Below, one piece after another: positions 1-64,000 of a stretch of 64,000 nucleotides of DNA (position 1 is the stretch's first letter; each line of letters starts with the position of its first letter). This DNA comes from Antedon bifida. Lineage: Eukaryota; Echinodermata; Crinoidea; Comatulida; Antedonidae. The notes under the pieces are model-generated. The model did no database searches, was not told the DNA's origin, and worked only from the letters and a program-made list of their open reading frames with translations. The translations under genes and the position numbers were made by a program. The stretch is taken from positions 11,667,501-11,731,500 of the forward strand of contig OY727093.1 of the NCBI GenBank assembly GCA_963402885.1, given 5' to 3'.

Positions 1-751
1 TCAGAAAGTGCCTTAGACCAAGTTGAGCCACCTTATTTTCTATGCATGATGTAATTCATGTTTCTCCTTATTTGGATGGCCTTATATATTTTGAAATGGG
101 GCCAAAAACAGATTTCGGCGTAAATTGAATGTGACCAGTGAGGACATATACCCTCCCTGCAATTTGTAGCTCCGGATGACGTGTCAGACAAGAGATACAA
201 TTTTCATGAATTCTACGATTTCTTTACATACAGTAACTACATTTAATTTAGTGGTCCGTATTTGCCTTTCATTGCTGCGCATGCGTCGGCTGAAACAATA
301 TCCAGGATACAGTACCGACAATCTGGCGCATGAATGACACGTTGATGCAACGTATACTTTACAGAGATGTCATGGTCATGGCTTTACAACACGTAGTTGT
401 TATGATAGGTATGTTGAGAGGACATCTTGGTTACAGTGATGTCTTTTTCAACAATTTTATACTTGTATTGAATGTTGTATGAAGTGTAACACATAGTAAT
501 TTACAACATGGTAGTATGTGCGTATATTCCTTTATTTTAAAGACATTAACTATAACTAAATAGGATTGTTTATGTCGTGAGGTATTATATTTTGAGAGTC
601 AGGTGGTATTGTTAGTGCACGTGCAAGTGCATGCAAATAAAATGCAAATGTTATGGAAATGAGGAAAAGGTATTTTGCCTAACACTTTATATTATAGCAT
701 TAATTAGCGATCGTTATTCTACTTTTCCACAGAACCAGACTTTCATTATCC
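1..751. other. AT-rich flank, no gene recognised
   Basis: No open frame, splice-linked exon or repeat that I can support. It lies just downstream of the terminal exon of the minus-strand peptide gene that starts at 3129, so its 3' UTR should fall here; a TTTATT (AATAAA on the minus strand) near 530 is a possible polyadenylation signal. Confidence 0.4.
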
Positions 752-3129
752 TCACAAATAAAATCTTACGCCATCTGGACCTGAAAAAAAAAGAATGATA
801 TAAATAGATACATTTCGTTGAATATAAAAATAGAAAGGCGATAAAATACTATATAAACTACTATTTACTACTGTAAAATGTTGCTACATAAGAATTCACC
901 GGGAAAAATTTTTATTTTTTATTTTTGTTTGTCTTAATGCTAGCTGTGTACGTGTGATTAGACTAATTTCACTACAACCATGTGTATGCGAATTTGGTGT
1001 ATGTTTTTTTAACCAGCTTTTCAACTAACAATAGTTTCAGTTGACTAACCATATAACAGCAACGCCAAAAAGAAACGGGTGAATTTGAAAGGAAATTGTT
1101 TTTTTTAAACTACTCGTATCAAAAAACCTGCACATTAAATCAAATTATGTTTTAAAATTACAAATCACAAAATTATAACTCTTGCCACTTGTATAAAAAT
1201 GAATTTTTTTGGACAGGAGTTCTCGACAAAATTTCAGTTGTTACTTGTTACTTTAGACTGCTCGCCTGGTTTCAACTAAGTTGGCCGTTAGTGGCTATAT
1301 CCATTTTAGTTTTTGTTTATTTTCGGATCGGACCGCGCGTGTGAAAGTACAGTAGTTAAAAAATAAAAATTATACTGCAAATTAATAAAGATCAAATTAA
1401 ATATACGCCATAAAGCATCGGAGTATATTGTGGGAAATAGTATTATACAATTACATAGGTAGATCTGATGACGATGACATTTTGTTTAAAATCGGGTGAA
1501 ATCCAGATAGCCGAGTTTTATTGAGTAAGCTGGCAGGAATAACTGTTGCAATGTGCCCATGTTGCAAGCCGTCTAAAACGTCTTCCTTCTTGGACCGAAA
1601 CGGCCCACTCTGTCGCGGAAATTAGTTTCTAAAGATGTTTAAACTAAATAATGTATTAATTATACCAATTAGGATGGTATTTATTTGAATAAACGCCCAA
1701 CACCTCCCCAATAAAACATCACTTTGAATAATAATCACATTTATACACATAATATTGTATTATATTTATAATAACACAATTATATTATTTGTAGTAGAAT
1801 TCATCATTTTGTTATTCTTTTTCATATATTAAAGGATTTTATTTGATTATAAATGTTACCATATTATTAAAACTCAAAAATTAAACATATCCCTTGAATA
1901 AGCACCTCCCTCAAATGAACTCCGCCTCCCCATCTCCGCCCTATAAGGGCCGTACCAAACAATAAACACACTTTAAAATGTTATTGATCATCTAAGACAC
2001 TGTGAAACAGAGTAAGTTTAGTTTTACGAATGTCAAGCACTTCAATAATGGTAACCGACCGAAAACGTCCTTCTAAAACCTTTGCTATAGGCCTACTTGC
2101 TAGCGATTAACTTAAGATTTTTATAAGCACTTTACTTACAATTGCCTTCCTATAAAAAATGACCGGGCTAATAATGCTATGTAAAGCGCCTTTGAGCATG
2201 ATTACTCATGAAAAGGGAGCTATATAAATGTGGTATTATTATTATTACTATAAAAGTACAATACTTGGCAAATCTTGTGAGTAATAGCTGAATATAAGCA
2301 TTTCTTACCAGTACACAAAATTTGGTTGTTCTCGAACGAACACGTTTCATCGGAATTACATGGATTTGAATCACACTCGCCTATGGCTGACGTTTGACCA
2401 AATCCTGAAAGTAACATTAAATTCAATCTCTTCATTATATCTGGCGGCTAACAAATTCTGACGATGTAAATGATGATGGCAACTGTAGGCATGTCAAGTA
2501 ATCCGAACACAGGGCAGTGACTTCTCAAAAAGGCCGACACCTTTCATTTCTTTTAATTTCATTTGATATAATTTGATTTTGTGATAATATTCTTGTTATT
2601 ATATATATATTATTTTGGGAAAAAACTACTTTTTGCATACATCTTTTCTCTCTCATTTTAGATTAGTAGCACTAGGCCTATTTTAATTTCCACAAGGTTT
2701 CAGATGTGAGGCAAATAAGTGTTTATAGCATGAATTTGTTTTGCACTGTTGTGGTTTTAACGTGTATTATGTTTTAAATTAAATATTTAAATTAAAGGCA
2801 AGTATTCATTGGTTGAGTTTTATTTTGCAGAAACTCTAATTGTTATTACTGAGACTATATGGAATGGCAATTAAGATTTAACCCTTTACTTGCTCCTTTC
2901 ACAGCTTCCATGTAGGCCTATCAGAATCAGAGATTAGTAGATCTTCCTCAATACTAAATCAATCCTGATTATACAATATATAAGAAACCATAATTGTCAT
3001 AATATCATCATATTAAGATTGTAATCTGAATCATTCCCCGTTTTACGAATAACAAAAAAAAATCTTACCTTCAGTCACTGGCATAATGACTGACATAATT
3101 AGTATTGTAAAGAGTAAAGCTCGGAACAT
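752..3129 (-). CDS. small secreted four-cysteine peptide, gene L1 (3 exons)
   Basis: Exons on the minus strand: 3129-3069, 2404-2309, 780-752, joined in phase 1 throughout to give 61 residues. Exon 1 begins MFRALLFTILIM and is a typical signal peptide. Exon 2 holds four cysteines (C-x4-C-x5-C-x8-C) after the start GFGQTSAIGE. Exon 3 follows a long pyrimidine tract and AG at 783-781 and ends VRFYL-stop. The paralogue at 7627-8587 has the same exon phases, the same GFG opening of exon 2 and a terminal exon with matching bases (AGATTTTAT...AGGATA), which is what supports exon 3 in both. Here a TGA stands where the paralogue has GGA, so the C-terminal Gly-Gly is missing. A GTAAGA inside exon 3 could act as a donor instead. 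I do not recognise the family; secretion is predicted, function unknown. It differs from EGF domains by having only four cysteines. Confidence 0.6.
1685..1960 (+). repeat. C-rich dispersed repeat fragment
   Basis: Contains GAATAAACGCCC and runs of CCTCCC. The same GAATAAACGCCC core recurs in the inverted-repeat element near 48,820 and, with variation, near 53,340, so this is probably a fragment of the same repeat family. It lies in intron 2 of peptide gene L1. Boundaries are approximate. Confidence 0.35.
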
Positions 3130-4098
3130 TTTGATAGCTGATATTAAATAACTGAATATTCTACGACAAAAAAAATAAGGGATAACATATTTGAAAACAA
3201 AACCTACAAAATAGAATATGTATAAAAATTAAAATAAAAAATAGCATCAACATAAATCTCCTGGCAACGCATTCAATCGCCCTTGCCACTAGGTCAATGG
3301 GGCTTTTTAGGACATCTCCAATTCCTATAATTATACAGTAATTTATTTCATCTTTCTCAAGTGAGATATGAATGGACCTTAATTAGGCCTAGTTCTAAAA
3401 AAAGACAGAGAAGAGTGTGTGTAATTCCACTCTTCTCTGAAAAAACGAATTTACCCTGAACATGGATCGGTACGGTAGTAATTATTACTCTAACTAGAAA
3501 GAGAGAAACCAGGCTCTAATGAACTAGAGATATTATAGGGAGCTATAATATATCTATGAATGAACCAATGCTAAATAATAGTACAGTAATATTAATGATA
3601 AGAAGTGTGGGAGAACGAAAGATCATCCCGATTTAAGCGACTTGAAAACAAACCTTTCCTGTTGAAACGATTTTAACACCTCAGTACTGATACCGGTATC
3701 AACCTTTGCAATATATACATTCGCTTACATTAACATTTTGTTTGTTAAATCGTATACACTAATAGTTCTGTAATATCTGAATTCATTTGAATTAAATTTG
3801 TTATATCGTATACATAAATATTCTATATTGTGTATTTGTCATTAATATAAACTTTTGCTAATGATAATAGTTGCCAAAATTTACATAAGAACAAAATCAA
3901 ACATAAATTCTTTTTTGTAAAAGTCAATATTTCCTTAACAATGGTTATATTGTTATATGTGACTTTATGCGACCTTTAAATTGAACAATTATACATATAA
4001 ATATGTGTTTATTGTCAACCTATGATATGATATGAAGAAGTTGAATTTTATCGCTCAACCGATTCTGTAACCGTTACTAATTGTTCAACGTTGCGCAG
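3130..4098. other. intergenic, nothing recognised
   Basis: AT-rich sequence upstream of the minus-strand gene L1. The 5' UTR and promoter of that gene should be here but I cannot place them. No ORF or repeat supported. Confidence 0.35.
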
Positions 4099-4310
4099 TT
4101 ATCAAGATACTGTCTGTCATCGGTCACCAGTGACGAAAGTTATGAAGATACTGTCTGTCATTGGTCACCAGTGACGAAAGTTATCAAGATACTGTCTGTC
4201 ATTGGTCACCAGTGACGAAAGTTATCAAGATACTGTCTGTCATTGGTCACCAGTGACGAAAGTTATCTAGATACTGTCTGTCATTGGTCACCAGTGACGA
4301 AAGTTATCAA
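4099..4310 (+). repeat. 41-bp tandem repeat, about five units
   Basis: Units begin at about 4099, 4140, 4181, 4222 and 4263. Each carries GATACTGTCTGTCATTGGTC followed by ACCAGTGACGAAAG. The units are nearly identical, which suggests recent expansion. GGTCACCAGTGAC is a near-palindrome in each unit. Confidence 0.85.
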
Positions 4311-4539
4311 GTATTATCAAGTTGTCATGTGTATTAAATTTGTAAACTAGGACGGGTCATGCTCAAATTATAAACCCCAAAGCACGTCTGGGAGAAGAGA
4401 GTCTATGAAAACATTTGCTGATAATACAAAATACCAAATTATAACAACATAATCTATACCACATGTTAATTATGAAATGACAAGTAATATCTTTGACAAA
4501 TTTTGTAAACTATTCTTAACAATTGCATGGAAAGAACGC

Positions 4540-4803
4540 GATGAAATTTATAATACTTTTAATTACTTGATTGATTTTTGTACTATATATTTAAATATAC
4601 AGTAGGATATTTATACAGTTTTTACTTTAATTTGTACTTTAATTTCAGTATTGTTTTTTTTTTCCTTTTTAAATCCCTTGTACTTTTATTTTTATTGTAA
4701 TCAATTAAGTGTTTACTATTATCTGTGTACTATTATATTATTTTGTTGCACATCTCTAGTGGATAGTGCCTCTGTTAAATAAAGTTATTATTGTTATTAT
4801 TAT
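4540..4803 (+). repeat. LINE 3' end with (TTATTA)n tail
   Basis: AT-rich 3' UTR-like stretch ending in AATAAAGTTATTATTGTTAT followed by (ATT)n. A polyadenylation-like motif followed by a simple repeat is the usual 3' end of CR1/L2-type LINEs. No coding remnant is visible upstream. Confidence 0.4.
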
Positions 4804-4844
4804 TACTAGAGGGTTCGCTCGCTTCGCTCGCGCACCCTCTAGTG
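4804..4844. repeat. short GC-rich hairpin
   Basis: ACTAGAGGG at 4805 and CCCTCTAGT at about 4835 are exact inverted copies around a loop made of GCTCGCTTCGCTCGC. It directly follows a simple-repeat tail and may be the terminus of a mobile element. Confidence 0.5.
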
Positions 4845-5204
4845 GGTGTACCCGAATGGTCCTCGAAAACATGACCAACGCCTCTGGAAATTGAAGCCCG
4901 GGTGACACCTATGCATATGACTGATGAGTAATGTATGTTTATTTTATGATGTTTCATGGTGGTCCATAAATTAGGTACGCCAAAAATATCGCTTCCAGGG
5001 TAATATAGCAAATTAGAGTTTTAAAAATGTACGAATAGAGAACAATATAGGATAATTATTATATTCGGTCTTGTGTGTGTGAGATTTGAACCTGTACTGA
5101 AAATAAGTTTGATAAGATGCGAAATGTATACCAATTATGATTGATTACGTCCCCTGTCAGTAATGATGTATGGACACTTGACAGCAATCGGTGGTTAGGA
5201 ATTA

Positions 5205-5465
5205 GTAAAATTACTAAAACAAATTGTATTTCACGTAAAGTAAAGACCTTTATAATTGATATTTGAATATCTAAAACAAATAAATTGTAGTTCACGATTC
5301 AGTTGAATCACTAAAATCACATTGTAGTTCACATAAAAGTAAAGGCCTTCAATAAAAGTTAAATTACTAAAACAAATTGTAGTTCACGTAAAGTAAATGC
5401 CTTTAATCAATATAATTGATTAGTTGAATATCTAAAACAAATTAATTTCAGTAGTTCACGATACC
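5205..5465 (+). repeat. tandem duplication, also dispersed
   Basis: Two imperfect copies of a unit of about 150 bp containing TTACTAAAACAAATTGTA, TTCACGTAAAGTAAA and GAATATCTAAAACAAAT. Related sequence is found at 38,260-38,345 inside an intron of peptide gene R1, so the unit is dispersed. Confidence 0.5.
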
Positions 5466-5486
5466 TTGAACCACTAAAATATGTTT

Positions 5487-5760
5487 TTATTTAATATTGA
5501 ATGGCGCCACCAACGGCCATTTTGCCGGAAGTGACGTACCCGGAAGCCAGTTGAACAACAGCGCGAGTGTGTGAAAATAACCCTGTGATATCCACAAATT
5601 TCGATAGGTAACGCTAAATTTTGTCGTTGTAAAAGACAAAAGTGGAACAATAGCGTCGATGTGAAAACTAATGTTATCAAATCTACGTTTCGCGGTACAT
5701 CTGAGATAGATAAGGTAGGTATCCAAGTCGGAGATTTGTACCGAAGTTTTTGCATTGTGC
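5487..5760 (+). promoter_or_regulatory. GC-rich ETS/CRE promoter-like patch
   Basis: In AT-rich surroundings this stretch holds two CCGGAAG (ETS-type) sites flanking TGACGT (CRE half site), and GGCCATTTTG (YY1-like). Such a cluster is typical of TATA-less promoters. It lies just upstream of the KDZ-like coding remnant at 5.88-6.45 kb on the plus strand. Overlapping ORFs on the minus strand are not convincing as genes. Confidence 0.35.
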
Positions 5761-5884
5761 TCGCCTATGTCAGAATTAACCATAATTTATATATAGATTA
5801 CAGTATTATATAGATGCATGTAGACAGTAATCTGTAAAATCTTGTTCAATAAATTAGCGTTTTTTGTAATAAATATTTCTTGTT

Positions 5885-6451
5885 TACATTTCCACCTTTG
5901 GCCAGCAACACCCACAAACATTACTGTGGGTTACTCATTAGACCTTTTAAAACTGATGAGAACCTGTAAACCTGAATGCCATATTTCATGTATATCCTTC
6001 CTTTTGGTAGGCCAACAAATTAAAACTTTTAGCTAAAAAAGATACACTATTTGAATTTCATCATGCATTTTACAAACTTACTACGCCAAATGAAGCAATA
6101 GATGATGGTACATTGTGTTATGCTTGTCCTAAGGTACGCACTTTTATTATTAATAATTTGTTTAAATTACAACTACCTGGTTGCATGTTATGCTAATTGC
6201 TTTTATTTAAAGTAAATTGATTTTAATTACATGTAGAATTTTTTTCTTAGGGTAAAGGAACAAAAGTTATTTCCATGGATGCAAATTTTGGTCTTATTAG
6301 AAGGAGGAAGGCAGGAACAAGTTTGGAGCCACCAAGGTACAAAACAAATTTTTTCTTGGAAGACGAAGAATCCAATCAATTTGTCGAAAACTACAATGAC
6401 AATGACTGTAAACATGTAAACAGTACACAACATGTGCCATACTATTTATAG
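5885..6451 (+). pseudogene. KDZ-type transposase-like fragment
   Basis: The frame at 5885-6030 reads LWPATPTNITVGYSLDLL followed by ECHISCISF, resembling the conserved block before the cysteine cluster of KDZ (Kyakuja-Dileera-Zisupton) transposases. The frame is then lost and resumes at 6033-6133 (DTLFEFHHAFYKL, then LCYACPK). After a GT-AG gap it continues at 6251-6451 (GTKVISMDANFGLIRR, then NQFVENYNDND) to a stop. KDZ proteins carry CPAC-type clusters before a catalytic S-D-x-N/C-F block; that part is visible, but most of the transposase is missing. It could be a decayed element or the remains of a gene captured behind the promoter patch at 5.5 kb. The family assignment rests on remembered motifs. 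Confidence 0.5.
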
Positions 6452-6689
6452 AGTACTGTTAATTAACACCATCAATATTTCTGTAATAATGTTGTTACTT
6501 ACATTTATCTCATTACTAATTTATTCAACCGAAGTTGAGTTTATTGCTTAGGACTTGTAGATCATAAACTCATCACCAGCGAATAGAATTGCCATTGGAG
6601 TTACCGAATCATACACGTCAACATAACCGTTTCTTCTTCAATTTTAACCTTCTTCAATTTTAAGGAGCAAACTTCATAGTTGAAGGCTA

Positions 6690-6775
6690 CTGCTCCATTA
6701 AGGGTCCCATTGTGACATCGGCAGCCAACTACGGCGCCAATTCGTCTGTCCACGACAGTGTGTGTGTATGAACGT
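6690..6775 (-). repeat. SINE fragment shared with 58.9 kb
   Basis: The stretch CGGCAGCCAACTACGGCGCC followed by TCTGTCCACGACAGTG is almost identical to part of the tRNA-derived SINE at 58,770-59,142. Only the body is present; no tRNA-like head is seen. The adjacent GC-rich 6,780-6,940 is not explained. Confidence 0.5.
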
Positions 6776-6779
6776 TTTA

Positions 6780-7626
6780 TTAGTTACGCACCCTTGCGCG
6801 AAGACGACGACCGGCAGTATATCTCTCTCCCTTCTATGTCTCGTGGCGCGGGGCCCTTCTGAATTGCTTGGCTTGGGTGATGGCCTAGCCTTCCTAGCTA
6901 GGGCCTCGCATTTGAACGCCGCTTTTAACACAGCCATTTTAACCCAATAAAAATTGTTTTTCATTAAACAATTAAAATAGAAGTTCAAATATTATTTAGA
7001 GTTTTGAAAATTCCACGTTAAAGTGTAATTTAAACTGTATATTTAAGGTTATATATACATTATTTCTAGTCGTTATCCGTAAACGGGAAAATGACAACTT
7101 ATGACAACTTTGTCGTTCTCAAAAAGTTAAGACGACGGAATTTCATGCTAAGCTCCGCCCACTTTGTTAAAGCTCATGCATAAATTATTCATGAGCACCG
7201 TCCTATGGCTTCCTGTCGTGTTTCGTCCCTATTGTATGTATATTGTTAATTTGTCATGAAAGTGGACAAATGTTGTCATATTTGGAGATACAGCACCGAG
7301 AATCGGGTGATTTCAGTTTGGTTATCATTAGTGATTTAATTAAGTTGTGATATTTAAAAAAAAACTCGAATAACAAAATAATAGTGTGTACATCTCTTTA
7401 TTTCATACAAGAGGAGAGGATAACCTAAAATGTTATTATACTATTTGAACTTATGGTATGGAGTTGTTTATAAATTAATGGAAATAATTAAAACCTTTTC
7501 CTTATCCATTGGGGAGAAAAATAAAGTTTGTATGTTAACCATTACGTTGATAGTTGTATATATGGTAGCAGTCATATAAACAGAACCACAACATTGAATA
7601 TTTCTTGTATTCTATATTTTGCTTCC
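6780..7626. other. intergenic, GC-rich block then AT-rich
   Basis: 6,780-6,940 is markedly GC-rich. A short minus-strand frame starts MAVLKAAFKCEALARKARPS, but it has no other support. The rest is AT-rich and should hold the 3' UTR of the peptide gene whose stop is at 7627. Confidence 0.3.
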
Positions 7627-8587
7627 CTATCCTCCAATATAAAATCTTGTGCGCGTGTTTTCTGAAGAAGAAAAAAACAACACAATAATGATAGCACTGA
7701 ATGAACGCTATAACATGATTTGATATGTAAATAGTAATATACAGTATAGTAGGTGATAAAAACAATAGACCTATATGACTACAAAGGCTTACGGCATAAA
7801 ATCTGGCCATTAGGCTCAACCGAGCACGTAAAATTTGGTCCACATGTTGAATTTTGACACAGTGTTGGGTCAGTTCTTCCAAATCCTAAAAATTAAACAT
7901 TAACACAATTATAAAAATGAAGTGTTACTATCATACTTTCCAATCCTCAAATTGAGGAACCGAATACAATCTCTCCACCTTACATCACAAGTTTTAATAA
8001 AAATTAATAATTGTTAGCGATTTCTAGAAAGGAATACATAGACACAAATAAAGTACTTCGTATATATATTGATTGATTGATCACTTTATTTCAGAATAAG
8101 TATTCCATATATAGAACAAATAACAAGGCCATATAGATGGCTGCAGTCGCGTGCTCAAGTTAGTGTTTACCGACCGACCGACCAACCGACCGACATAGTG
8201 AGCTTACTAAAATAGGATTTTCTCCCATTTAGTGAAGAGATTTGAAGATCGTAACAGATAGTTCGTAGCACACCTAACAAGATCATTTTCACTATATTTA
8301 AAACTCTTATTCTTAAACCATAGACGCACTTGCGTACATGCAAGTATATATGTATATATGTAGAAAATGTTGCATTTATTGTTTAAAAATAATAATATTT
8401 ATAAAATCTATAAACCTCGATGGTGCGTATAATCCTGTAAAGCAGAGATAGAATCTCATCGAGAACCATCTACTCATCCCCTGCGCACTGTTACAGTATT
8501 ACGAGTAAAAATAGAAACAGTATGCAGGCATTTACCTTCAGGAATCACCGACACAATTAGTATTACAAACAGTAAAGCTTGAAACAT
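7627..8587 (-). CDS. small secreted four-cysteine peptide, gene L2 (3 exons)
   Basis: Exons on the minus strand: 8587-8536, 7885-7793, 7661-7627; all junctions are phase 1 and the product is 59 residues. Exon 1 starts MFQALLFVILIVSV, a signal peptide close to that of L1. Exon 2 starts GFGRTDPT and carries four cysteines (C-x4-C-x5-C-x9-C). Exon 3 follows a strong pyrimidine tract and CAG and ends TRTRFYIGG-stop. A C-terminal Gly-Gly is compatible with peptidylglycine amidation. The terminal exon is homologous to that of L1 (RFY shared). The exon plan also matches the plus-strand family at 37-61 kb, where cysteine exons are phase 1-1 and terminal exons end in Gly, though cysteine spacing differs. 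Role unknown: antimicrobial, signalling or venom-like peptides would all fit. Confidence 0.65.
8065..8225 (-). repeat. GGCCATAT / (CCGA)n short dispersed element
   Basis: Read on the minus strand it runs from a (GGTC)n-containing head, through GAGCACGCGACTGCAGCCAT and ATGGCCTTG, to AATAAAGTGATCAATCAATC, a LINE/SINE-like tail with (ATTG)n. Related copies lie at about 48,945-49,035 and 53,385-53,490. It sits in intron 1 of peptide gene L2. Confidence 0.55.
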
Positions 8588-8599
8588 GGTAGATGATGT

Positions 8600-10225
8600 T
8601 AAATAGATGAATAATCTATGACAAATAAGACATGGTAATAACAATTTATATTGGACACAGTAAATAACATCCAGAAATATATACAGTAGGCCTATATATA
8701 CAATACAATATTGCCACAATAGCCAACTTTCGAACTTAATAATATGGGTGAAACTCCCCGATTCATGAACTGTATATGGCATTGTCTGTTCAGTTAGTAT
8801 ATTCTATACAAATTACAGTATGTAATACAATTTCACATAATGTATAACATGCGGTGCTTGTATTATGTTAAGGGTTAGGTTACGCTTATGTTGTCACAGG
8901 CGTCACATGTGATACATGTATCACAGAATCATATGATGCAGAATAATAGATACAGTGATATCGAGAGTCGGCCAGTAAAACAGTGCCGTAGGCCTAATAT
9001 AATGTGAAACGGTGAACGAGAAAATATGTATAGGCCTATAAGAGTAAACGAATCAGTCCCATAAAGGTTTGTGTACTTACCTTTCGAATGCAAACGATAA
9101 CTAATCTGTGTTATAATGTATTTGTCAAACGAACATTTGTTTGCTATAAAATACATACATAATATTTTACTATTTATTTATTATGAAATTTGCAAAATCT
9201 ACATAACTATTTATATTTTAATTTTAAAGTCAATATAGCAATTTCCTTAACAATGTTCTGTGACCTTTGAATTTGATTATGATTGAATAACATGAACCTA
9301 TAAATGAAATCTAATTTATAGATAAATGGTAATAACATGGTTTATATAAGTTTAATGATCTGTTTCATGTACCATAAATAAGTTTACAAATACAAATTGC
9401 ATTATGGTAATATGGAACATATGTTGTAAATGACATTTATGTTTAATTTGATGGTAATATAATTGGCAATAATTGGTAATAAATATGAATTTTACACAAT
9501 AGAGATTAGATTAGATTATAGTAATATTGAACTTGTTTTATTGTCTATCTCTTAATAATATTAATTTATTTGATGATAAATTGATAATTGACAAAAACCT
9601 ACATAAATACAGATATACAATGTAGATTGATAATAAATGTGTAAATATCTATATTAAATATACGTAACACTTGCTTATTATTATGTTATTAAGTGTTACA
9701 TGTTTATGAGTGGTACACTGACAGGGTGACTGTCGACCTTACCAGAAAGAGCAGCTTTCGTTAAAAGTGTTTGTACGTGTACACAAACACCGATATACAG
9801 TATTGTGCAACTTTTCCCCCTGCAATCATTAAGAACCAGTAGGCCCTACAGATCACTAAAAAGTTACCCATGCATAATTAACGTAATGTCAATCAGTGTT
9901 TAATCGTATTGTGTTGTTTGAAATTATTCTTTTGGTATAGGCCTACGTAGACCTATCTAATGAGGTCATGTGTGAAAACCCCTTTTGCAGATATCCACAT
10001 TAATTTTGTCAAGCGGATATATTGACCTGTACCTTTGACATACATACATAAAAAAACTTACTTCGAATTCTCCATCACAATGTAGTGGAAGGCCCATCTT
10101 CTTTTTTTTTTTCTTTAGCGTAAGACATGATATTCATACAATTCCATGCTGCCTTAGGATTTTCAGATTCCATGATGCAATTCTAACTATCACCTAACTG
10201 ATATCACCGCCATAGTTGCCCTATT
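8600..10225. other. intergenic, no gene recognised
   Basis: AT-rich sequence upstream of gene L2. No ORF or exon chain is supported. A minus-strand splice donor (AAAG followed by GTAAGT) near 9,080 could end a 5' UTR exon of L2. Several TAGGCCTA palindromes occur (8,690, 8,989, 9,030, 9,938). Confidence 0.3.
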
Positions 10226-10229
10226 CAAG

Positions 10230-11035
10230 AGTAGAGTATGTGAAACAGAATACCATATGAAATGAATGCTTTTTTCCAATTGGTATAAGGTAAATTGCCT
10301 CCTGCTAAATGAAAATAAAACCAAAGAAATAATAATTGATTTTGGAAAGAATTGCACTCCACTGGCCCCATAAAAATAAATAATCAGGAAATCGAATATG
10401 TTGAAAGCTACAAATATAGGTGTGATTTTTGATAATACATTCATTTGGGTACAGAACACTTTAAAAATACTAAAAAGGGAAATACTCGGTTGTTTTTTCT
10501 CATAAAATTGAGAAATTATGGGATAGATAGAACTGTATTAAATGTATTCAACTCATCATCGTCAAGTGTGCTCACTTTATGCTGCGTTGTCTGGTTTAGT
10601 GGATGTAGTGAGAAGCGAAAATCAGATTACAACGTATACTAAATAAAGCGGGCCGGATCACAGGATCAAACCCTAATTTAGTTGACCTATGCAAAACAAT
10701 TGTAGTTAGGCCCCACCCTAATAAGGCTACGAAAATATGATTTAAATCTTCCTTTATATAAATACTATGATAAATTGAGATCAAACATACTTAACTTGCT
10801 GAGATCATGCAATAGTCGGACAAAGAGATATTTTAATTCATTTGTACCATATTCCATCAGACTTTTAAATGACGCACAATTTTGTGACTTAACCTTTTTT
10901 TTATATACCATTTTGATGTTTTTATATTTTAATGAAATGTGTATTATATAAGTGCTTTAACCTAATGTTTTATATATCATATTATATATATATATTCCTT
11001 TTTAATGAGGACGAAATAAAGTTTAAATTGAATTG
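10230..11035 (+). pseudogene. L2/CR1-like LINE reverse transcriptase remnant
   Basis: Interrupted plus-strand frames read LLNENKTKEIIIDFGK, then after a frameshift GVIFDNTFIWVQNT, KKGNTRLFFLIKLRNYG and SVLTLCCVVWFSG. This is the order of the region after the catalytic palm in L2/CR1-type reverse transcriptases (NENKTK, KYLG, QRLFFLRKL, ESVLTF). The palm and endonuclease are absent. The 3' end is AATAAAGTTTAAATTGAATT, the simple-repeat tail of such elements. A 5'-truncated, frameshifted dead copy. Confidence 0.7.
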
Positions 11036-11194
11036 AAAGTGTAGTAGCCTGTGTTACAATCTGTACAAAAAGCACTGGAAATTACATTTTAAGAAGAGGA
11101 ATGGATGATTCAATATGTATAACTCTTAAAGAAAAACATTTTCCTTTAAAGCAGGAAATTATTACGTGCTAATATGCACAATTAAAAGTAATAA

Positions 11195-11470
11195 ATATTG
11201 TGACGTCACCCGGTCCATTCCACCTGTAAAGTGTTTGCAGCAGCACTACGGAAACAATCACACAACCTGTGTTTATAACTAGAATATGGATCGATGCATG
11301 TATGAATAGAGCTTGTATAAGTTTATCACGCAAACCTGCAACGCGTTCACAGTGGTGATGACCATCATAGAAGAGCGTACGACTAGAATCACGAATGACG
11401 CTAGGAAATCAACCACGTCTGTTATGTAGCCTTCCACGGATCACATGTACAACATTTTTACTATAGACAG
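11195..11470 (+). promoter_or_regulatory. candidate promoter and 5' UTR exon
   Basis: A perfect palindromic CRE, TGACGTCA, is at 11,201-11,208, and a consensus donor (GACAG followed by GTAAGGG) ends at 11,470. A matching acceptor (TATTTTAG) at 13,047 precedes the coding exon at 13,090. This fits a non-coding first exon for the 384-residue gene, but it is inference from splice signals only. Confidence 0.3.
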
Positions 11471-13089
11471 GTAAGGGTAAACTTACATTATTATAAATAA
11501 GTCGAGCACTTAAACTAAGTATGTAAGAATTAAGTTAAGTAAAGCAGCGTAGTAGAGATCACTTCAGTGTATTATCGATCTAATAGACAGCCTCTTTTGA
11601 AATAGGCCTATATAGATAATTGGAGTGCAAATCGCCGTTGTACAGGAAAGTAGGTCTTCATTAGATATAATATACATGATCGATTAATGACGGTTAGCCT
11701 ACACTTTTATAGAAACTACAATATATGAGTGGTATTGGATTTCTCATCAGCATGTCCATCCAACATTCGATTATGGTAACGTGTTACGACAGAAAAAAAT
11801 GAGTTGACCGAAATTTGCCTACGATTATACTATACATATAGAGAGATACAGCACTGGGAATCTGGTGTGCTTGGTTCAATGGACAAGTGAATGAAATAAT
11901 ATCTGGTTGTATATAAAACGACATTTAAACGTAAATATCACAGTACTTATTTTTCCTCAAGTGTTTCCATTACACCATGGGATCTTTTACAAGTGAAATA
12001 AACAAAGTAAAACCATGAATAAATTAACAAAGAAACTGAAATAGAAGAAACTAGAGAAACCATTTTGTGTAAATATAACACATTGTTTGGTCCAGTGATT
12101 GCTGATATAATTTTAATATATAGAATAATTAGTAATCCATAATTTAACTTCTGGGCCGCTATTGTTATATTATTCTTATTTGTGTTTAAATAGTATTATG
12201 TCAACTGATGGTTTGAAGAAGGATGTGTTGGGAATCAACAATACTTGTTAAGTGTTTATTTACCAATGGTCTGTTGTTAAGACCGATTTCAATATGTCCG
12301 TGTTTAAACTAATGCCAGCCTCATTCATTACATTATTCTTCTGAGACTTCAAACAATAGGCAATGTAAAATTGTATAAAACGTGATTTCTCAAAAGCAGA
12401 ACGAATTTACATTGAACACAATCAACCGCACACACGTAAAATTGCTAAACAGATTGAATACAAATTAGGCCTAAGGTTAAGAGATATACTGTGTAGAGAT
12501 TGTAATTAGTTTTGTTGGTTTGTTATTTATACGATGTGCATAGGGTTATGGTAGTTGGCGTGTGTGGCCGCACCGGCCCAGAATAAATATGTTTCAAACA
12601 GATAGTTTGTTTTTGTTGGTTCTTGTATGGGGTGAACGGGGACTGACATGAGATATAGAATATACTTTCTCTATTTGAGCCAATTTACACAGACGAGCGG
12701 TAACGGTAAAACGGAAAAACGTGTCCCACATAGAATCTGTATCTATATCCTGAGCGGGTTTTCGCTCAACCACCCACCGGATTAGCTCCGCGTTTTGTGT
12801 AAATGGGCATAAGAAATAATTAACATAGATTCTATTATGTTTGTTTTCCGCTAGCCGTTTACCGCTTACCTTTACCGACAAACGGACTGGATCCTTTAAT
12901 ACAGGGGTTACAGGGTTATTCTACTGTGCGTTAAATTTAAATTCGATTTTTATAATTATGTATTTTTTAAACTATCATGTTGTTTCAAGCTCTTCCTTTA
13001 GTGTTATTCTGCATTTGTTTTTTTAAATTTTAAAACTTATATTTTAGACCTGCAAGCTGGATTGAAAGATACGCTTGAGTAATCTCCAT

Positions 13090-14244
13090 ATGATGACTTG
13101 GCACACGTCTGACCGACAAAACAGACTACGAAGTAGAAGTCTACACTGGATATTAGATGAGCAAAGATCTATGGGCAGACAAGCAATGTACTTTAGTAAT
13201 ATGGTCAATAGAAAAGATCGTCTGCTAACTGCAGAACATTACAACACAAAGCGCGCCATATCCAGATTTGAAGGCAACTGGTCATCTCAAAGACAGCGAT
13301 CCAATACATCACCTGCGCGACTTCAATGTAATAGTTCTCGCTACTCCCAACTGTCACTGCCTGCTCCACCTATTATTTTACACGGGCAAGGAATATTTGA
13401 AAAAGGACAAGAAGAAACGAATGGACATACACTTGTTATTTCATCTAAAAGTGTTGATAAGTCTGTAAAGAAATTACCTTTCCAATCTTTAGATGAATAC
13501 ATGAGCAAAGTTCGCTATTTCGATCAACAAATAGTAGCGGCTGAAGCTAAAAAAACACTTCTACCACATATATATGTTGAAAAAAAGCGTCAGCTTACAC
13601 CGGCAAGAAAGCCGACGAAAGATAAACAACTCGACCAAATAAGTAGACACTATCAGAAAATTAGTTATCGAATCGAAGACGAACCAGAATATTTTGTGTT
13701 ACCAAAATGCAGAGGGTTGACATCTAGGTCTAACCGTTTGCCGTCTCTCGAGTATCTGTACAATAAAGGAAGAGAGCCTAAATTCAATACTCCAACACCG
13801 ACACCACAAATATCGCGGCAGAATTCTTACGAGAATTTATCAGATATGGTATTAACTGTTGACGACGAATGTGCCTCGATACGAGGAAAATTATTTGATC
13901 ACTGTTTGTCTCATTCATTAACAAAATTAAAATGCTCTGAATTATTAACACATGATGTAAATAATGATAATAAAGCTGTAAAGGTTTTAAATCATTCAGT
14001 TAATATACTGAACTCTGTTAAGAGTCTTCCAAAAGTTACTTTACAATTGCCAGAAATAGTAATAACTCCACCTGTACATAAAGATCTTGAATGTCAATTT
14101 GAAACCTGGCAACAATGGAAGCTTCAAAAGTTGTTATGCCAACGTGAACTTCGAAGACGGGAACTAGTTCGATTGATAGAAGATATTAAAGAATTTAATG
14201 ATTTAAATAAAACATTAGCACAACAGCTTTTCACTCAAACCTAG
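13090..14244 (+). CDS. uncharacterised 384-residue protein
   Basis: One continuous frame of 384 residues opening MMTWHTSDRQNRLRSRS. I chose the ATG at 13,090 because an in-frame stop lies at 13,063 and no ATG precedes it. An acceptor at 13,047 suggests a 5' UTR intron. The protein is basic and hydrophilic with no signal peptide or membrane segment. It is Ser/Arg/Gln-rich in the N-terminal third (HWILDEQRSMGRQAMYF is the most complex stretch). Near the C-terminus is a highly charged helix, roughly residues 340-380 (WKLQKLLCQRELRRRELVRL), that looks coiled-coil-like. I recognise no family. Codon use and length argue for a real gene; a possible AATAAA is at 14,320. Possibly a cytoskeletal or nuclear adaptor, but nothing in the sequence proves a role. 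Confidence 0.6.
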   Translation: MMTWHTSDRQNRLRSRSLHWILDEQRSMGRQAMYFSNMVNRKDRLLTAEHYNTKRAISRFEGNWSSQRQRSNTSPARLQCNSSRYSQLSLPAPPIILHGQGIFEKGQEETNGHTLVISSKSVDKSVKKLPFQSLDEYMSKVRYFDQQIVAAEAKKTLLPHIYVEKKRQLTPARKPTKDKQLDQISRHYQKISYRIEDEPEYFVLPKCRGLTSRSNRLPSLEYLYNKGREPKFNTPTPTPQISRQNSYENLSDMVLTVDDECASIRGKLFDHCLSHSLTKLKCSELLTHDVNNDNKAVKVLNHSVNILNSVKSLPKVTLQLPEIVITPPVHKDLECQFETWQQWKLQKLLCQRELRRRELVRLIEDIKEFNDLNKTLAQQLFTQT

Positions 14245-14269
14245 GCCTATGTATGTTACAAGTTCTTTG

Positions 14270-15125
14270 ATTTTCAATATGACGCATCGGTTTGATTGAG
14301 GGATTCCGATGAATGGGAAAATAAAAAAATAAGGTCGGTTGTAACACAAAATATGGATGTTAATAATAAAACATAAACCATAAAAAATGAGGCTCGACAA
14401 ATGGACATTGTTTAAAACCATGATGGAATTTAGTCCATCAAGGTAAATTGTGACGTAACGACAACATGATGTAATCTCTTTTCATCATGTATCAAGGAGG
14501 AATCAGTATGATCATTTACCAATAGCATTTAGATAAACATTAACCTTGTATTAATCTGCATATACAAAATGTAATTAGCATAACTATTTAGAAATAGATG
14601 ATGCTCCTTTCAAAGAGGAATAGAAAGAATGGACCAAAATACAATTGAAGTAACCGACTGTGTTCAAGCTTGGGAAGAAAGACAACAAACTTGAACAAAC
14701 ATATTGTTAAAAGTAAAGGCTGGTTTGACAATTCCCTTGGTTTGGTAATAAATTGGAATTGGAAGCAAAAACTTGCTAATTGTTTTTGTTCAGAATCAAT
14801 GTTATATGAACATTAATTGCCCGTTTATCTTACATTCTAAAATATAAGACTATTACAGGTAATTTTGGATAAAAAATGGATTTGAGTTTAGTGTCTTGTA
14901 TCGTTTTCAAGAGAGCCTCCCCAAATCTGTAGTACAGCAACCATTGTACAATATTAGTAAATAAATAGCAATCCGTTATTCAAGGCGTGTTATGGAAGAA
15001 ATAATATTGAGATGAAATAGACAGGGTTTTGCTTCTGGCATTGTTCTAACTTCATTAAATCAAATATACGTATTTACTGTATACATTATATAAATTTAAT
15101 ATATTTAATTATTTTATAGGCCTAA
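14270..15125 (+). repeat. decayed duplicate of CMPK2 flank and intron
   Basis: 14,270-14,360 resembles 20,440-20,540, the flank upstream of the second CMPK2-like gene. 14,860-15,110 resembles 17,345-17,600, intron 1 of the first copy (shared GTGTCTTGTATCGTTTTCAA-type sequence, AATAGCAATCCGTTATTCAA, AGACAGGGTTTTGCT). No coding exon survives between them, so this is either a third partial duplication or a rearranged flank. Confidence 0.55.
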
Positions 15126-16135
15126 ATAATTTTTGCGCAATGTTACTATAAAATGGTTTTCTTAAAGTCTTAAGAAGAAATATTCCTTACAAAAAACGCC
15201 GCTCGCTTGTTGACGTAACAATTTGTCATTTTATTGTCACATAATAGTTATTCACGTTAACCAAAAAGTATTTACCTGAAAAAATACTTACATTGTCTGT
15301 CAGGCAATGGTTTTTGGTTAAAATTAAACGTTTCTTTTCTCTTTTTTAAGTGAATAATTTTGTACTTGTTACGGAAGTGAATAACTTTTGTATTTGAAGA
15401 AAGTACAAGAATAATACTTTGATATCACCGGTGTTGATATGTCATAATTGTGCAATTGAAAATGAAAAATAAAAAATACTGAATCTGTAAAAGATGATGT
15501 GCTTATTAAATAATTTAAATAAAAATGATGTCTAAATAATATATTAAAGACCACTAAACAGACTCAATTTCTGTCACTTTAGTTTATTTTATTGCTAAGT
15601 CGGGGGGTCACTTTATCAAGCCTACATGTCAACAAGTGATAAATTACAATATCGGCCTAGATTGACAGTCAAATGGGAGTCATTGTAAATACCCATTGCC
15701 TACTTTAAAACAATGTTTACCATTTTTTCAGTTGCAAAGATTTATCAACTAAAGTCAATTATTTTGTAGAGGTTTATAGTAGACCTTTATGCCAGCACCC
15801 ATGAGAAAAATAATTTATCACAATGGCACTTGAAAGTAGTTGCTATAAAAAAAATTGCTATAAAAACATAAAGTATTGAAGCCAATTGCCCGTTTTTTTA
15901 CATTCTAAAATATTAGACTGTTAGAAGGGATTATGTTAGGCACCCGTTTACAAAATTGACCAAGGTAGGTAATTGTAGACGTACCGGTTGCCTATAAAAA
16001 TTAACCAATTGGAACAACGGCATTTAGCTATCATTGTTATAATAATCGTACAAGCATAATATTACAAGAACCGGTAATGAGTATTAAACCAAAATTCGTT
16101 TGAATATGTGGATTTATTTACAGTGAGTGTACGGG

Positions 16136-19100
16136 ATGGCAAATAATATAGGCCTACATGAATACGGCCAAGATGAAGTGGACTGGCTTAACTGTATATC
16201 TGCCATCGATACAAGTCGCGGAACAGTTTTCTTCTGCAATCGCAAACTCTTATCTTTGCGGCAGGATCTTCAAGTTGTCGGTCACTTTGGTCAGAGTGGA
16301 CAGTTGATGCGTGGCGTTGTAATGTATTCAATAACAGCATACAATCCTATGAATAAAATAATTGAAGTTGTCGAAAATGTTAGACGTAACGAATTTTTAA
16401 TGGAGGATTTACACGCCAAACTTCAGGGTTGTGAGATTTTAAACAATTATTCATTTTTTCCAAACTGTCCGAAACATTTTGAGAGAGGATTCACGATCGT
16501 GTTTCCCCTGGATTATCCAGTTAGTGACCATGATGGAATTGTCTGTGAGTTGGCGGTCAAGTACCATCAAGCCGCCTACTTTCGCAGTGTGATACACAAT
16601 AATGGGGATGTTGAACAGAAATTGATATTAATGATTGATAATAAACCAAAAGAAGTGAATGAAGAGCTGATGGTCATTGAAAGAATCAACTACCACCCGG
16701 CGTTTATGCACCATACAAACCATTCCGTGTTTCATGATTATAGAATTGCTCTCGACGTCTTGTCCCGTGTAAGTGGATTATACATTATTAAAATATACAA
16801 TAAAATAATTGACAGTTCGAGTAGGCCCACGTCTCCTCTGCCATTATTTAACTGCATGATAACGTTTATTCGTAGACAGGTATAACCAAAGGTCGTTGTC
16901 ACAAGTAACATCAATAATGTATGTAATGAAATTATAAATACACTGTTAACATAGGCCTAATTATATATACAGGATTGAAAAAAACCCTCTTTTGGTTTCA
17001 ATGTATTCAGAAAAACAGTTGGGATGGATTTGTTAGGGTTTTGTTTGTTGGCGTACATAATACATGCCGCTTTTTATAAGTTCAAGTAGGCATGGAATAC
17101 ATTGTGCCATTACACTAATTGTGACAATTACATATACTATTTGTATAGCCTCATCGACAACATTATTGAATTACCAGACTCATAAAGGAACCAAATAACT
17201 AATAAAATGCAGTATACAAAGTGTTGGCCTATTTTTCAGACAACTAAGCCTAACAATTGTTTAAATACTTTCCGTGACATACTTGATTTCAAGTACAAAT
17301 TTAAAATGAAAGTAACAAGTGAAATAGACATAGAAAATATTACAATTATTACAGGTAATTTTGAATACAAAATGGATTTGAGTTTAGTGTCTTGTCTCGT
17401 TTTCAAGAGGGCCTCTCCAAATCTGTAGTACAGCAACCATTGTACCTATATTAGTAAATAAATAGCAATCCGTTATTCAAGGCGTGTTATGAGATGAAAT
17501 AATATTAGGATGAAATAGACAGGGTTTTGCTCCTGGCATTGTTCTAACTGCATTAAATCAAATATACGCATTTAGTGTATACATTATAAAAATTAAGTAT
17601 ATTTAGACATTATTGTATATGCCTAACAATCAATATACATTTGTAATGTTTCAGTGGCAATCTAATTGCACCGCAGTGGATGAGTTGATCTCAATCGTTT
17701 CATCTCTTGACGAAAATGAAGCGGTAGTCAACAACAATCTCTATCCTATTATTGCGATAGAAGGTCCAAAATTAAAAGGTAGATGCGATTTTCTTAGACT
17801 AAATTAATTATTATGGTTCAAATATCATACACCGTGTCATCCGTAATCATACTTGATATTATGACTATTTCCAACATTCGTTTCTTGCCACGAGTCTAAA
17901 TATATATTTAAAATACTTAGCAAACAATATAAGTTTGTATACACCATCATGCGTTCAAATGGTTTCTAATATCACAACGTTTATGTATAGCAGACTTCAT
18001 AAGAATTATTATGGAAACAACCTAATGTACTAATTTTTGTTCTGAATGCGTTACATCTATAGGAATATGCCTAGGTACAGTGTGCAGGCAGTTGGGTTCT
18101 TCATTAGGGACAGTGTATTTGAATTCGATTCCTGTTTGTCTACAACACCTTAAAAAATCGTTCGACGCCCAACCTCAGTTGATTCGTGGTGCATTCTATG
18201 CGGTCAGTAATTACATATTGGGGCTGGAGCTTTCTACAAACGCAAAGAATTCACCTGTTTTTGTAGATAGGTATGTCATTAGTTAATTTTAATTAATGTG
18301 ATTTTATGAAGAAAAAAAATGGAGAAGATTGGCTAACCTATTCTGGGAGAACCACATGTGGCTGAGTGTATACGGCTTAATATACTATATTAACCTACGT
18401 AACAATCAACAATGTTTCAATCTCAGTTTCAAGTTTAAATAAATTTTTTTCCAAATTGCTTATTTATAAGATAATTTGATATAAATGATTAGGATAAAGC
18501 AAACATGGAGGGCAAAAAACAAAAGAGCAAAGCTCGTTTTTTAGACAATGTAAAGTTAACCAGTACGTAACAACTTAATTTCTGCTACGTTGTTAAAATT
18601 AAATTGTTACGCTAGGTGTCGATTTTTGTTTATACGTTAGTTGTGACATTAGTGATTGATTATCGATCGTTACATTATATTATTATTAGTGAGCGATATA
18701 CGAATAAAGGAATAGTGATGGAACAGGATAAAAAACGTCAAATATTGAAATATAAAATGATATTGTTGTACTTTACTCACTGTAAGAAGAAATCATAGGA
18801 TTGTTGACTTACTGTGAACTTAGTTTACAAGGTTACTTTTTAAATTTCTTTTGAACAATACGCTAGCTTGCAATCCTAATCTATTATAATGCTTTCCAAA
18901 TTATACTTAAACTCTACAACAATGAATAGGATTGAAATGACTAATAAACTGAATCCCCTTTACCTTTATCATCCTTTTATTTCGCATCAATACAGTATGA
19001 CCTAGATATAACAATGGAATATTCACCCGGAGCGGTCAATTGTTTATTTTTATTCCATCAATATAAAAATAAAAGCTATTTGCGTGTTGTCATGTTATGA

Positions 19101-19743
19101 TCATGCCTATTTTGTTTGTGTTTATAAACTCGGTTTAGGTACTGGAACAGCACTGTTGCACATTGTATTGTTAACGAAGTTGGAGAAGAAATTGGAAACC
19201 TACCACCTAAAAACCACATGGTGTATGACTGGCCAACTCATCTACCAGAACCTACTTCAGTTGTCCTTGTGAGCTGCAAGAAGAAACTAAGACAAATGAA
19301 GGAGAGAAGAGGAAAAACTACGTATGAAAACATGTAAGTTAGAATAAAATTGGATTTATATATATATTTTTTCGATGGGTTTTACACAGAACTGCCTTAT
19401 TAAACGACGGTGAATGTGTTTGAAACATTGTCTATCCTTAATCGAATCGGAAGATACAGATGCATTGTCCGGTTAGATTTGGACACATAAAAACATGAAT
19501 TTTAGCATATGGATTGAAGTATGGATAATTCAGCATGTTTATTGTTGTTGTTTTTTATTCAGGGTTTTCGAAACTTTTCAGCGGATGCGAAATCAATCTT
19601 GGATTGAAATAGACATTGCGCAACAACAATGTACGGATACTACCCACGTAGTCTCACACATTATCGATAAACTCCGGGAAGAAAACTTGTTCTGTATTAA
19701 ATTGCCAACGTCATTCTGCCCTAGCACTGGGCTTCATCCATAA
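16136..19743 (+). CDS. CMPK2: CMPK2-like nucleotide kinase, copy a, degenerate P-loop
   Basis: Five exons: 16136-16768, 17655-17778, 18063-18270 (or from 18075), 19139-19333, 19563-19743; 446 or 442 residues. CMPK2 is a thymidylate-kinase-fold UMP/CMP kinase, mitochondrial in vertebrates. Exon 1 (residues 1-211) is the N-terminal domain of unknown role. The kinase part begins near IIAIEGPKLKG (exons 2-3) and continues LGTVYLNSIPVC, FDAQPQLIRGAFYAVSNYIL, SPVFVDRYWNST and VYDWPTHLPEPTSVVLV, in the order of human CMPK2. The Walker A motif should read EG-x4-GK[ST]; here no lysine or Ser/Thr follows the glycine with either acceptor. The start is the ATG at 16,136, aligned with copy b. The tail ends CPSTGLHP-stop, about 35 residues shorter than copy b, and the downstream bases still match copy b, so truncation is recent. 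AATAAA at 20,195. Confidence 0.8.
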
Positions 19744-20736
19744 ATCTAAGATACCCTTGCTTTTGAGAATTTTCCGGAAAAACACATAATAATAGACGAT
19801 GGAATGGCACATTTGCATATCAGTTTTTTGTGCTGAACTGTCCCGTCTTTGATTCTTAGATCCGGTGGACCAGATAATACAAACACATGAGTGCGTAATA
19901 TTTCATTGATTTTTTAGTAAAAAGCACAATTCCTCCATGGACTGACAATGAGGGACGAATGCATATTAGACAATGTAGGCCTATACCTTGTTTTGCCGCC
20001 TGTGGCACAACAGTGGAACACAAATTATATATCACACAGCAATAATTAAAAAATAATACCTGTAAATGATGTATGAGTATTATTAATATATTATACAATT
20101 TGTGCATTGTACATAATTTTTAATTCGAATTAAATTTTAAATTTTTATATATATTGATTATTTTTAATAATAATGAATAATTTATTGTATATTAAATAAA
20201 TAAAAATAGACAAAATAGGCCTAATTTACAAAGACCAAACCATAATTTTTTCATCTTTCATTATTTAAATAAAAATCTGCTTTGTTTTGAACTTGAATTA
20301 AAGAATAGGGCCTATGCAAATATTAATAAAATCATTATTAAGCAGCTGTTTAATATTTTGAAAAACAGTAGGCTATACGTAAAACAGCAGAGGGCTCTAT
20401 CACGCGACAGGTGCATGAATTACATCATCATTTTCTGTTTTTCAATATGACGCAACAGTTTGATGGATTCCAATGAGAACCGGGATATTTATAACAAAGC
20501 CAATTACTTGCAATAAAAAGAAAGGATGTTAATATAGATAACCATGATATTACCAATTACCAATAAATCATATTCATCATCATGTATGTTTGAAACTGTG
20601 AAGTACTGTATTAATTATGTGGTTAAATTTGTATAATAACATGGAGCCACCGTTTACAAAATCGACTAGGCTAGTAATTGTTGTCATATAAAAATTGACC
20701 AATTGGAGCAACCTTTCTAGCACGCTTCATTTAACA

Positions 20737-20817
20737 ATGTCATTGTTGTATATTAATCGTCTACATACAGTATGCTACGAAAAGCGCCGGTGTATTAAAA
20801 AGTGTATATGCGTTAAG
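20737..20817 (+). other. possible in-frame N-terminal extension of CMPK2-like copy b
   Basis: An in-frame ATG at 20,737 would add 27 residues rich in basic residues (KRRCIKKCICVK) before the ATG used in the main call. Such a sequence could act as a mitochondrial presequence. Copy a has no corresponding ATG, and the conserved MANN start of both copies lies downstream, so I prefer the latter. Confidence 0.25.
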
Positions 20818-23448
20818 ATGGCTAATAATATGGATGAATATGGTCAAGATGAAGTGGACTGGCTTAACTGTATATCTGCCATCGAGACAAGTCGCGGAAC
20901 AGTTTTCTTCTGCGATCGCGACCTCTTGCCTTTGCGACAGGATCTTCAAGTTGTCGGTCACTTTGGTAAGTCTAAGTGTGGACAGTTGATGCGTGGCGTT
21001 GTAATGTATTCAATAACAGCATACAATCCTATGAATAAAAGAATTGAAGTTGTCGAAAATGTTAGACGTAATGCATTTTTAATGGAGGAGTTACAAGCCA
21101 AACTTCCAGGTTGTGAGATTCTAAACAATTATTCATTTTTTCCAAACTGTCCGAAACATTTTGAGAGAGGATTTACGATCGTTTTACCCTTGGATTATCC
21201 AGTTAGTGACCATGATGGAACTGTTTGTGAGTTGGCGGTCAAGTACCATCAAGCCGCCTACTTTCGCAGTGTGATACACAATAATGGGGATGTTGAACAG
21301 AAATTGATATTAATGATTGATAATAAACCAAAAGAAGTGGACGAAGAGCTGATGGTCATTGAGAGAATCAACTACCACCCGGCGTTTATGCACCGTACAA
21401 ACCATTCCGTGTTTCATGATTATAGAATTGCTCTCGACGTCTTGTCCCGTGTAAGTGGATTATAAAATATAATACAGTTTATAAACGTACACTTAATCTG
21501 CTATTATATTACTGATAACGTTGATTCGGCCAGTCTATCGAGTATATAGGCTAATTGTATTTTTTAAATATATTATAAATACATAACAAAATATAAGCTA
21601 AATCATATATTCTCATTTAGTGTATAATGTTAATATTATATATTTCAGTGGCGATCTTGTGCTGCAGTGGATGAGTTGCTCTCCATCATGTCATCTCGTG
21701 CCAAACATGAATTAGCGATTGCTCACGACAACAAAGATCTCCACCCTATTATTGCAATAGAAGGTCCAAAATTAAGAGGTACTTCACGTGATTCTTTTAT
21801 AGTTTAGCATTATGGTTCATACGATATTATAATCATGTAACATTAACATTATATATTATGGTGTATAAAATAAGATGTACATTTTAGATTTGTTGTTTAT
21901 GTTTTCTTATGTTTTTACCTTTTACCTGTTGTAATGTACAATTACATAAAATGTCCCTTTCTTGTGTAAGATCCATGCTATTGCCTTTTTGGTGGCTAAA
22001 TAAATGTGAACTTGAATGTGCATCATGTAACAACGGTAGAGAGATTTCGATTTGTGACAACCTAGGATACGAACATATTGATTCGTTTGTCGTGGCCTGA
22101 ATCCACTGGTCTAGGTTCTAAACTGTGTTTCTGTTCAACTTAATGTTAGTAGAAGATAAATATTTTGGAACATATGATACTTCATACGTTAGTACGTATT
22201 TTCCATACACAAATTGAAACGCCGACTGGTTGGCGAACATAAAACAAACACATTTAATACAGACTTGAGGCAAGTCTAGGAATCTACCAAAACTGTGTCA
22301 AGAAACCAAGATCATTGATTATAATTGATATCAGAACCATCATTATGCGAGTCTTAAAAATGCAAAAATGATTATAACAATTTCAATTTTATTTTTTCCA
22401 AACATGTATTACATAGGAATAGGTGCAGTGTGCAGGCGGTTGAGTTCTTCATTAGGGACAGTGTATTTGAATTCGATTCCTGTTTGTGTACAACACCTTA
22501 AAAAATCGTTCGACGCCCAACCTCAGTTAATTCGTGGTGCATTCCATGCGGTCAGTAATTACATATTGGGACTGGAGCTTTCTACAAACGCAAAGAATTC
22601 ACCCGTTTTTGTAGATAGGTATTTCATCAATAAATTGTAACTTGAAATTATTTGAATTATAAAAATGCATTAGTATGGAACACATCAGCTTGTGTTCATA
22701 TACTAAATAAAGGTTGATTCGTTAACCATTTGCATCGATTTTGGCATTTTTAGTGGCCTATTTTGTTTATGTTTATAAAATTGGTTTAGGTACTGGAACA
22801 GCACTGTTGCACACTGTATTGTTAACGAAGTTGGAGAAGGAATTGGAAACTTACCACCTAGGAACCACATGGTGTATGACTGGCCAACTCATCTACCAGA
22901 ACCTACTTCAGTTGTCCTTGTGAGCTGCAAGAAGAAACTAAGACAAATGAAGAATAGTGGTCCCAAGAGAGGAAAAACTACGTATGAAAATATGTAAGCT
23001 AAAGAAAGTTTAAAACGGTATTTCATATTCATTGATTTGAGATACGATACAAAATCAGTAATCCAAAATAAACTGTCTTACCTTTTCTTTATTTAGTGGA
23101 GAATTGATTTATATATCGGGTTTTTCTTTTGTTTTACTTTGATCTAGGGTTTTTGAAACTTTTCGGCGAATGAGAAACAAGTCTTGGATTGAAATCGACT
23201 TTGCTAAACAACAATGTACGAATACTACCGACGTAGTCTCACACATTATCGATAAACTCCAAGAAAAAAACTTGTTCTCTATTAAATTGCCAACATCACT
23301 CTGCCCTAGCACTGTGCTTCATCCAGAAATGCCTCATGATACCATTGCTTTTGAGACATCCTTACCAGCAAAACATCTACAAATAACAGACGATAGAATG
23401 GAACATTTTGCATTTCCAAGCTGCTCGTGCCCAAGTGTCCCATCATAG
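20818..23448 (+). CDS. CMPK2: CMPK2-like nucleotide kinase, copy b, degenerate P-loop
   Basis: Exons 20818-21450, 21649-21778, 22417-22618, 22790-22993, 23148-23448; 489 residues with the same phases as copy a. Exon 1 differs from copy a by few residues. Kinase landmarks: IIAIEGPKLRG at about 245-255, FDAQPQLIRGAFHAVSNYIL, SPVFVDRYWNST at about 317-327 (the DR of the thymidylate kinase family), then VYDWPTHLPEPTSVVLV and the KTTYENMVFETFRRM lid-side helix. In the alignment with human CMPK2 (EGLDATGKTT) this copy reads EGPKLRGIGA, equal in length but without the phosphate-binding Lys-Thr. An alternative acceptor at 22,423 removes two residues and does not restore it. In vertebrates CMPK2 supplies CTP to viperin in interferon responses; no viperin gene is in view. 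AATAAA at 23,595. Whether it still phosphorylates nucleotides is doubtful. Confidence 0.82.
21840..22040 (+). repeat. LINE 3' UTR-like insertion in intron 2 of CMPK2-like copy b
   Basis: Contains TACATTTTAGATTTG, a run of T-rich text and GGCTAAATAAATGTGAACTT, a 3' end seen in jockey/CR1-type LINEs. Copy a lacks it at the same place. Short ORFs here have no other support. Confidence 0.35.
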
Positions 23449-24072
23449 AGGTTCAATTTCAAAACTTTAAATCCAGATAATAGCATTCCTACGATTGGTT
23501 CTCACCAATAGGTTTTTCACGACGTCGGCGTTTTATAGATTCACCTCTTCATGACTACAGTGTATAACATTTCGTTGGTTTATTTATTCATTATAATAAA
23601 CACTGGGTTGGTCAATTGTTTTCGATAGTTTGGTTATAGTTTCTTTAAAAATGCATAAAACGCACAAAGGATCGGTTTATTTACAACAAGACAACAAACG
23701 ATATTGTATGTGTTATTATTACTTATTTAATTTACCAATTAACCAATACCGTACAATTTTCGAAGTAAAATCAATTACTACAATCAAAGTATCATTATAT
23801 TTATTATTGTTACCTATTAGAGAAATCTTGATCTATTGTAAACGTTGTAATGTTAAGCTTATTTCAAATTAAAATCATCATACTTTTATTACTATTAATT
23901 ATTTTTATTAATTATTATCTAAACTATGTAGATTCATGATTAAGGCTTAGTTCCTACTTGAACGCAGGGACGTAAGTACAACGCAATTTAACCAATCATT
24001 CAACAATTGAATGCAAAACGTTATCAAAAATAATGTTGCTTGTAACATTAATCCATTATCCATTCCAGTTTG

Positions 24073-27000
24073 TTAATACATAGTCTCGTTGATAAACTGA
24101 AAAATGAAAGATGAAATGAACATACATTTTCCTTAAATGTCACAATACAAAGACAAATTGTATTATAAGACCGTTTATAAAAATGTTTTACTTGAAATGT
24201 TAATGGGCCTCTATGCATATAAAAAAAGTCGTGAGCCACGAAACAAGTCATACAGACAGATAGAAATTAAAATCATTATATTATGATTAGTTATTATTAA
24301 TAATGGTTATTTTTGTGTTTACTTTTTCGCACTGTTTTCATTCACACTTACCTCGTCCAATTTAAATGTTAAATGTCCATTTGCTGAATACTTCTGGAAT
24401 GTTTCTAAATTGTTAACGCAACAATAATCTATTATCATTACTATTTTATCCATTTCTATTTCATAAACATTTTCTCATATACGTTTCTTAAATCCTCAAA
24501 TTGAACAAAACATATACTAGAATAATGTAACGTCCGAAACATTATTCCTTTGGCAGATGTCTTCTGGTTATCATCCATTATCCCTACAATATTTTCTAGG
24601 CTTATGTACGTCATACTTCTCTCATACAAAAGTAACATTTTACATAACAATAAAAGCAAATGATTTCTTACCATTCAAATGTCTGAGCTTTATTACGCAT
24701 TGAATAAAGTCATCAATACCTATGGTTTTTGGACCGAATCTAATAACCATCGCACTGACTAAACGGGTGCTCAGACGAAATCCTTAAAAAAAAAATGTTT
24801 ACATACAGTAAAACTCCTCCATTAGATTTAATGAACACATCTGGTGAAAGGAACGAGGGAAATGGTATCTACAGTACAGTCAACATTTTATGGGAAACTC
24901 CCTTTCAGAGGACACCTTGTCATGGGGTAATTTCCCGAATGATCGAAATCAAAACGGTACTGGATTTGCTCCCAACCTGTCATCTATTCAAAAAGCACTG
25001 ATGGAGAAAGTCTATCCGTGGCCACTATATAATGGTCCCGAGACATGACTATACTTCCGCTTTAGTTTAAAGAATGTTGAAACCCCTTCATAGAGGTTGT
25101 ACTATATTTAAACAACATTTTTGTGAATTTCCAGTGATGGTACGGTTAGGCTGAACAATGTAGTTTAAACAATAGTCATTATCCGCAATGTATTGGTAAG
25201 CTACAATTCAAAAATTCATTAAAAAAAGTGTAATATTAATCAATGTCAGTACAGTAATAAAAACTTCTTACCAACTTGTTCAAGAGCTGGTTGTAATTCT
25301 GTTACATTGAAATTTCCACTGCGGTCTTTATCATACTTTTTGAAGATATTCTAAAGAGTGACAAATATATATATATATGTATATGCTTAGAACCGACTTG
25401 CAGATGACTATACGGTATCAACAAACTAGCGTGGAGACGTTGTTCGAAAGAAAGACTGACCTAAAGATTGAACTAGGACGGCTAAATGAAGCAGTGGGTA
25501 GGATTAGAATTTGGTCTAAACAATTATTTAGTCAGATGTTTCCTAAGTCGGACGTGAATACCAACGACACATCAACGCAAGCCTCACGACTCGAGAGCGT
25601 CATCATTCATTGATTAGTCAACCCACTTGCGTTGCATTTTATGTCCCTCCCTGCGTGGCACTTTACGTCCCTCCCTGCGTGGCACTTTACGTCCCACTTT
25701 ACGTCCCTCCCTGCGTGGCACTTTACGTCCCTCCCTGTGAGGCGCTTTACGTCCCTCCCTGCGTGGCATTTTACGTCCCTCCCTGCGTCCTTCCTCTAGT
25801 TGCGTCCTACTATTTGCTATACTTTGTAAATGGTACTATATAAAAACAATTACCAACAATTCCTTTAATTCCATCCACACAGAGAAGAATTCGTCGAAGT
25901 CCAGCATACCCACGTTCTGAGTAATTGTTGTCAAAGATCATCAGTTATTCATAATGTTTCTTGCTAAATAATATGTGAGGAGGAAAAATGATGTTTTGTA
26001 TCGACGTAATCCACACAACCCATCCGGTCCGGTGTTGTGGGTAGTGGTTTTTATTTTCGGTTGGTAGTCCTAAATCTTGGTTGCCACACAGCAGGCCTAT
26101 ATGACGAGCAACGTTTGACAAGTGACAAGTGAGAAATTCCGACAATTATCGCCAAAGGGCGTGTCTTCTAGATTACAAGTAAAAGTTCTACATTATGTGA
26201 AACAATATTCGATCTTGCTTTGCGTTCTAGTGGGAAAATTCACGTGAAAACACACATTCTTCCTCCTCCAAGAAAAAAAATGACAATCGTTTAACTATCC
26301 GTTTCTGGATTGGTTATCCAGACATAGAACTCCAGCAGCTTAACCAAGAATTGCACAGATCCATGAAACTACTACAAAGCAATAATACATCTTAATGTAA
26401 ATAGTAAAGGATACACTTTTGAGCGCCACTATGCTTCTGCAAGTTCCCAGGCTAAACTTGGATGAATCTAGAACTGAAAAATAAATGTGTCATAACCTAC
26501 GGTACTCATTTAAAATTGAATTAATGAAATTGGTAACGACATGTTGAGACTTGATAATATTAAAATATTTCCAATCAGATTTAGTGTCAATAAAACAATT
26601 ACAGTAACAAATCTAAAATATGATGCTGCTACAAAACATACGACATCATTATTACTTTTTTGACATTCAGGGGTTAAGTTAAACATATGTGCGCTATTAA
26701 AATCCCAGCTATTAACAAATATTATTTCAAGAAGCTTTCTTTCAATTAATATGAGTTTAAGCAAAGGTAGTTCACCCAATTGTTTGTGGAACTTTTTTTC
26801 ACGTACTGATCGGAATTGATAGACATTTCTGCCATCGCTATTACTGTTGACTATAGATCTGCGTTCGAAAATCAAGCTGTATAGTGCGCGTCTTATAAAA
26901 CATATCACCCTGTTCAAAATTAGAGTACTAGCTTCCTGGTCTAGTATAGCCTTAAAAAATAATGGAATGGAAACAATGATCATTAAATAAACGTTTACTT

Positions 27001-30000
27001 TAGAGCAGTACCGGTAGGTATGTTGTAAAACATAATACTTTCTATTCGTTGAAAGTTCCATTTAACTTGTTAAATAGAGAAGTAACTAATGAATATTATG
27101 ATTAAACATTTTTATAATAATTTAAAGCACCAACCCGATTTGAAGGCAGAAGTCAAACATTCTTGAAGTTCAACAGAATCAATGAATTCCTTAAAAATAT
27201 TAAAACATTTGTTTAAACAGATCAATCAAATTACCTCATTCAAAAAGGAAATACCTGATATACATGTATACGTCGTTACAATGTGATTCATCATTATGGG
27301 TAATCAAAAAATAAATACTATATATTATCTTAATTATAACTCCTAATTTATCCAGTTATATTACTATCAATTACATAACTCACATCATTTCTAGTTACTT
27401 CAGTTATTATTACAAGTACTTTAGTATCGTAATAATATAACTAATATCTTTTCCAGCTCTTTCGATTATATTATTATAACTCGCATACATTCCAGTTATT
27501 TCAGTTAATACAATTATGATTATAGCTCAATTCTTTTCCAATTATATTATTATAATGATAACTCACATCTTTTCCAGCAATCTTGTTGTAAACTGTTTCA
27601 AATTTACTTTTCATAGCCTGTTCTTGTTCTAACTCTTCATCAGTCTTTTGCTGAAAGTGTGTAAAAGAGTAATTTGAAAAACTTTCAATTCAAAACTTAA
27701 ATTCAGTGTAGTAGTACGTCCTAAATTTTTTTGTATCTATGCTTGAAATAACGTTAGAGTTAGATAGAAAAAAACGTTACCTGAAAGGTATCGAAACATT
27801 ATATAGGCATATGATGTTTTTGTATACTGTACCTGTTTCGTAGTCACGATGACACCGGTTTGTTGATCCATCTCGCTGAAAGACCAAATATTTATTATAG
27901 CCTAATAATGCGAAGTTTGCGGTACATTAAGTATGTATAGTTCTGAAGAGCTTTAAACAGTTTTTCAGTACTACTGACGCTAACTTTTATTATATTGATT
28001 TTTGCCATGCAAACCTCCTAACAATATAATAGTTAGTTTGGTACATTCTTATGATAATACAGCATTAATAGAGAATAAAACCAGTATGAAAAGTTGTCTT
28101 CTGTTAACTTCACAAGATTAGATTGAACGTACACAATTACAATAATAAAAACAATAAGATTCGTCATCAAAATAGTAAATGTTTACATTATTACTTGTTT
28201 TGTTTGTTTGTATGATTATTTACATGATAATGACAACTAGTTATTGTCTCCTGATTTTAACTAGCTATATACCAAAATGTCTATTGATTTTCAGGATATA
28301 TTGGGTGACTCATTTTGCCAAATAGTTCACTTAGTACATGAGAGCCTAATATCTATGTTTAGTGTTTAACGAAAGACAATAACTACCATTCTTCCGGAAC
28401 TCAAAAACTCACCTAGCATTAGATTTCTTCGAAGAGAAGATTCTCAAAATATATTCTCCTACTTCGTTTGGCTTGAAAGTTGAAGGTATAATGCAATATT
28501 CTCCTTTTGGCAGTTTGAATCGACCAATGATCTCTCTTGAATTCACGAACTGACATGAACGAGCAGTTGATTGGTGATACAGAAAGAAGTCTTGTGGTAA
28601 CTTTTCAAACTGTTTGAACTCGTCGTCTATCTGAAAATTCAATAAGCAAAATTGCCATAACATTACTCTACCTTTTATGTAACTGTTTGTCCCGCGTATT
28701 GTACAAGTTTGACAAATATTAATCATATTGAAGATTAATAAGGAGCTAATCATTACCAATCTATAATTTCTCCTATGTTTCATAATTTTTAAGATTTTTA
28801 TTGTGCCACACGATTTTGTTGAAAGTAAGTATTTTCATATCAGTAGGAGAATAGTTCAAATTACACAGTAAAATCTCTATTCATTTGTACACAACTTTTG
28901 AAAATAGATAGGCATTTTGAAACAATTAGGAAAAATAAACGGTTTGGTATAAATATCTTTTTTTACATTCATTGTGTAATTTAGAAAGACTTAGTTATTG
29001 ATTTGTATAAAAATATATTATTTATGAAACATACAATTGTAGCCGATTCTTCTTCTTAAAATCAGATAATAGGCAAATAACATGTGATACAGCATTGCAA
29101 GTGTTTCACATGTATCCCCTATATCGTTGACCCTAACCTAACTGTTAACCTATACAGACATATGTGATAAACATGAAATGCTGTATATAAAGATCTTCCA
29201 TATAACATGATACAGGGCAAACACTCTGATTCCCAGTGGTGTATCCCCGAATACTATCATATGAATATTTGGTAATACAGCATTCTCATTCATATCACAT
29301 GTGGTGCCTGTAAGGTTAGGTTAGGTTACTACTAGATACATGTGAAACACATGCGATGTTATATTAGCAAATACATAGATAATTGTCATATGTGAAGAAT
29401 TTTAAATTCACCTCGTAGATGGCAAATCCAATGGTCAGGTTCTGGGCTCCTGTGCTCTTAAGCCTGCGACGACTTTTCTGCATCAAACAAACAACTAATG
29501 TATATCCTTCTTCATCGTCGTCATCTTCCTCCAATTTCACTCGAAATTGAGGGTTTGTATGAAAAGTGTCTAAATGTCGAAAATTGTATCATTATTAATC
29601 ACCTGTTGTTCGTCTTGTAATTCAAAGTTACGCCTACTAGTTTCTAAACAAAGTCATTAAACATTGTAGATATATATTTATATACTATACATAATATTGT
29701 TAAAATTGTACATTGTTTTAAAAAATTGTTAAAGAGTTTTCTTTTCCCTAAGGAATAATTTAGATTTCTCCTACTGCTCAAATTAATGTACAGCGCTTTG
29801 GACTTTTTTTTGGAAAAGCGCTTTATAAATCTGTATAGTATAGTATATAGTATACAACTTTTTGAAATTTTATATTTGTAGTTGTGTATCTTCCCAGGGA
29901 AGAACAATCATGAATTGATCTGGATCTTCGTGTTGCCCCAAAAATCATGAAAAATAACGATTTATAAAATCAGACTTTGAATAGGCCATTTTCCAGTATT

Positions 30001-33000
30001 AATGAAGTTATTCACTTCCATAAGAAAAAAAACGAAAATAAAATATGATTTCCCTTATAAAAAAACAACATAAACAGTTAAATTTAACAAAAAATTCATT
30101 GTCTGACATACAATTTGACTAATTAAATTACATTTTTTTAATAATTTTTTGACCCAATTTTTGGACATTAAAATAGCATATTACACAAACAAATTTAAAA
30201 AAAAAATTTTTTTTTTAAATTAATTTTTCAGGGGGAAAATATATGTTTAAATAAATTATTTATTATAAAACAACATAAACAGTTAAATTTAACAAAAAAT
30301 CTATTGTCTGACAGACAATTTGACTATTTAAATTACATTTTTTAAATAATTTTTTGACTCAATTTTTTATCAAAGTAAATACCTATTGTATGACATTAAA
30401 ATAGCATATTACTCAAACAACTTTAAAAAAAAATTTTTATTAAAAAAATTAATTTTTCAGGGGAACAATATATCTTTAAATAAATTATTTATTATATACG
30501 TGCTATGTTTATTGGTCTTGTTTCTATTTGTATAACAATTATAGGTTTACAACCTGGGAAATTCCTGCATCCTCCAGCGGTAGAACCCTTCACCCAGCTG
30601 TGTTGGTTAAGACTCATTTCATAAGACATCGTGCTTGGTGCTGTGATTTCCGGTGAAAGGCTACACATTTCTAGTTTGGAAAATTCTTTGGTGAAATCGT
30701 CAAACGACATCCTAGATACACAAAATTATCATTACGTTATTTAGTATTTAGTCGCAAACAGCAAGACAACAAACTATGATCTTAACCTAATCCAAAATAT
30801 TCTTAACCTTTAATAATCGTGAAAATTAAGCATGTATTACATGACTTATGAAACGCTAAAATCTCAAATGCAAATAATAAACAGTACTGTTCAAAGACCC
30901 AACCCCAGCATTTACCAGAATTCCCCATCATCTGAAAACTTCAGAGCAAGCTGTTTCTTTTCTTCCGTAGTTACCAACGACCACTCGGCGGATCTGACGA
31001 TCAGAGAGATAAGTTTAAAATAAAATCGATTATAAAAGCAAAGTAATGTATTTTTTGGTTTTTATATTTTATAAAGATAAATATTTTCTGGTTTTATTCA
31101 CAAATTCACAAATAAAAACATACAGATTAATAAAATTGGCCATAGTAATAAGATTACAATACAACAAGTACAAAGAAGGCCGATTTTAAAATATAATTTG
31201 TTATAATATGTTATGCTGTTCGACAGTCGTCTAGCCCAAGTACTGTAATAATTTATTTGAATAGATTCCGAAGTACATCGTACACTCTGATTAGTGTATA
31301 GTATGCGTTGCAATATTACTTACTTATCGCTCCAGGCACCTGTCCATTCACTTTCATTTCCATAGGGATTGCGGATCCTAACAAGACTGACGTCTAACTG
31401 ACCAGAGCGTGTTTTAGCATTGACCTGAGAAAAGATAATTAAGTTTAACATTTTAAACTGTTTTCTAATGGAAATTTCCTTATGTGGGCATACTATGCGC
31501 ACTTCCTTTTATAAATCGTAGAGGTCAATGTGACTATCGGGACCACACTAAAATCCCAAGCAGTACACAGTGTAGGAGATATAAATGGAAGAATACCCTT
31601 ACCTTACTTACACCTGTGATTGCATAGGCGTGTCCCTTGATGAGCCCATTATTCAATTTAGCCTCTATTTCATTAGGTTTAGCATCAATGCTACATCCCA
31701 TCAGAGAGCATCTAGCAAACCCTTCCTGCATTATCTTAAACAAATCCTTGGGAGCCTTCGAAAGTTCAAAAGTTTCTACAATACCTCCAGTAAAGTCAGT
31801 CATTGCTTCCGAGGTTTGACCTCCTTTTAATGATTCATATGAGCCACATATTCTATATTAGAGGTTCAAAGTAAATTAATTACAAATGTGTTGCTAAGAT
31901 TTCATATTGTGTGAGGAATCAAATCTAAATAAATTTGAAAATATATTTTGTTTAACGTGATTGTGCGAGTATGCATGTATGTAGTTCTTACAAATTTCCT
32001 TTAAAAAAATATATACAATATATCCATCCCATCGTGGAGGGGGAATAGGTAGGAGGAGAAGTAGGAGGGAATAGAGGTAGTACTGTAGAGTAGAGGTAGT
32101 ACTGTAGGGTAGAGGTAGTACTGTAGGGTAGAGGCAGTACTGTAGAGCTTTGTTGCATCCGTATTGAGTGTTGCCACGGAATCGAAGAGAATGCAATTCT
32201 ACGTTTAGAAAACTTGCTTTTCGTATATTCCCTGTAACCATTCTAATTACTTCTATTACAAATGATTTATTTGATTTTAACTTTTTTTGTAAAAAATTAT
32301 CTTTGCATACTTTGCATAAGCCTTCTCCATAAGAGCACTCCAAAATTCATTGTTATTTTCTGAATGGAGAAACACTAGTTTTCCATTGTAAGTTGGTAGA
32401 CGGTCATCTACAACTACATCAATCCACTCGCCAAATTGCCAGAAACGAAAGTGGAAAATCCCGGCATAATCTACTTTAAAATTTTGATCAACTAGACAGA
32501 CCTTCTGAAAAAGAGATTGATTGGTACACAGGGACGAAACAGCCGACAACAACCAGCAATCACCTGAAACAAATACAATTAATAATTAGAAAACAAACCA
32601 AAGGGGGTCTTATTTGTAAATTTAAAAAAATATCATTTTAAAGAATGGAGAAATGATCATTTAAAATAAGGGTAGCTGAAACTTGCCCTTTGGCTGTATT
32701 AGGGAGTATTGAGATTACAGATTTTATTCTCGCTTTTCTCATGGTGGCAATTATTTCTTTATTGTTTTTTAGTATTGGAAATGAATTATAGGATTTAGGA
32801 TTAGTCATCACCAGAAATAAAAACAGAAAAAAAAACAATTACTTATTGGCTTTATGTAGGATTTTCATATTTTTTATTTCTTATTTCAAGTTTGCTTTAG
32901 TCTGCAATATTCTAATACAATTTTACTTAACCAAGCATTCCCTGGACAATGTCAAATCGACTTGCTCCTTCCGCAATAAATTCAGGATTTGCAACAATTT

Positions 33001-33898
33001 CCTGAAAGTAATGTTTAAAATGTTAGTTGTACTGAACAATCTACATAGAACCTTCCGTTTGTTTCAAGGAAAAGTTTCCACTTAACATGGTCCTCCGAAA
33101 ATGGGTTACTGGTTTCAATTTAAGCCAATAATTATGTTCTGTGGGGGATGAGTGTGATGGTGCAATTCAGCCTGTTGTTGAAACTCATAATGTATAAAGC
33201 ATTCAATAATTAGACTTAAACACAGGCCATGAGGTCAGTTGAATAATTCGACCAACCTTAATCCTATTTCCATTACAAATGAGCTTTGTTATGACTAATG
33301 AAAGAATGTTTTGAAAAATTTATATTCAATTTAGACAACCTTATTTAATGTTTCATTATTTTTTTGGTATACTATTACAAAGACTAAGCACAAGGGCAAC
33401 TCATTTGTGGGATTTTTAAAATCTGCATATATTAGATATAATAGGATTATAATGCTTTGGATAAGACCTAATGGATTTCCGTGTGATTATAAAAAACACC
33501 AATCCTGATAATGACTATGCATTTAAAAGCCTGTGTACTCAAATCTCTAAAAAAAATCTTAAGCCGATCTTTTTTCAACTTCCTTTCCTACACTAAACTG
33601 GGAGTTTTTGAAAGTACAGTAGGTCTATAACTGGTCATGGTTGATGATTTCAGATTAAAAGTTATGTAATAGTTATTCTTATAACCCTGCAATGCTTAGG
33701 CCCCATAACAAATATGTATACTTACACTCGGTCGCTTCCATTGAAATGGTTTTGGTGGTTTTCTACTATAGAATAAATTTTTATCGACTGCTGGGAATTC
33801 TTTGTCTTCAAATAAGGTCCCGGTTTTCAGGCATCCCCTTTTTATTTCTTTGTAATCTTGGCCTTTGAACATTTTGAATATCCTTCTTTATGAAACTT
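24073..33898 (-). CDS. classical calpain (calcium-dependent cysteine protease), 18 exons
   Basis: Minus-strand coding exons: 33872-33726, 33001-32932, 32563-32311, 31852-31603, 31424-31324, 30993-30916, 30711-30554, 29569-29412, 28630-28413, 27875-27833, 27650-27567, 27189-27135, 26473-26415, 25916-25854, 25350-25272, 24782-24672, 24404-24352, 24096-24073; all phases agree, 667 residues. Calpains cleave cytosolic proteins upon calcium binding. Seen: [11 protein letters not shown] at 20-30; catalytic Cys75 in GDCWLL; His231 in GHAYAITGV; Asn259 in RNPYGN; domain III with [12 protein letters not shown] and an acidic loop [10 protein letters not shown] near 366; a C-terminal penta-EF-hand domain from about 493. 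Only one EF loop ([12 protein letters not shown], 586-597) is canonical. The first has lost its Asp ligands ([14 protein letters not shown]). The product ends INETMY. An acceptor at 33,899 puts a non-coding exon further upstream. No signal or membrane segment. The family call is firm; the orthologue is not decided. Confidence 0.93.
25630..25795 (+). repeat. 24-bp tandem repeat in a calpain intron
   Basis: Six or seven units of GGCACTTTACGTCCCTCCCT-GCGT, with one shorter unit. It lies between calpain exons 14 and 15. The plus-strand frame through it is an artefact of the repeat. Confidence 0.85.
27300..27566 (-). repeat. degenerate 60-70-bp tandem repeats next to calpain exon 11
   Basis: The blocks share ATTATATTATTATAACTC, CTTTTCCAG and AGTTATTTCAGTTA. 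They abut the donor of exon 11 and some contain ACTCACATC, a copy of the exon-11 donor read in reverse, so the array seems to have grown from the exon edge. Confidence 0.45.
30060..30497. repeat. AT-rich tandem duplication in a calpain intron
   Basis: Two copies of about 205-215 bp starting at about 30,063 and 30,270. Each holds CAACATAAACAGTTAAATTT, ATTGTCTGACA and TTAATTTTTCAGGGG. It lies between calpain exons 7 and 8. Confidence 0.7.
32040..32145 (+). repeat. 18-bp tandem repeat in a calpain intron
   Basis: About four units of GTACTGTAGGGTAGAGGTA with single-base changes, preceded by a GGTAGGAGG-rich stretch. Between calpain exons 3 and 4. Confidence 0.75.
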
Positions 33899-36870
33899 CT
33901 AAAATACGAAAGAACACGTTGATTTTCCATTCCAAATTTTATTTGTTTACGCCTGATATATTATGCAGATTGTAGGAGAAATGGGTGCACGCCAGATTTG
34001 CAGGAGTCAAGAAAGTCTTAAGTAAAATGGCGGATCATTTATTTGCAAAAAATGTATTAAGAAAGACAAAAGAAATTAAATTGAAGGCCAGTAAATGGAG
34101 GATATTGGATAGTTTTTGTTTTCTTGGTGGTAGGCCTACACTTGAACAGTGGAGGCGGTTGTGAAGTTACAGTTGCAAGAAGAAGCAAGTTTGGATGGAC
34201 AAAGTTCAATGTTCTGGTCACGGTAGGTTGAGTGGCAAAAGATTCACATTGGGAATGAAAGGGAAGATCTGCAAAGCCTGTGTAAGATAAACGATTGTAT
34301 ATGGCGTCAAAATATGGAACATAAAGCGAAGAAGAAAAAATGTGGGTATGGATCACTATAATTTCTCCAACGTGCAAAATACACTCTGATCTCCATGCTA
34401 TAGAAATAAGTAAATTTTATAATTGTTTCAACATCTTGACATAATATCAAGCATTAAGTAGATCAATAATAATAAAGTTTAGAATTTATTAAATAACTAT
34501 TATAAATATTAAATACTTACTAGCTTCTATAAATAGTATTTTAAGATTACACAACTTGCTTTTCTACCAGAATCAAACACAGGTGAATCAGGCGGCGTAG
34601 TCACAGTGTGTGTTTATCCCGTCACTGTATAACTTCTTGAAAAATGTATTCTTTTAAATGAGATCTGTTATTTCAATCAGGTCACCGTAATATTGAATCT
34701 ATTCTAAATCAAGGTTTGTATTGTTGTCTCTTTGTCATTTCGATTACCAAGAGTGGCACACAATGTCTTCTTTTGCATTGTTGGACCACTATCATATATT
34801 AACTGAAGATCTTGGTTTATTATCCCATAATCCCTTCCTTTATGATGACAGTAATAAAAAAAAACCTTACTTGCACGTACGTACTGTATCGGTGGAGACG
34901 ACAATTGTAATCCAGAACCATTTAAAGTATAGAAATAATCCCAAACCATTCGAAGTATAGAAATGTAATAGAACGGCGGTGGTTTCTGTCAATATCGCCT
35001 TGGCCCGACAGGATTTGTGAAAGTAGCGTGGGAAGATACCGGTATACTGTATTCGTCAGGATTATCGAATTTTACTTATTGTGCCGGGAACGTTGCTGCC
35101 ATATAAAGACCCGGTCTGATTCAAAATTCAAACTGATCATAATGTAGGCTGGTTCATACTAACGAATCTATTATATTTTAGTACGGTATCAAGGTGCGCG
35201 TGCAAAAAAATAGTTTCTAGTGAATAACCTTAGTGACAATAACTAAGTTTTTACTTAGCCTATAAGGCTGTTTTTCCATAATAATTAGGACTTACCTTAA
35301 CACTTACCTTAAATGAGGTTTTAATATCATGTATTGCCTGATGCTGTGTTAGGTCTACGGACGTACTATTGTCAATAACGAATGTGGTGGACGTCTGGAG
35401 AATGGAATGTATAATTTGCAGTTGCAATTAGAAACTGGGCGATTCTTGGTGCATACTATGTCGGTTGTCATAATAAGAATATGCATACCACGTGGCCTGT
35501 GTTAAGAATGCCACACTTTACGCTGTTTTCAACCTAAAATGTTTCTATGGTCAGAATCTCCCTGATGCCTAAATTTGTACAGCAGCTTTTTGATTTAAAT
35601 TTTATATTTAATAAGGCCTATATACAGTATATATTTTTTTTTTTTTTTTTCTAATGAGCTCGATGTATTTTTTCCTTTTGGCTTTTGACGGAGCATTATG
35701 AGACGTCCTATGTATAGGCATAATAATGAGATTTGGCATAGACGAAAACAGACGGTATACAAAATATTAATCTGCGCATCCGTATAAGCCCAGTATACTC
35801 CGTTCTGTTCATTATCGCGATGACTGTATTTGGTTGATTTAACCAAGGCAATTATCTTCATTTAACGTTTGGTCCGCGATAGAAGAAGCAACGTTTATGA
35901 CGTCATTAAACTTTTCAATAATAAAAAATGGACAGAGCACAATAAATACCACTTTTGTGCATTTTGATATACAATGCAAGTTTCTGATCGAGTTTCTTCG
36001 TTTTTTGAGCGATACGAAAATCGCTAGGCAACTGAAACTAATCTAGACAAACGATTCCATGTTTTATGGGTGACCCCAATAAATTAATCAAAATCATACA
36101 AATGATTTGAATCCAAGTAAAGTGCTTTTTGGTCTGAAAATTTTAGTTCCGATCGAGTACCATGTTGAATGTTATTGTTTATGCCAAAGCTCAACAAATT
36201 GGCGGCGCTCATCGGATTTCCACCGCCGAAATTGCAATACAGTACCCCATTGTATTTACCGTCGTGAGTGCTTAATAGGCCTAGACTAGTGCAGTTTATT
36301 CATGTGACCCACAATCGTCAAATTAAATAAAAGAATCTACTTAGATGTACACGCCTGCTTCTATTCTTGCCATTTGATTGGTTAACGCATCAAACCCATA
36401 AGCATAATTTGTATACGATTTATACTACGGTAATTTATATGAAAAGAATCTTGTAATTTGATTGGGTATCAGCGGGTTACACTATACTTGTTAAACGATT
36501 GATACTCATTATCTATTTTGCTAACCTAGAAACCGAATATAATTAAAAATGTAGAAAAAACAAATACTGGTCTAAAAATGAATATTGAGATTGATTAAAT
36601 TGTATTCGCTTATTTGCATACTTATACATTAATACTATTAATTTATTACTGTATATTTTATAATAAAACTTCAGTTTTGCATGATAATGCCAAATAATGA
36701 ATGTTTATGATTTATAAACGGCACAGCTCGAATAAAATAGTGTAATTTGATTGGACGATATCGGGCCACATTACATTGCGTCATTGAATTGATATTAGTT
36801 TTGTTTTGAAATATAACCCATTGTAATATAAAATCAAAACTTATAAAATGTATGATCATCAATCAATCAA
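33899..36870. other. intergenic between calpain and peptide cluster
   Basis: No coding exon recognised. Minus-strand donor-like sites (CTA followed by GTAAGT near 34,520; others near 34,870 and 35,290) could end the calpain 5' UTR exon predicted by the acceptor at 33,899. 36,300-36,870 is AT-rich and contains TCTTGTAATTTGATTGGGT and GATTGGACGATATCGGGCC, sequences that recur before the other peptide genes. Confidence 0.4.
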
Positions 36871-36871
36871 T

Positions 36872-36907
36872 CAACGCTAGCTACAGTTAACCGGAGTTTC
36901 GACTAAA
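36872..36907 (+). promoter_or_regulatory. 5' UTR exon end of peptide gene R1
   Basis: GCTAGCTACAGTTAACCGGA followed by GTTTCGACTAAA ends at a GTAAGT donor at 36,908. The same text precedes gene R2 (donor at 42,174) and, more diverged, gene R4 (donor at 58,115). Conservation of a donor plus upstream bases points to a shared non-coding first exon. Confidence 0.55.
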
Positions 36908-37134
36908 GTAAGTGGAATTTTACTTTAAACTAATAGTTAAATAATAATTTAACAGTTTGAATATTGCCGTACATTAACATTGAGAAATTGTAAAACAATT
37001 GTTTAAAAATAATTTTAGATAATTGGAGAAAACATTTTCTATTATTATTATTATTATTATTATTAGGCCTATTATTATTGTTGTTGTTGCTGTTGTTGTT
37101 GATTATTATTTTGTTTTATTTTATTCAAGAAACA

Positions 37135-40100
37135 ATGCTTGGATTGACAATAATCGTAATGTGCATATTATGCTATCAGCCTATAAACGCTAGACCACCA
37201 GGTTGGTAGTTTTCTTTTCTATTTATAAAGAACTTTCCGTTATTGAACCTGTATTTGTTAGTGTTAATTAATATTAATGTGTGAGATATATTATCATAAT
37301 GGTATATCAATATTACAATTATCATAGCCAATTAATACAATATATCTTAATCAATTAGAATTGAGGAATATAACTTTCTGTATATTTCGATGTTTTATGT
37401 TTCTTTTATATCCATGTAGGCTGAAACGTTTTACTGTGTAAAGAAGGTCCAGTATGCTCTACTGAATCAATTGTTGTTATATTTTAGGCCTACATTTAAA
37501 CTGTTTGATATGATCTAAAATTAATATCAAACTTAGTGGCAGTTGCAGGAAATTGGAGGAGGGGCATAAAAATATGGAATAATGTGCTGAAAATTAAATA
37601 TTTATATATTTATTTTAATATTGAATTGCGTAAAAACCCCACCTTACTTGCCCACTCTATTTTTAATATATTTTCAATGCTGGCTACTATTTGAAATTTT
37701 TGTTTAAGATATTCCCAAATCAAACACATTAAAACAATATTTTATCTATGAATTATACAAAATCTACATTATCAAACTAGTGTGATGTGCCAAATCATGG
37801 TAGTGATATGCACGAATAGTGATATGCATAAATATTGTAGCGATATGACATCATCATGTCCATATATGGGCACATCACATTTGTTGTCACATAAAGTTTG
37901 ATAGTGTTGACAGAGCTTTACTTTAATCTGTTTATAGCCAAATCAGACGATACATTTTGTAGTTTATGTCCACCAGGCTATAAATGCGATGCGGAGAAGA
38001 AAGAATGTAGTAAGTGTTAATACATGTTTTTAAAATGTGTACACAATGTCAAAACACCGGAATTTAATCATCGTAAATGTACGGAAGCGTATAGTGACCA
38101 CGACATGTTTAAATCCTTTAGAAGATATGGCAATTATAGTCTACCACATCATTTAGGAGACCGCTATCAATGAAATATGTCTTATTCTTATTATTATTAT
38201 TGTTTATTAATATTATTATTATATAACAATATAAATATAGCTTTCAGTGTAATATTAGTTAAATTACTAAAACAAAGTAGTAGTATATATACTAATCAAT
38301 ATAGTGAATTAGTTGAATATCTAAAACAAATAAATTGTAGTTCACGCCTTATTTCTAGAATGTTTACTCGATGGTATAAAAAGTTGGTTCGTACCTTCGG
38401 TACTGATTTTAACCACCTGATGTAACCCTGTTTACAAATTAAATTGAGTTCGATAATTAGTTATTGACAAATAAAATTAATTTAGGTTCAACGATTTGCT
38501 CCAAATAGGGGTGTTTTCCTTTACGTAAGGGCAAAATTCGGTAAATCGCGCCTTATTTCTAGAATGTTTACTCGATGGTATAAAAAGTTGGTTCGTACCT
38601 TCGGTACTGATTTTAACCACCTGATGTAACCCTGTTTACAAATTAAATTGAGTTCGATCATTAGTTATTGACAAATAAAATTAATTTAGGTTCAACGATT
38701 TGCTCCAAATAGGGGTGTTTTCCGATCGTGGTATACACTGTCTAATGGATGTCCATTTTGAAAAATACCCGCACACAATAATACGAGGTTCAGGTTTTGT
38801 TATGCATGTTACAACCGCTAATGTAGAAAACGCCAGCTAATGTCGAAACAACCGTTAATGTAGAACAATCCACCGCTTATGTAGTAAAACCTCCAGCTTA
38901 TGTAGAAACACCAACAGCTAATGTAGTAAATAAAAATCAACACCAGCTAATGTAGAAACAGTCAACAGCTTATGTAGTAACGAAAATTGCCTTCCAGCTT
39001 ATGTAGTTACTATCGCCAGCTAATGTAGAAAATGCTAATTCATGTGCAAACATCGATCTTTACTTAGCTATCTTTCACCTCTCGTAAGCAACCGACTTTC
39101 TAAAACGACCACACATCGTAATAAGCTACCATCTCTGTTAAGGGACCGCTTCTAATAATCGACCACCTCTCTTAAGGGATCACCTCCTCTCATAAGGGAC
39201 CGCTTCTCATAATCGACAACCTCTCGTAAGCGACCACCTCTTAACGACCATACCTCTCGTAAATTACCACCTCTTTAAAGGGACCACGACCTCTTTTTCT
39301 CTATTAAAGGACCGCTTCTCATAATCGACTATCTCCCGTCACAACGACCTCTGGTAAGTAACCACCTCTATTGAACGTCCACCGTTTCTATTAAGGAACC
39401 ACTTCTTATAATCGACCACCTCTCTCGTAAGGGATCACCTCCTCTCATAAGGAACCGCTTTTCATAATCGACCACCTCTCGTAAGCGACCACCTCTCTTA
39501 ACGACCACACCTCTAGTAAGTGACCACCTCTTTTAAGGGACCACGACCTCTTTCTCTCTATTAAAGACACAACGACCTCTGGTAAGTGACCACCTCTATT
39601 GAACGACCACCGTCTCTTTTAATGGACCATTTATCACAATCAACCACCTCTCGGAAGTGGTCAATGATGAGAAGTGGTCCCTTAACAGATACAGTGGTCG
39701 TTCAATAGAGGTGGTCACTTTCGAAAGGTCATTGTGATGGGAGATGTCGATTATGAGAAGCAGTCCCTTAATAGAGGTGGTGGTCCTTTAAAAGAGGTGG
39801 TCACTTACGAGAGGTGGGGTCATTAAGAGAGGTGGTCCTTTAAAAGAGTCGTCACTGACGATTATGAGAAGCGGTCCTTTAATAGAGAGAAAGAGGTCGT
39901 GGTTCCTTAAAAGAGGTGGTCACTTACGAGAGGTGTGGTCCTTAAGAGAGGTGGTCGCTTACGAGAGGTGGTCGATTATGAGAAGTGGTCCCTTAACAGA
40001 GATGATTTTTTACGATGTGTGGTCGTTTTAGAAAGTTGGTTGCTCACGAGAGGTGGAAAGACTGATAGCTAAGTAAAGATCGATGCATTTGCACATGAAT

Positions 40101-40475
40101 TAGACATTTTTGTAAAATATATAACATTTTCTACATTAGCTGGCGATGGTAACTACATAAACTGGGAGGCAATTTTCGTTACTACATAAGCTGTTGACTG
40201 TTTCTACATTAGCTGGTGTTGATTTTTATTTACTACATAAGCTGTTGGTGTTTCTACAAAAGATGGAGGTTTTACTACATAAGCGGTGGGTTGTTCTACT
40301 AACGGTTGTTTTGAAATTAGCTGGCGTATTCTACATTAGCGGTTGTAACAATGCAATTTGATTTCAGACTTAATGTCCACTTATAATAATACACTTTAAT
40401 TATTATATTTTCTCAGCTCTGCGTGGGTTTACCACCGTCTTTGGCAGCTTTCAAGACGCGGCAAGAGTAGGTTGA
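37135..40475 (+). CDS. small secreted cysteine peptide with C-terminal Gly, gene R1
   Basis: Exons 37135-37201, 37938-38009, 40417-40475, all phase 1; 65 residues. Exon 1 (MLGLTIIVMCILCYQ) is a signal peptide in a new exon starting at 37,130. Exon 2 has four cysteines spaced C-x2-C-x5-C-x7-C (FCSLCPPGYKCDAEKKEC). Exon 3 encodes FTTVFGSFQDAARVG-stop; a final Gly is the donor for C-terminal amidation, giving a predicted ..AARV-amide. The terminal exon matches those of R2-R4 in the F..S..DxxR core. Intron 2 is 2.4 kb and houses a direct repeat and a 1.5-kb foldback element. AATAAA at 40,566. The family is not one I recognise; the CxxCPPGYxC run recalls EGF/TNFR-type modules, but only four cysteines are present. 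Confidence 0.7.
38345..38723 (+). repeat. 204-bp direct duplication in intron 2 of R1
   Basis: 38,345-38,519 and 38,549-38,723 are almost identical (one clear change, GATAATTAG to GATCATTAG). Each contains CTCGATGGTATAAAAAGTTG and GGTACTGATTTTAACCACCT. Confidence 0.9.
38807..40350. mobile_element. 1.54-kb foldback (TU-like) element
   Basis: Two arms of roughly 750 bp are inverted copies of each other around about 39,580-39,660. The ends are TGTTACAACCGC and GCGGTTGTAACA, flanked by a 5-bp target duplication ATGCA (38,802-38,806 and 40,351-40,355). The outer arm is a tandem of AGCTAATGTAGAA / AGCTTATGTAGTA units; the inner arm is a tandem of CTCTCGTAAGCGACCACCT units. No coding capacity. Foldback elements with arms of short tandem repeats are known from sea urchins (TU) and Drosophila (FB); the comparison is from memory. 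It lies wholly within intron 2 of R1, so that pre-mRNA would contain a very long hairpin. Confidence 0.85.
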
Positions 40476-40969
40476 GATGAAAATGGATAGCAAAGACGTT
40501 ACGTCTATCACGCCTCTTCTGTGTACATAGATATATTCGGTGAACAGACCGCAAGGCAATGTTAAAATAAAGTAACTTACGAATAGTTCTGCAGTGTATC
40601 TTTTTTCCTTATTTCAACTCGTCAATTTCCATTATATCTTTGTAACTATAAAGGGTCGGTTAACACTTATTTGGGAAAGCTAACCGGATGTCCAAAACAT
40701 ATAAAATCCTATTAACATATTTATCATTACATTACTCATTTGATCTCATTTCGACTCATAAACTGTAGAGCATTTTAGGGGGTATACAAGACATATAAAA
40801 CTCATATAGAAGGACCTGATCAGGCTACGACAGGCTAATTTCTCTCATTCATTTGTCTTAGGGTCGTTTTTTATCATTTATTGTTTCTTATCTACCACAT
40901 TCTGGAGTAATCTTAATATAAGTTATGGTCTTACGCAGTCCAGTTTCAGACGGCGATTGTGTAATACTG

Positions 40970-41625
40970 TAAAACCTCGAAAAAAAGCCCATCTCGAAAA
41001 GAAGCCTATGTCGAAAAGAAGCCAACTCTCTTTGGTTGACAAAAGTAATCTCGAAAAGAAGCCCATGTCGAAAAGGAGCCAACTCTTGTTGGTTGACAAA
41101 GTAATCTCGAAAAGAAGCTTATATCAAAAAGAAGCCCATATCGAAAAGAAGCCAACTCTCTTTGGTTGATAAAAGTAATCTCGAAAAGAAGCCCATGTCG
41201 AAAAGGAGCCAACTCTCTTTGGTTGGCAAAAGTAATCTCGAAATGAAGACCTTATCGAAAAGAAGCCAACTCTCTTTCGTTGACAAAAGTAATCTTTAAA
41301 AAGAATCCCATAACGAAAAGAAGCCAACTCTCTTTGGTTGGCAAAAGTAATCTCTAAAAGAAGCCCATGGCGAAAAGAAGCCAACTCCCTTTGGTTGACA
41401 AAAGTAATCTTTAAAAAGAATCCCATCTCGAAAAGAAGCCAACTCTCTTTCGTTGGCAAAAGTAATCTCCAAAGAAGCCCATCTCGAAAAGAAGCCAACT
41501 CTCTTTGGTTGGCAAAAATAATCTCTAAAAGAAGGCCATCTTGAAAAGAAGCCCACTCTCTTTGGTTGGCAAAAATAATCTCTAAAAGAAGCCCATCTCT
41601 AAAATAAAGCCATTTCTGAAGCAAG
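40970..41625. repeat. about 58-bp minisatellite downstream of R1
   Basis: About eleven imperfect units built from TCTCGAAAAGAAGCC and AACTCTCTTTGGTTGACAAA-AGTAA, with a shorter internal periodicity from CGAAAAGAAGCC. Long minus-strand frames through it arise from the repeat and are not credible genes. Confidence 0.85.
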
Positions 41626-41699
41626 TCCACTGGGTTAACCCATTATATTTTTCTCTTATATCAGGACTATAAGGACTATCTGTGTAAATTGGCCTTTAG

Positions 41700-42173
41700 G
41701 CGGTAAATGTTTGAACGATCAATATGTTAAACGATTGACATTCATTTTTTTTTTATTGCTAATTAACCTTAACCAACGACTACGCTAAATTTAGTTTTAC
41801 TTACTTATTTGCATACATTTACAAACATGTTATTTTAATTGTGCTAATTTATTAAAAATATATGCTATATGATATTTTATGATGATGTCAAATAATGAAT
41901 ACAACCTGAATATATTTTTTAATTGACATTGTATTGATAAACGATTTATAATAATTTAGGTTTTGCTGACCTAACTGAAAATAATCAATAATAAATGTAC
42001 TTTGTTAGTTTATTTGATTATTTGCATAAATTTACCAACATTATTTTTGTATTATACTACGGGATACGGAAATTTATTTGTATATGATGTAATTAAAGAA
42101 TCAGTTTTAATAGTCATCCAGCTCTGTACAACAGCAAGCGGCTAGCTACAGTAAATCCGAGTTTCGACTAACA
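41700..42173 (+). promoter_or_regulatory. promoter unit and 5' UTR exon of peptide gene R2
   Basis: Contains ATATGCTATATGATATTTTA, GCCAAA/TCAAATAATGAATA-type text and GGCTAGCTACAGTAAATCCG followed by AGTTTCGACTAACA ending at a GTAAGT donor (42,174). Diverged copies lie at 36,300-36,907, 43,850-44,290, 47,660-47,808 and 61,290-62,580. It is the conserved upstream unit of the peptide family. Confidence 0.5.
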
Positions 42174-42512
42174 GTAAGTGTAAGTTTACTTCTTTGTTAT
42201 CATTTTTTGTTATTATTATTTATTTATTCAAGTTTCTGGTAGATAAAAAACAAGCAGATAAAAGGTAAGATAAAGATAAACAAAAAAAATTAATCTACAA
42301 CATCTACAAGAAATTGACCAGCAAAATGTCTGTCGTTGAACAAAAAAAAAGAATTTATGAGACAAATGACAAATTTAGTTGTTTAGCATCATCATCGCAA
42401 TATTGCCATATATTTTTTTATATTTACACAATATTTTTATTATAATAATAGAATTGAGATTTATTGTAAAGTATTTAATTATACATTTTTCCATAGATTC
42501 ATATGAGAAACA

Positions 42513-43189
42513 ATGCTTCGATTGACAATGATCGTAGTGTTCATTTTATGCTATTCGTCTATAAACTCTGAGATGTCAGGTTAGTATGTAACACTGTTAC
42601 AATTATTTATTGTCATTTTAACAACGAGGTATAAATGAAATGTGGTTGGTTGGTTTACATTTTGAGTTACATACAATTATACAATGAATAAAAAAAACGT
42701 GAAATCAATGAATCTAAAGAGATCTTACGAACTTGTTATTACATACGACTTAGTGGGCTTAACTCTCAATTAGTATGTACGACATTAATCAACCATCTTT
42801 ACTTGTGTGATCTGCTTTATTATAATACTTAAAGGAGACCTGCGCAGGGGTGCAGAATGTAAACCATCAGCCATGTGTATTAATGGACAACCTATTATTG
42901 GTAAGTAAGTTATGAATTGAGTTGCGTGATTCGAACGCAAATTTCGTCGTTAAGTTAATTTTCATACACATGATAGATATTTTGTTTTTGTCGAGCAAAT
43001 ATTTAGTTCATGCAGGGAAGAGTGAAATTAGTAAATTACACTGAAATTCCACTCTTCTGTGGTTCATGTGTGCAGGCCTATTATTCTCTCAATGATACAC
43101 TAATATTCTATTATCTTCTTATTGCAGGAACGACGTACAGAGTCTCTATGTTTTCCAACAAAGCAGATGTTAATAGAGCATTGGGATAA
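42513..43189 (+). CDS. small secreted peptide with C-terminal Gly, gene R2
   Basis: Exons 42513-42579, 42835-42900, 43128-43189; phase 1 junctions; 64 residues. Signal exon MLRLTMIVVFILCYSS; a short upstream ATG at 42,503 is out of frame. Exon 2 keeps only two cysteines (ECKPSAMC) and has a dibasic RR near its start, a possible processing site. Exon 3 encodes TTYRVSMFSNKADVNRALG-stop, again ending in Gly. The 3' UTR (AGAATAAAATAACATA at 43,276) is shared with gene R4 at 60,682. Compared with R1 and R4 the cysteine module is half lost, so disulphide pairing must differ. Function unknown. Confidence 0.7.
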
Positions 43190-43559
43190 AAATAGAAATA
43201 GGTGATACATGTGTGTAGTCTTTTTGTGAATCGTTGTATTCACTGCTGCTGAGGCCCAACTGATTCTCGATGCTAGAATAAAATAACATACGCATATTTT
43301 TGTTTTGTTTGTCTTTCTTTTTGTTTGTGAAAAGTTTAGAAGTCACGGTTTTTATTGACATTTTTTTAAACCCTCAGGATAGATAGAATCCGAGATCTCA
43401 GCTGTGAGAGGCTGTATAGTCCGGTGGCAGGAGGGGAATATCAACACCCGACGGGTGACAAATTGTCATTCAACTTTTCTAGACCAGAATTTTCCGTATA
43501 TTACGAATCCGAATCAATCAGGCTAAGAAAGCGTTTTTGAGATATAAGGGGTCAAAGTT

Positions 43560-43910
43560 CAAAATTGACCAATTAAAAAAATATAGTATATTTCAATTCA
43601 CGTTTTAGACTATCTTTTATTCCAAAAGCAATATGTTTAAGTCAAAATTTAAGAGAAATTTTTAACTCGATATTTTAATTGTTGCAATATTTGTATTTTT
43701 TATCGTCTTTTTACCTTTTTTTAATGTCTTTTTATAAGTATTTTAAATGTATTTTATATCCTGTATCTTGCCAAAGAAGACAATTTTCCAAAATAGTCTC
43801 TTTACGAATAAAGTGTATCTATGTGTAGTCGTTTTTTGGATAGTAAACGCCGTCATGATAGAAACTGTATTACGTTATGATTTATAATTTGAAAAGAGAA
43901 TCCTGTAATT
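43560..43910 (+). repeat. segmental duplicate shared with 58,455-58,740
   Basis: Both hold GACTATCTTTTATTCCAAA-type text, TATTTTATATCCTGTATCTT, AAGAAGACAATTTTCCAAAA, ACGAATAAAGTGTATCTATG and GATAGAAACTGTATTA. Part recurs near 61,290. This marks duplicated intergenic or intronic sequence carried along with the peptide genes. Confidence 0.75.
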
Positions 43911-44431
43911 TTATTGGTAATCGTGTTACTGGCCTACTTTTGATATTCATTAGTATATTGCTAACCTTATGTAACCGCTAATTTTAATGACCTTGTGTTT
44001 ATATGTAATTTATTTCTCTTCATCTGAACACAAAAATACAAATATATAAATACAAAAACAACAAAAGATTACAGCGAGAGAATAAGGTGAACTTCCTGTA
44101 GCTTCTTGTTTCTAGGTCCAGGGGTCCTCCTAAAGTTAGTTTATTTGCTTATTTGCATACATTTATAAACTTATTTTAATCTTGCTAATTTATTCATATA
44201 TATGCTGTATGATATTTAATAATAATAGTGGGAGGGGGAGCATAATCTTGTAATTTTGATTGGACGACATCGGGCCGATAAACGATGGTGATAATTTATT
44301 CATTCATTCATTTATCTTTTTATTTCGGAATATCATGGTGACATAATATTATATCCATAGCAAAAGAGAGAAAAAAAAATCTTAATCTAACAGCTCATAG
44401 AACAAAAACAAAGATATGTAAATATATAAAG

Positions 44432-45265
44432 TCAATGCAACAAAGCATTCCATTGTATGTGCATTCTTGACACATTAAGAACGTGGCGATTAATGGCCAT
44501 GATCAAGGAATTACTACTTGTGTTCACACGATTTTTAAAACTAAAAACAGATTTTCTAATGAACTCATCAAAGGATGGGACGTCATTTAAGACAAACATC
44601 ATGCTTGCACTAAAATGTCTAGGCTGCTTCAGCAGCAAACGTAAGGCATTGTTATAACATACTTTCAGTGATCTCAGAGTGCTCTTATTATATCTACACC
44701 ATAAGGTTGAACAGTACATGCTGACACAGTAACTCTTAAATAGATAACATTTAGTCTTAGTAGAACATTTTCCAAACTTTCTATTTAGAGAGTTGGCCCT
44801 AATGCAAATAGATCGATATTGACGTTTGATGTCACTTTCATCACTCAGATTATTACTGATCATATGAGCAAGATAGGTTATTGAATTATCAACGATTAGA
44901 GGTGCCCCATTTAAGGTAATATGTGGAACACCTTTGAGGTTGCGGACTTTCGGGCAAAATAGCAAGCATTTGGTTTTGTTTTCATTAAAAGTAATATCAT
45001 GGTCACTAGCAAAACCTTCACAGAGTCCAATTAGGCTTTGTAAGCCAGTCACTGACGGAGCCAAAAGGACCAATTCATCGGCAAAGCTTAGGCAATTCAG
45101 TTTAAGACTGTTAATTTCACAACCTTCTTTTGACTTAGTCAGTTCAACAGTTAACGGATCAGTGTACACATACATAGTAAAGTAGAGGGGACATAACGCC
45201 TCCCTGGCGAACCCCATTACGAACAGTGAAAGAATCGGAAACGGAACTACCCCACCTGACAACAA
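44432..45265 (-). pseudogene. LINE reverse transcriptase, C-terminal half
   Basis: Reads DPLTVELTKSKEGCEI, then CLSFADELVLLAPSVTGLQS, where FADE stands in the place of the catalytic [FY]ADD, so the polymerase is inactive. NGVRQGGV is readable in another frame just upstream (near 45,210). The C-terminus RLLLKQPRHFSAS and FKNRV is typical of CR1/L2-related elements. Finger and first palm motifs are deleted. Confidence 0.8.
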
Positions 45266-45324
45266 ATTCCTGATTCCTATACTATGACCTCAGTATCTTA
45301 ACTATAGGTGAAGGGGTACCCCTG

Positions 45325-46270
45325 TCAACTAAGTAAGGATTCAGTTATCTCATTCAAATTGTTTATATCCTCCCTCTTAACATTATTCCAGTTAACTTTG
45401 ATAAATTTTGAGGATTCATGCGTATTTTCACCCTTGTCATTACAATCATCACAAATATCAATGCCTAAATAGTCAAACGAAATAGGAAAGTGATCAGAAC
45501 ACATAAAATCATAATTAACTATAAAATTACACAACAGAGAATGGGAACTATGAGTGCTCACAACATGGTCTAACCAACTTGTGGTACTGTGAGCATCACT
45601 AAAATAAGTAAACGTATCTGAGTAATGACCAAAGTATTCCAAATCAGATATAACCAAGTTATACTCAGTGCAAAAATCGAATTTTTTCTTTGGATCAGAA
45701 TTAAAATCACCAACAAGGACTACTTTGTCATTGTCAAACTCTTCAACAATACTTTCGATTTTACCTAAATATCGTACATATTCACCAAAGTTGTCGTCGC
45801 ATTCATAGGGTAAGTACAGGTTAACAAATAAGGTTTTATCCCTACCCTTGCCAACCTCAATAGCGACAAGCCTATTATCTAAGATCAACAAGTTTAACAA
45901 CATCGTGTAATGTTTTCCTAAATAGTGTCGCTACACCCCCATATGGCCCTCCCACAAGTAATGAGGCAGAATCCATAAGGGAAACACTAAAACAATCAAA
46001 ATCGGGGTGAAAATTTTTAAGCATGGGTAGCTCATCATTTGTCAACCAAATCTCTTGTAAACATACAATGTCATGAACATCACAGAGATCATAAATTTCT
46101 TTTTGAGCAGATTTAAAAGAATTACAGTTAAGGGAGACCACCCTAAGTTTGTTAATTTTATGTGAGTCATTCATTACCCTGCTTATATTTAGGTTCATAA
46201 AACCTCCTAATGAAAGCATACTTTGGCCAGATATTAGTATCATTAACAATATCTTTGTCATTAAATTCAC
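45325..46270 (-). pseudogene. LINE apurinic-type endonuclease, frameshifted
   Basis: Two frames overlapping near 45,890 give the exonuclease-endonuclease-phosphatase fold in order: VVSLNCNSFKS, VCLQEIWLTND (catalytic Glu), VVLVGDFNSDP (Asp/Asn), SWLDHVVS and CSDHFPISFDYL (the final SDH). All catalytic residues are visible; a frameshift separates GGPYGGVATLFRK from the next block. It would nick target DNA for retrotransposition. Confidence 0.82.
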
Positions 46271-47390
46271 ATTGTATCATGAAAGAGGTACAGTCTGTTC
46301 GTTTACTTTCAAGAGCATTGACGGTTACAGTAATGTTCTTGGCTCTTTTCAGGTATGATTGCACATCTGTTGCTTTAGTGTCATTATCCATATTACCCAG
46401 GTATAGTTTATAAGGTGGTGGAGGCCTAGCCTTAAGTTCAATACCCTCATTACCGGTTCCTCGTTTAAATTTGGACTGACGGCGTTGTTTTCTTCTTTGA
46501 AAGCGAAATCCATCCTCATCTTCACTCCAGCCTGAGCTCACCTTTGTGTTCTTTACAGCAGACGCGAATGTGTTCCTTGGATTAACAGGAATACAAGCTG
46601 ATGATGCAGTTTGAACATCGCCTTCTTTAGTATGGGGATTCCCCTTACGAGGATTCCCTTCTATACTCTTGGAAATTTCACCAGCAATTGCTTCAGCGGA
46701 CGGAATTTGAGAATTCTTACAATCATGTGGTTTATAATACGGTTCGTCAGGAATAACGATTTGCTTTGTAGGATAATTCTCAGGTTTACGGGTAGTCAGT
46801 GCAGGAGAATGCTGTGTCTGCATAGCTTCTCTCACTTGCTGGGCCAATTTGCATCTCTGATTAGTTGCATAAGCGATATCTGCCTTCATCATGGTAAAAT
46901 CCGATCGCAGTTTGTGAATCTCTCTGAGCAGCAAAGTTGCATCAATGTGTTCCACATCTACAAATGGGATTTTAGACAGATTTGCAGCGGTGAATGTAGG
47001 CAAAGACGATGCATCACAATTTACCAGGTAACTCAACATGTCAGTTACTATAATATCACCTTTTCGTCTTGGTTTGTGCACATTATTTTCCTTATCAGGG
47101 ACACACGCACATAGTAAATCCTTTGCAGCTTTAATGTCATTTAACGTGAAATTTGCAACAGTGATAGCGTGAAGACGGTCAAATGTCATTGAACCCATGT
47201 TATTAACAAGAAAGCACAACAATTCATTAATCAAAACATCACCTGGTTGGTGAATAGTAGTTTCACTTACAGAAGATAGTAGATCACTGGTACTAGTTGA
47301 TGGCACGTCAATGTCATTAGTTAATTCCATCTGGCTACCCAAGGTAGTATTTTGCACGCCGCAGCTGGATGACGTCATAGCGAGTAGCAC
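46167..47390 (-). CDS. LINE ORF1 protein, 407 residues
   Basis: An intact frame overlapping the start of the endonuclease ORF by about 100 bases. The N-terminal half is Ser/Thr/Asp-rich. A central helix (LREIHKLRSDFTMMKADIAY) looks coiled-coil. The C-terminus, PPPYKLYLGNMDNDTKATDV, is an RRM-like start followed by FMIQCEFNDKDIV. This is the architecture of CR1-type ORF1 RNA-binding proteins: chaperone and nucleic-acid packaging for the element. It remains open although ORF2 is broken. Confidence 0.7.
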   Translation of the reverse strand: MLLAMTSSSCGVQNTTLGSQMELTNDIDVPSTSTSDLLSSVSETTIHQPGDVLINELLCFLVNNMGSMTFDRLHAITVANFTLNDIKAAKDLLCACVPDKENNVHKPRRKGDIIVTDMLSYLVNCDASSLPTFTAANLSKIPFVDVEHIDATLLLREIHKLRSDFTMMKADIAYATNQRCKLAQQVREAMQTQHSPALTTRKPENYPTKQIVIPDEPYYKPHDCKNSQIPSAEAIAGEISKSIEGNPRKGNPHTKEGDVQTASSACIPVNPRNTFASAVKNTKVSSGWSEDEDGFRFQRRKQRRQSKFKRGTGNEGIELKARPPPPYKLYLGNMDNDTKATDVQSYLKRAKNITVTVNALESKRTDCTSFMIQCEFNDKDIVNDTNIWPKYAFIRRFYEPKYKQGNE

Positions 47391-48944
47391 ACCTGTGAAG
47401 CCCTAAGGCAAGCCTGTCAATCAAAATGATTGATTGGTATTGACAGGGGCTAGCTGTCAAAGGCCAAAATTAATGAAAGTAAACAACAGTACACTGATGC
47501 AAACTGTCCTCCTTTTAGTCACAATACCTTCTTCTTTTGAAACGTATAAAGCATAGTCATCAAATAAGGCAATATATATAAAAAAAAACGAGAGAATTAT
47601 CTCAAATTTTGGAGCCGTAAAAAAGGCGGTCATCGCCTCCAAACGCCCTCAATCAATTAGTTTTATTAAAACTTATAAGGCATTTAATGTGAAAGAGAAT
47701 AGCATGAAAAATCAATCAAAAACTGTTTTATTTAATTACATAAATTTGCCAACACAACACAAAAATATACAAATATGTGATGTTTTAATATAATAAACCA
47801 TCATCTTATACTCTAGTAGCTAGATCAACTTTCGTATGCACTTTGAGGTCCAGAGAATTTGACTTCAGAAATTGGTTTAGGATGGTAAACAATCATTTTT
47901 GGCTTGGTTACACATTTTGAAAATGTGGCGAAAGGTCAAAAGGTCAGGGTGAAAGGTTATAATACCAAACACCAATACGTCCTTAAATCTCGACAACCAC
48001 TGGTCACAGCAAGGTAATTTTGGTCTCAAATTGATCGGAAGGTATATATTTATATTCAGTCTAATGGGACAATTTAGTCAAAAATGACCGGAAATGCCAT
48101 TTCTGACCTTTGACCCACTACAGAGGGCATGTATGTATCTCCGTAAGTACTGGTCATAGACACTTGAATTAGGTCCTAAAATGTTCGCAATATACATATA
48201 TTTATTTGTTGCACATTTTGAAAATGTTACAAAAGGTTAAAGGGTCAGGGTCAAGGGTTATATGAACAAACACAAATAGGTACTTGTATCTTGGCAACCA
48301 TTGGTCGCAGTAAGTCAATTTTAGTCTCAAAATGTTGAGAAGGCATGTATTCATATTCAGTCTAATAAAACATTTTAGTGAAAAATGATCAGAAATGCCA
48401 TTTCTGATCTTTGACCCACATACCAGGGCATCTTAATATCTCTGTAAGTACTGGTCGTAGAAACTTAAATTTGGTATCAAATTGTTGGAAATATACATAT
48501 TTACATTCATTCTAACAGAAAATTTGGTGAAAAGATGATCAGAGATACTAATAATTACTAATGTTTCAAACAAAAAACATACCTCTACACAACTTATTCT
48601 TATATAAATGGTATGCAATAACTGATGCTCTAAATGGTTTCATTATAGGAATTACAACAAATCCTTTACTGTTTGTAATTGTACGTTTGCTTATAATAAT
48701 GCTAGAAAATACTGTTGACCTCCCCGAGGACGATCAAGCATTGATAGAAACGTCGAACTCAACAGTTCTTTTCAGAATGCTAGAAGTAACTTACCGTATT
48801 TATCCGAATAAACGCCCCGGACATTTATTGTTCAGAGGGGTGTTTAGGGGGAGGGATGTTTATTCGGTGGAGGCGTTTTTTGTTTGTTTTTGGTGTAATA
48901 TGGTAAAAATATATGTATATCAAATAAATACACCCTAGATATAA

Positions 48945-49035
48945 AACAAGGCCATATAGATGGCTGCAGTCGCGTGCTCAAGTTAGTGTTTACCGACCGA
49001 CCAACCAACCGACCGACGTAGTGAGCTGTAGAGTC
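48945..49035 (+). repeat. GGCCATAT / (CCGA)n dispersed element, second copy
   Basis: AACAAGGCCATATAGATGGC, GCAGTCGCGTGCTCAAGTTA and GTTTACCGACCGACCAACC match the copy at 8,130-8,215. It ends near GAGCTGTAGAGTCGCGACG. Confidence 0.8.
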
Positions 49036-49039
49036 GCGA

Positions 49040-49845
49040 CGCGACTAAAAGTACAACACAATTAATATTGTAATAAGAATAACTGGATTAAACCTCCTTC
49101 ATCCGGGTGCAAGTACAATCATGATATTGAAAAGGTATCGGAGACAACTATAATAGACCAATTCATTGTCATCATTCTGTATATAACACTGTTGTATAAT
49201 ATTTTTGAATGTCACCGACAAATTATACATAATTTATACACGTCTGTTCCCAGTGTACATAACAAAACAATATTTCTGGAGATTTATTATCAATACCACT
49301 AGAAACTTAGGTTTTTTATTTTTAAGTACTAATGCATTGACATTAAAGCATCAGAAGTGTATTTTAAAATCATGTAGATCATGATAAAATCATACTACAA
49401 CACACTACAGTACACAAGGGTGTTTTCAGGAAAGCTGGACATATTGTACAATAGTAATGAAACTATGTATTGGCATATATATGCAAAAGACAGTGTTGAT
49501 TGTTGACAAATTGTAGTTACAAACAAACAGATGACAAATTGTGTAATCGTGTCTCATATAGTGTCTCAGGATAATGATGTGTCATTGTTTTATATCATTA
49601 TACTGGCACCTGGAGAGGATTCGTTAAATGGAGCCTGTGACAGTGTCACTTTTATTCTAAAAGACAGAAACATTTTATTTTTTTTCTCTTTCGTGGGGGC
49701 AACCCACTTTTATTTCATTCTTCATATTACACATTGTAGTTATATATAGAAATTGTATAAAATGTCATTAAAATAAAGTTTTAAATATATATATATATGA
49801 ATAAAAAATTAAAATAATAATGAAACAATTAAAAATTAATACATG
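49040..49845. other. interior of inverted-repeat element, nothing recognised
   Basis: AT-rich, with an (AT)n run near 49,786. Short frames lack support. The 3' end of the adjacent Tx1-like LINE must fall near 49,790-49,860. Confidence 0.35.
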
Positions 49846-49849
49846 TAAT

Positions 49850-52800
49850 TTTAAGAAATACAAGTTAATAATTTTCTTTTTACGTTACCCCATTTCTTTT
49901 TTGCCTTGTTTATGTTACAAGCATATTGATTCTGTATAAGATTTTTTAGCTCAAATCGGAACAAGTTCCAGACGACTTTTGATCTCATTTTTGAATGCTT
50001 TTCTAATGATTTAATAAAATTTGTTTTATAAATACAAAAAGTAAACAATGATTATAATTCATTGACATTTTCACTTTTTGTTCCAATAACAATGTCTAGC
50101 CAATCATGTACGGTTTCTTCAAGTGTATAGCATTTTATAATCATGTTGTTAAATTTTGTCCATACTTTTTGGATACTTTAACATTTCAGAAGCATGTGCT
50201 TGTCTGTCTCAATTTCGTTTTGGCAGTGTTCGCACATTTCTTCAGGAGATATTTTCCATATCTTCATTCGTTGTTTACATGCCAGAATCCGATGTAGCAG
50301 TTTAAAATTAAATTGTGCTACTTTTGTTACATGTTTCATGCTATAGACTTTTTTTAACCATATTTTATTCCACTTAAAGTTCACATTTCTAAATTCCGTT
50401 TCCCATTTCGATTGACAAAATGGAGTAATAGATATATTGTTTATAATGTGTTTATAATAAAAAGAATTTTTATACTGTTTACAATATATTGTTTGTATTT
50501 CTTGTTTGTCTCTCTCTCTTTCATTGTTTATAAATATTTTCTTCCAATTTGAGGGAATTGCATTTACAATCCTAAAATATTCAATTATTCCATTTTGTTG
50601 CTCTGAAAGGGTAGGTATCAATTCTGTCGGAGTCATTAATCTGTGATTAACTATTATATCTTTTATTGTTTTATACCCTGCTTGTATCCAACTTTTAAAA
50701 TATAATGTTTTTCCACTGCATTTTATAAAAGTGTTTTCCCACAAATGTTGTTTTTCAACTTCGTTTACATTTTGCGGGTATGTATTACTTATATTGTTAA
50801 AATACACTAACACTTTTAACATTTCTTTATAAAATTCAGGCATACATTTCAGTTCTACATGACTTTCAAAATTGGGCTCACTAATATTGACAGTATAATT
50901 AAATGGATACATATAATGTTTTGGTAAATATTTCCATTTACCTGGGTCAGGGCTTAACAATCTCTTAACCCAACTAAGTTTTAACGAACTAACCATTGTG
51001 CTAAGATGTACCATATTTAGACCACCTTCTAGTATTGAATTTATAAGGGTTTTTCTTTTTATTTTTTCTCTTTTTTTACCCCACAAAAATCTATATAATA
51101 CCTTTTCTACTTTTGGGAATACATATTTAGGCACATTTATGACACTAGCATTATATACAAGTTTGGAAATTGCAAATGTTTTTATAATAATTATTTTTCC
51201 AAAAAAAGAGAGGTTTCTTTTTTGCCATAATTGCAATATCTGATCAAGTTTAGTGATTTTTTCATTCCAGTTCTTTTCTTCGCACACTCTTTTATTGTAG
51301 CCGACATATATCCCTAAGAATTTAACTGGATTCTTCGTCCATGTTAGATTAAAAGGTGCTGTTTCATTATTTTTGCTGGAACCAATCCACATTCCTTTAG
51401 TTTTTTCTTTATTTAATTTTAATCCAGATATATTACAAAAAACCTCTATTTCTTTCAAAAAGTGTTTTAAACTAGTCTCGTCTTGTGTAAATAAGACGGT
51501 GTCATCTGCTAATTGACAAATTTTAACAGTACTTTCATTTACATTATCTATATTACATGGTAACATAATGCCTTTACATAGAGGATTATCTCTTATGTTA
51601 TTAGCCATTATTTCAACAGCAAGTGTGAATAAAAGAGCAGACAGTGGACATCCTTGTCCTACTCCACTTTCCATCTGAAAACTTTCAGATAGCCAACCAT
51701 TATTTTCTATAATACATTCTGTTTCTGTATATAACAATGTAATCCATTTTGTAAATGACAAACTTTTGGAGGCATTTAAAAATAAAGTTTCTATCTAATG
51801 AATCGAAGGCCTTTGCAAAGTCTAGAAAAACTATTGCTCCGGGTAAGTTACATGTATTGGTCTGGAAAAGAACGTCTTCTACTAAGCGTATGTTTTCTCC
51901 TCCAAATCGTCCGTTGATATAACCTTTTTGGTCGGAATCAATAATTGGGGCAATTATTTTTTGTATTCTACTCGATAGGGCATAGGCCATAATTTTATAA
52001 TCAACATTTAACAATGTAATTGGTCTCCAGTTTGTTAGTAATTCTCTTTTTCCATTTTTAAATAATAACTTTATTATTCCCTTTTTTTGTGTTTTAGGTA
52101 GTTTACTTTTATTGTAGCTATAATTTAAGGATGCACATAACATTTCTTTTATATGATTCCAAAAAAACTTGTAAAATTCTACACTTAGTCCATCACACCC
52201 CGGACTTTTATTCAAGTGCATTTTATGAAGAGCACTTGTTAATTCATCTATAGTTAGTAAACCTTCACATTGCATACTGTCATTTAATGAAAGTGTTTTG
52301 GATTTTGATTTATCAAGATAGCTATTTATATTATTAACAGAAATATTTTTTTTGGAATATAAGTTTTTGTAAAAGTTGACCTGTTCTCTTAAAATTTCAT
52401 TAGTGTCGGTAGTATACTTTCCATTAGTTTTTAATAGGGTAGTAATTTGTTTTCTTTTTCCATTATTTTTTTCAAGGCCGAGAAAAAACTTAGTATTTTT
52501 TTCTCCCTTTTCAAACCATTCTATTCTCGAACGGATTTGGGCTCCTTGGGCCTCAGATGTGTATATTTCATCAAGTTGTTCTATTTTATTTTTTAATTGA
52601 CAGTCAGTTTCTTGGCTGTAGGTTGAATCAAGTTTTTTTGTAAGTTCGCTAACTTCTTTTATCAACTTTTCTTTAGTATAATTTTTTTTAATTTTCTTTC
52701 TTGAACAATATTTACACGAGAACTCTTTTATTTTAACTTTTAAGTATTCCCATAAACGGTCAGGTTTCAAGTTATATTCGTTTTTTTTTGTCTTTTCAAT

Positions 52801-53331
52801 TATGTGTATAACATTTAACGCATATATTTCATCATTCAAGACCTTATTGTTTAGTTTCCAGAATCCTGGACCTCTCTTTTTTTCATCATTTATTATTTTC
52901 AAAGATATCGCTTGATGATCAGAGAAGATACAAGGTCGAATATCTGTAGAAATGATGTCACCATTTTTATAAAGGGCGTTTGATATGCACCAAAAGTCTA
53001 ACCTTCTGTACGTATCCTTTCTTCTCCATGTAAATTGGGATTTATCTTTATGACTTTGTCTCCATATATCAATTAAATGTAACTTATTCATGCATTTTTT
53101 TAATGCTATTGGTGATTTGTCGTAGCTATTCACGCTGTTTTTCTGATCTACCTTTTTATCTAATATGCAATTCATGTCACCTCCTATTATTATGTATTCA
53201 TTAGTTACATCACATAATGTGTTTATCTTATTTTCAAGTTTCTTAAAAAATATTGCTCTTTCCTTGTAATTGTTTGGAGCATAAACATTTACGAGGTTAA
53301 AGTTGGTCTTATTATGAATAAACAGAAACAT
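49850..53331 (-). pseudogene. Tx1/L1-like LINE ORF2 (endonuclease-reverse transcriptase), 5'-truncated and frameshifted
   Basis: The first frame (53,331-51,700) has endonuclease motifs NVYAPNN, IIIGGDMNCILD, RLDFWCIS and FSDHQAISL, then reverse-transcriptase motifs NWRPITLLNVDYKI, DQKGYINGRFGGENIRL and IVFLDFAKAFDSLDR (palm Asp). A frameshift near 51,740 leads to the second frame (51,761-50,178): SGVGQGCPLSALLFTLAVEI, CQLADDTVLF (catalytic Asp pair intact), KFLGIYVG and a C-terminal CEHCQNEIETDKHMLLKC (C-x2-C-x7-H-x4-C). The first catalytic Glu of the endonuclease is lost with the 5' end, and no ORF1 is present. Long frames and intact motifs indicate a fairly young insertion. It is nested inside the inverted-repeat element. 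Confidence 0.88.
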
Positions 53332-53384
53332 TTTAAATAAACGCTCACCCCTCCCTTCGATTTAAACGCCCCGCCACACGCATA

Positions 53385-53800
53385 TACAAAACAAGGCCAT
53401 ATATATGGCTGCAGTCGCGTGCTCAAATTTTAGTTAGTGTTTACCGACCAACCGACCGACATAGTGAGCTGTAGAGTTGCGTTGCAAGCGACTAATAATT
53501 GTATCACAACACATTTCAATGACTACCATAATCTACAATTTACCAAGCATTTTTGTATCACTTTTTAGTCGCGTGGACGTGACTCTATAGTTTACTATGT
53601 CGGTCGGTCTGTCTGTCGGTCTGTTTGTCTGTTGGCCCGGTATCACTAGGCGTTTTATCGCTTTTCTGTACTTTTTGAACTGTTTTGATGTACAGAAAAT
53701 TTTTAAAGTACATTACTTTTTGAAAGTTAATTTTTTTCTGAGAGCACGCGACTTATGGCTGTTGGCCTTGTTGATAATAATTGTGCTGTATTTTTTTTTC
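53385..53800. repeat. GGCCATAT / (CCGA)n element, head-to-head copies
   Basis: A plus-oriented copy (about 53,391-53,490, GGCCATATATATGGCTGCAG then ACCGACCAACCGACCGACAT) is followed by a diverged inverted copy (about 53,570-53,785, CTATGTCGGTCGGTCTGTC, later GAGCACGCGACTTATGGCTG). This forms an inverted pair at the inner edge of the right arm. Confidence 0.65.
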
Positions 53801-54986
53801 TGCTGTAGGTAGTATTTATTTGATTATACATACCATATTACACCAATAAAAAACGAAAATACCCTTCTGAACAATAAATGCCCGGGTCGTTTATTAGGAT
53901 GAATTCGGTAAGTTACTTTAGCATTCTGAAAAGAATTCTGTTGGGCTCGACGTTTCTATCAAAATGTTTGATCATCCTCGGGGGTCAAAAATACTTTCTA
54001 GCATTATTATAAGCAAAAATACAATTACAAACAGTAAATGATTTGTTTTAAATCGTATAATGAAACAATTTAAAGCATAAGTTATTGCAAAACATTACTG
54101 TCCAAGGATAAGTTGTGTAGAGATATGTTATTTGTTTGAAACAATAACATTAGTAATTAATAGTATTTCTGGTCATCTTTTAACCAAATTTTCTATTAGA
54201 ATGAATGTAAATATGTATATTTCGAACAATTTGATACAAAATTTAAGTTTCTACAACAGTACTTACAAAGATATGAAGATGCCCTGTAAGAATAAGTTGT
54301 GTAGAGGTATGTTTTTTGTTTGAAACATTAGTAATTAATAGTATTTCTGATCATCTTTTCACCAAATTTTCTGTTAGAATGAATATAAATATGTATATTT
54401 CTAACAATTTGATACCAAATTTAAGTTTCTACGACCAGTACTTACAGAGATATGGAGATGCCCTGGTATGTGGGTCAAAGGTCAGAAAGGGCATTTCTGA
54501 TCATTTTTGACTAAAATGCCCCATTATATTTCTTCATATAACCCTTGACCCTGACTCTTTGACTTTTTGTAACATTTTTCAAAATGTGTAACAAATAACA
54601 AAATCTATATTTCGAACAGTTTAAGACCAAATTCAAGTGTCTACGACCAGTAGTTACGGAGATACATACATGCCCTGAGTTGTGGGTCAAATGTCAGAAA
54701 TGGCATTTCATTTTTACTAAAATGTCCCATTAGACTGAATATAAATGTATACCTTCTGATCAATTTGAGACCAAAATTACCTTGCTGTGACCAGTGGTTG
54801 TCGAGATTTAAGGACATGTTGGTGTTTGGTATTATAACCTTTCACCTTGACCTTTTGACCTTTCGCCACATTTTCAAAATGTGTAACCAATCCAAAATTG
54901 ATTGTTTGACCACCCTAAACCAATTTCTGAAGTCAAATTCTCTGGACCTCAAAGTGCATACGAAAGTTGATCTAGCTACTAGAGTA

Positions 54987-55044
54987 CTTACGGGTGCAAC
55001 TTTCAGTAATCATCAAGTTGTCTGGCAAAGCTTGCTGAGCTAAG
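54987..55044 (+). promoter_or_regulatory. 5' UTR exon end of peptide gene R3
   Basis: CAAGTTGTCTGGCAAAGCTT-GCTGAGCTAAG ends at a donor GTACGG (55,045). The identical text and donor are at 62,540-62,580, and a diverged form (AATCAAGTTGTGCAAAGC) lies before gene R4 near 58,060. The upstream promoter was split from it by the 7.2-kb insertion. Confidence 0.45.
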
Positions 55045-55323
55045 GTACGGTATTTACCTTCATTTTAGTTTAATTTTATATTCTAAATATTGTTGTTGTT
55101 GTATTAAAACATATTGAAAAACAATTGTTAAACAGCCTTTAGTCATGTTAAAAAATCAGTGATATTTATTTTGATATTTATTTCATTTTATTTCAAGCAC
55201 GACATAATAAAGTAAATACTGTAACATTGTAAAACTGAGAAAAAGTGAAACAGCCACAAAACAAGCAAAAAATCTTTTGGCGAATCATATTTGAGCATAG
55301 ATAGTGGTAAATAATAATGCATC

Positions 55324-55705
55324 GTATACGTCCATACAGCGTTGAAATACCGGTTTCCGTCAGATCACCGAAATTAAGCAATGTTGGGCCCGGTTGCATT
55401 CTGGATGGGAGACCGTCTGGAATCGCGGCGGGCGCTGTATCACCGGAGAGTGATGGTGTAATGATAGTATCGGACTAGCGTGTGATAGGCATGGGTTCGA
55501 ACCTATCTGTACCATACTAACTGTATCCTTAGGCAAGATGCTTTACTCTCATTGCCGGATGGGACGTAAAGCCGTTGGTCCCGTGTACATAATGCACGTT
55601 AAAGAACTTTTACACCATTCGCAAAGAGTAGGGATCGTCTCCCGGTGTGCTGATCTGGTAGGCGCTGCACTGCTGGGTGCCGTGGGTCCGTGGAGGGCCT
55701 TATCC
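55324..55705 (+). mobile_element. 5S rRNA/tRNA chimeric SINE, copy A
   Basis: 55,324-55,440 (117 nt) follows 5S rRNA from end to end: CCATACAGCGTTGAA, GATCACCGAAATTAAGCA, TTGGGCCCGGTT, TGGATGGGAGACCG and GGCGCTGTAT. Then 55,446-55,513 is tRNA-like, with GGTTCGAACC (B box) after TGATGGTGTAATGATAG. The body continues CCTTAGGCAAGATGCTTTAC, GGACGTAAAGCCGTTGGTCC and TAATGCACGTTAAAGAAC. Many substitutions in the 5S part rule out a functional 5S gene. Chimeric 5S-tRNA heads are known from the vertebrate AmnSINE1 (SINE3/DeuSINE group). Confidence 0.8.
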
Positions 55706-55854
55706 TAATCATAATAAATATTTCCTCAGTTTCCAGCTAAGCTTGAGAACAAATATAAATACCTAGTTATACCTTATACCTTATCATTGTCCATTTAAGA
55801 TAATCCATGCTGTTTGTCTAATATTTGTTTCATTTTTTTTCATTCAGAAAACAT

Positions 55855-57015
55855 ATGTTTCGATTGACAATAACCATAATGTGTATATTATGCTATCGGC
55901 CTATAAATTCTGTGCCGTCAGGTTGATAGATGTCTTTTCAAAAAAGAATGCGTTGTTTATGTGCGCCACATCGCAGAGTCTTAATTCATTATTGTAATAT
56001 ATTAATAAATCACACCTATGATTTAAAGACGAACGATGTGACAGTGTGAAAGGTGCCAATTTGACATGAAAAGCAATACATGTTTGTATTAAGTTATTAT
56101 GATTGTATTCATAGTAAACATTAGTCTGCTCAAGGATGACAAAAATTAAAAAATGTTCTGATGAGACATTAAATGTAGGTGTTTTTGTTTTAAATTGTTG
56201 AATATAATAATATTATCTATGTACATAGTATTAAAACGGCAATGAATACTCTACTGATACTGGTAAAAGTCATCGTAAATTCCTATAATCACTCCTACGA
56301 CGACGACATATTATTTATAGAACATATAACAATATTAATTATAGATAATTACTTTAAAGTTTAACGCCTATTTTTGTTTTAATACCGTCTTGCAATCTTA
56401 TCACACTTCATGATTTTAATATAAAATTTACTGCGTTCGTTCGTTCGTACGTTCGTTCGTGCGTTCGTTCGTGCCAATCGAGTGATTTTGTTTAGAGACC
56501 TGTGTGATTGAAACGCGATATAGACATAAGACATACGACATACTTTATTATCTCCAAAAGAAGAAATTTCAGGAGCTTACAAAACAACAATAATCATATA
56601 AAAAACATATAAAAGATCAGACCCACCCCCACAAGTTACCTTTTATCATCTTCATTAAAGGAACCAATGCCCTTAGCTACAATTGAATCACGGTATCTGT
56701 TGGTGGCAAAAGCAGGAACTCGCATACGTCAACTTCTGGGGATATAATGACTGATAACTACATCATGGAGAGGATGAGGCTCGTCAGTCATTATTTGATA
56801 AAACAGATTTGTAACCCTGACTCTTCAACTGAAGGCAAACATACACAAGATATTCTGCTAACTTTCACACGCTCCCAATATTAGATAGTCGATACAGATT
56901 TTGTTGTGAAAGATCAGTTCATAATCTTAAGGCCTACATTATTGTTCTATTTCTACTTATTGTAGTGAATAGAACATTTTATGGCAGCAGAGCAGATGTT
57001 CACCGAGGAAAATGA
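55855..57015 (+). CDS. secreted peptide precursor with terminal Gly-Lys, gene R3 (cysteine exon lost)
   Basis: Exon 1, 55855-55921 (MFRLTITIMCILCYRP, signal peptide, new exon from 55,848), and terminal exon 56966-57015 (VNRTFYGSRADVHRGK-stop) join in phase 1 to 38 residues. The terminal Gly-Lys would be trimmed to an amide: ..DVHR-amide. The homologue of the cysteine exon of R4 can still be seen at about 56,023-56,085 (flanks AATAAATCACACCTATGATT and TTATTATGATTGTATTCATA match). It has an in-frame TGA and its donor GGTAAG has become ATTAAG, so it should be skipped. AATAAA at 57,070. Either a gene reduced to signal plus peptide, or a decaying copy. Confidence 0.55.
56430..56482 (+). repeat. 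(CGTT)n microsatellite
   Basis: Repeated CGTT units with single interruptions (GTACG, GTGCG) within the intron of gene R3. Confidence 0.9.
56535..56860 (-). pseudogene. LINE reverse transcriptase C-terminal remnant
   Basis: On the minus strand: PHPLHDVVISHYIPRS, a stop, then RMRVPAFATNRYRDSIVAKG. This matches the end of many LINE polyproteins (HPL...R.LRVP..RTNR..NS). It is followed by a 3' end GAAATTTCTTCTTTTGGAGA-TAATAAAG. Within the intron of gene R3. Confidence 0.6.
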
Positions 57016-57244
57016 TGATAATGTTATGTACTCTTTCTGTGCATTGTTTGATGATATTCAGTGATTCAGAATAAAATATTCTCAGTGGTATAAATATACG
57101 CATAAAAACACACGAATAGTTATTTTGTCTTTTAAATTGAATCATATTTCAATTTGCTATTACTGTTTTCTATTTATTCATTTAGCAGAAACTTTCATGA
57201 TAATGAACCATTTTTATCATTTAGGCCTAATGTATTGGGAAATA

Positions 57245-57725
57245 ACGTAGGTATCAAAGTTTAGTGTACGCTAGCAAACTTGTGACTAGAAAAACAAACC
57301 AACAATATAAGAAAAGAGGAGTCAAAATATAGGCATAACCTCCTAATGTAGGCGGACGGAGGTAATACAACGAGAAAAGCATCATATATGGGCACTTCAT
57401 GTAACCAAGTTTTTGTCTGAATATTTTATATTTTCTAAAACCTATTCTATTGTAGAAAACTTTACCAAACCTTCGTTTGCAAAACTCCCGGTTTACCACC
57501 ACTGTTTGTAGAAGTTATTAAAACTAGACTCCCTGTTACCATGTCACATGACTGTGATTTGGGTTGGCATTCACAAACCTCCGCAAACCAGTTCTACAAA
57601 CTGTTTTTATGCAGTTTCCAAAAGTTCATCAACTGATCTACACTAGCAAACTTGAGGAAACTCTTTCTGTGTGTTTGTTTATTTGATTGTGGGTTTGTTT
57701 GTGAACAGCTTAGAGGAAATGATTT
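57245..57725 (+). repeat. dispersed repeat, copy 1
   Basis: Matches 63,485-64,000: shared ACTAGCAAACTTGTGACTAG-type start, CTAATGTAGGCGGA, AAAACCTATTCTAT, ACTTTACCAAACCTTCGTTT, CATGTCACATGACTGTGATT and TTCACAAACCTCCGCAAACC. The start and end both carry ACACTAGCAAAC-like sequence, suggesting a mobile element; no coding region. Confidence 0.75.
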
Positions 57726-58114
57726 TTATTATAAAAATTATTTAAAAACATCAGGGACAGAACCCGGGATCTCAGCTGTGAGAGGTTGTATAAATAACCA
57801 TTACACCTGACTTACATTAAAAAGGATGTAGTGCAATTAGTCTTATCACACTCAGTACTAAAGCATACTGTAGGCGGAGGTATGCACTCTTGGAGTGCAC
57901 TCTAGTTCTATATGAAATGATAAGCTTTACGATGTTATTTTTATCTGCTTATATTTACATAAATAATAATAAATAAATAAAATTTATCATTATTATTTTC
58001 TATTGCGCTATAATTTATTTAAATATATAAATATCAGCCTGAGCCTAAACATTTATTAATCAAGTTGTGCAAAGCAAGCTTGCAAGTTACGGATCTACCT
58101 GGGTTTCAATAACA
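57726..58114 (+). promoter_or_regulatory. upstream region and 5' UTR exon of peptide gene R4
   Basis: AT-rich, ending in ACGGATCTACCTGGGTTTCA-ATAACA before a GTAAGT donor at 58,115, the diverged counterpart of the first-exon ends of R1 and R2. The promoter is not otherwise recognisable. Confidence 0.4.
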
Positions 58115-58366
58115 GTAAGTTATCTGCTAGCTAAACACAAAAACAATTATTTTTAAAACATGAATTTTATATAAGGATTAAGACAAATGTATTAAAAATA
58201 CTTTAAATATCAACCCCATTTTCTTGGTTTTTTTATTATTTAATTTTTATTCTTATTTTAGGGAATTAATTAATTGGTTTTTCATTTAGCTCTTTGCTCT
58301 ATCTTGTTCATAATATGTCTTATCATTATTTTTCCGATCTCCGTAGATTTCATTCCAGAAAACAAG

Positions 58367-60589
58367 ATGCTTCGATTTACAATAATATTAATGTTAATAT
58401 CGTGCTGTCGACCTAATGAGACACATAATGAAGGTTAGAAATGTATAATTGGCAGAATTAGACCACTTAAATCAAAAACTATCTTTTATTCCAAACAAAA
58501 TACACAACTTTTTATAATTCGGTATTTTAAATATTTGTATTTTTTATCGTATTTTTCTTTTTTTTTAATGTCTTCTTAAGTATTTTAAATTATTTTATAT
58601 CCTGTATCTTGTTAAAGAAGACAATTTTCCAAAATCGTCTATTCTTTACGAATAAAGTGTATCTATGTCTAGTCGTTCTTTGGATAGTAGATGCCGTCAC
58701 GATAGAAACTGTATTAAGTTATGATTTATAATTTGAGAAGATAATCATCTTACAGGCGTTGTTAAGCGTAATGGAATGCGACATTTATATAGCGCAATTT
58801 CATGAAGATCAGAGCGCTGTGGACAGATGTTACACCATTTCAACAACATTCTTCTCCCCTAAGGGTCACATCGGTGGTGTCATCGGCAGCCAACTACGGC
58901 GCCATTACGTCTGTCCACGACAGTGTGTGTGAACTAGTACACCGGGGTATCCTCCTACTCGTCTCGAAAGATGTACTAGGTTCTTTAAAGTGCACATGAG
59001 CAATATACATACACTGGACCTACGGTTTATAGTCTAGAAGACTTGTTCTACCACCTGAACCATGGAGCGTAGTGAGCCTCGGACCCTTGCAGATGTTATA
59101 GCAATGGATTACGGTTCCACTGTCTTAACCGCTCGGCCACTCATTACAATTAAACGATTACAATTAAAATAATGCAATACTAACGTCATCAAAACTCTGG
59201 AGTTTACAAACAGTCGTCAACTCAGGCGTTGTTTATGTGCGATGCATCGCAGAAGAACCGGTATTTTAGTCTTAATTAATTATTGTGATATTTTAATAAA
59301 TCACACATATGGTTTGTTTTCTTAAAGTGAAGCCATGTGGTGGTAGTTGGTGTATGCCTACACATTGCGAAGTTGACCTGGAACGCAAAACACATTATTG
59401 TGGTAAGTTATTATATTTGTATTCATAGCAAGCATTAGTCTGCTCAATGATGACTTGCGCCTTAAAGCTTAGGTACAGTAACACAAATAAAATCCCAAAA
59501 ATTATGAAACATGGGGGAAACTATAGATCGATAATTATTGGAATGTATATGATCAATAGACATTTTTTGCCCGCACCTGGCCTTTAAAGTAAAAATAATT
59601 TGAGTTACACATTAATATTATGTATGATATTAATTATATTTAATGATACATTTTGTAGGTAAACGTCAGTTGAACATTGCATATAAAGCTAAATTGTGGT
59701 TTAACTAACAGCTTGGCCACTCACTCATTACAATTGAACGCTTACAATTAAAATAATGCATACTAACGTCATCAAAACTCTAGAGTTTACAAACACTCGT
59801 CAACTCAGGCGTTGTTTATGTGCGATGCATCGCAGAAGAACCGGTATTTTAGTCTTAATTAATTATTGTGATATTTTAATAAATCACACATATGGTTTGT
59901 TTTTCTTAAAGTGGAGCCATGTGGTGATAGTTGGTGTAGGCCTACACATTGCATATTTTACCAGCAAGACAATACACATTATTGTGGTAAGTTATTATAT
60001 TAATTGTATTCATAGCAAACATTAGTCTGCTCAAGGATGACTTGCGTCTTAAAATAAAAATAATTTGAGTTACACATTAATATTATGTATGATATTAATT
60101 ATATTTTCGTCAACTCAGGCGTTGTTTATGTGCGATGCATCGCAGAAGAACCGGTATTTTAGTCTTAATTAATTATTTTGATATTTTAATAAATCACACA
60201 TATGGTTTGTTTTCTTAAAGTGGAGCCATGTGGTGATAGTTGGTGTAAGTCTACAAATTGCAAATTTGACCAGGAAATCAATATTCATTTTTGTGGTAAG
60301 TTTATTATATTTGTATTTATAGCAAACATTAGTCTGCTCAAGGATTTGCGTCTTAAAGTAAAAATAATTTGAGTTACACATTAATATTATGTATGATATT
60401 AATTGTATTCAATGATACATTCTGTAGAAAACGTCAGTTGAATATTGCATACAATGTTAAATTGTGGTTAAACTATCATTTTCTTAAATTATATTTCTCA
60501 CACTTTTGTTACACACTTTTTTTACAGTTAATGATGACGATTTCACTGTTTTTGGCAGCCATGGAGATGTTGCAAGATCATTTGGTTAA
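58367..60589 (+). CDS. secreted peptide with three tandem four-cysteine modules and C-terminal Gly, gene R4
   Basis: Exons 58367-58433, 59328-59402, 59912-59986, 60221-60295, 60528-60589; every junction is phase 1; 117 residues. Signal exon MLRFTIILMLISCC. The three middle exons are 75 bases each and encode the same module, C-x4-C-x4-C-x10-C: CGGSWCMPTHC, CGDSWCRPTHC and CGDSWCKSTNC, each ending H[YF]C. The terminal exon reads DDDFTVFGSHGDVARSFG-stop, with a Gly for amidation (..ARSF-amide). Because each middle exon is symmetrical, any could be skipped in frame. Introns around them are repeated as well, showing recent exon duplication. AATAAA at 60,683 in a 3' UTR shared with R2. No known family recognised; not a defensin spacing I know. 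Confidence 0.75.
58770..59142 (-). mobile_element. tRNA-derived SINE in intron 1 of R4
   Basis: On the minus strand the head, from 59,142, reads GAGTGGCCGAGCGGTTAAGA, a near-perfect tRNA-Leu/Ser A box; the B box GGTCCGAGGCTC lies about 50 bases on. The body includes CACTGTCGTGGACAGACGTA and the element ends ATTGCGCTATATAAATGTCG. A fragment of the same body is at 6,715-6,765. Confidence 0.75.
59157..60440 (+). repeat. tandem duplications carrying cysteine exons of R4
   Basis: Blocks starting near 59,157, 59,740 and 60,107 share GTCAACTCAGGCGTTGTTTA, GCGATGCATCGCAGAAGAAC, AAATCACACATATGGTTTGT, then the 75-base exon and CATAGCAA(G/A)CATTAGTCTGC. The first two units are about 585 bp apart, the second and third about 309 bp because part of the intron is missing. 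GATGCATCGC is a small palindrome in each. Confidence 0.9.
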
Positions 60590-60749
60590 ATAAATTGCCT
60601 TCGATAAAATGGTTGATGCTCTGAAATGCATAAAGATAATTTGTACGTTTTGTGTGCTTAAAGGCCCAATTCTCGGTGGTAGAATAAAATAACATAATTA
60701 TGCTTGTTTTGTTTGTATTTCTTCTTCTTCTAAGCATCATATTTCTATA

Positions 60750-61285
60750 TATAGGTATTTATTCATAAAAAAAAACCCACATAAATAGTACAAACAGAAG
60801 GCAGCCAACAGCTGAATAATTCTGCAAACAACGTACAAAGCAAAAATTCAAAAGAATCTAACAACAATATAATATATACAAGTACACAGTAAATCAAATC
60901 ATTAAAAAGCCGTTAAAATTCTTTAAAATGCCTAAAGACCCAGATTCAGTCATAATATAAACCAAAGCATGCGGTAATCATTAATTCATTCATTATTATT
61001 ATTGTTATAATTTCAGTACTTAATTTTTGTGTGTATCTGTTAAACCCACAATTCTCGTGCACCAATTGGTGGACAGCGATCACGAAAATTAAGCGTGCGT
61101 TACAATTGCAGTTTAATTCGACTATTTTGTTATAAAATCTACGTTACGCGGAATATATCAGCGAGACGTTTATTTCCACAGAGATAATTTATATGAGATG
61201 AAAGTTTATGGAGGTGGATATTTATTTTAAGCAAGTTAGGCCTACTACTCTCGTTTGATAGTCATTATTTGGATACCGGTAGTAA
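60750..61285. other. intergenic, nothing recognised
   Basis: AT-rich; possibly LINE 3' UTR at 60,755-60,900, but no motif secures it. Contains one TAGGCCTA at about 61,239. Confidence 0.3.
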
Positions 61286-61289
61286 ATGT

Positions 61290-62580
61290 CGTCATGATAG
61301 AAACTAAGATGGTACAAATTATATTTATAATTTATGAAGAGAATCCTGTAATTTGATTGGTTGATAATCGTGCTACTATACTAGATGTATACGATGTATA
61401 TTCATTATTTCTAACCTATATATAACCGGTACCACATTTTTTTCTCCGGCCACGGGACCGGAATCCGGACTAAGTGTGAACTCACTATATCTTGTTTCCA
61501 GATGTCATCCTTAAATTATTTATTTGCTTATTTGCATACTTTTATAAAGTTTATTATTTTAATCGTTATAATCTATTAAAATCTGTATGATATTTAATAA
61601 TAGTGCGTGATAATGCCAAATGTTATAGACCTATGATATAAACGACAATGCTTGAATAATTATAATCTTGACATTTCCTTGTTAATCGATCGGTGTTAAG
61701 CCTAATTTTATGAGTCAAGAAACGATGGTGATAATGTATTAAAACTTATGCATAATGTGAAAGACAATAGCAGAAAAGGTCTAAATATCAATTAAAAATT
61801 GTTTTTTATTTTCTTATTTGCATACATTAATAAACTTATAATAAATATAATACATAAATAACTTATTCAAATATATGCTGTATGATATTTAATAATAAAA
61901 GTGCTAATGCCAACATTGAATATGCCTATAATACAAAACATCTTTTGTAATGTGATTAAACGACATTGTTTGTTCGTTTTTTATTTCCTTATTTGCATAC
62001 ATTAATAAACTTATAATAAATATAATACATAAATAACTTATTCAAATATATGCTGTATGATATTTAATAATAAAAGTGCTAATGCCAACATTGAATATGC
62101 CTATAAAACAAAACATCTTTTGTAATGTGATTAAACGACATTGTTTGTTCGTTTTTTATTTCCTTATTTGCATACATTAATAAACTTATAATAAATATAA
62201 TACATAAATAACTTATTCAAATATATGCTGTATGATATTCAATAATAAAAGTGCTAATGCCAAAATTGAATATGCCTATAATACAAAACATCTCTTGTAA
62301 TGTGATTAAACGACATCGGGTCACGTTCGATCGATGCTAAGCATACTTTTACGAGTCAATAAACGATAATGTATTGAAACTTATGCATTTAATGTGAAAG
62401 AGAATATCATGAAAGGTCAAAAATCAATTAAATACTGTTTGTTCGTTTTTTATTTGATTACATAAATTTACCAACACATTATTTTCGATTGTGCAAAAAT
62501 ATGTAATTTTTTAAGATAATAAGCCTTCGGTGCAACTTTCAGTAATCATTAAGTTGTCTGGCAAAGCTTGCTGAGCTAAG
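61290..62580 (+). repeat. fifth peptide-gene promoter unit without a visible gene
   Basis: Begins with text shared with 43,850 and 58,690 (TCGTCATGATAGAAACT, GAGAATCCTGTAATTTGATT), and continues with ATATGCTGTATGATATTTAA-type sequence seen at 44,190. It ends with the R3-type 5' UTR exon (GTGCAACTTTCAGTAATCAT through GCTGAGCTAAG, donor at 62,581). It includes three 175-bp tandem units (61,805-62,320). No signal-peptide exon follows before the window ends. Confidence 0.65.
61805..62320 (+). repeat. three tandem 175-bp units
   Basis: Units start at about 61,813, 61,988 and 62,163 and are nearly identical (CTTATTTGCATACATTAATA, AATATATGCTGTATGATATT, GTAATGTGATTAAACGACAT). Expansion within the upstream unit of the peptide family. 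Confidence 0.92.
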
Positions 62581-62858
62581 GTACGGTATTTACCTTCATT
62601 TTAGTTTAATTTTATATTCTAAATACTGTTGTTGTAGTATTAAGACATATTGAAAACAATTGTTAAACAGCCTTTAGTCATGTTAAAAAATCAGTGATAT
62701 TTATTTTGATATTTATTTCATTTCATTTCATGCACCACACAATAAAGTAAATACTGTAACATTGTAAAACTGAGAAGAAGTGAAACAGCCACAAAACAAG
62801 CAAAAAATCTTTTGGCGAATCATATTTGAGCATAGATAGTGGTAAATAATAATGCATC

Positions 62859-63212
62859 GTATACGGCCATACAGCGTTGAAACACCGGTTTCCGTCAGAT
62901 CACCGAAATTAGGCAATGTTGGGCCCGGTTGCATTCTGGATGGGTGACCGTCTGGAATCGCGGCGGGTGCTGTATACCGCCGGAGAGTGATGGTTTAATG
63001 ATAGTATCGGACTAGCGTGTGATAGGCATGAGTTCGAACCTATCTGTACCATACTAACTGTATCCTTAGGCAAGATACTTTACTCTCATTGCCTCGTCCT
63101 TCTGATGGGACGTGAAGCCGTTGGTCCCATGTACATAATGCACGTTAAAGAACTTGGTACACTATTCACAAAGAGTAGGGGATCGTCTCCCGGTGTTCTG
63201 ATCTGGTAGGTA
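62859..63212 (+). mobile_element. 5S rRNA/tRNA chimeric SINE, copy B
   Basis: 5S part 62,859-62,975 (117 nt), slightly closer to true 5S than copy A (CGGCCATAC, TGGGTGACCG). The tRNA-like part has AGTTCGAACC and the body is as in copy A to about 63,212. The flank upstream of the 5S part is also shared with copy A, so the two arose by segmental duplication and not by separate insertions. Confidence 0.8.
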
Positions 63213-63445
63213 TCCTTCCTTATAAAGTCTTATTAAGTATATACAACTCATTGATCTTACCAAATATAAATTATATCATATTGTATAACAGTTTGGGGCA
63301 CTACTGATGGCAAAAACATGAAACGTATCTATGCACACCAAAAAAGGCTTTAAGAATCATATGTAAAACAAACTACTACCATCCATCTTTACCACTATTT
63401 ATTCCATTTTGTAGAAATAAATGTTATAATTATTATAAAACATCC
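63213..63445 (+). pseudogene. LINE reverse transcriptase 3' fragment
   Basis: Broken frames give VSMHTKKAFRIICKTN and YHPSLPLFIPF, resembling the QKKALRII...H..PLF segment after the palm of CR1/L2-like polymerases. Short and frameshifted. Confidence 0.45.
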
Positions 63446-63484
63446 AAAGTGACATTTAGGTCAAAATAACAAGTATTATTTAGT

Positions 63485-64000
63485 TTACACTAGCAAACCT
63501 TTGACTAGAAAGACAAACAAACAAACAAGCAATAACAAACATGTAGCGAAAATATATGTCTCACCTTCTAATGTAGGCGGATAGAGGACATAAACATGAA
63601 CAAAAAATCATTAATTGGCACTTCTTGTCTTCACGTAAAACCAAATTTTTGTCTTAATCTTTTTATTGTTTTATTTTACGTATTTTTTTTTCTCGCACAA
63701 TGTATGATAACGATGATAAAACCATGGATAAGATAAGTACTGCTTATTTTATCCATGCTAAAACCTATTCTATAGTAGAAAACTTTACCAAACCTTCGTT
63801 TACCACTGTTTGTAGTAGTTATTAAGACTAGAGTCCCTGTTACCATGTCACATGACTGTGATTTGGGTTGGCTGAATTCACAAACCTCCGCAAACCAGTT
63901 CTACAAACTATTTTATGCAGTTTCCATCAAGTTCATCAACTGATCTATACTAGCAAACTTGAGGAAACTCTTTCTGTATGTTTGTTTATTTGATTGTGGG
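63485..64000 (+). repeat. dispersed repeat, copy 2, running off the window
   Basis: Counterpart of 57,245-57,725, with small insertions (a GATAAAACCATGGATAAGAT stretch near 63,715). It continues to the window edge. Confidence 0.75.

What the first reader, a model, noticed from the sequence alone, without database searches (positions are those of the whole stretch)
36872..60690. Undescribed-looking family of tiny secreted, cysteine-containing, C-terminally amidatable peptides
Four plus-strand genes share 5' UTR exon ends, near-identical signal-peptide exons (ILCY[QSR]xIN pattern in three), phase-1 junctions throughout, and terminal exons of 50-62 bases. Seen directly: exons, phases and splice sites. 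Established: signal peptide plus terminal Gly is the hallmark of precursors processed by peptidylglycine amidating enzyme. Inference: a lineage-specific secreted peptide system (antimicrobial, neuropeptide or venom-like) undergoing birth-and-death evolution.
Basis: partly seen in the sequence, partly recalled or inferred. Interest (0 to 1): 0.88.

Follow-up and report, generated by a model that had tools for sequence, protein, structure and literature searches.

The report
Feather-star hypervariable secreted peptide cluster
A genome that is likely a feather star's carries a cluster of small genes, predicted to make secreted peptides, in which the two ends of the protein are kept while the cysteine-rich middle has, in two comparisons, changed faster than the neighbouring non-coding DNA, so they likely serve in defence against other organisms rather than as ordinary hormones.

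Summary
The genes are real as models. g1, g2 and g4 are intact; g3 keeps signal and tail exons but has a broken cysteine exon. All use phase-1 GT-AG junctions, a 67-nt signal exon, a terminal exon of 50-62 nt, and AATAAA within 100 nt of the stop. The tail keeps D-[VA]-x-R and ends in Gly (Gly-Lys in g3).

They belong to a larger locus. A fifth gene (g6) lies 2 kb past the window. A minus-strand arm to the left holds 14 similar signal exons, 7 tails and varied four-cysteine exons; six left genes read in frame.

In g4's three modules 14 of 14 variable codons change the amino acid, and exons vary at 17/75 sites against 8/214 in introns (p=4e-6). Very young copies show no such excess.

A neighbouring gene is 95% identical to Antedon mediterranea CMPK2, so this is likely a feather star. 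No Pfam match reached its cut-off, and g1-g4 found no relative among 5.8 billion proteins. The general kind is in print (crinoid PCNP, starfish KARTESH/CHUPA); identity with a PCNP could not be tested. Secretion, amidation (9 of 12 tails) and defence are inferred; there are no transcript or peptide data.

The parts
36876..36907 (+). g1 5' UTR exon, 3' part, donor gtaagt at 36908
   Evidence: 38-nt match (89.5%, running into the donor) to the g2 UTR end; alignment
37135..37201 (+). g1 signal-peptide exon (67 nt), MLGLTIIVMCILCYQPINARPP, phase-1 donor
37938..38009 (+). g1 four-cysteine exon (72 nt), loops 2-5-6
40417..40475 (+). g1 tail exon LRGFTTVFGSFQDAARVG*, AATAAA at 40566
42141..42173 (+). 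g2 5' UTR exon, 3' part
42513..42579 (+). g2 signal-peptide exon (67 nt), MLRLTMIVVFILCYSSINSEMS
42835..42900 (+). g2 core exon (66 nt), two cysteines C-x5-C, with an RR site before them
43128..43189 (+). g2 tail exon TTYRVSMFSNKADVNRALG*, AATAAA at 43277
55855..55921 (+). g3 signal-peptide exon (67 nt), MFRLTITIMCILCYRPINSVPS
56029..56087 (+). relic of the g3 cysteine exon (aligned to g4 modules; stop in frame, donor lost)
   Evidence: alignment; frame and limits read by eye
56966..57015 (+). g3 tail exon NRTFYGSRADVHRGK*, AATAAA at 57070
58053..58114 (+). g4 5' UTR exon, 3' part; copies at 64375-64438 and in g6 (65856-65920), both outside the window, 96-97% alike
58367..58433 (+). g4 signal-peptide exon (67 nt), MLRFTIILMLISCCRPNETHNE
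59328..59402 (+). g4 cysteine module 1 (75 nt)
59912..59986 (+). g4 cysteine module 2 (75 nt)
60221..60295 (+). g4 cysteine module 3 (75 nt)
60528..60589 (+). g4 tail exon NDDDFTVFGSHGDVARSFG*, AATAAA at 60683
62529..64000 (+). partial copy of the g3 surroundings (62529-63210 = 54993-55662 at 94%; 63802-64000 = 57498-57693 at 94%) without any coding exon of the family
8536..8587 (-). gene B signal exon MFQALLFVILIVSVIPE; kinship with g1-g4 not shown
7793..7885 (-). gene B four-cysteine exon, loops 4-5-9
3069..3129 (-). gene A signal exon MFRALLFTILIMSVIMPVTE, paralogue of B
2309..2404 (-). gene A four-cysteine exon, loops 4-5-8

Best explanation
g1-g4 belong to a two-armed multigene cluster in what is likely a feather-star genome, whose gene models join a kept signal exon, changing cysteine exons and a kept tail exon, and whose products are predicted to be secreted and likely work as defence or deterrent peptides that would bind foreign targets through a changing loop.

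Shown by sequence: the exon architecture, the shared signal and tail, the losses and duplications, and cysteine exons that diverge more than introns in two comparisons.

Predicted: the signal peptide is removed in the secretory pathway. The four cysteines pair I-III and II-IV, so that the last two brace a beta-hairpin. In most members the terminal Gly is turned into an amide by peptidylglycine amidating enzyme.

Inferred: the hairpin loop contacts a variable outside target such as a microbe, parasite, predator or fouler, which is why it diversifies. The kept tail with its Asp and Arg is a common handle, for a shared receptor, membrane or carrier. New modules and genes arise by tandem copying, and some die.
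For: Architecture: g1, g2, g4, g6 and six left-arm genes La, Ld, Le, Lh, Li, Ll read in frame with phase-1 junctions.

Kept ends, changing middle: La against Ld differ at 7/64 signal, 1/44 tail, 41/81 core and 408/888 intron sites.

Accelerated core: g4 modules vary at 17/75 exon sites against 8/214 flanking intron sites, p=4e-6, with 14 of 14 variable codons non-synonymous, 8 of them consecutive between CysIII and CysIV, and all cysteines kept. Pairwise p = 7e-4, 6e-5 and 0.006. Ld against Ll: core 25/84, intron 149/891, signal 2/64 (p=0.0045 and 0.0021).

Hairpin: AlphaFold2 models of a g4 module (mean pLDDT 70.5) and of the g1 module (78.0; 87-88 over residues 11-30) place CysIII and CysIV each on one of two strands.

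Amidation signal: 9 of 12 tails end G or GK.

One family across arms: the tail at -74311 beats all 5000 shuffles against g3 and g6, and the left and g3 signals agree (9 and 12 of 5000 shuffles).

Precedent: in conotoxin genes introns are conserved within a superfamily and the mature exon has more point mutations and indels than the other exons (PMC3862624, abstract).
Against: No transcript, peptide or activity data exist here. The three g4 comparisons are not independent (three copies), and intron conversion or intron function could exaggerate the contrast; a first version that ran into non-homologous sequence gave p=0.075, 0.029 and 1.4e-4. Very young copies (La/Lh, La/Le, Ld/Li) show no core excess, and in La/Le the signal differs more than the introns (2/64 against 3/1073, p=0.028); La/Ld core against intron is p=0.49 because the introns are unrelated. 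Ld/Ll gives only pN 0.31 against pS 0.25. Signal exons of g1-g4 show pN near pS, so they are kept only relative to flanks. Three of 12 tails lack Gly. Seven of 14 left signal exons have no tail exon found. Kinship is weak for several pairs: full-length g1/g4 and g2/g4 reach only z=3.8 and 2.8, and the g1 and g4 tails against La are reached by 146 and 280 of 5000 shuffles. g4 is predicted to be acidic, net charge -6, unlike most antimicrobial peptides. No fold match was significant.
Confidence: 0.5

Rival explanations
1. They are crinoid neuropeptide or peptide-hormone precursors: the amidated tail is the receptor-binding part and the cysteine part a scaffold, some of them being the PCNP precursors already listed for Antedon mediterranea.
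For: Amidatable C-terminus in 9 of 12 tails; kept tail; g2 has an RR site followed by a two-cysteine amidatable peptide; Aleotti et al. 2022 list PCNP3a/3b (two cysteines, amidated), PCNP6 and PCNP7 (four), PCNP18 (eight), PCNP19 (two).
Against: Cores change faster than introns, unlike hormones (general knowledge); g1, g4, g6 and the six left genes have no basic cleavage site framing a short peptide (read); near-identical copies stand next to very different cores.
Confidence: 0.25
2. They are small multi-headed protease inhibitors: each cysteine hairpin presents a changing reactive loop, as in other multi-domain inhibitors.
For: Tandem modules within g4 and g6; in g4 changes are concentrated in one loop with cysteines kept; weak WAP hit for g6 (E 0.56) and TILa for B (E 0.045).
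Against: All those hits are below the curated cut-offs; loop lengths vary widely; the kept, often amidatable tail has no role in this reading.
Confidence: 0.12
3. A largely decaying array: only a few copies are expressed, and the fast exon change reflects lost constraint rather than selection.
For: g3 core broken, partial copies without coding exons, 7 of 14 left signal exons without a recognised tail.
Against: In g4 exons change faster than the introns, not equally fast, and all cysteines and frames of the three modules are kept; ten genes read in frame end to end.
Confidence: 0.1
4. They are divergent calcitonin-type peptides (N-terminal disulphide ring, amidated C-terminus).
For: g2 has a C-x5-C ring and an amidatable end; echinoderm calcitonins end FGxxGP-NH2 and g1/g4 tails hold FGS.
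Against: No C-terminal Pro; no similarity beyond shuffles to two sea-cucumber calcitonins (at best 106 of 500 shuffles reach the score); no calcitonin model among the Pfam hits; g1 and g4 lack the ring.
Confidence: 0.03

Closest known systems
Predicted crinoid neuropeptide precursors PCNP3a/3b, PCNP6, PCNP7, PCNP18, PCNP19 (Aleotti et al. 2022, PMC9793003; abstract, sections 7, 24, 36, 45 and passages seen)
   Same: Same animal group; signal peptide, two to eight cysteines, C-terminal Gly for amidation.
   Different: Described as precursors with peptides bounded by basic cleavage sites; no gene cluster, shared tail or fast core evolution in what I read. Sequences sit in figures and supplements that I could not read, so identity with g1-g4 is open.
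KARTESH (KASH1/2) and CHUPA of the starfish Asterias rubens (PMC11891777; abstract, first fifth of the text, first part of the results, and discussion read)
   Same: Secreted four-cysteine peptides reported only from echinoderms; amidation signal in KASH2; I-III/II-IV disulphides and a hairpin (DDH fold).
   Different: They carry an acidic region and a convertase site before the cysteines, absent in g1, g4, g6 and the six left genes (g2 has a short SEMSGDLRR stretch); KASH2 was not listed in any of my PDB sequence searches.
Conotoxin gene superfamilies (PMC3862624, abstract read)
   Same: Few-exon genes with conserved introns and a mature exon that changes most.
   Different: No sequence kinship found; here the C-terminal tail exon is kept too, and I know of no venom gland in feather stars (recalled).
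Late nodulin family (PF07127; legume nodule-specific cysteine-rich peptides, name recalled)
   Same: Kept signal peptide followed by a short four-cysteine part (recalled); Ll scores E 3.2e-5.
   Different: Below the family cut-off (24.6 against 30.4 bits); a plant family, so most likely convergence driven by the hydrophobic signal and spacing.
CREMP modules (cysteine-rich eggshell membrane protein, PDB 9pgb)
   Same: Tandem modules with matching CysII-CysIV spacing; best PDB hit of g6 (E 0.073).
   Different: Not significant; tail and processing of that protein not compared.

Membership tests
PCNP precursors of crinoids | Sequence orthology to a listed PCNP | not testable with these tools
   Sequences are in figures and supplements; 0 supplement look-ups allowed. 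Descriptions read.
PCNP precursors of crinoids | Peptide bounded by basic cleavage sites after a signal peptide | tested here: inconclusive
   Only g2 shows an RR site before its cysteines; g1, g4, g6 and the six left genes do not (read).
KARTESH/CHUPA | Acidic region with a convertase site before the four-cysteine part | tested here: not met
   No such stretch in g1, g4, g6 or the six left genes; g2 has a short SEMSGDLRR but only two cysteines (read).
KARTESH/CHUPA | Sequence similarity to KASH2 (PDB 8V2M, 8V2U) | tested here: inconclusive
   Not listed in any of seven PDB searches at E up to 10; presence of the entry in the copy not verified.
Disulphide-directed beta-hairpin (DDH) | C-X(5-19)-C-X2-[G/P]-X2-C-X(6-19)-C (consensus recalled, not from a call) | tested here: not met
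   Met by 2 of 14 modules listed (both in g6, outside the window); g1 meets only the middle loop.
Disulphide-directed beta-hairpin (DDH) | Disulphides I-III and II-IV with CysIII and CysIV on a hairpin | tested here: inconclusive
   Strands carrying CysIII and CysIV predicted at modest confidence; disulphides not determined; no significant fold match.
Calcitonin type | C-terminal amidated Pro (FGxxGP-NH2 in echinoderms) | tested here: not met
   The residue before the terminal Gly is V (g1), L (g2), R (g3) or F (g4); feature from passages of PMC12638048 and section 24 of PMC9793003.
Granulin | Pfam PF00396 at its cut-off | tested here: not met
   g1 14.3 bits against 20.9, last half only.
EGF-like | Pfam PF00008 at its cut-off (six cysteines, recalled) | tested here: not met
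   Ld 13.6 bits against 21.5, first part of the model only; four cysteines.
Late nodulin | Pfam PF07127 at its cut-off | tested here: not met
   Ll 24.6 bits against 30.4, E 3.2e-5.
Amidated secreted peptides (mechanism, not homology) | Signal peptide and C-terminal Gly with optional basic residues | tested here: met
   g1, g2, g4 G*, g3 GK*, five left genes G*; 9 of 12 tails. Signal judged by hydrophobicity only.

The most novel reading that the evidence does not exclude
A feather-star repertoire built on a fixed frame: one kept signal exon and one kept, usually amidatable tail exon enclose exchangeable, fast-changing cysteine-hairpin cassettes (none to three per gene), spread over about 179 kb in two facing arms. 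It would be an echinoderm system of the conotoxin or plant NCR type, with the kept tail acting as a common docking tag and the cassette as the target-reading part.
Probability: 0.35. Interest if true: 0.8.

Novelty: new variant of a known kind. Interest (0 to 1): 0.62.

Why it matters
Crinoids are the sister group of the other living echinoderms, and little is known of their secreted peptides (PMC9793003, abstract). A clustered family that keeps both ends and diversifies its middle would give a testable case of repertoire evolution outside venomous animals, and would suggest that some orphan 'neuropeptides' of crinoids are fast-evolving defence peptides. The exon-against-intron contrast can be checked at once with population or sister-species genomes.

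Tried and rejected
Protein search of 5.8 billion sequences with g4 and with an alignment of g1-g3: no candidate. A control with the neighbouring CMPK2 gene found Antedon mediterranea at 95%, so echinoderm proteins are in that set, but unannotated short genes would be missed.

Granulin, EGF, WAP, Dickkopf_N, TILa and late-nodulin hits were all below cut-off. Calcitonin was rejected. A classic cationic antimicrobial peptide was not favoured: predicted net charges are +2 (g1), +3 (g2) and -6 (g4).

Genes A and B (minus strand, 2-9 kb) are paralogues of each other (z=17.5), but their kinship to g1-g4 was not shown: of six pairs, B/g1 has z=3.8 and the others are below 3. That full-length test is blunt, since g1/g4 also gives 3.8 and g2/g4 2.8. 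A tentative last exon of B (7661-7627) was seen and not adopted.

Fold searches: 8 and 1 matches with E up to 10, none significant; the VIA second look had one chain and no match. The models were of exon translations that include a few intron-coded residues (g4 module with three sequences, g1 module alone).

Rows dropped: the loose tail pattern also matched peptides unlike the family tail, which I left out (minus strand at -42354, -46420, -60189, -64255, -75964, -75973, -76735 and -92133; plus strand at 100469, 147484, 161123, 177683 and 177704), as well as longer readings of the same tails from earlier acceptors. Cysteine exons at 122099-122203 and 149891-149962 (plus) have no signal exon near them and were not counted.

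The mafft tail count for Ld/Ll (24/44) I take as a misalignment; ungapped, the La and Ll tails differ at 4/44.

Genome-wide counting failed: the genome search answered once, where 601 nt around g1 matched itself, g2 (two places) and g3, plus three short matches on C16 and C7 that I did not follow. Two papers that name KARTESH (PMC13409769, PMC9410279; passages) mean the place, not the peptide. PMC4942781 (passages) gave no usable DDH consensus.

Full report
WHAT IS THERE. In the window, g1 (37135-40475), g2 (42513-43189) and g4 (58367-60589) are complete models on the plus strand with three, three and five coding exons. Their predicted proteins are 65, 64 and 117 aa. g3 (55855-57015) has intact signal and tail exons around a broken cysteine exon. 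Every coding junction is GT-AG in phase 1. The signal exons are all 67 nt. The stop of each gene is followed by AATAAA at 55-94 nt (18% of 100-nt plus-strand stretches of this window hold one). Sequence after the stop is shared between g1/g2, g2/g3 and g2/g4 (0 of 300 shuffles reach the score); for g1/g3, g3/g4 and g1/g4 it is 1, 11 and 28 of 300.

CHANCE. Six phase-1 exons with four spaced cysteines occur in the 64 kb on both strands, against 0.025 expected: four belong to g1 and g4, and two are minus-strand exons of genes A and B. The tail pattern has 0 hits in 60 simulated windows; it was written from the four tails, so this bounds chance but is not a blind test.

ORGANISM. The neighbouring gene at 20818-23448 is 95% identical over 489 aa to an NCBI protein named 'UMP-CMP kinase 2, mitochondrial-like [Antedon mediterranea]'; the Anneissia japonica protein is 72% over 70% of the query. 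Each of the two tandem copies is closest to a different Antedon protein. The window is therefore most likely from a feather star, Antedon or a near relative; since identity is 95% and not 100%, probably not the same assembly (inference). It lies at G000:C1:11667501-11731500 of a 315.6-Mb genome in 27 contigs.

THE CLUSTER IS LARGER. I fetched 120 kb to the right and 140 kb to the left; coordinates below are window coordinates, negative to the left. Right: g6, signal 66056-66122 (again 67 nt), cysteine exons 66286-66360 and 66501-66578, tail 67385-67436 ending NIVDGFYISQADIIRA*, which has no terminal Gly. On the plus strand no further signal exon of this pattern was seen up to 184 kb. Left, minus strand: 14 signal exons of the type MFRLSIILFMFLYVTVELSSA between -45609 and -111869, and 7 tail exons: five SFNRNIHDVNRANG*, one SLNRNIHDVNRAKE*, one KFYANRADAYRVKQ*. 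Six left genes (La, Ld, Le, Lh, Li, Ll) read in frame through signal, four-cysteine core and tail. For seven of the 14 signal exons no tail was recognised, and the tail at -74311 lies 7.5 kb from its signal exon. The left arm holds blocks 84-99% identical to each other, the longest 8.8 kb at 98.6%, so copying is recent or the assembly repeats itself.

ARE THE ARMS ONE FAMILY? The architecture is the same. The tail at -74311 beats all 5000 shuffles against g3 and g6, and is reached by 2, 15 and 84 of 5000 against g2, g4 and g1. The La and Ld signals against g3 are reached by 9 and 12 of 5000. Other pairs are weaker: La tail against g1 and g4, 146 and 280 of 5000; left signals against g1, g2 and g4, 65 to 299; against g6, 1114 and 1594, which is nothing. 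I take them as one superfamily with moderate confidence. Within the window, full-length protein scores give z=8.5 for g1/g2 but only 3.8 for g1/g4 and 2.8 for g2/g4; g4 is tied to the rest by its signal exon (41-42 of 67 nt), UTR, tail and shared 3' sequence.

HOW IT EVOLVES. The clearest result is in g4. Its three cysteine modules sit in duplicated blocks whose introns are almost identical. With homologous tracts only (an insertion beside module 1 left out), exon and intron differences are 12/75 and 8/221, 14/75 and 8/231, 11/75 and 9/219. Counting sites that vary among the three: 17/75 in the exon, 1/101 in the upstream intron, 7/113 in the downstream intron (p=4e-6). All 14 variable codons change the amino acid; eight in a row lie between CysIII and CysIV; every cysteine is kept. 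An earlier count that ran into a non-homologous end gave p=0.075, 0.029 and 1.4e-4. A second pair, Ld/Ll, shows signal 2/64, core 25/84, intron 149/891, with pN 0.31 and pS 0.25; Li/Ll repeats it but Li is a near copy of Ld. Against: young pairs show no core excess (La/Lh 1/99 and 15/1053; La/Le 0/99 and 3/1073; Ld/Li 2/84 and 21/906), and in La/Le the signal exon differs more than the introns (p=0.028). Signal exons of g1-g4 have pN near pS. La against Ld, with unrelated introns, keep signal (7/64) and tail (1/44) while the core differs at 41/81.

FOLD AND PROCESSING. AlphaFold2 gives two short strands carrying CysIII and CysIV, at mean pLDDT 70.5 for a g4 module and 78.0 for g1. Nothing in the PDB matches significantly by fold or sequence. 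The disulphide pairing I-III/II-IV is a prediction by analogy with KASH2 (PMC11891777). Nine of 12 tails end in Gly or Gly-Lys, the substrate of the amidating enzyme (established knowledge); g6, Ll and the tail at -74311 do not. Signal peptides were judged by hydrophobicity only.

READING. Kept ends with a core that outruns its introns resembles what conotoxin genes show (PMC3862624, abstract), and is not expected for hormones. I therefore favour secreted defence or deterrent peptides over neuropeptides, at about 0.5. The target is unknown. The general class is in print for crinoids (PCNP) and starfish (KARTESH/CHUPA). Whether any of g1-g4 is a PCNP could not be tested. In the listings of ten literature searches I saw no clustered, fast-evolving family of this kind in crinoids, but several listings were capped and the library lacks most subscription journals.

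Noticed in passing
16136 to about 19750, and 20818-23448, plus strand: Tandem pair of CMPK2 (UMP-CMP kinase 2) genes; each is closest to a different Antedon mediterranea protein, so the duplication is probably older than that split.
   Followed up: partly
2309-3129 and 7793-8587, minus strand: Two paralogous small genes (A, B) with a signal exon and a four-cysteine exon; a third such signal and cysteine exon lies at -6377 to -6807. Last exons not found; kinship to g1-g4 not shown.
   Followed up: partly
47809-54986: About 7.2-kb inverted-repeat element (92% arms at 47809-48270 and 54986-54529) that encloses a reverse transcriptase in two overlapping minus-strand frames; it lies between g2 and g3.
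   Followed up: partly
44432-47402, minus strand: Second reverse-transcriptase-like stretch in several frames; the RVT_1 hit of its 44432-45289 frame is below cut-off (19.9 against 29.6 bits).
   Followed up: no
38803-40355: Long inverted repeat (fold-back) inside the second intron of g1, arms 85% alike.
   Followed up: no
40991-41612: Tandem array with a unit of about 57 nt just downstream of g1.
   Followed up: no
55324-55443 and 62859-62978, plus strand: Two full-length 5S rRNA-like sequences (57.6 and 64 bits) inside a repeated block, perhaps a 5S-derived SINE.
   Followed up: no
Left arm, window coordinates about -39 to -100 kb: Large blocks up to 8.8 kb and 98.6% identical: either very recent copying or assembly duplication; read depth should be checked.
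   Followed up: no
13066-14244, plus strand: Open frame of 392 codons, stop to stop, not searched.
   Followed up: no
L008:2578-3385 (g6 last intron): A repeat of some 55 nt (ataaaatgtgaaaagtgactttcttattagggtg and flanks) fills most of the intron, by eye.
   Followed up: no
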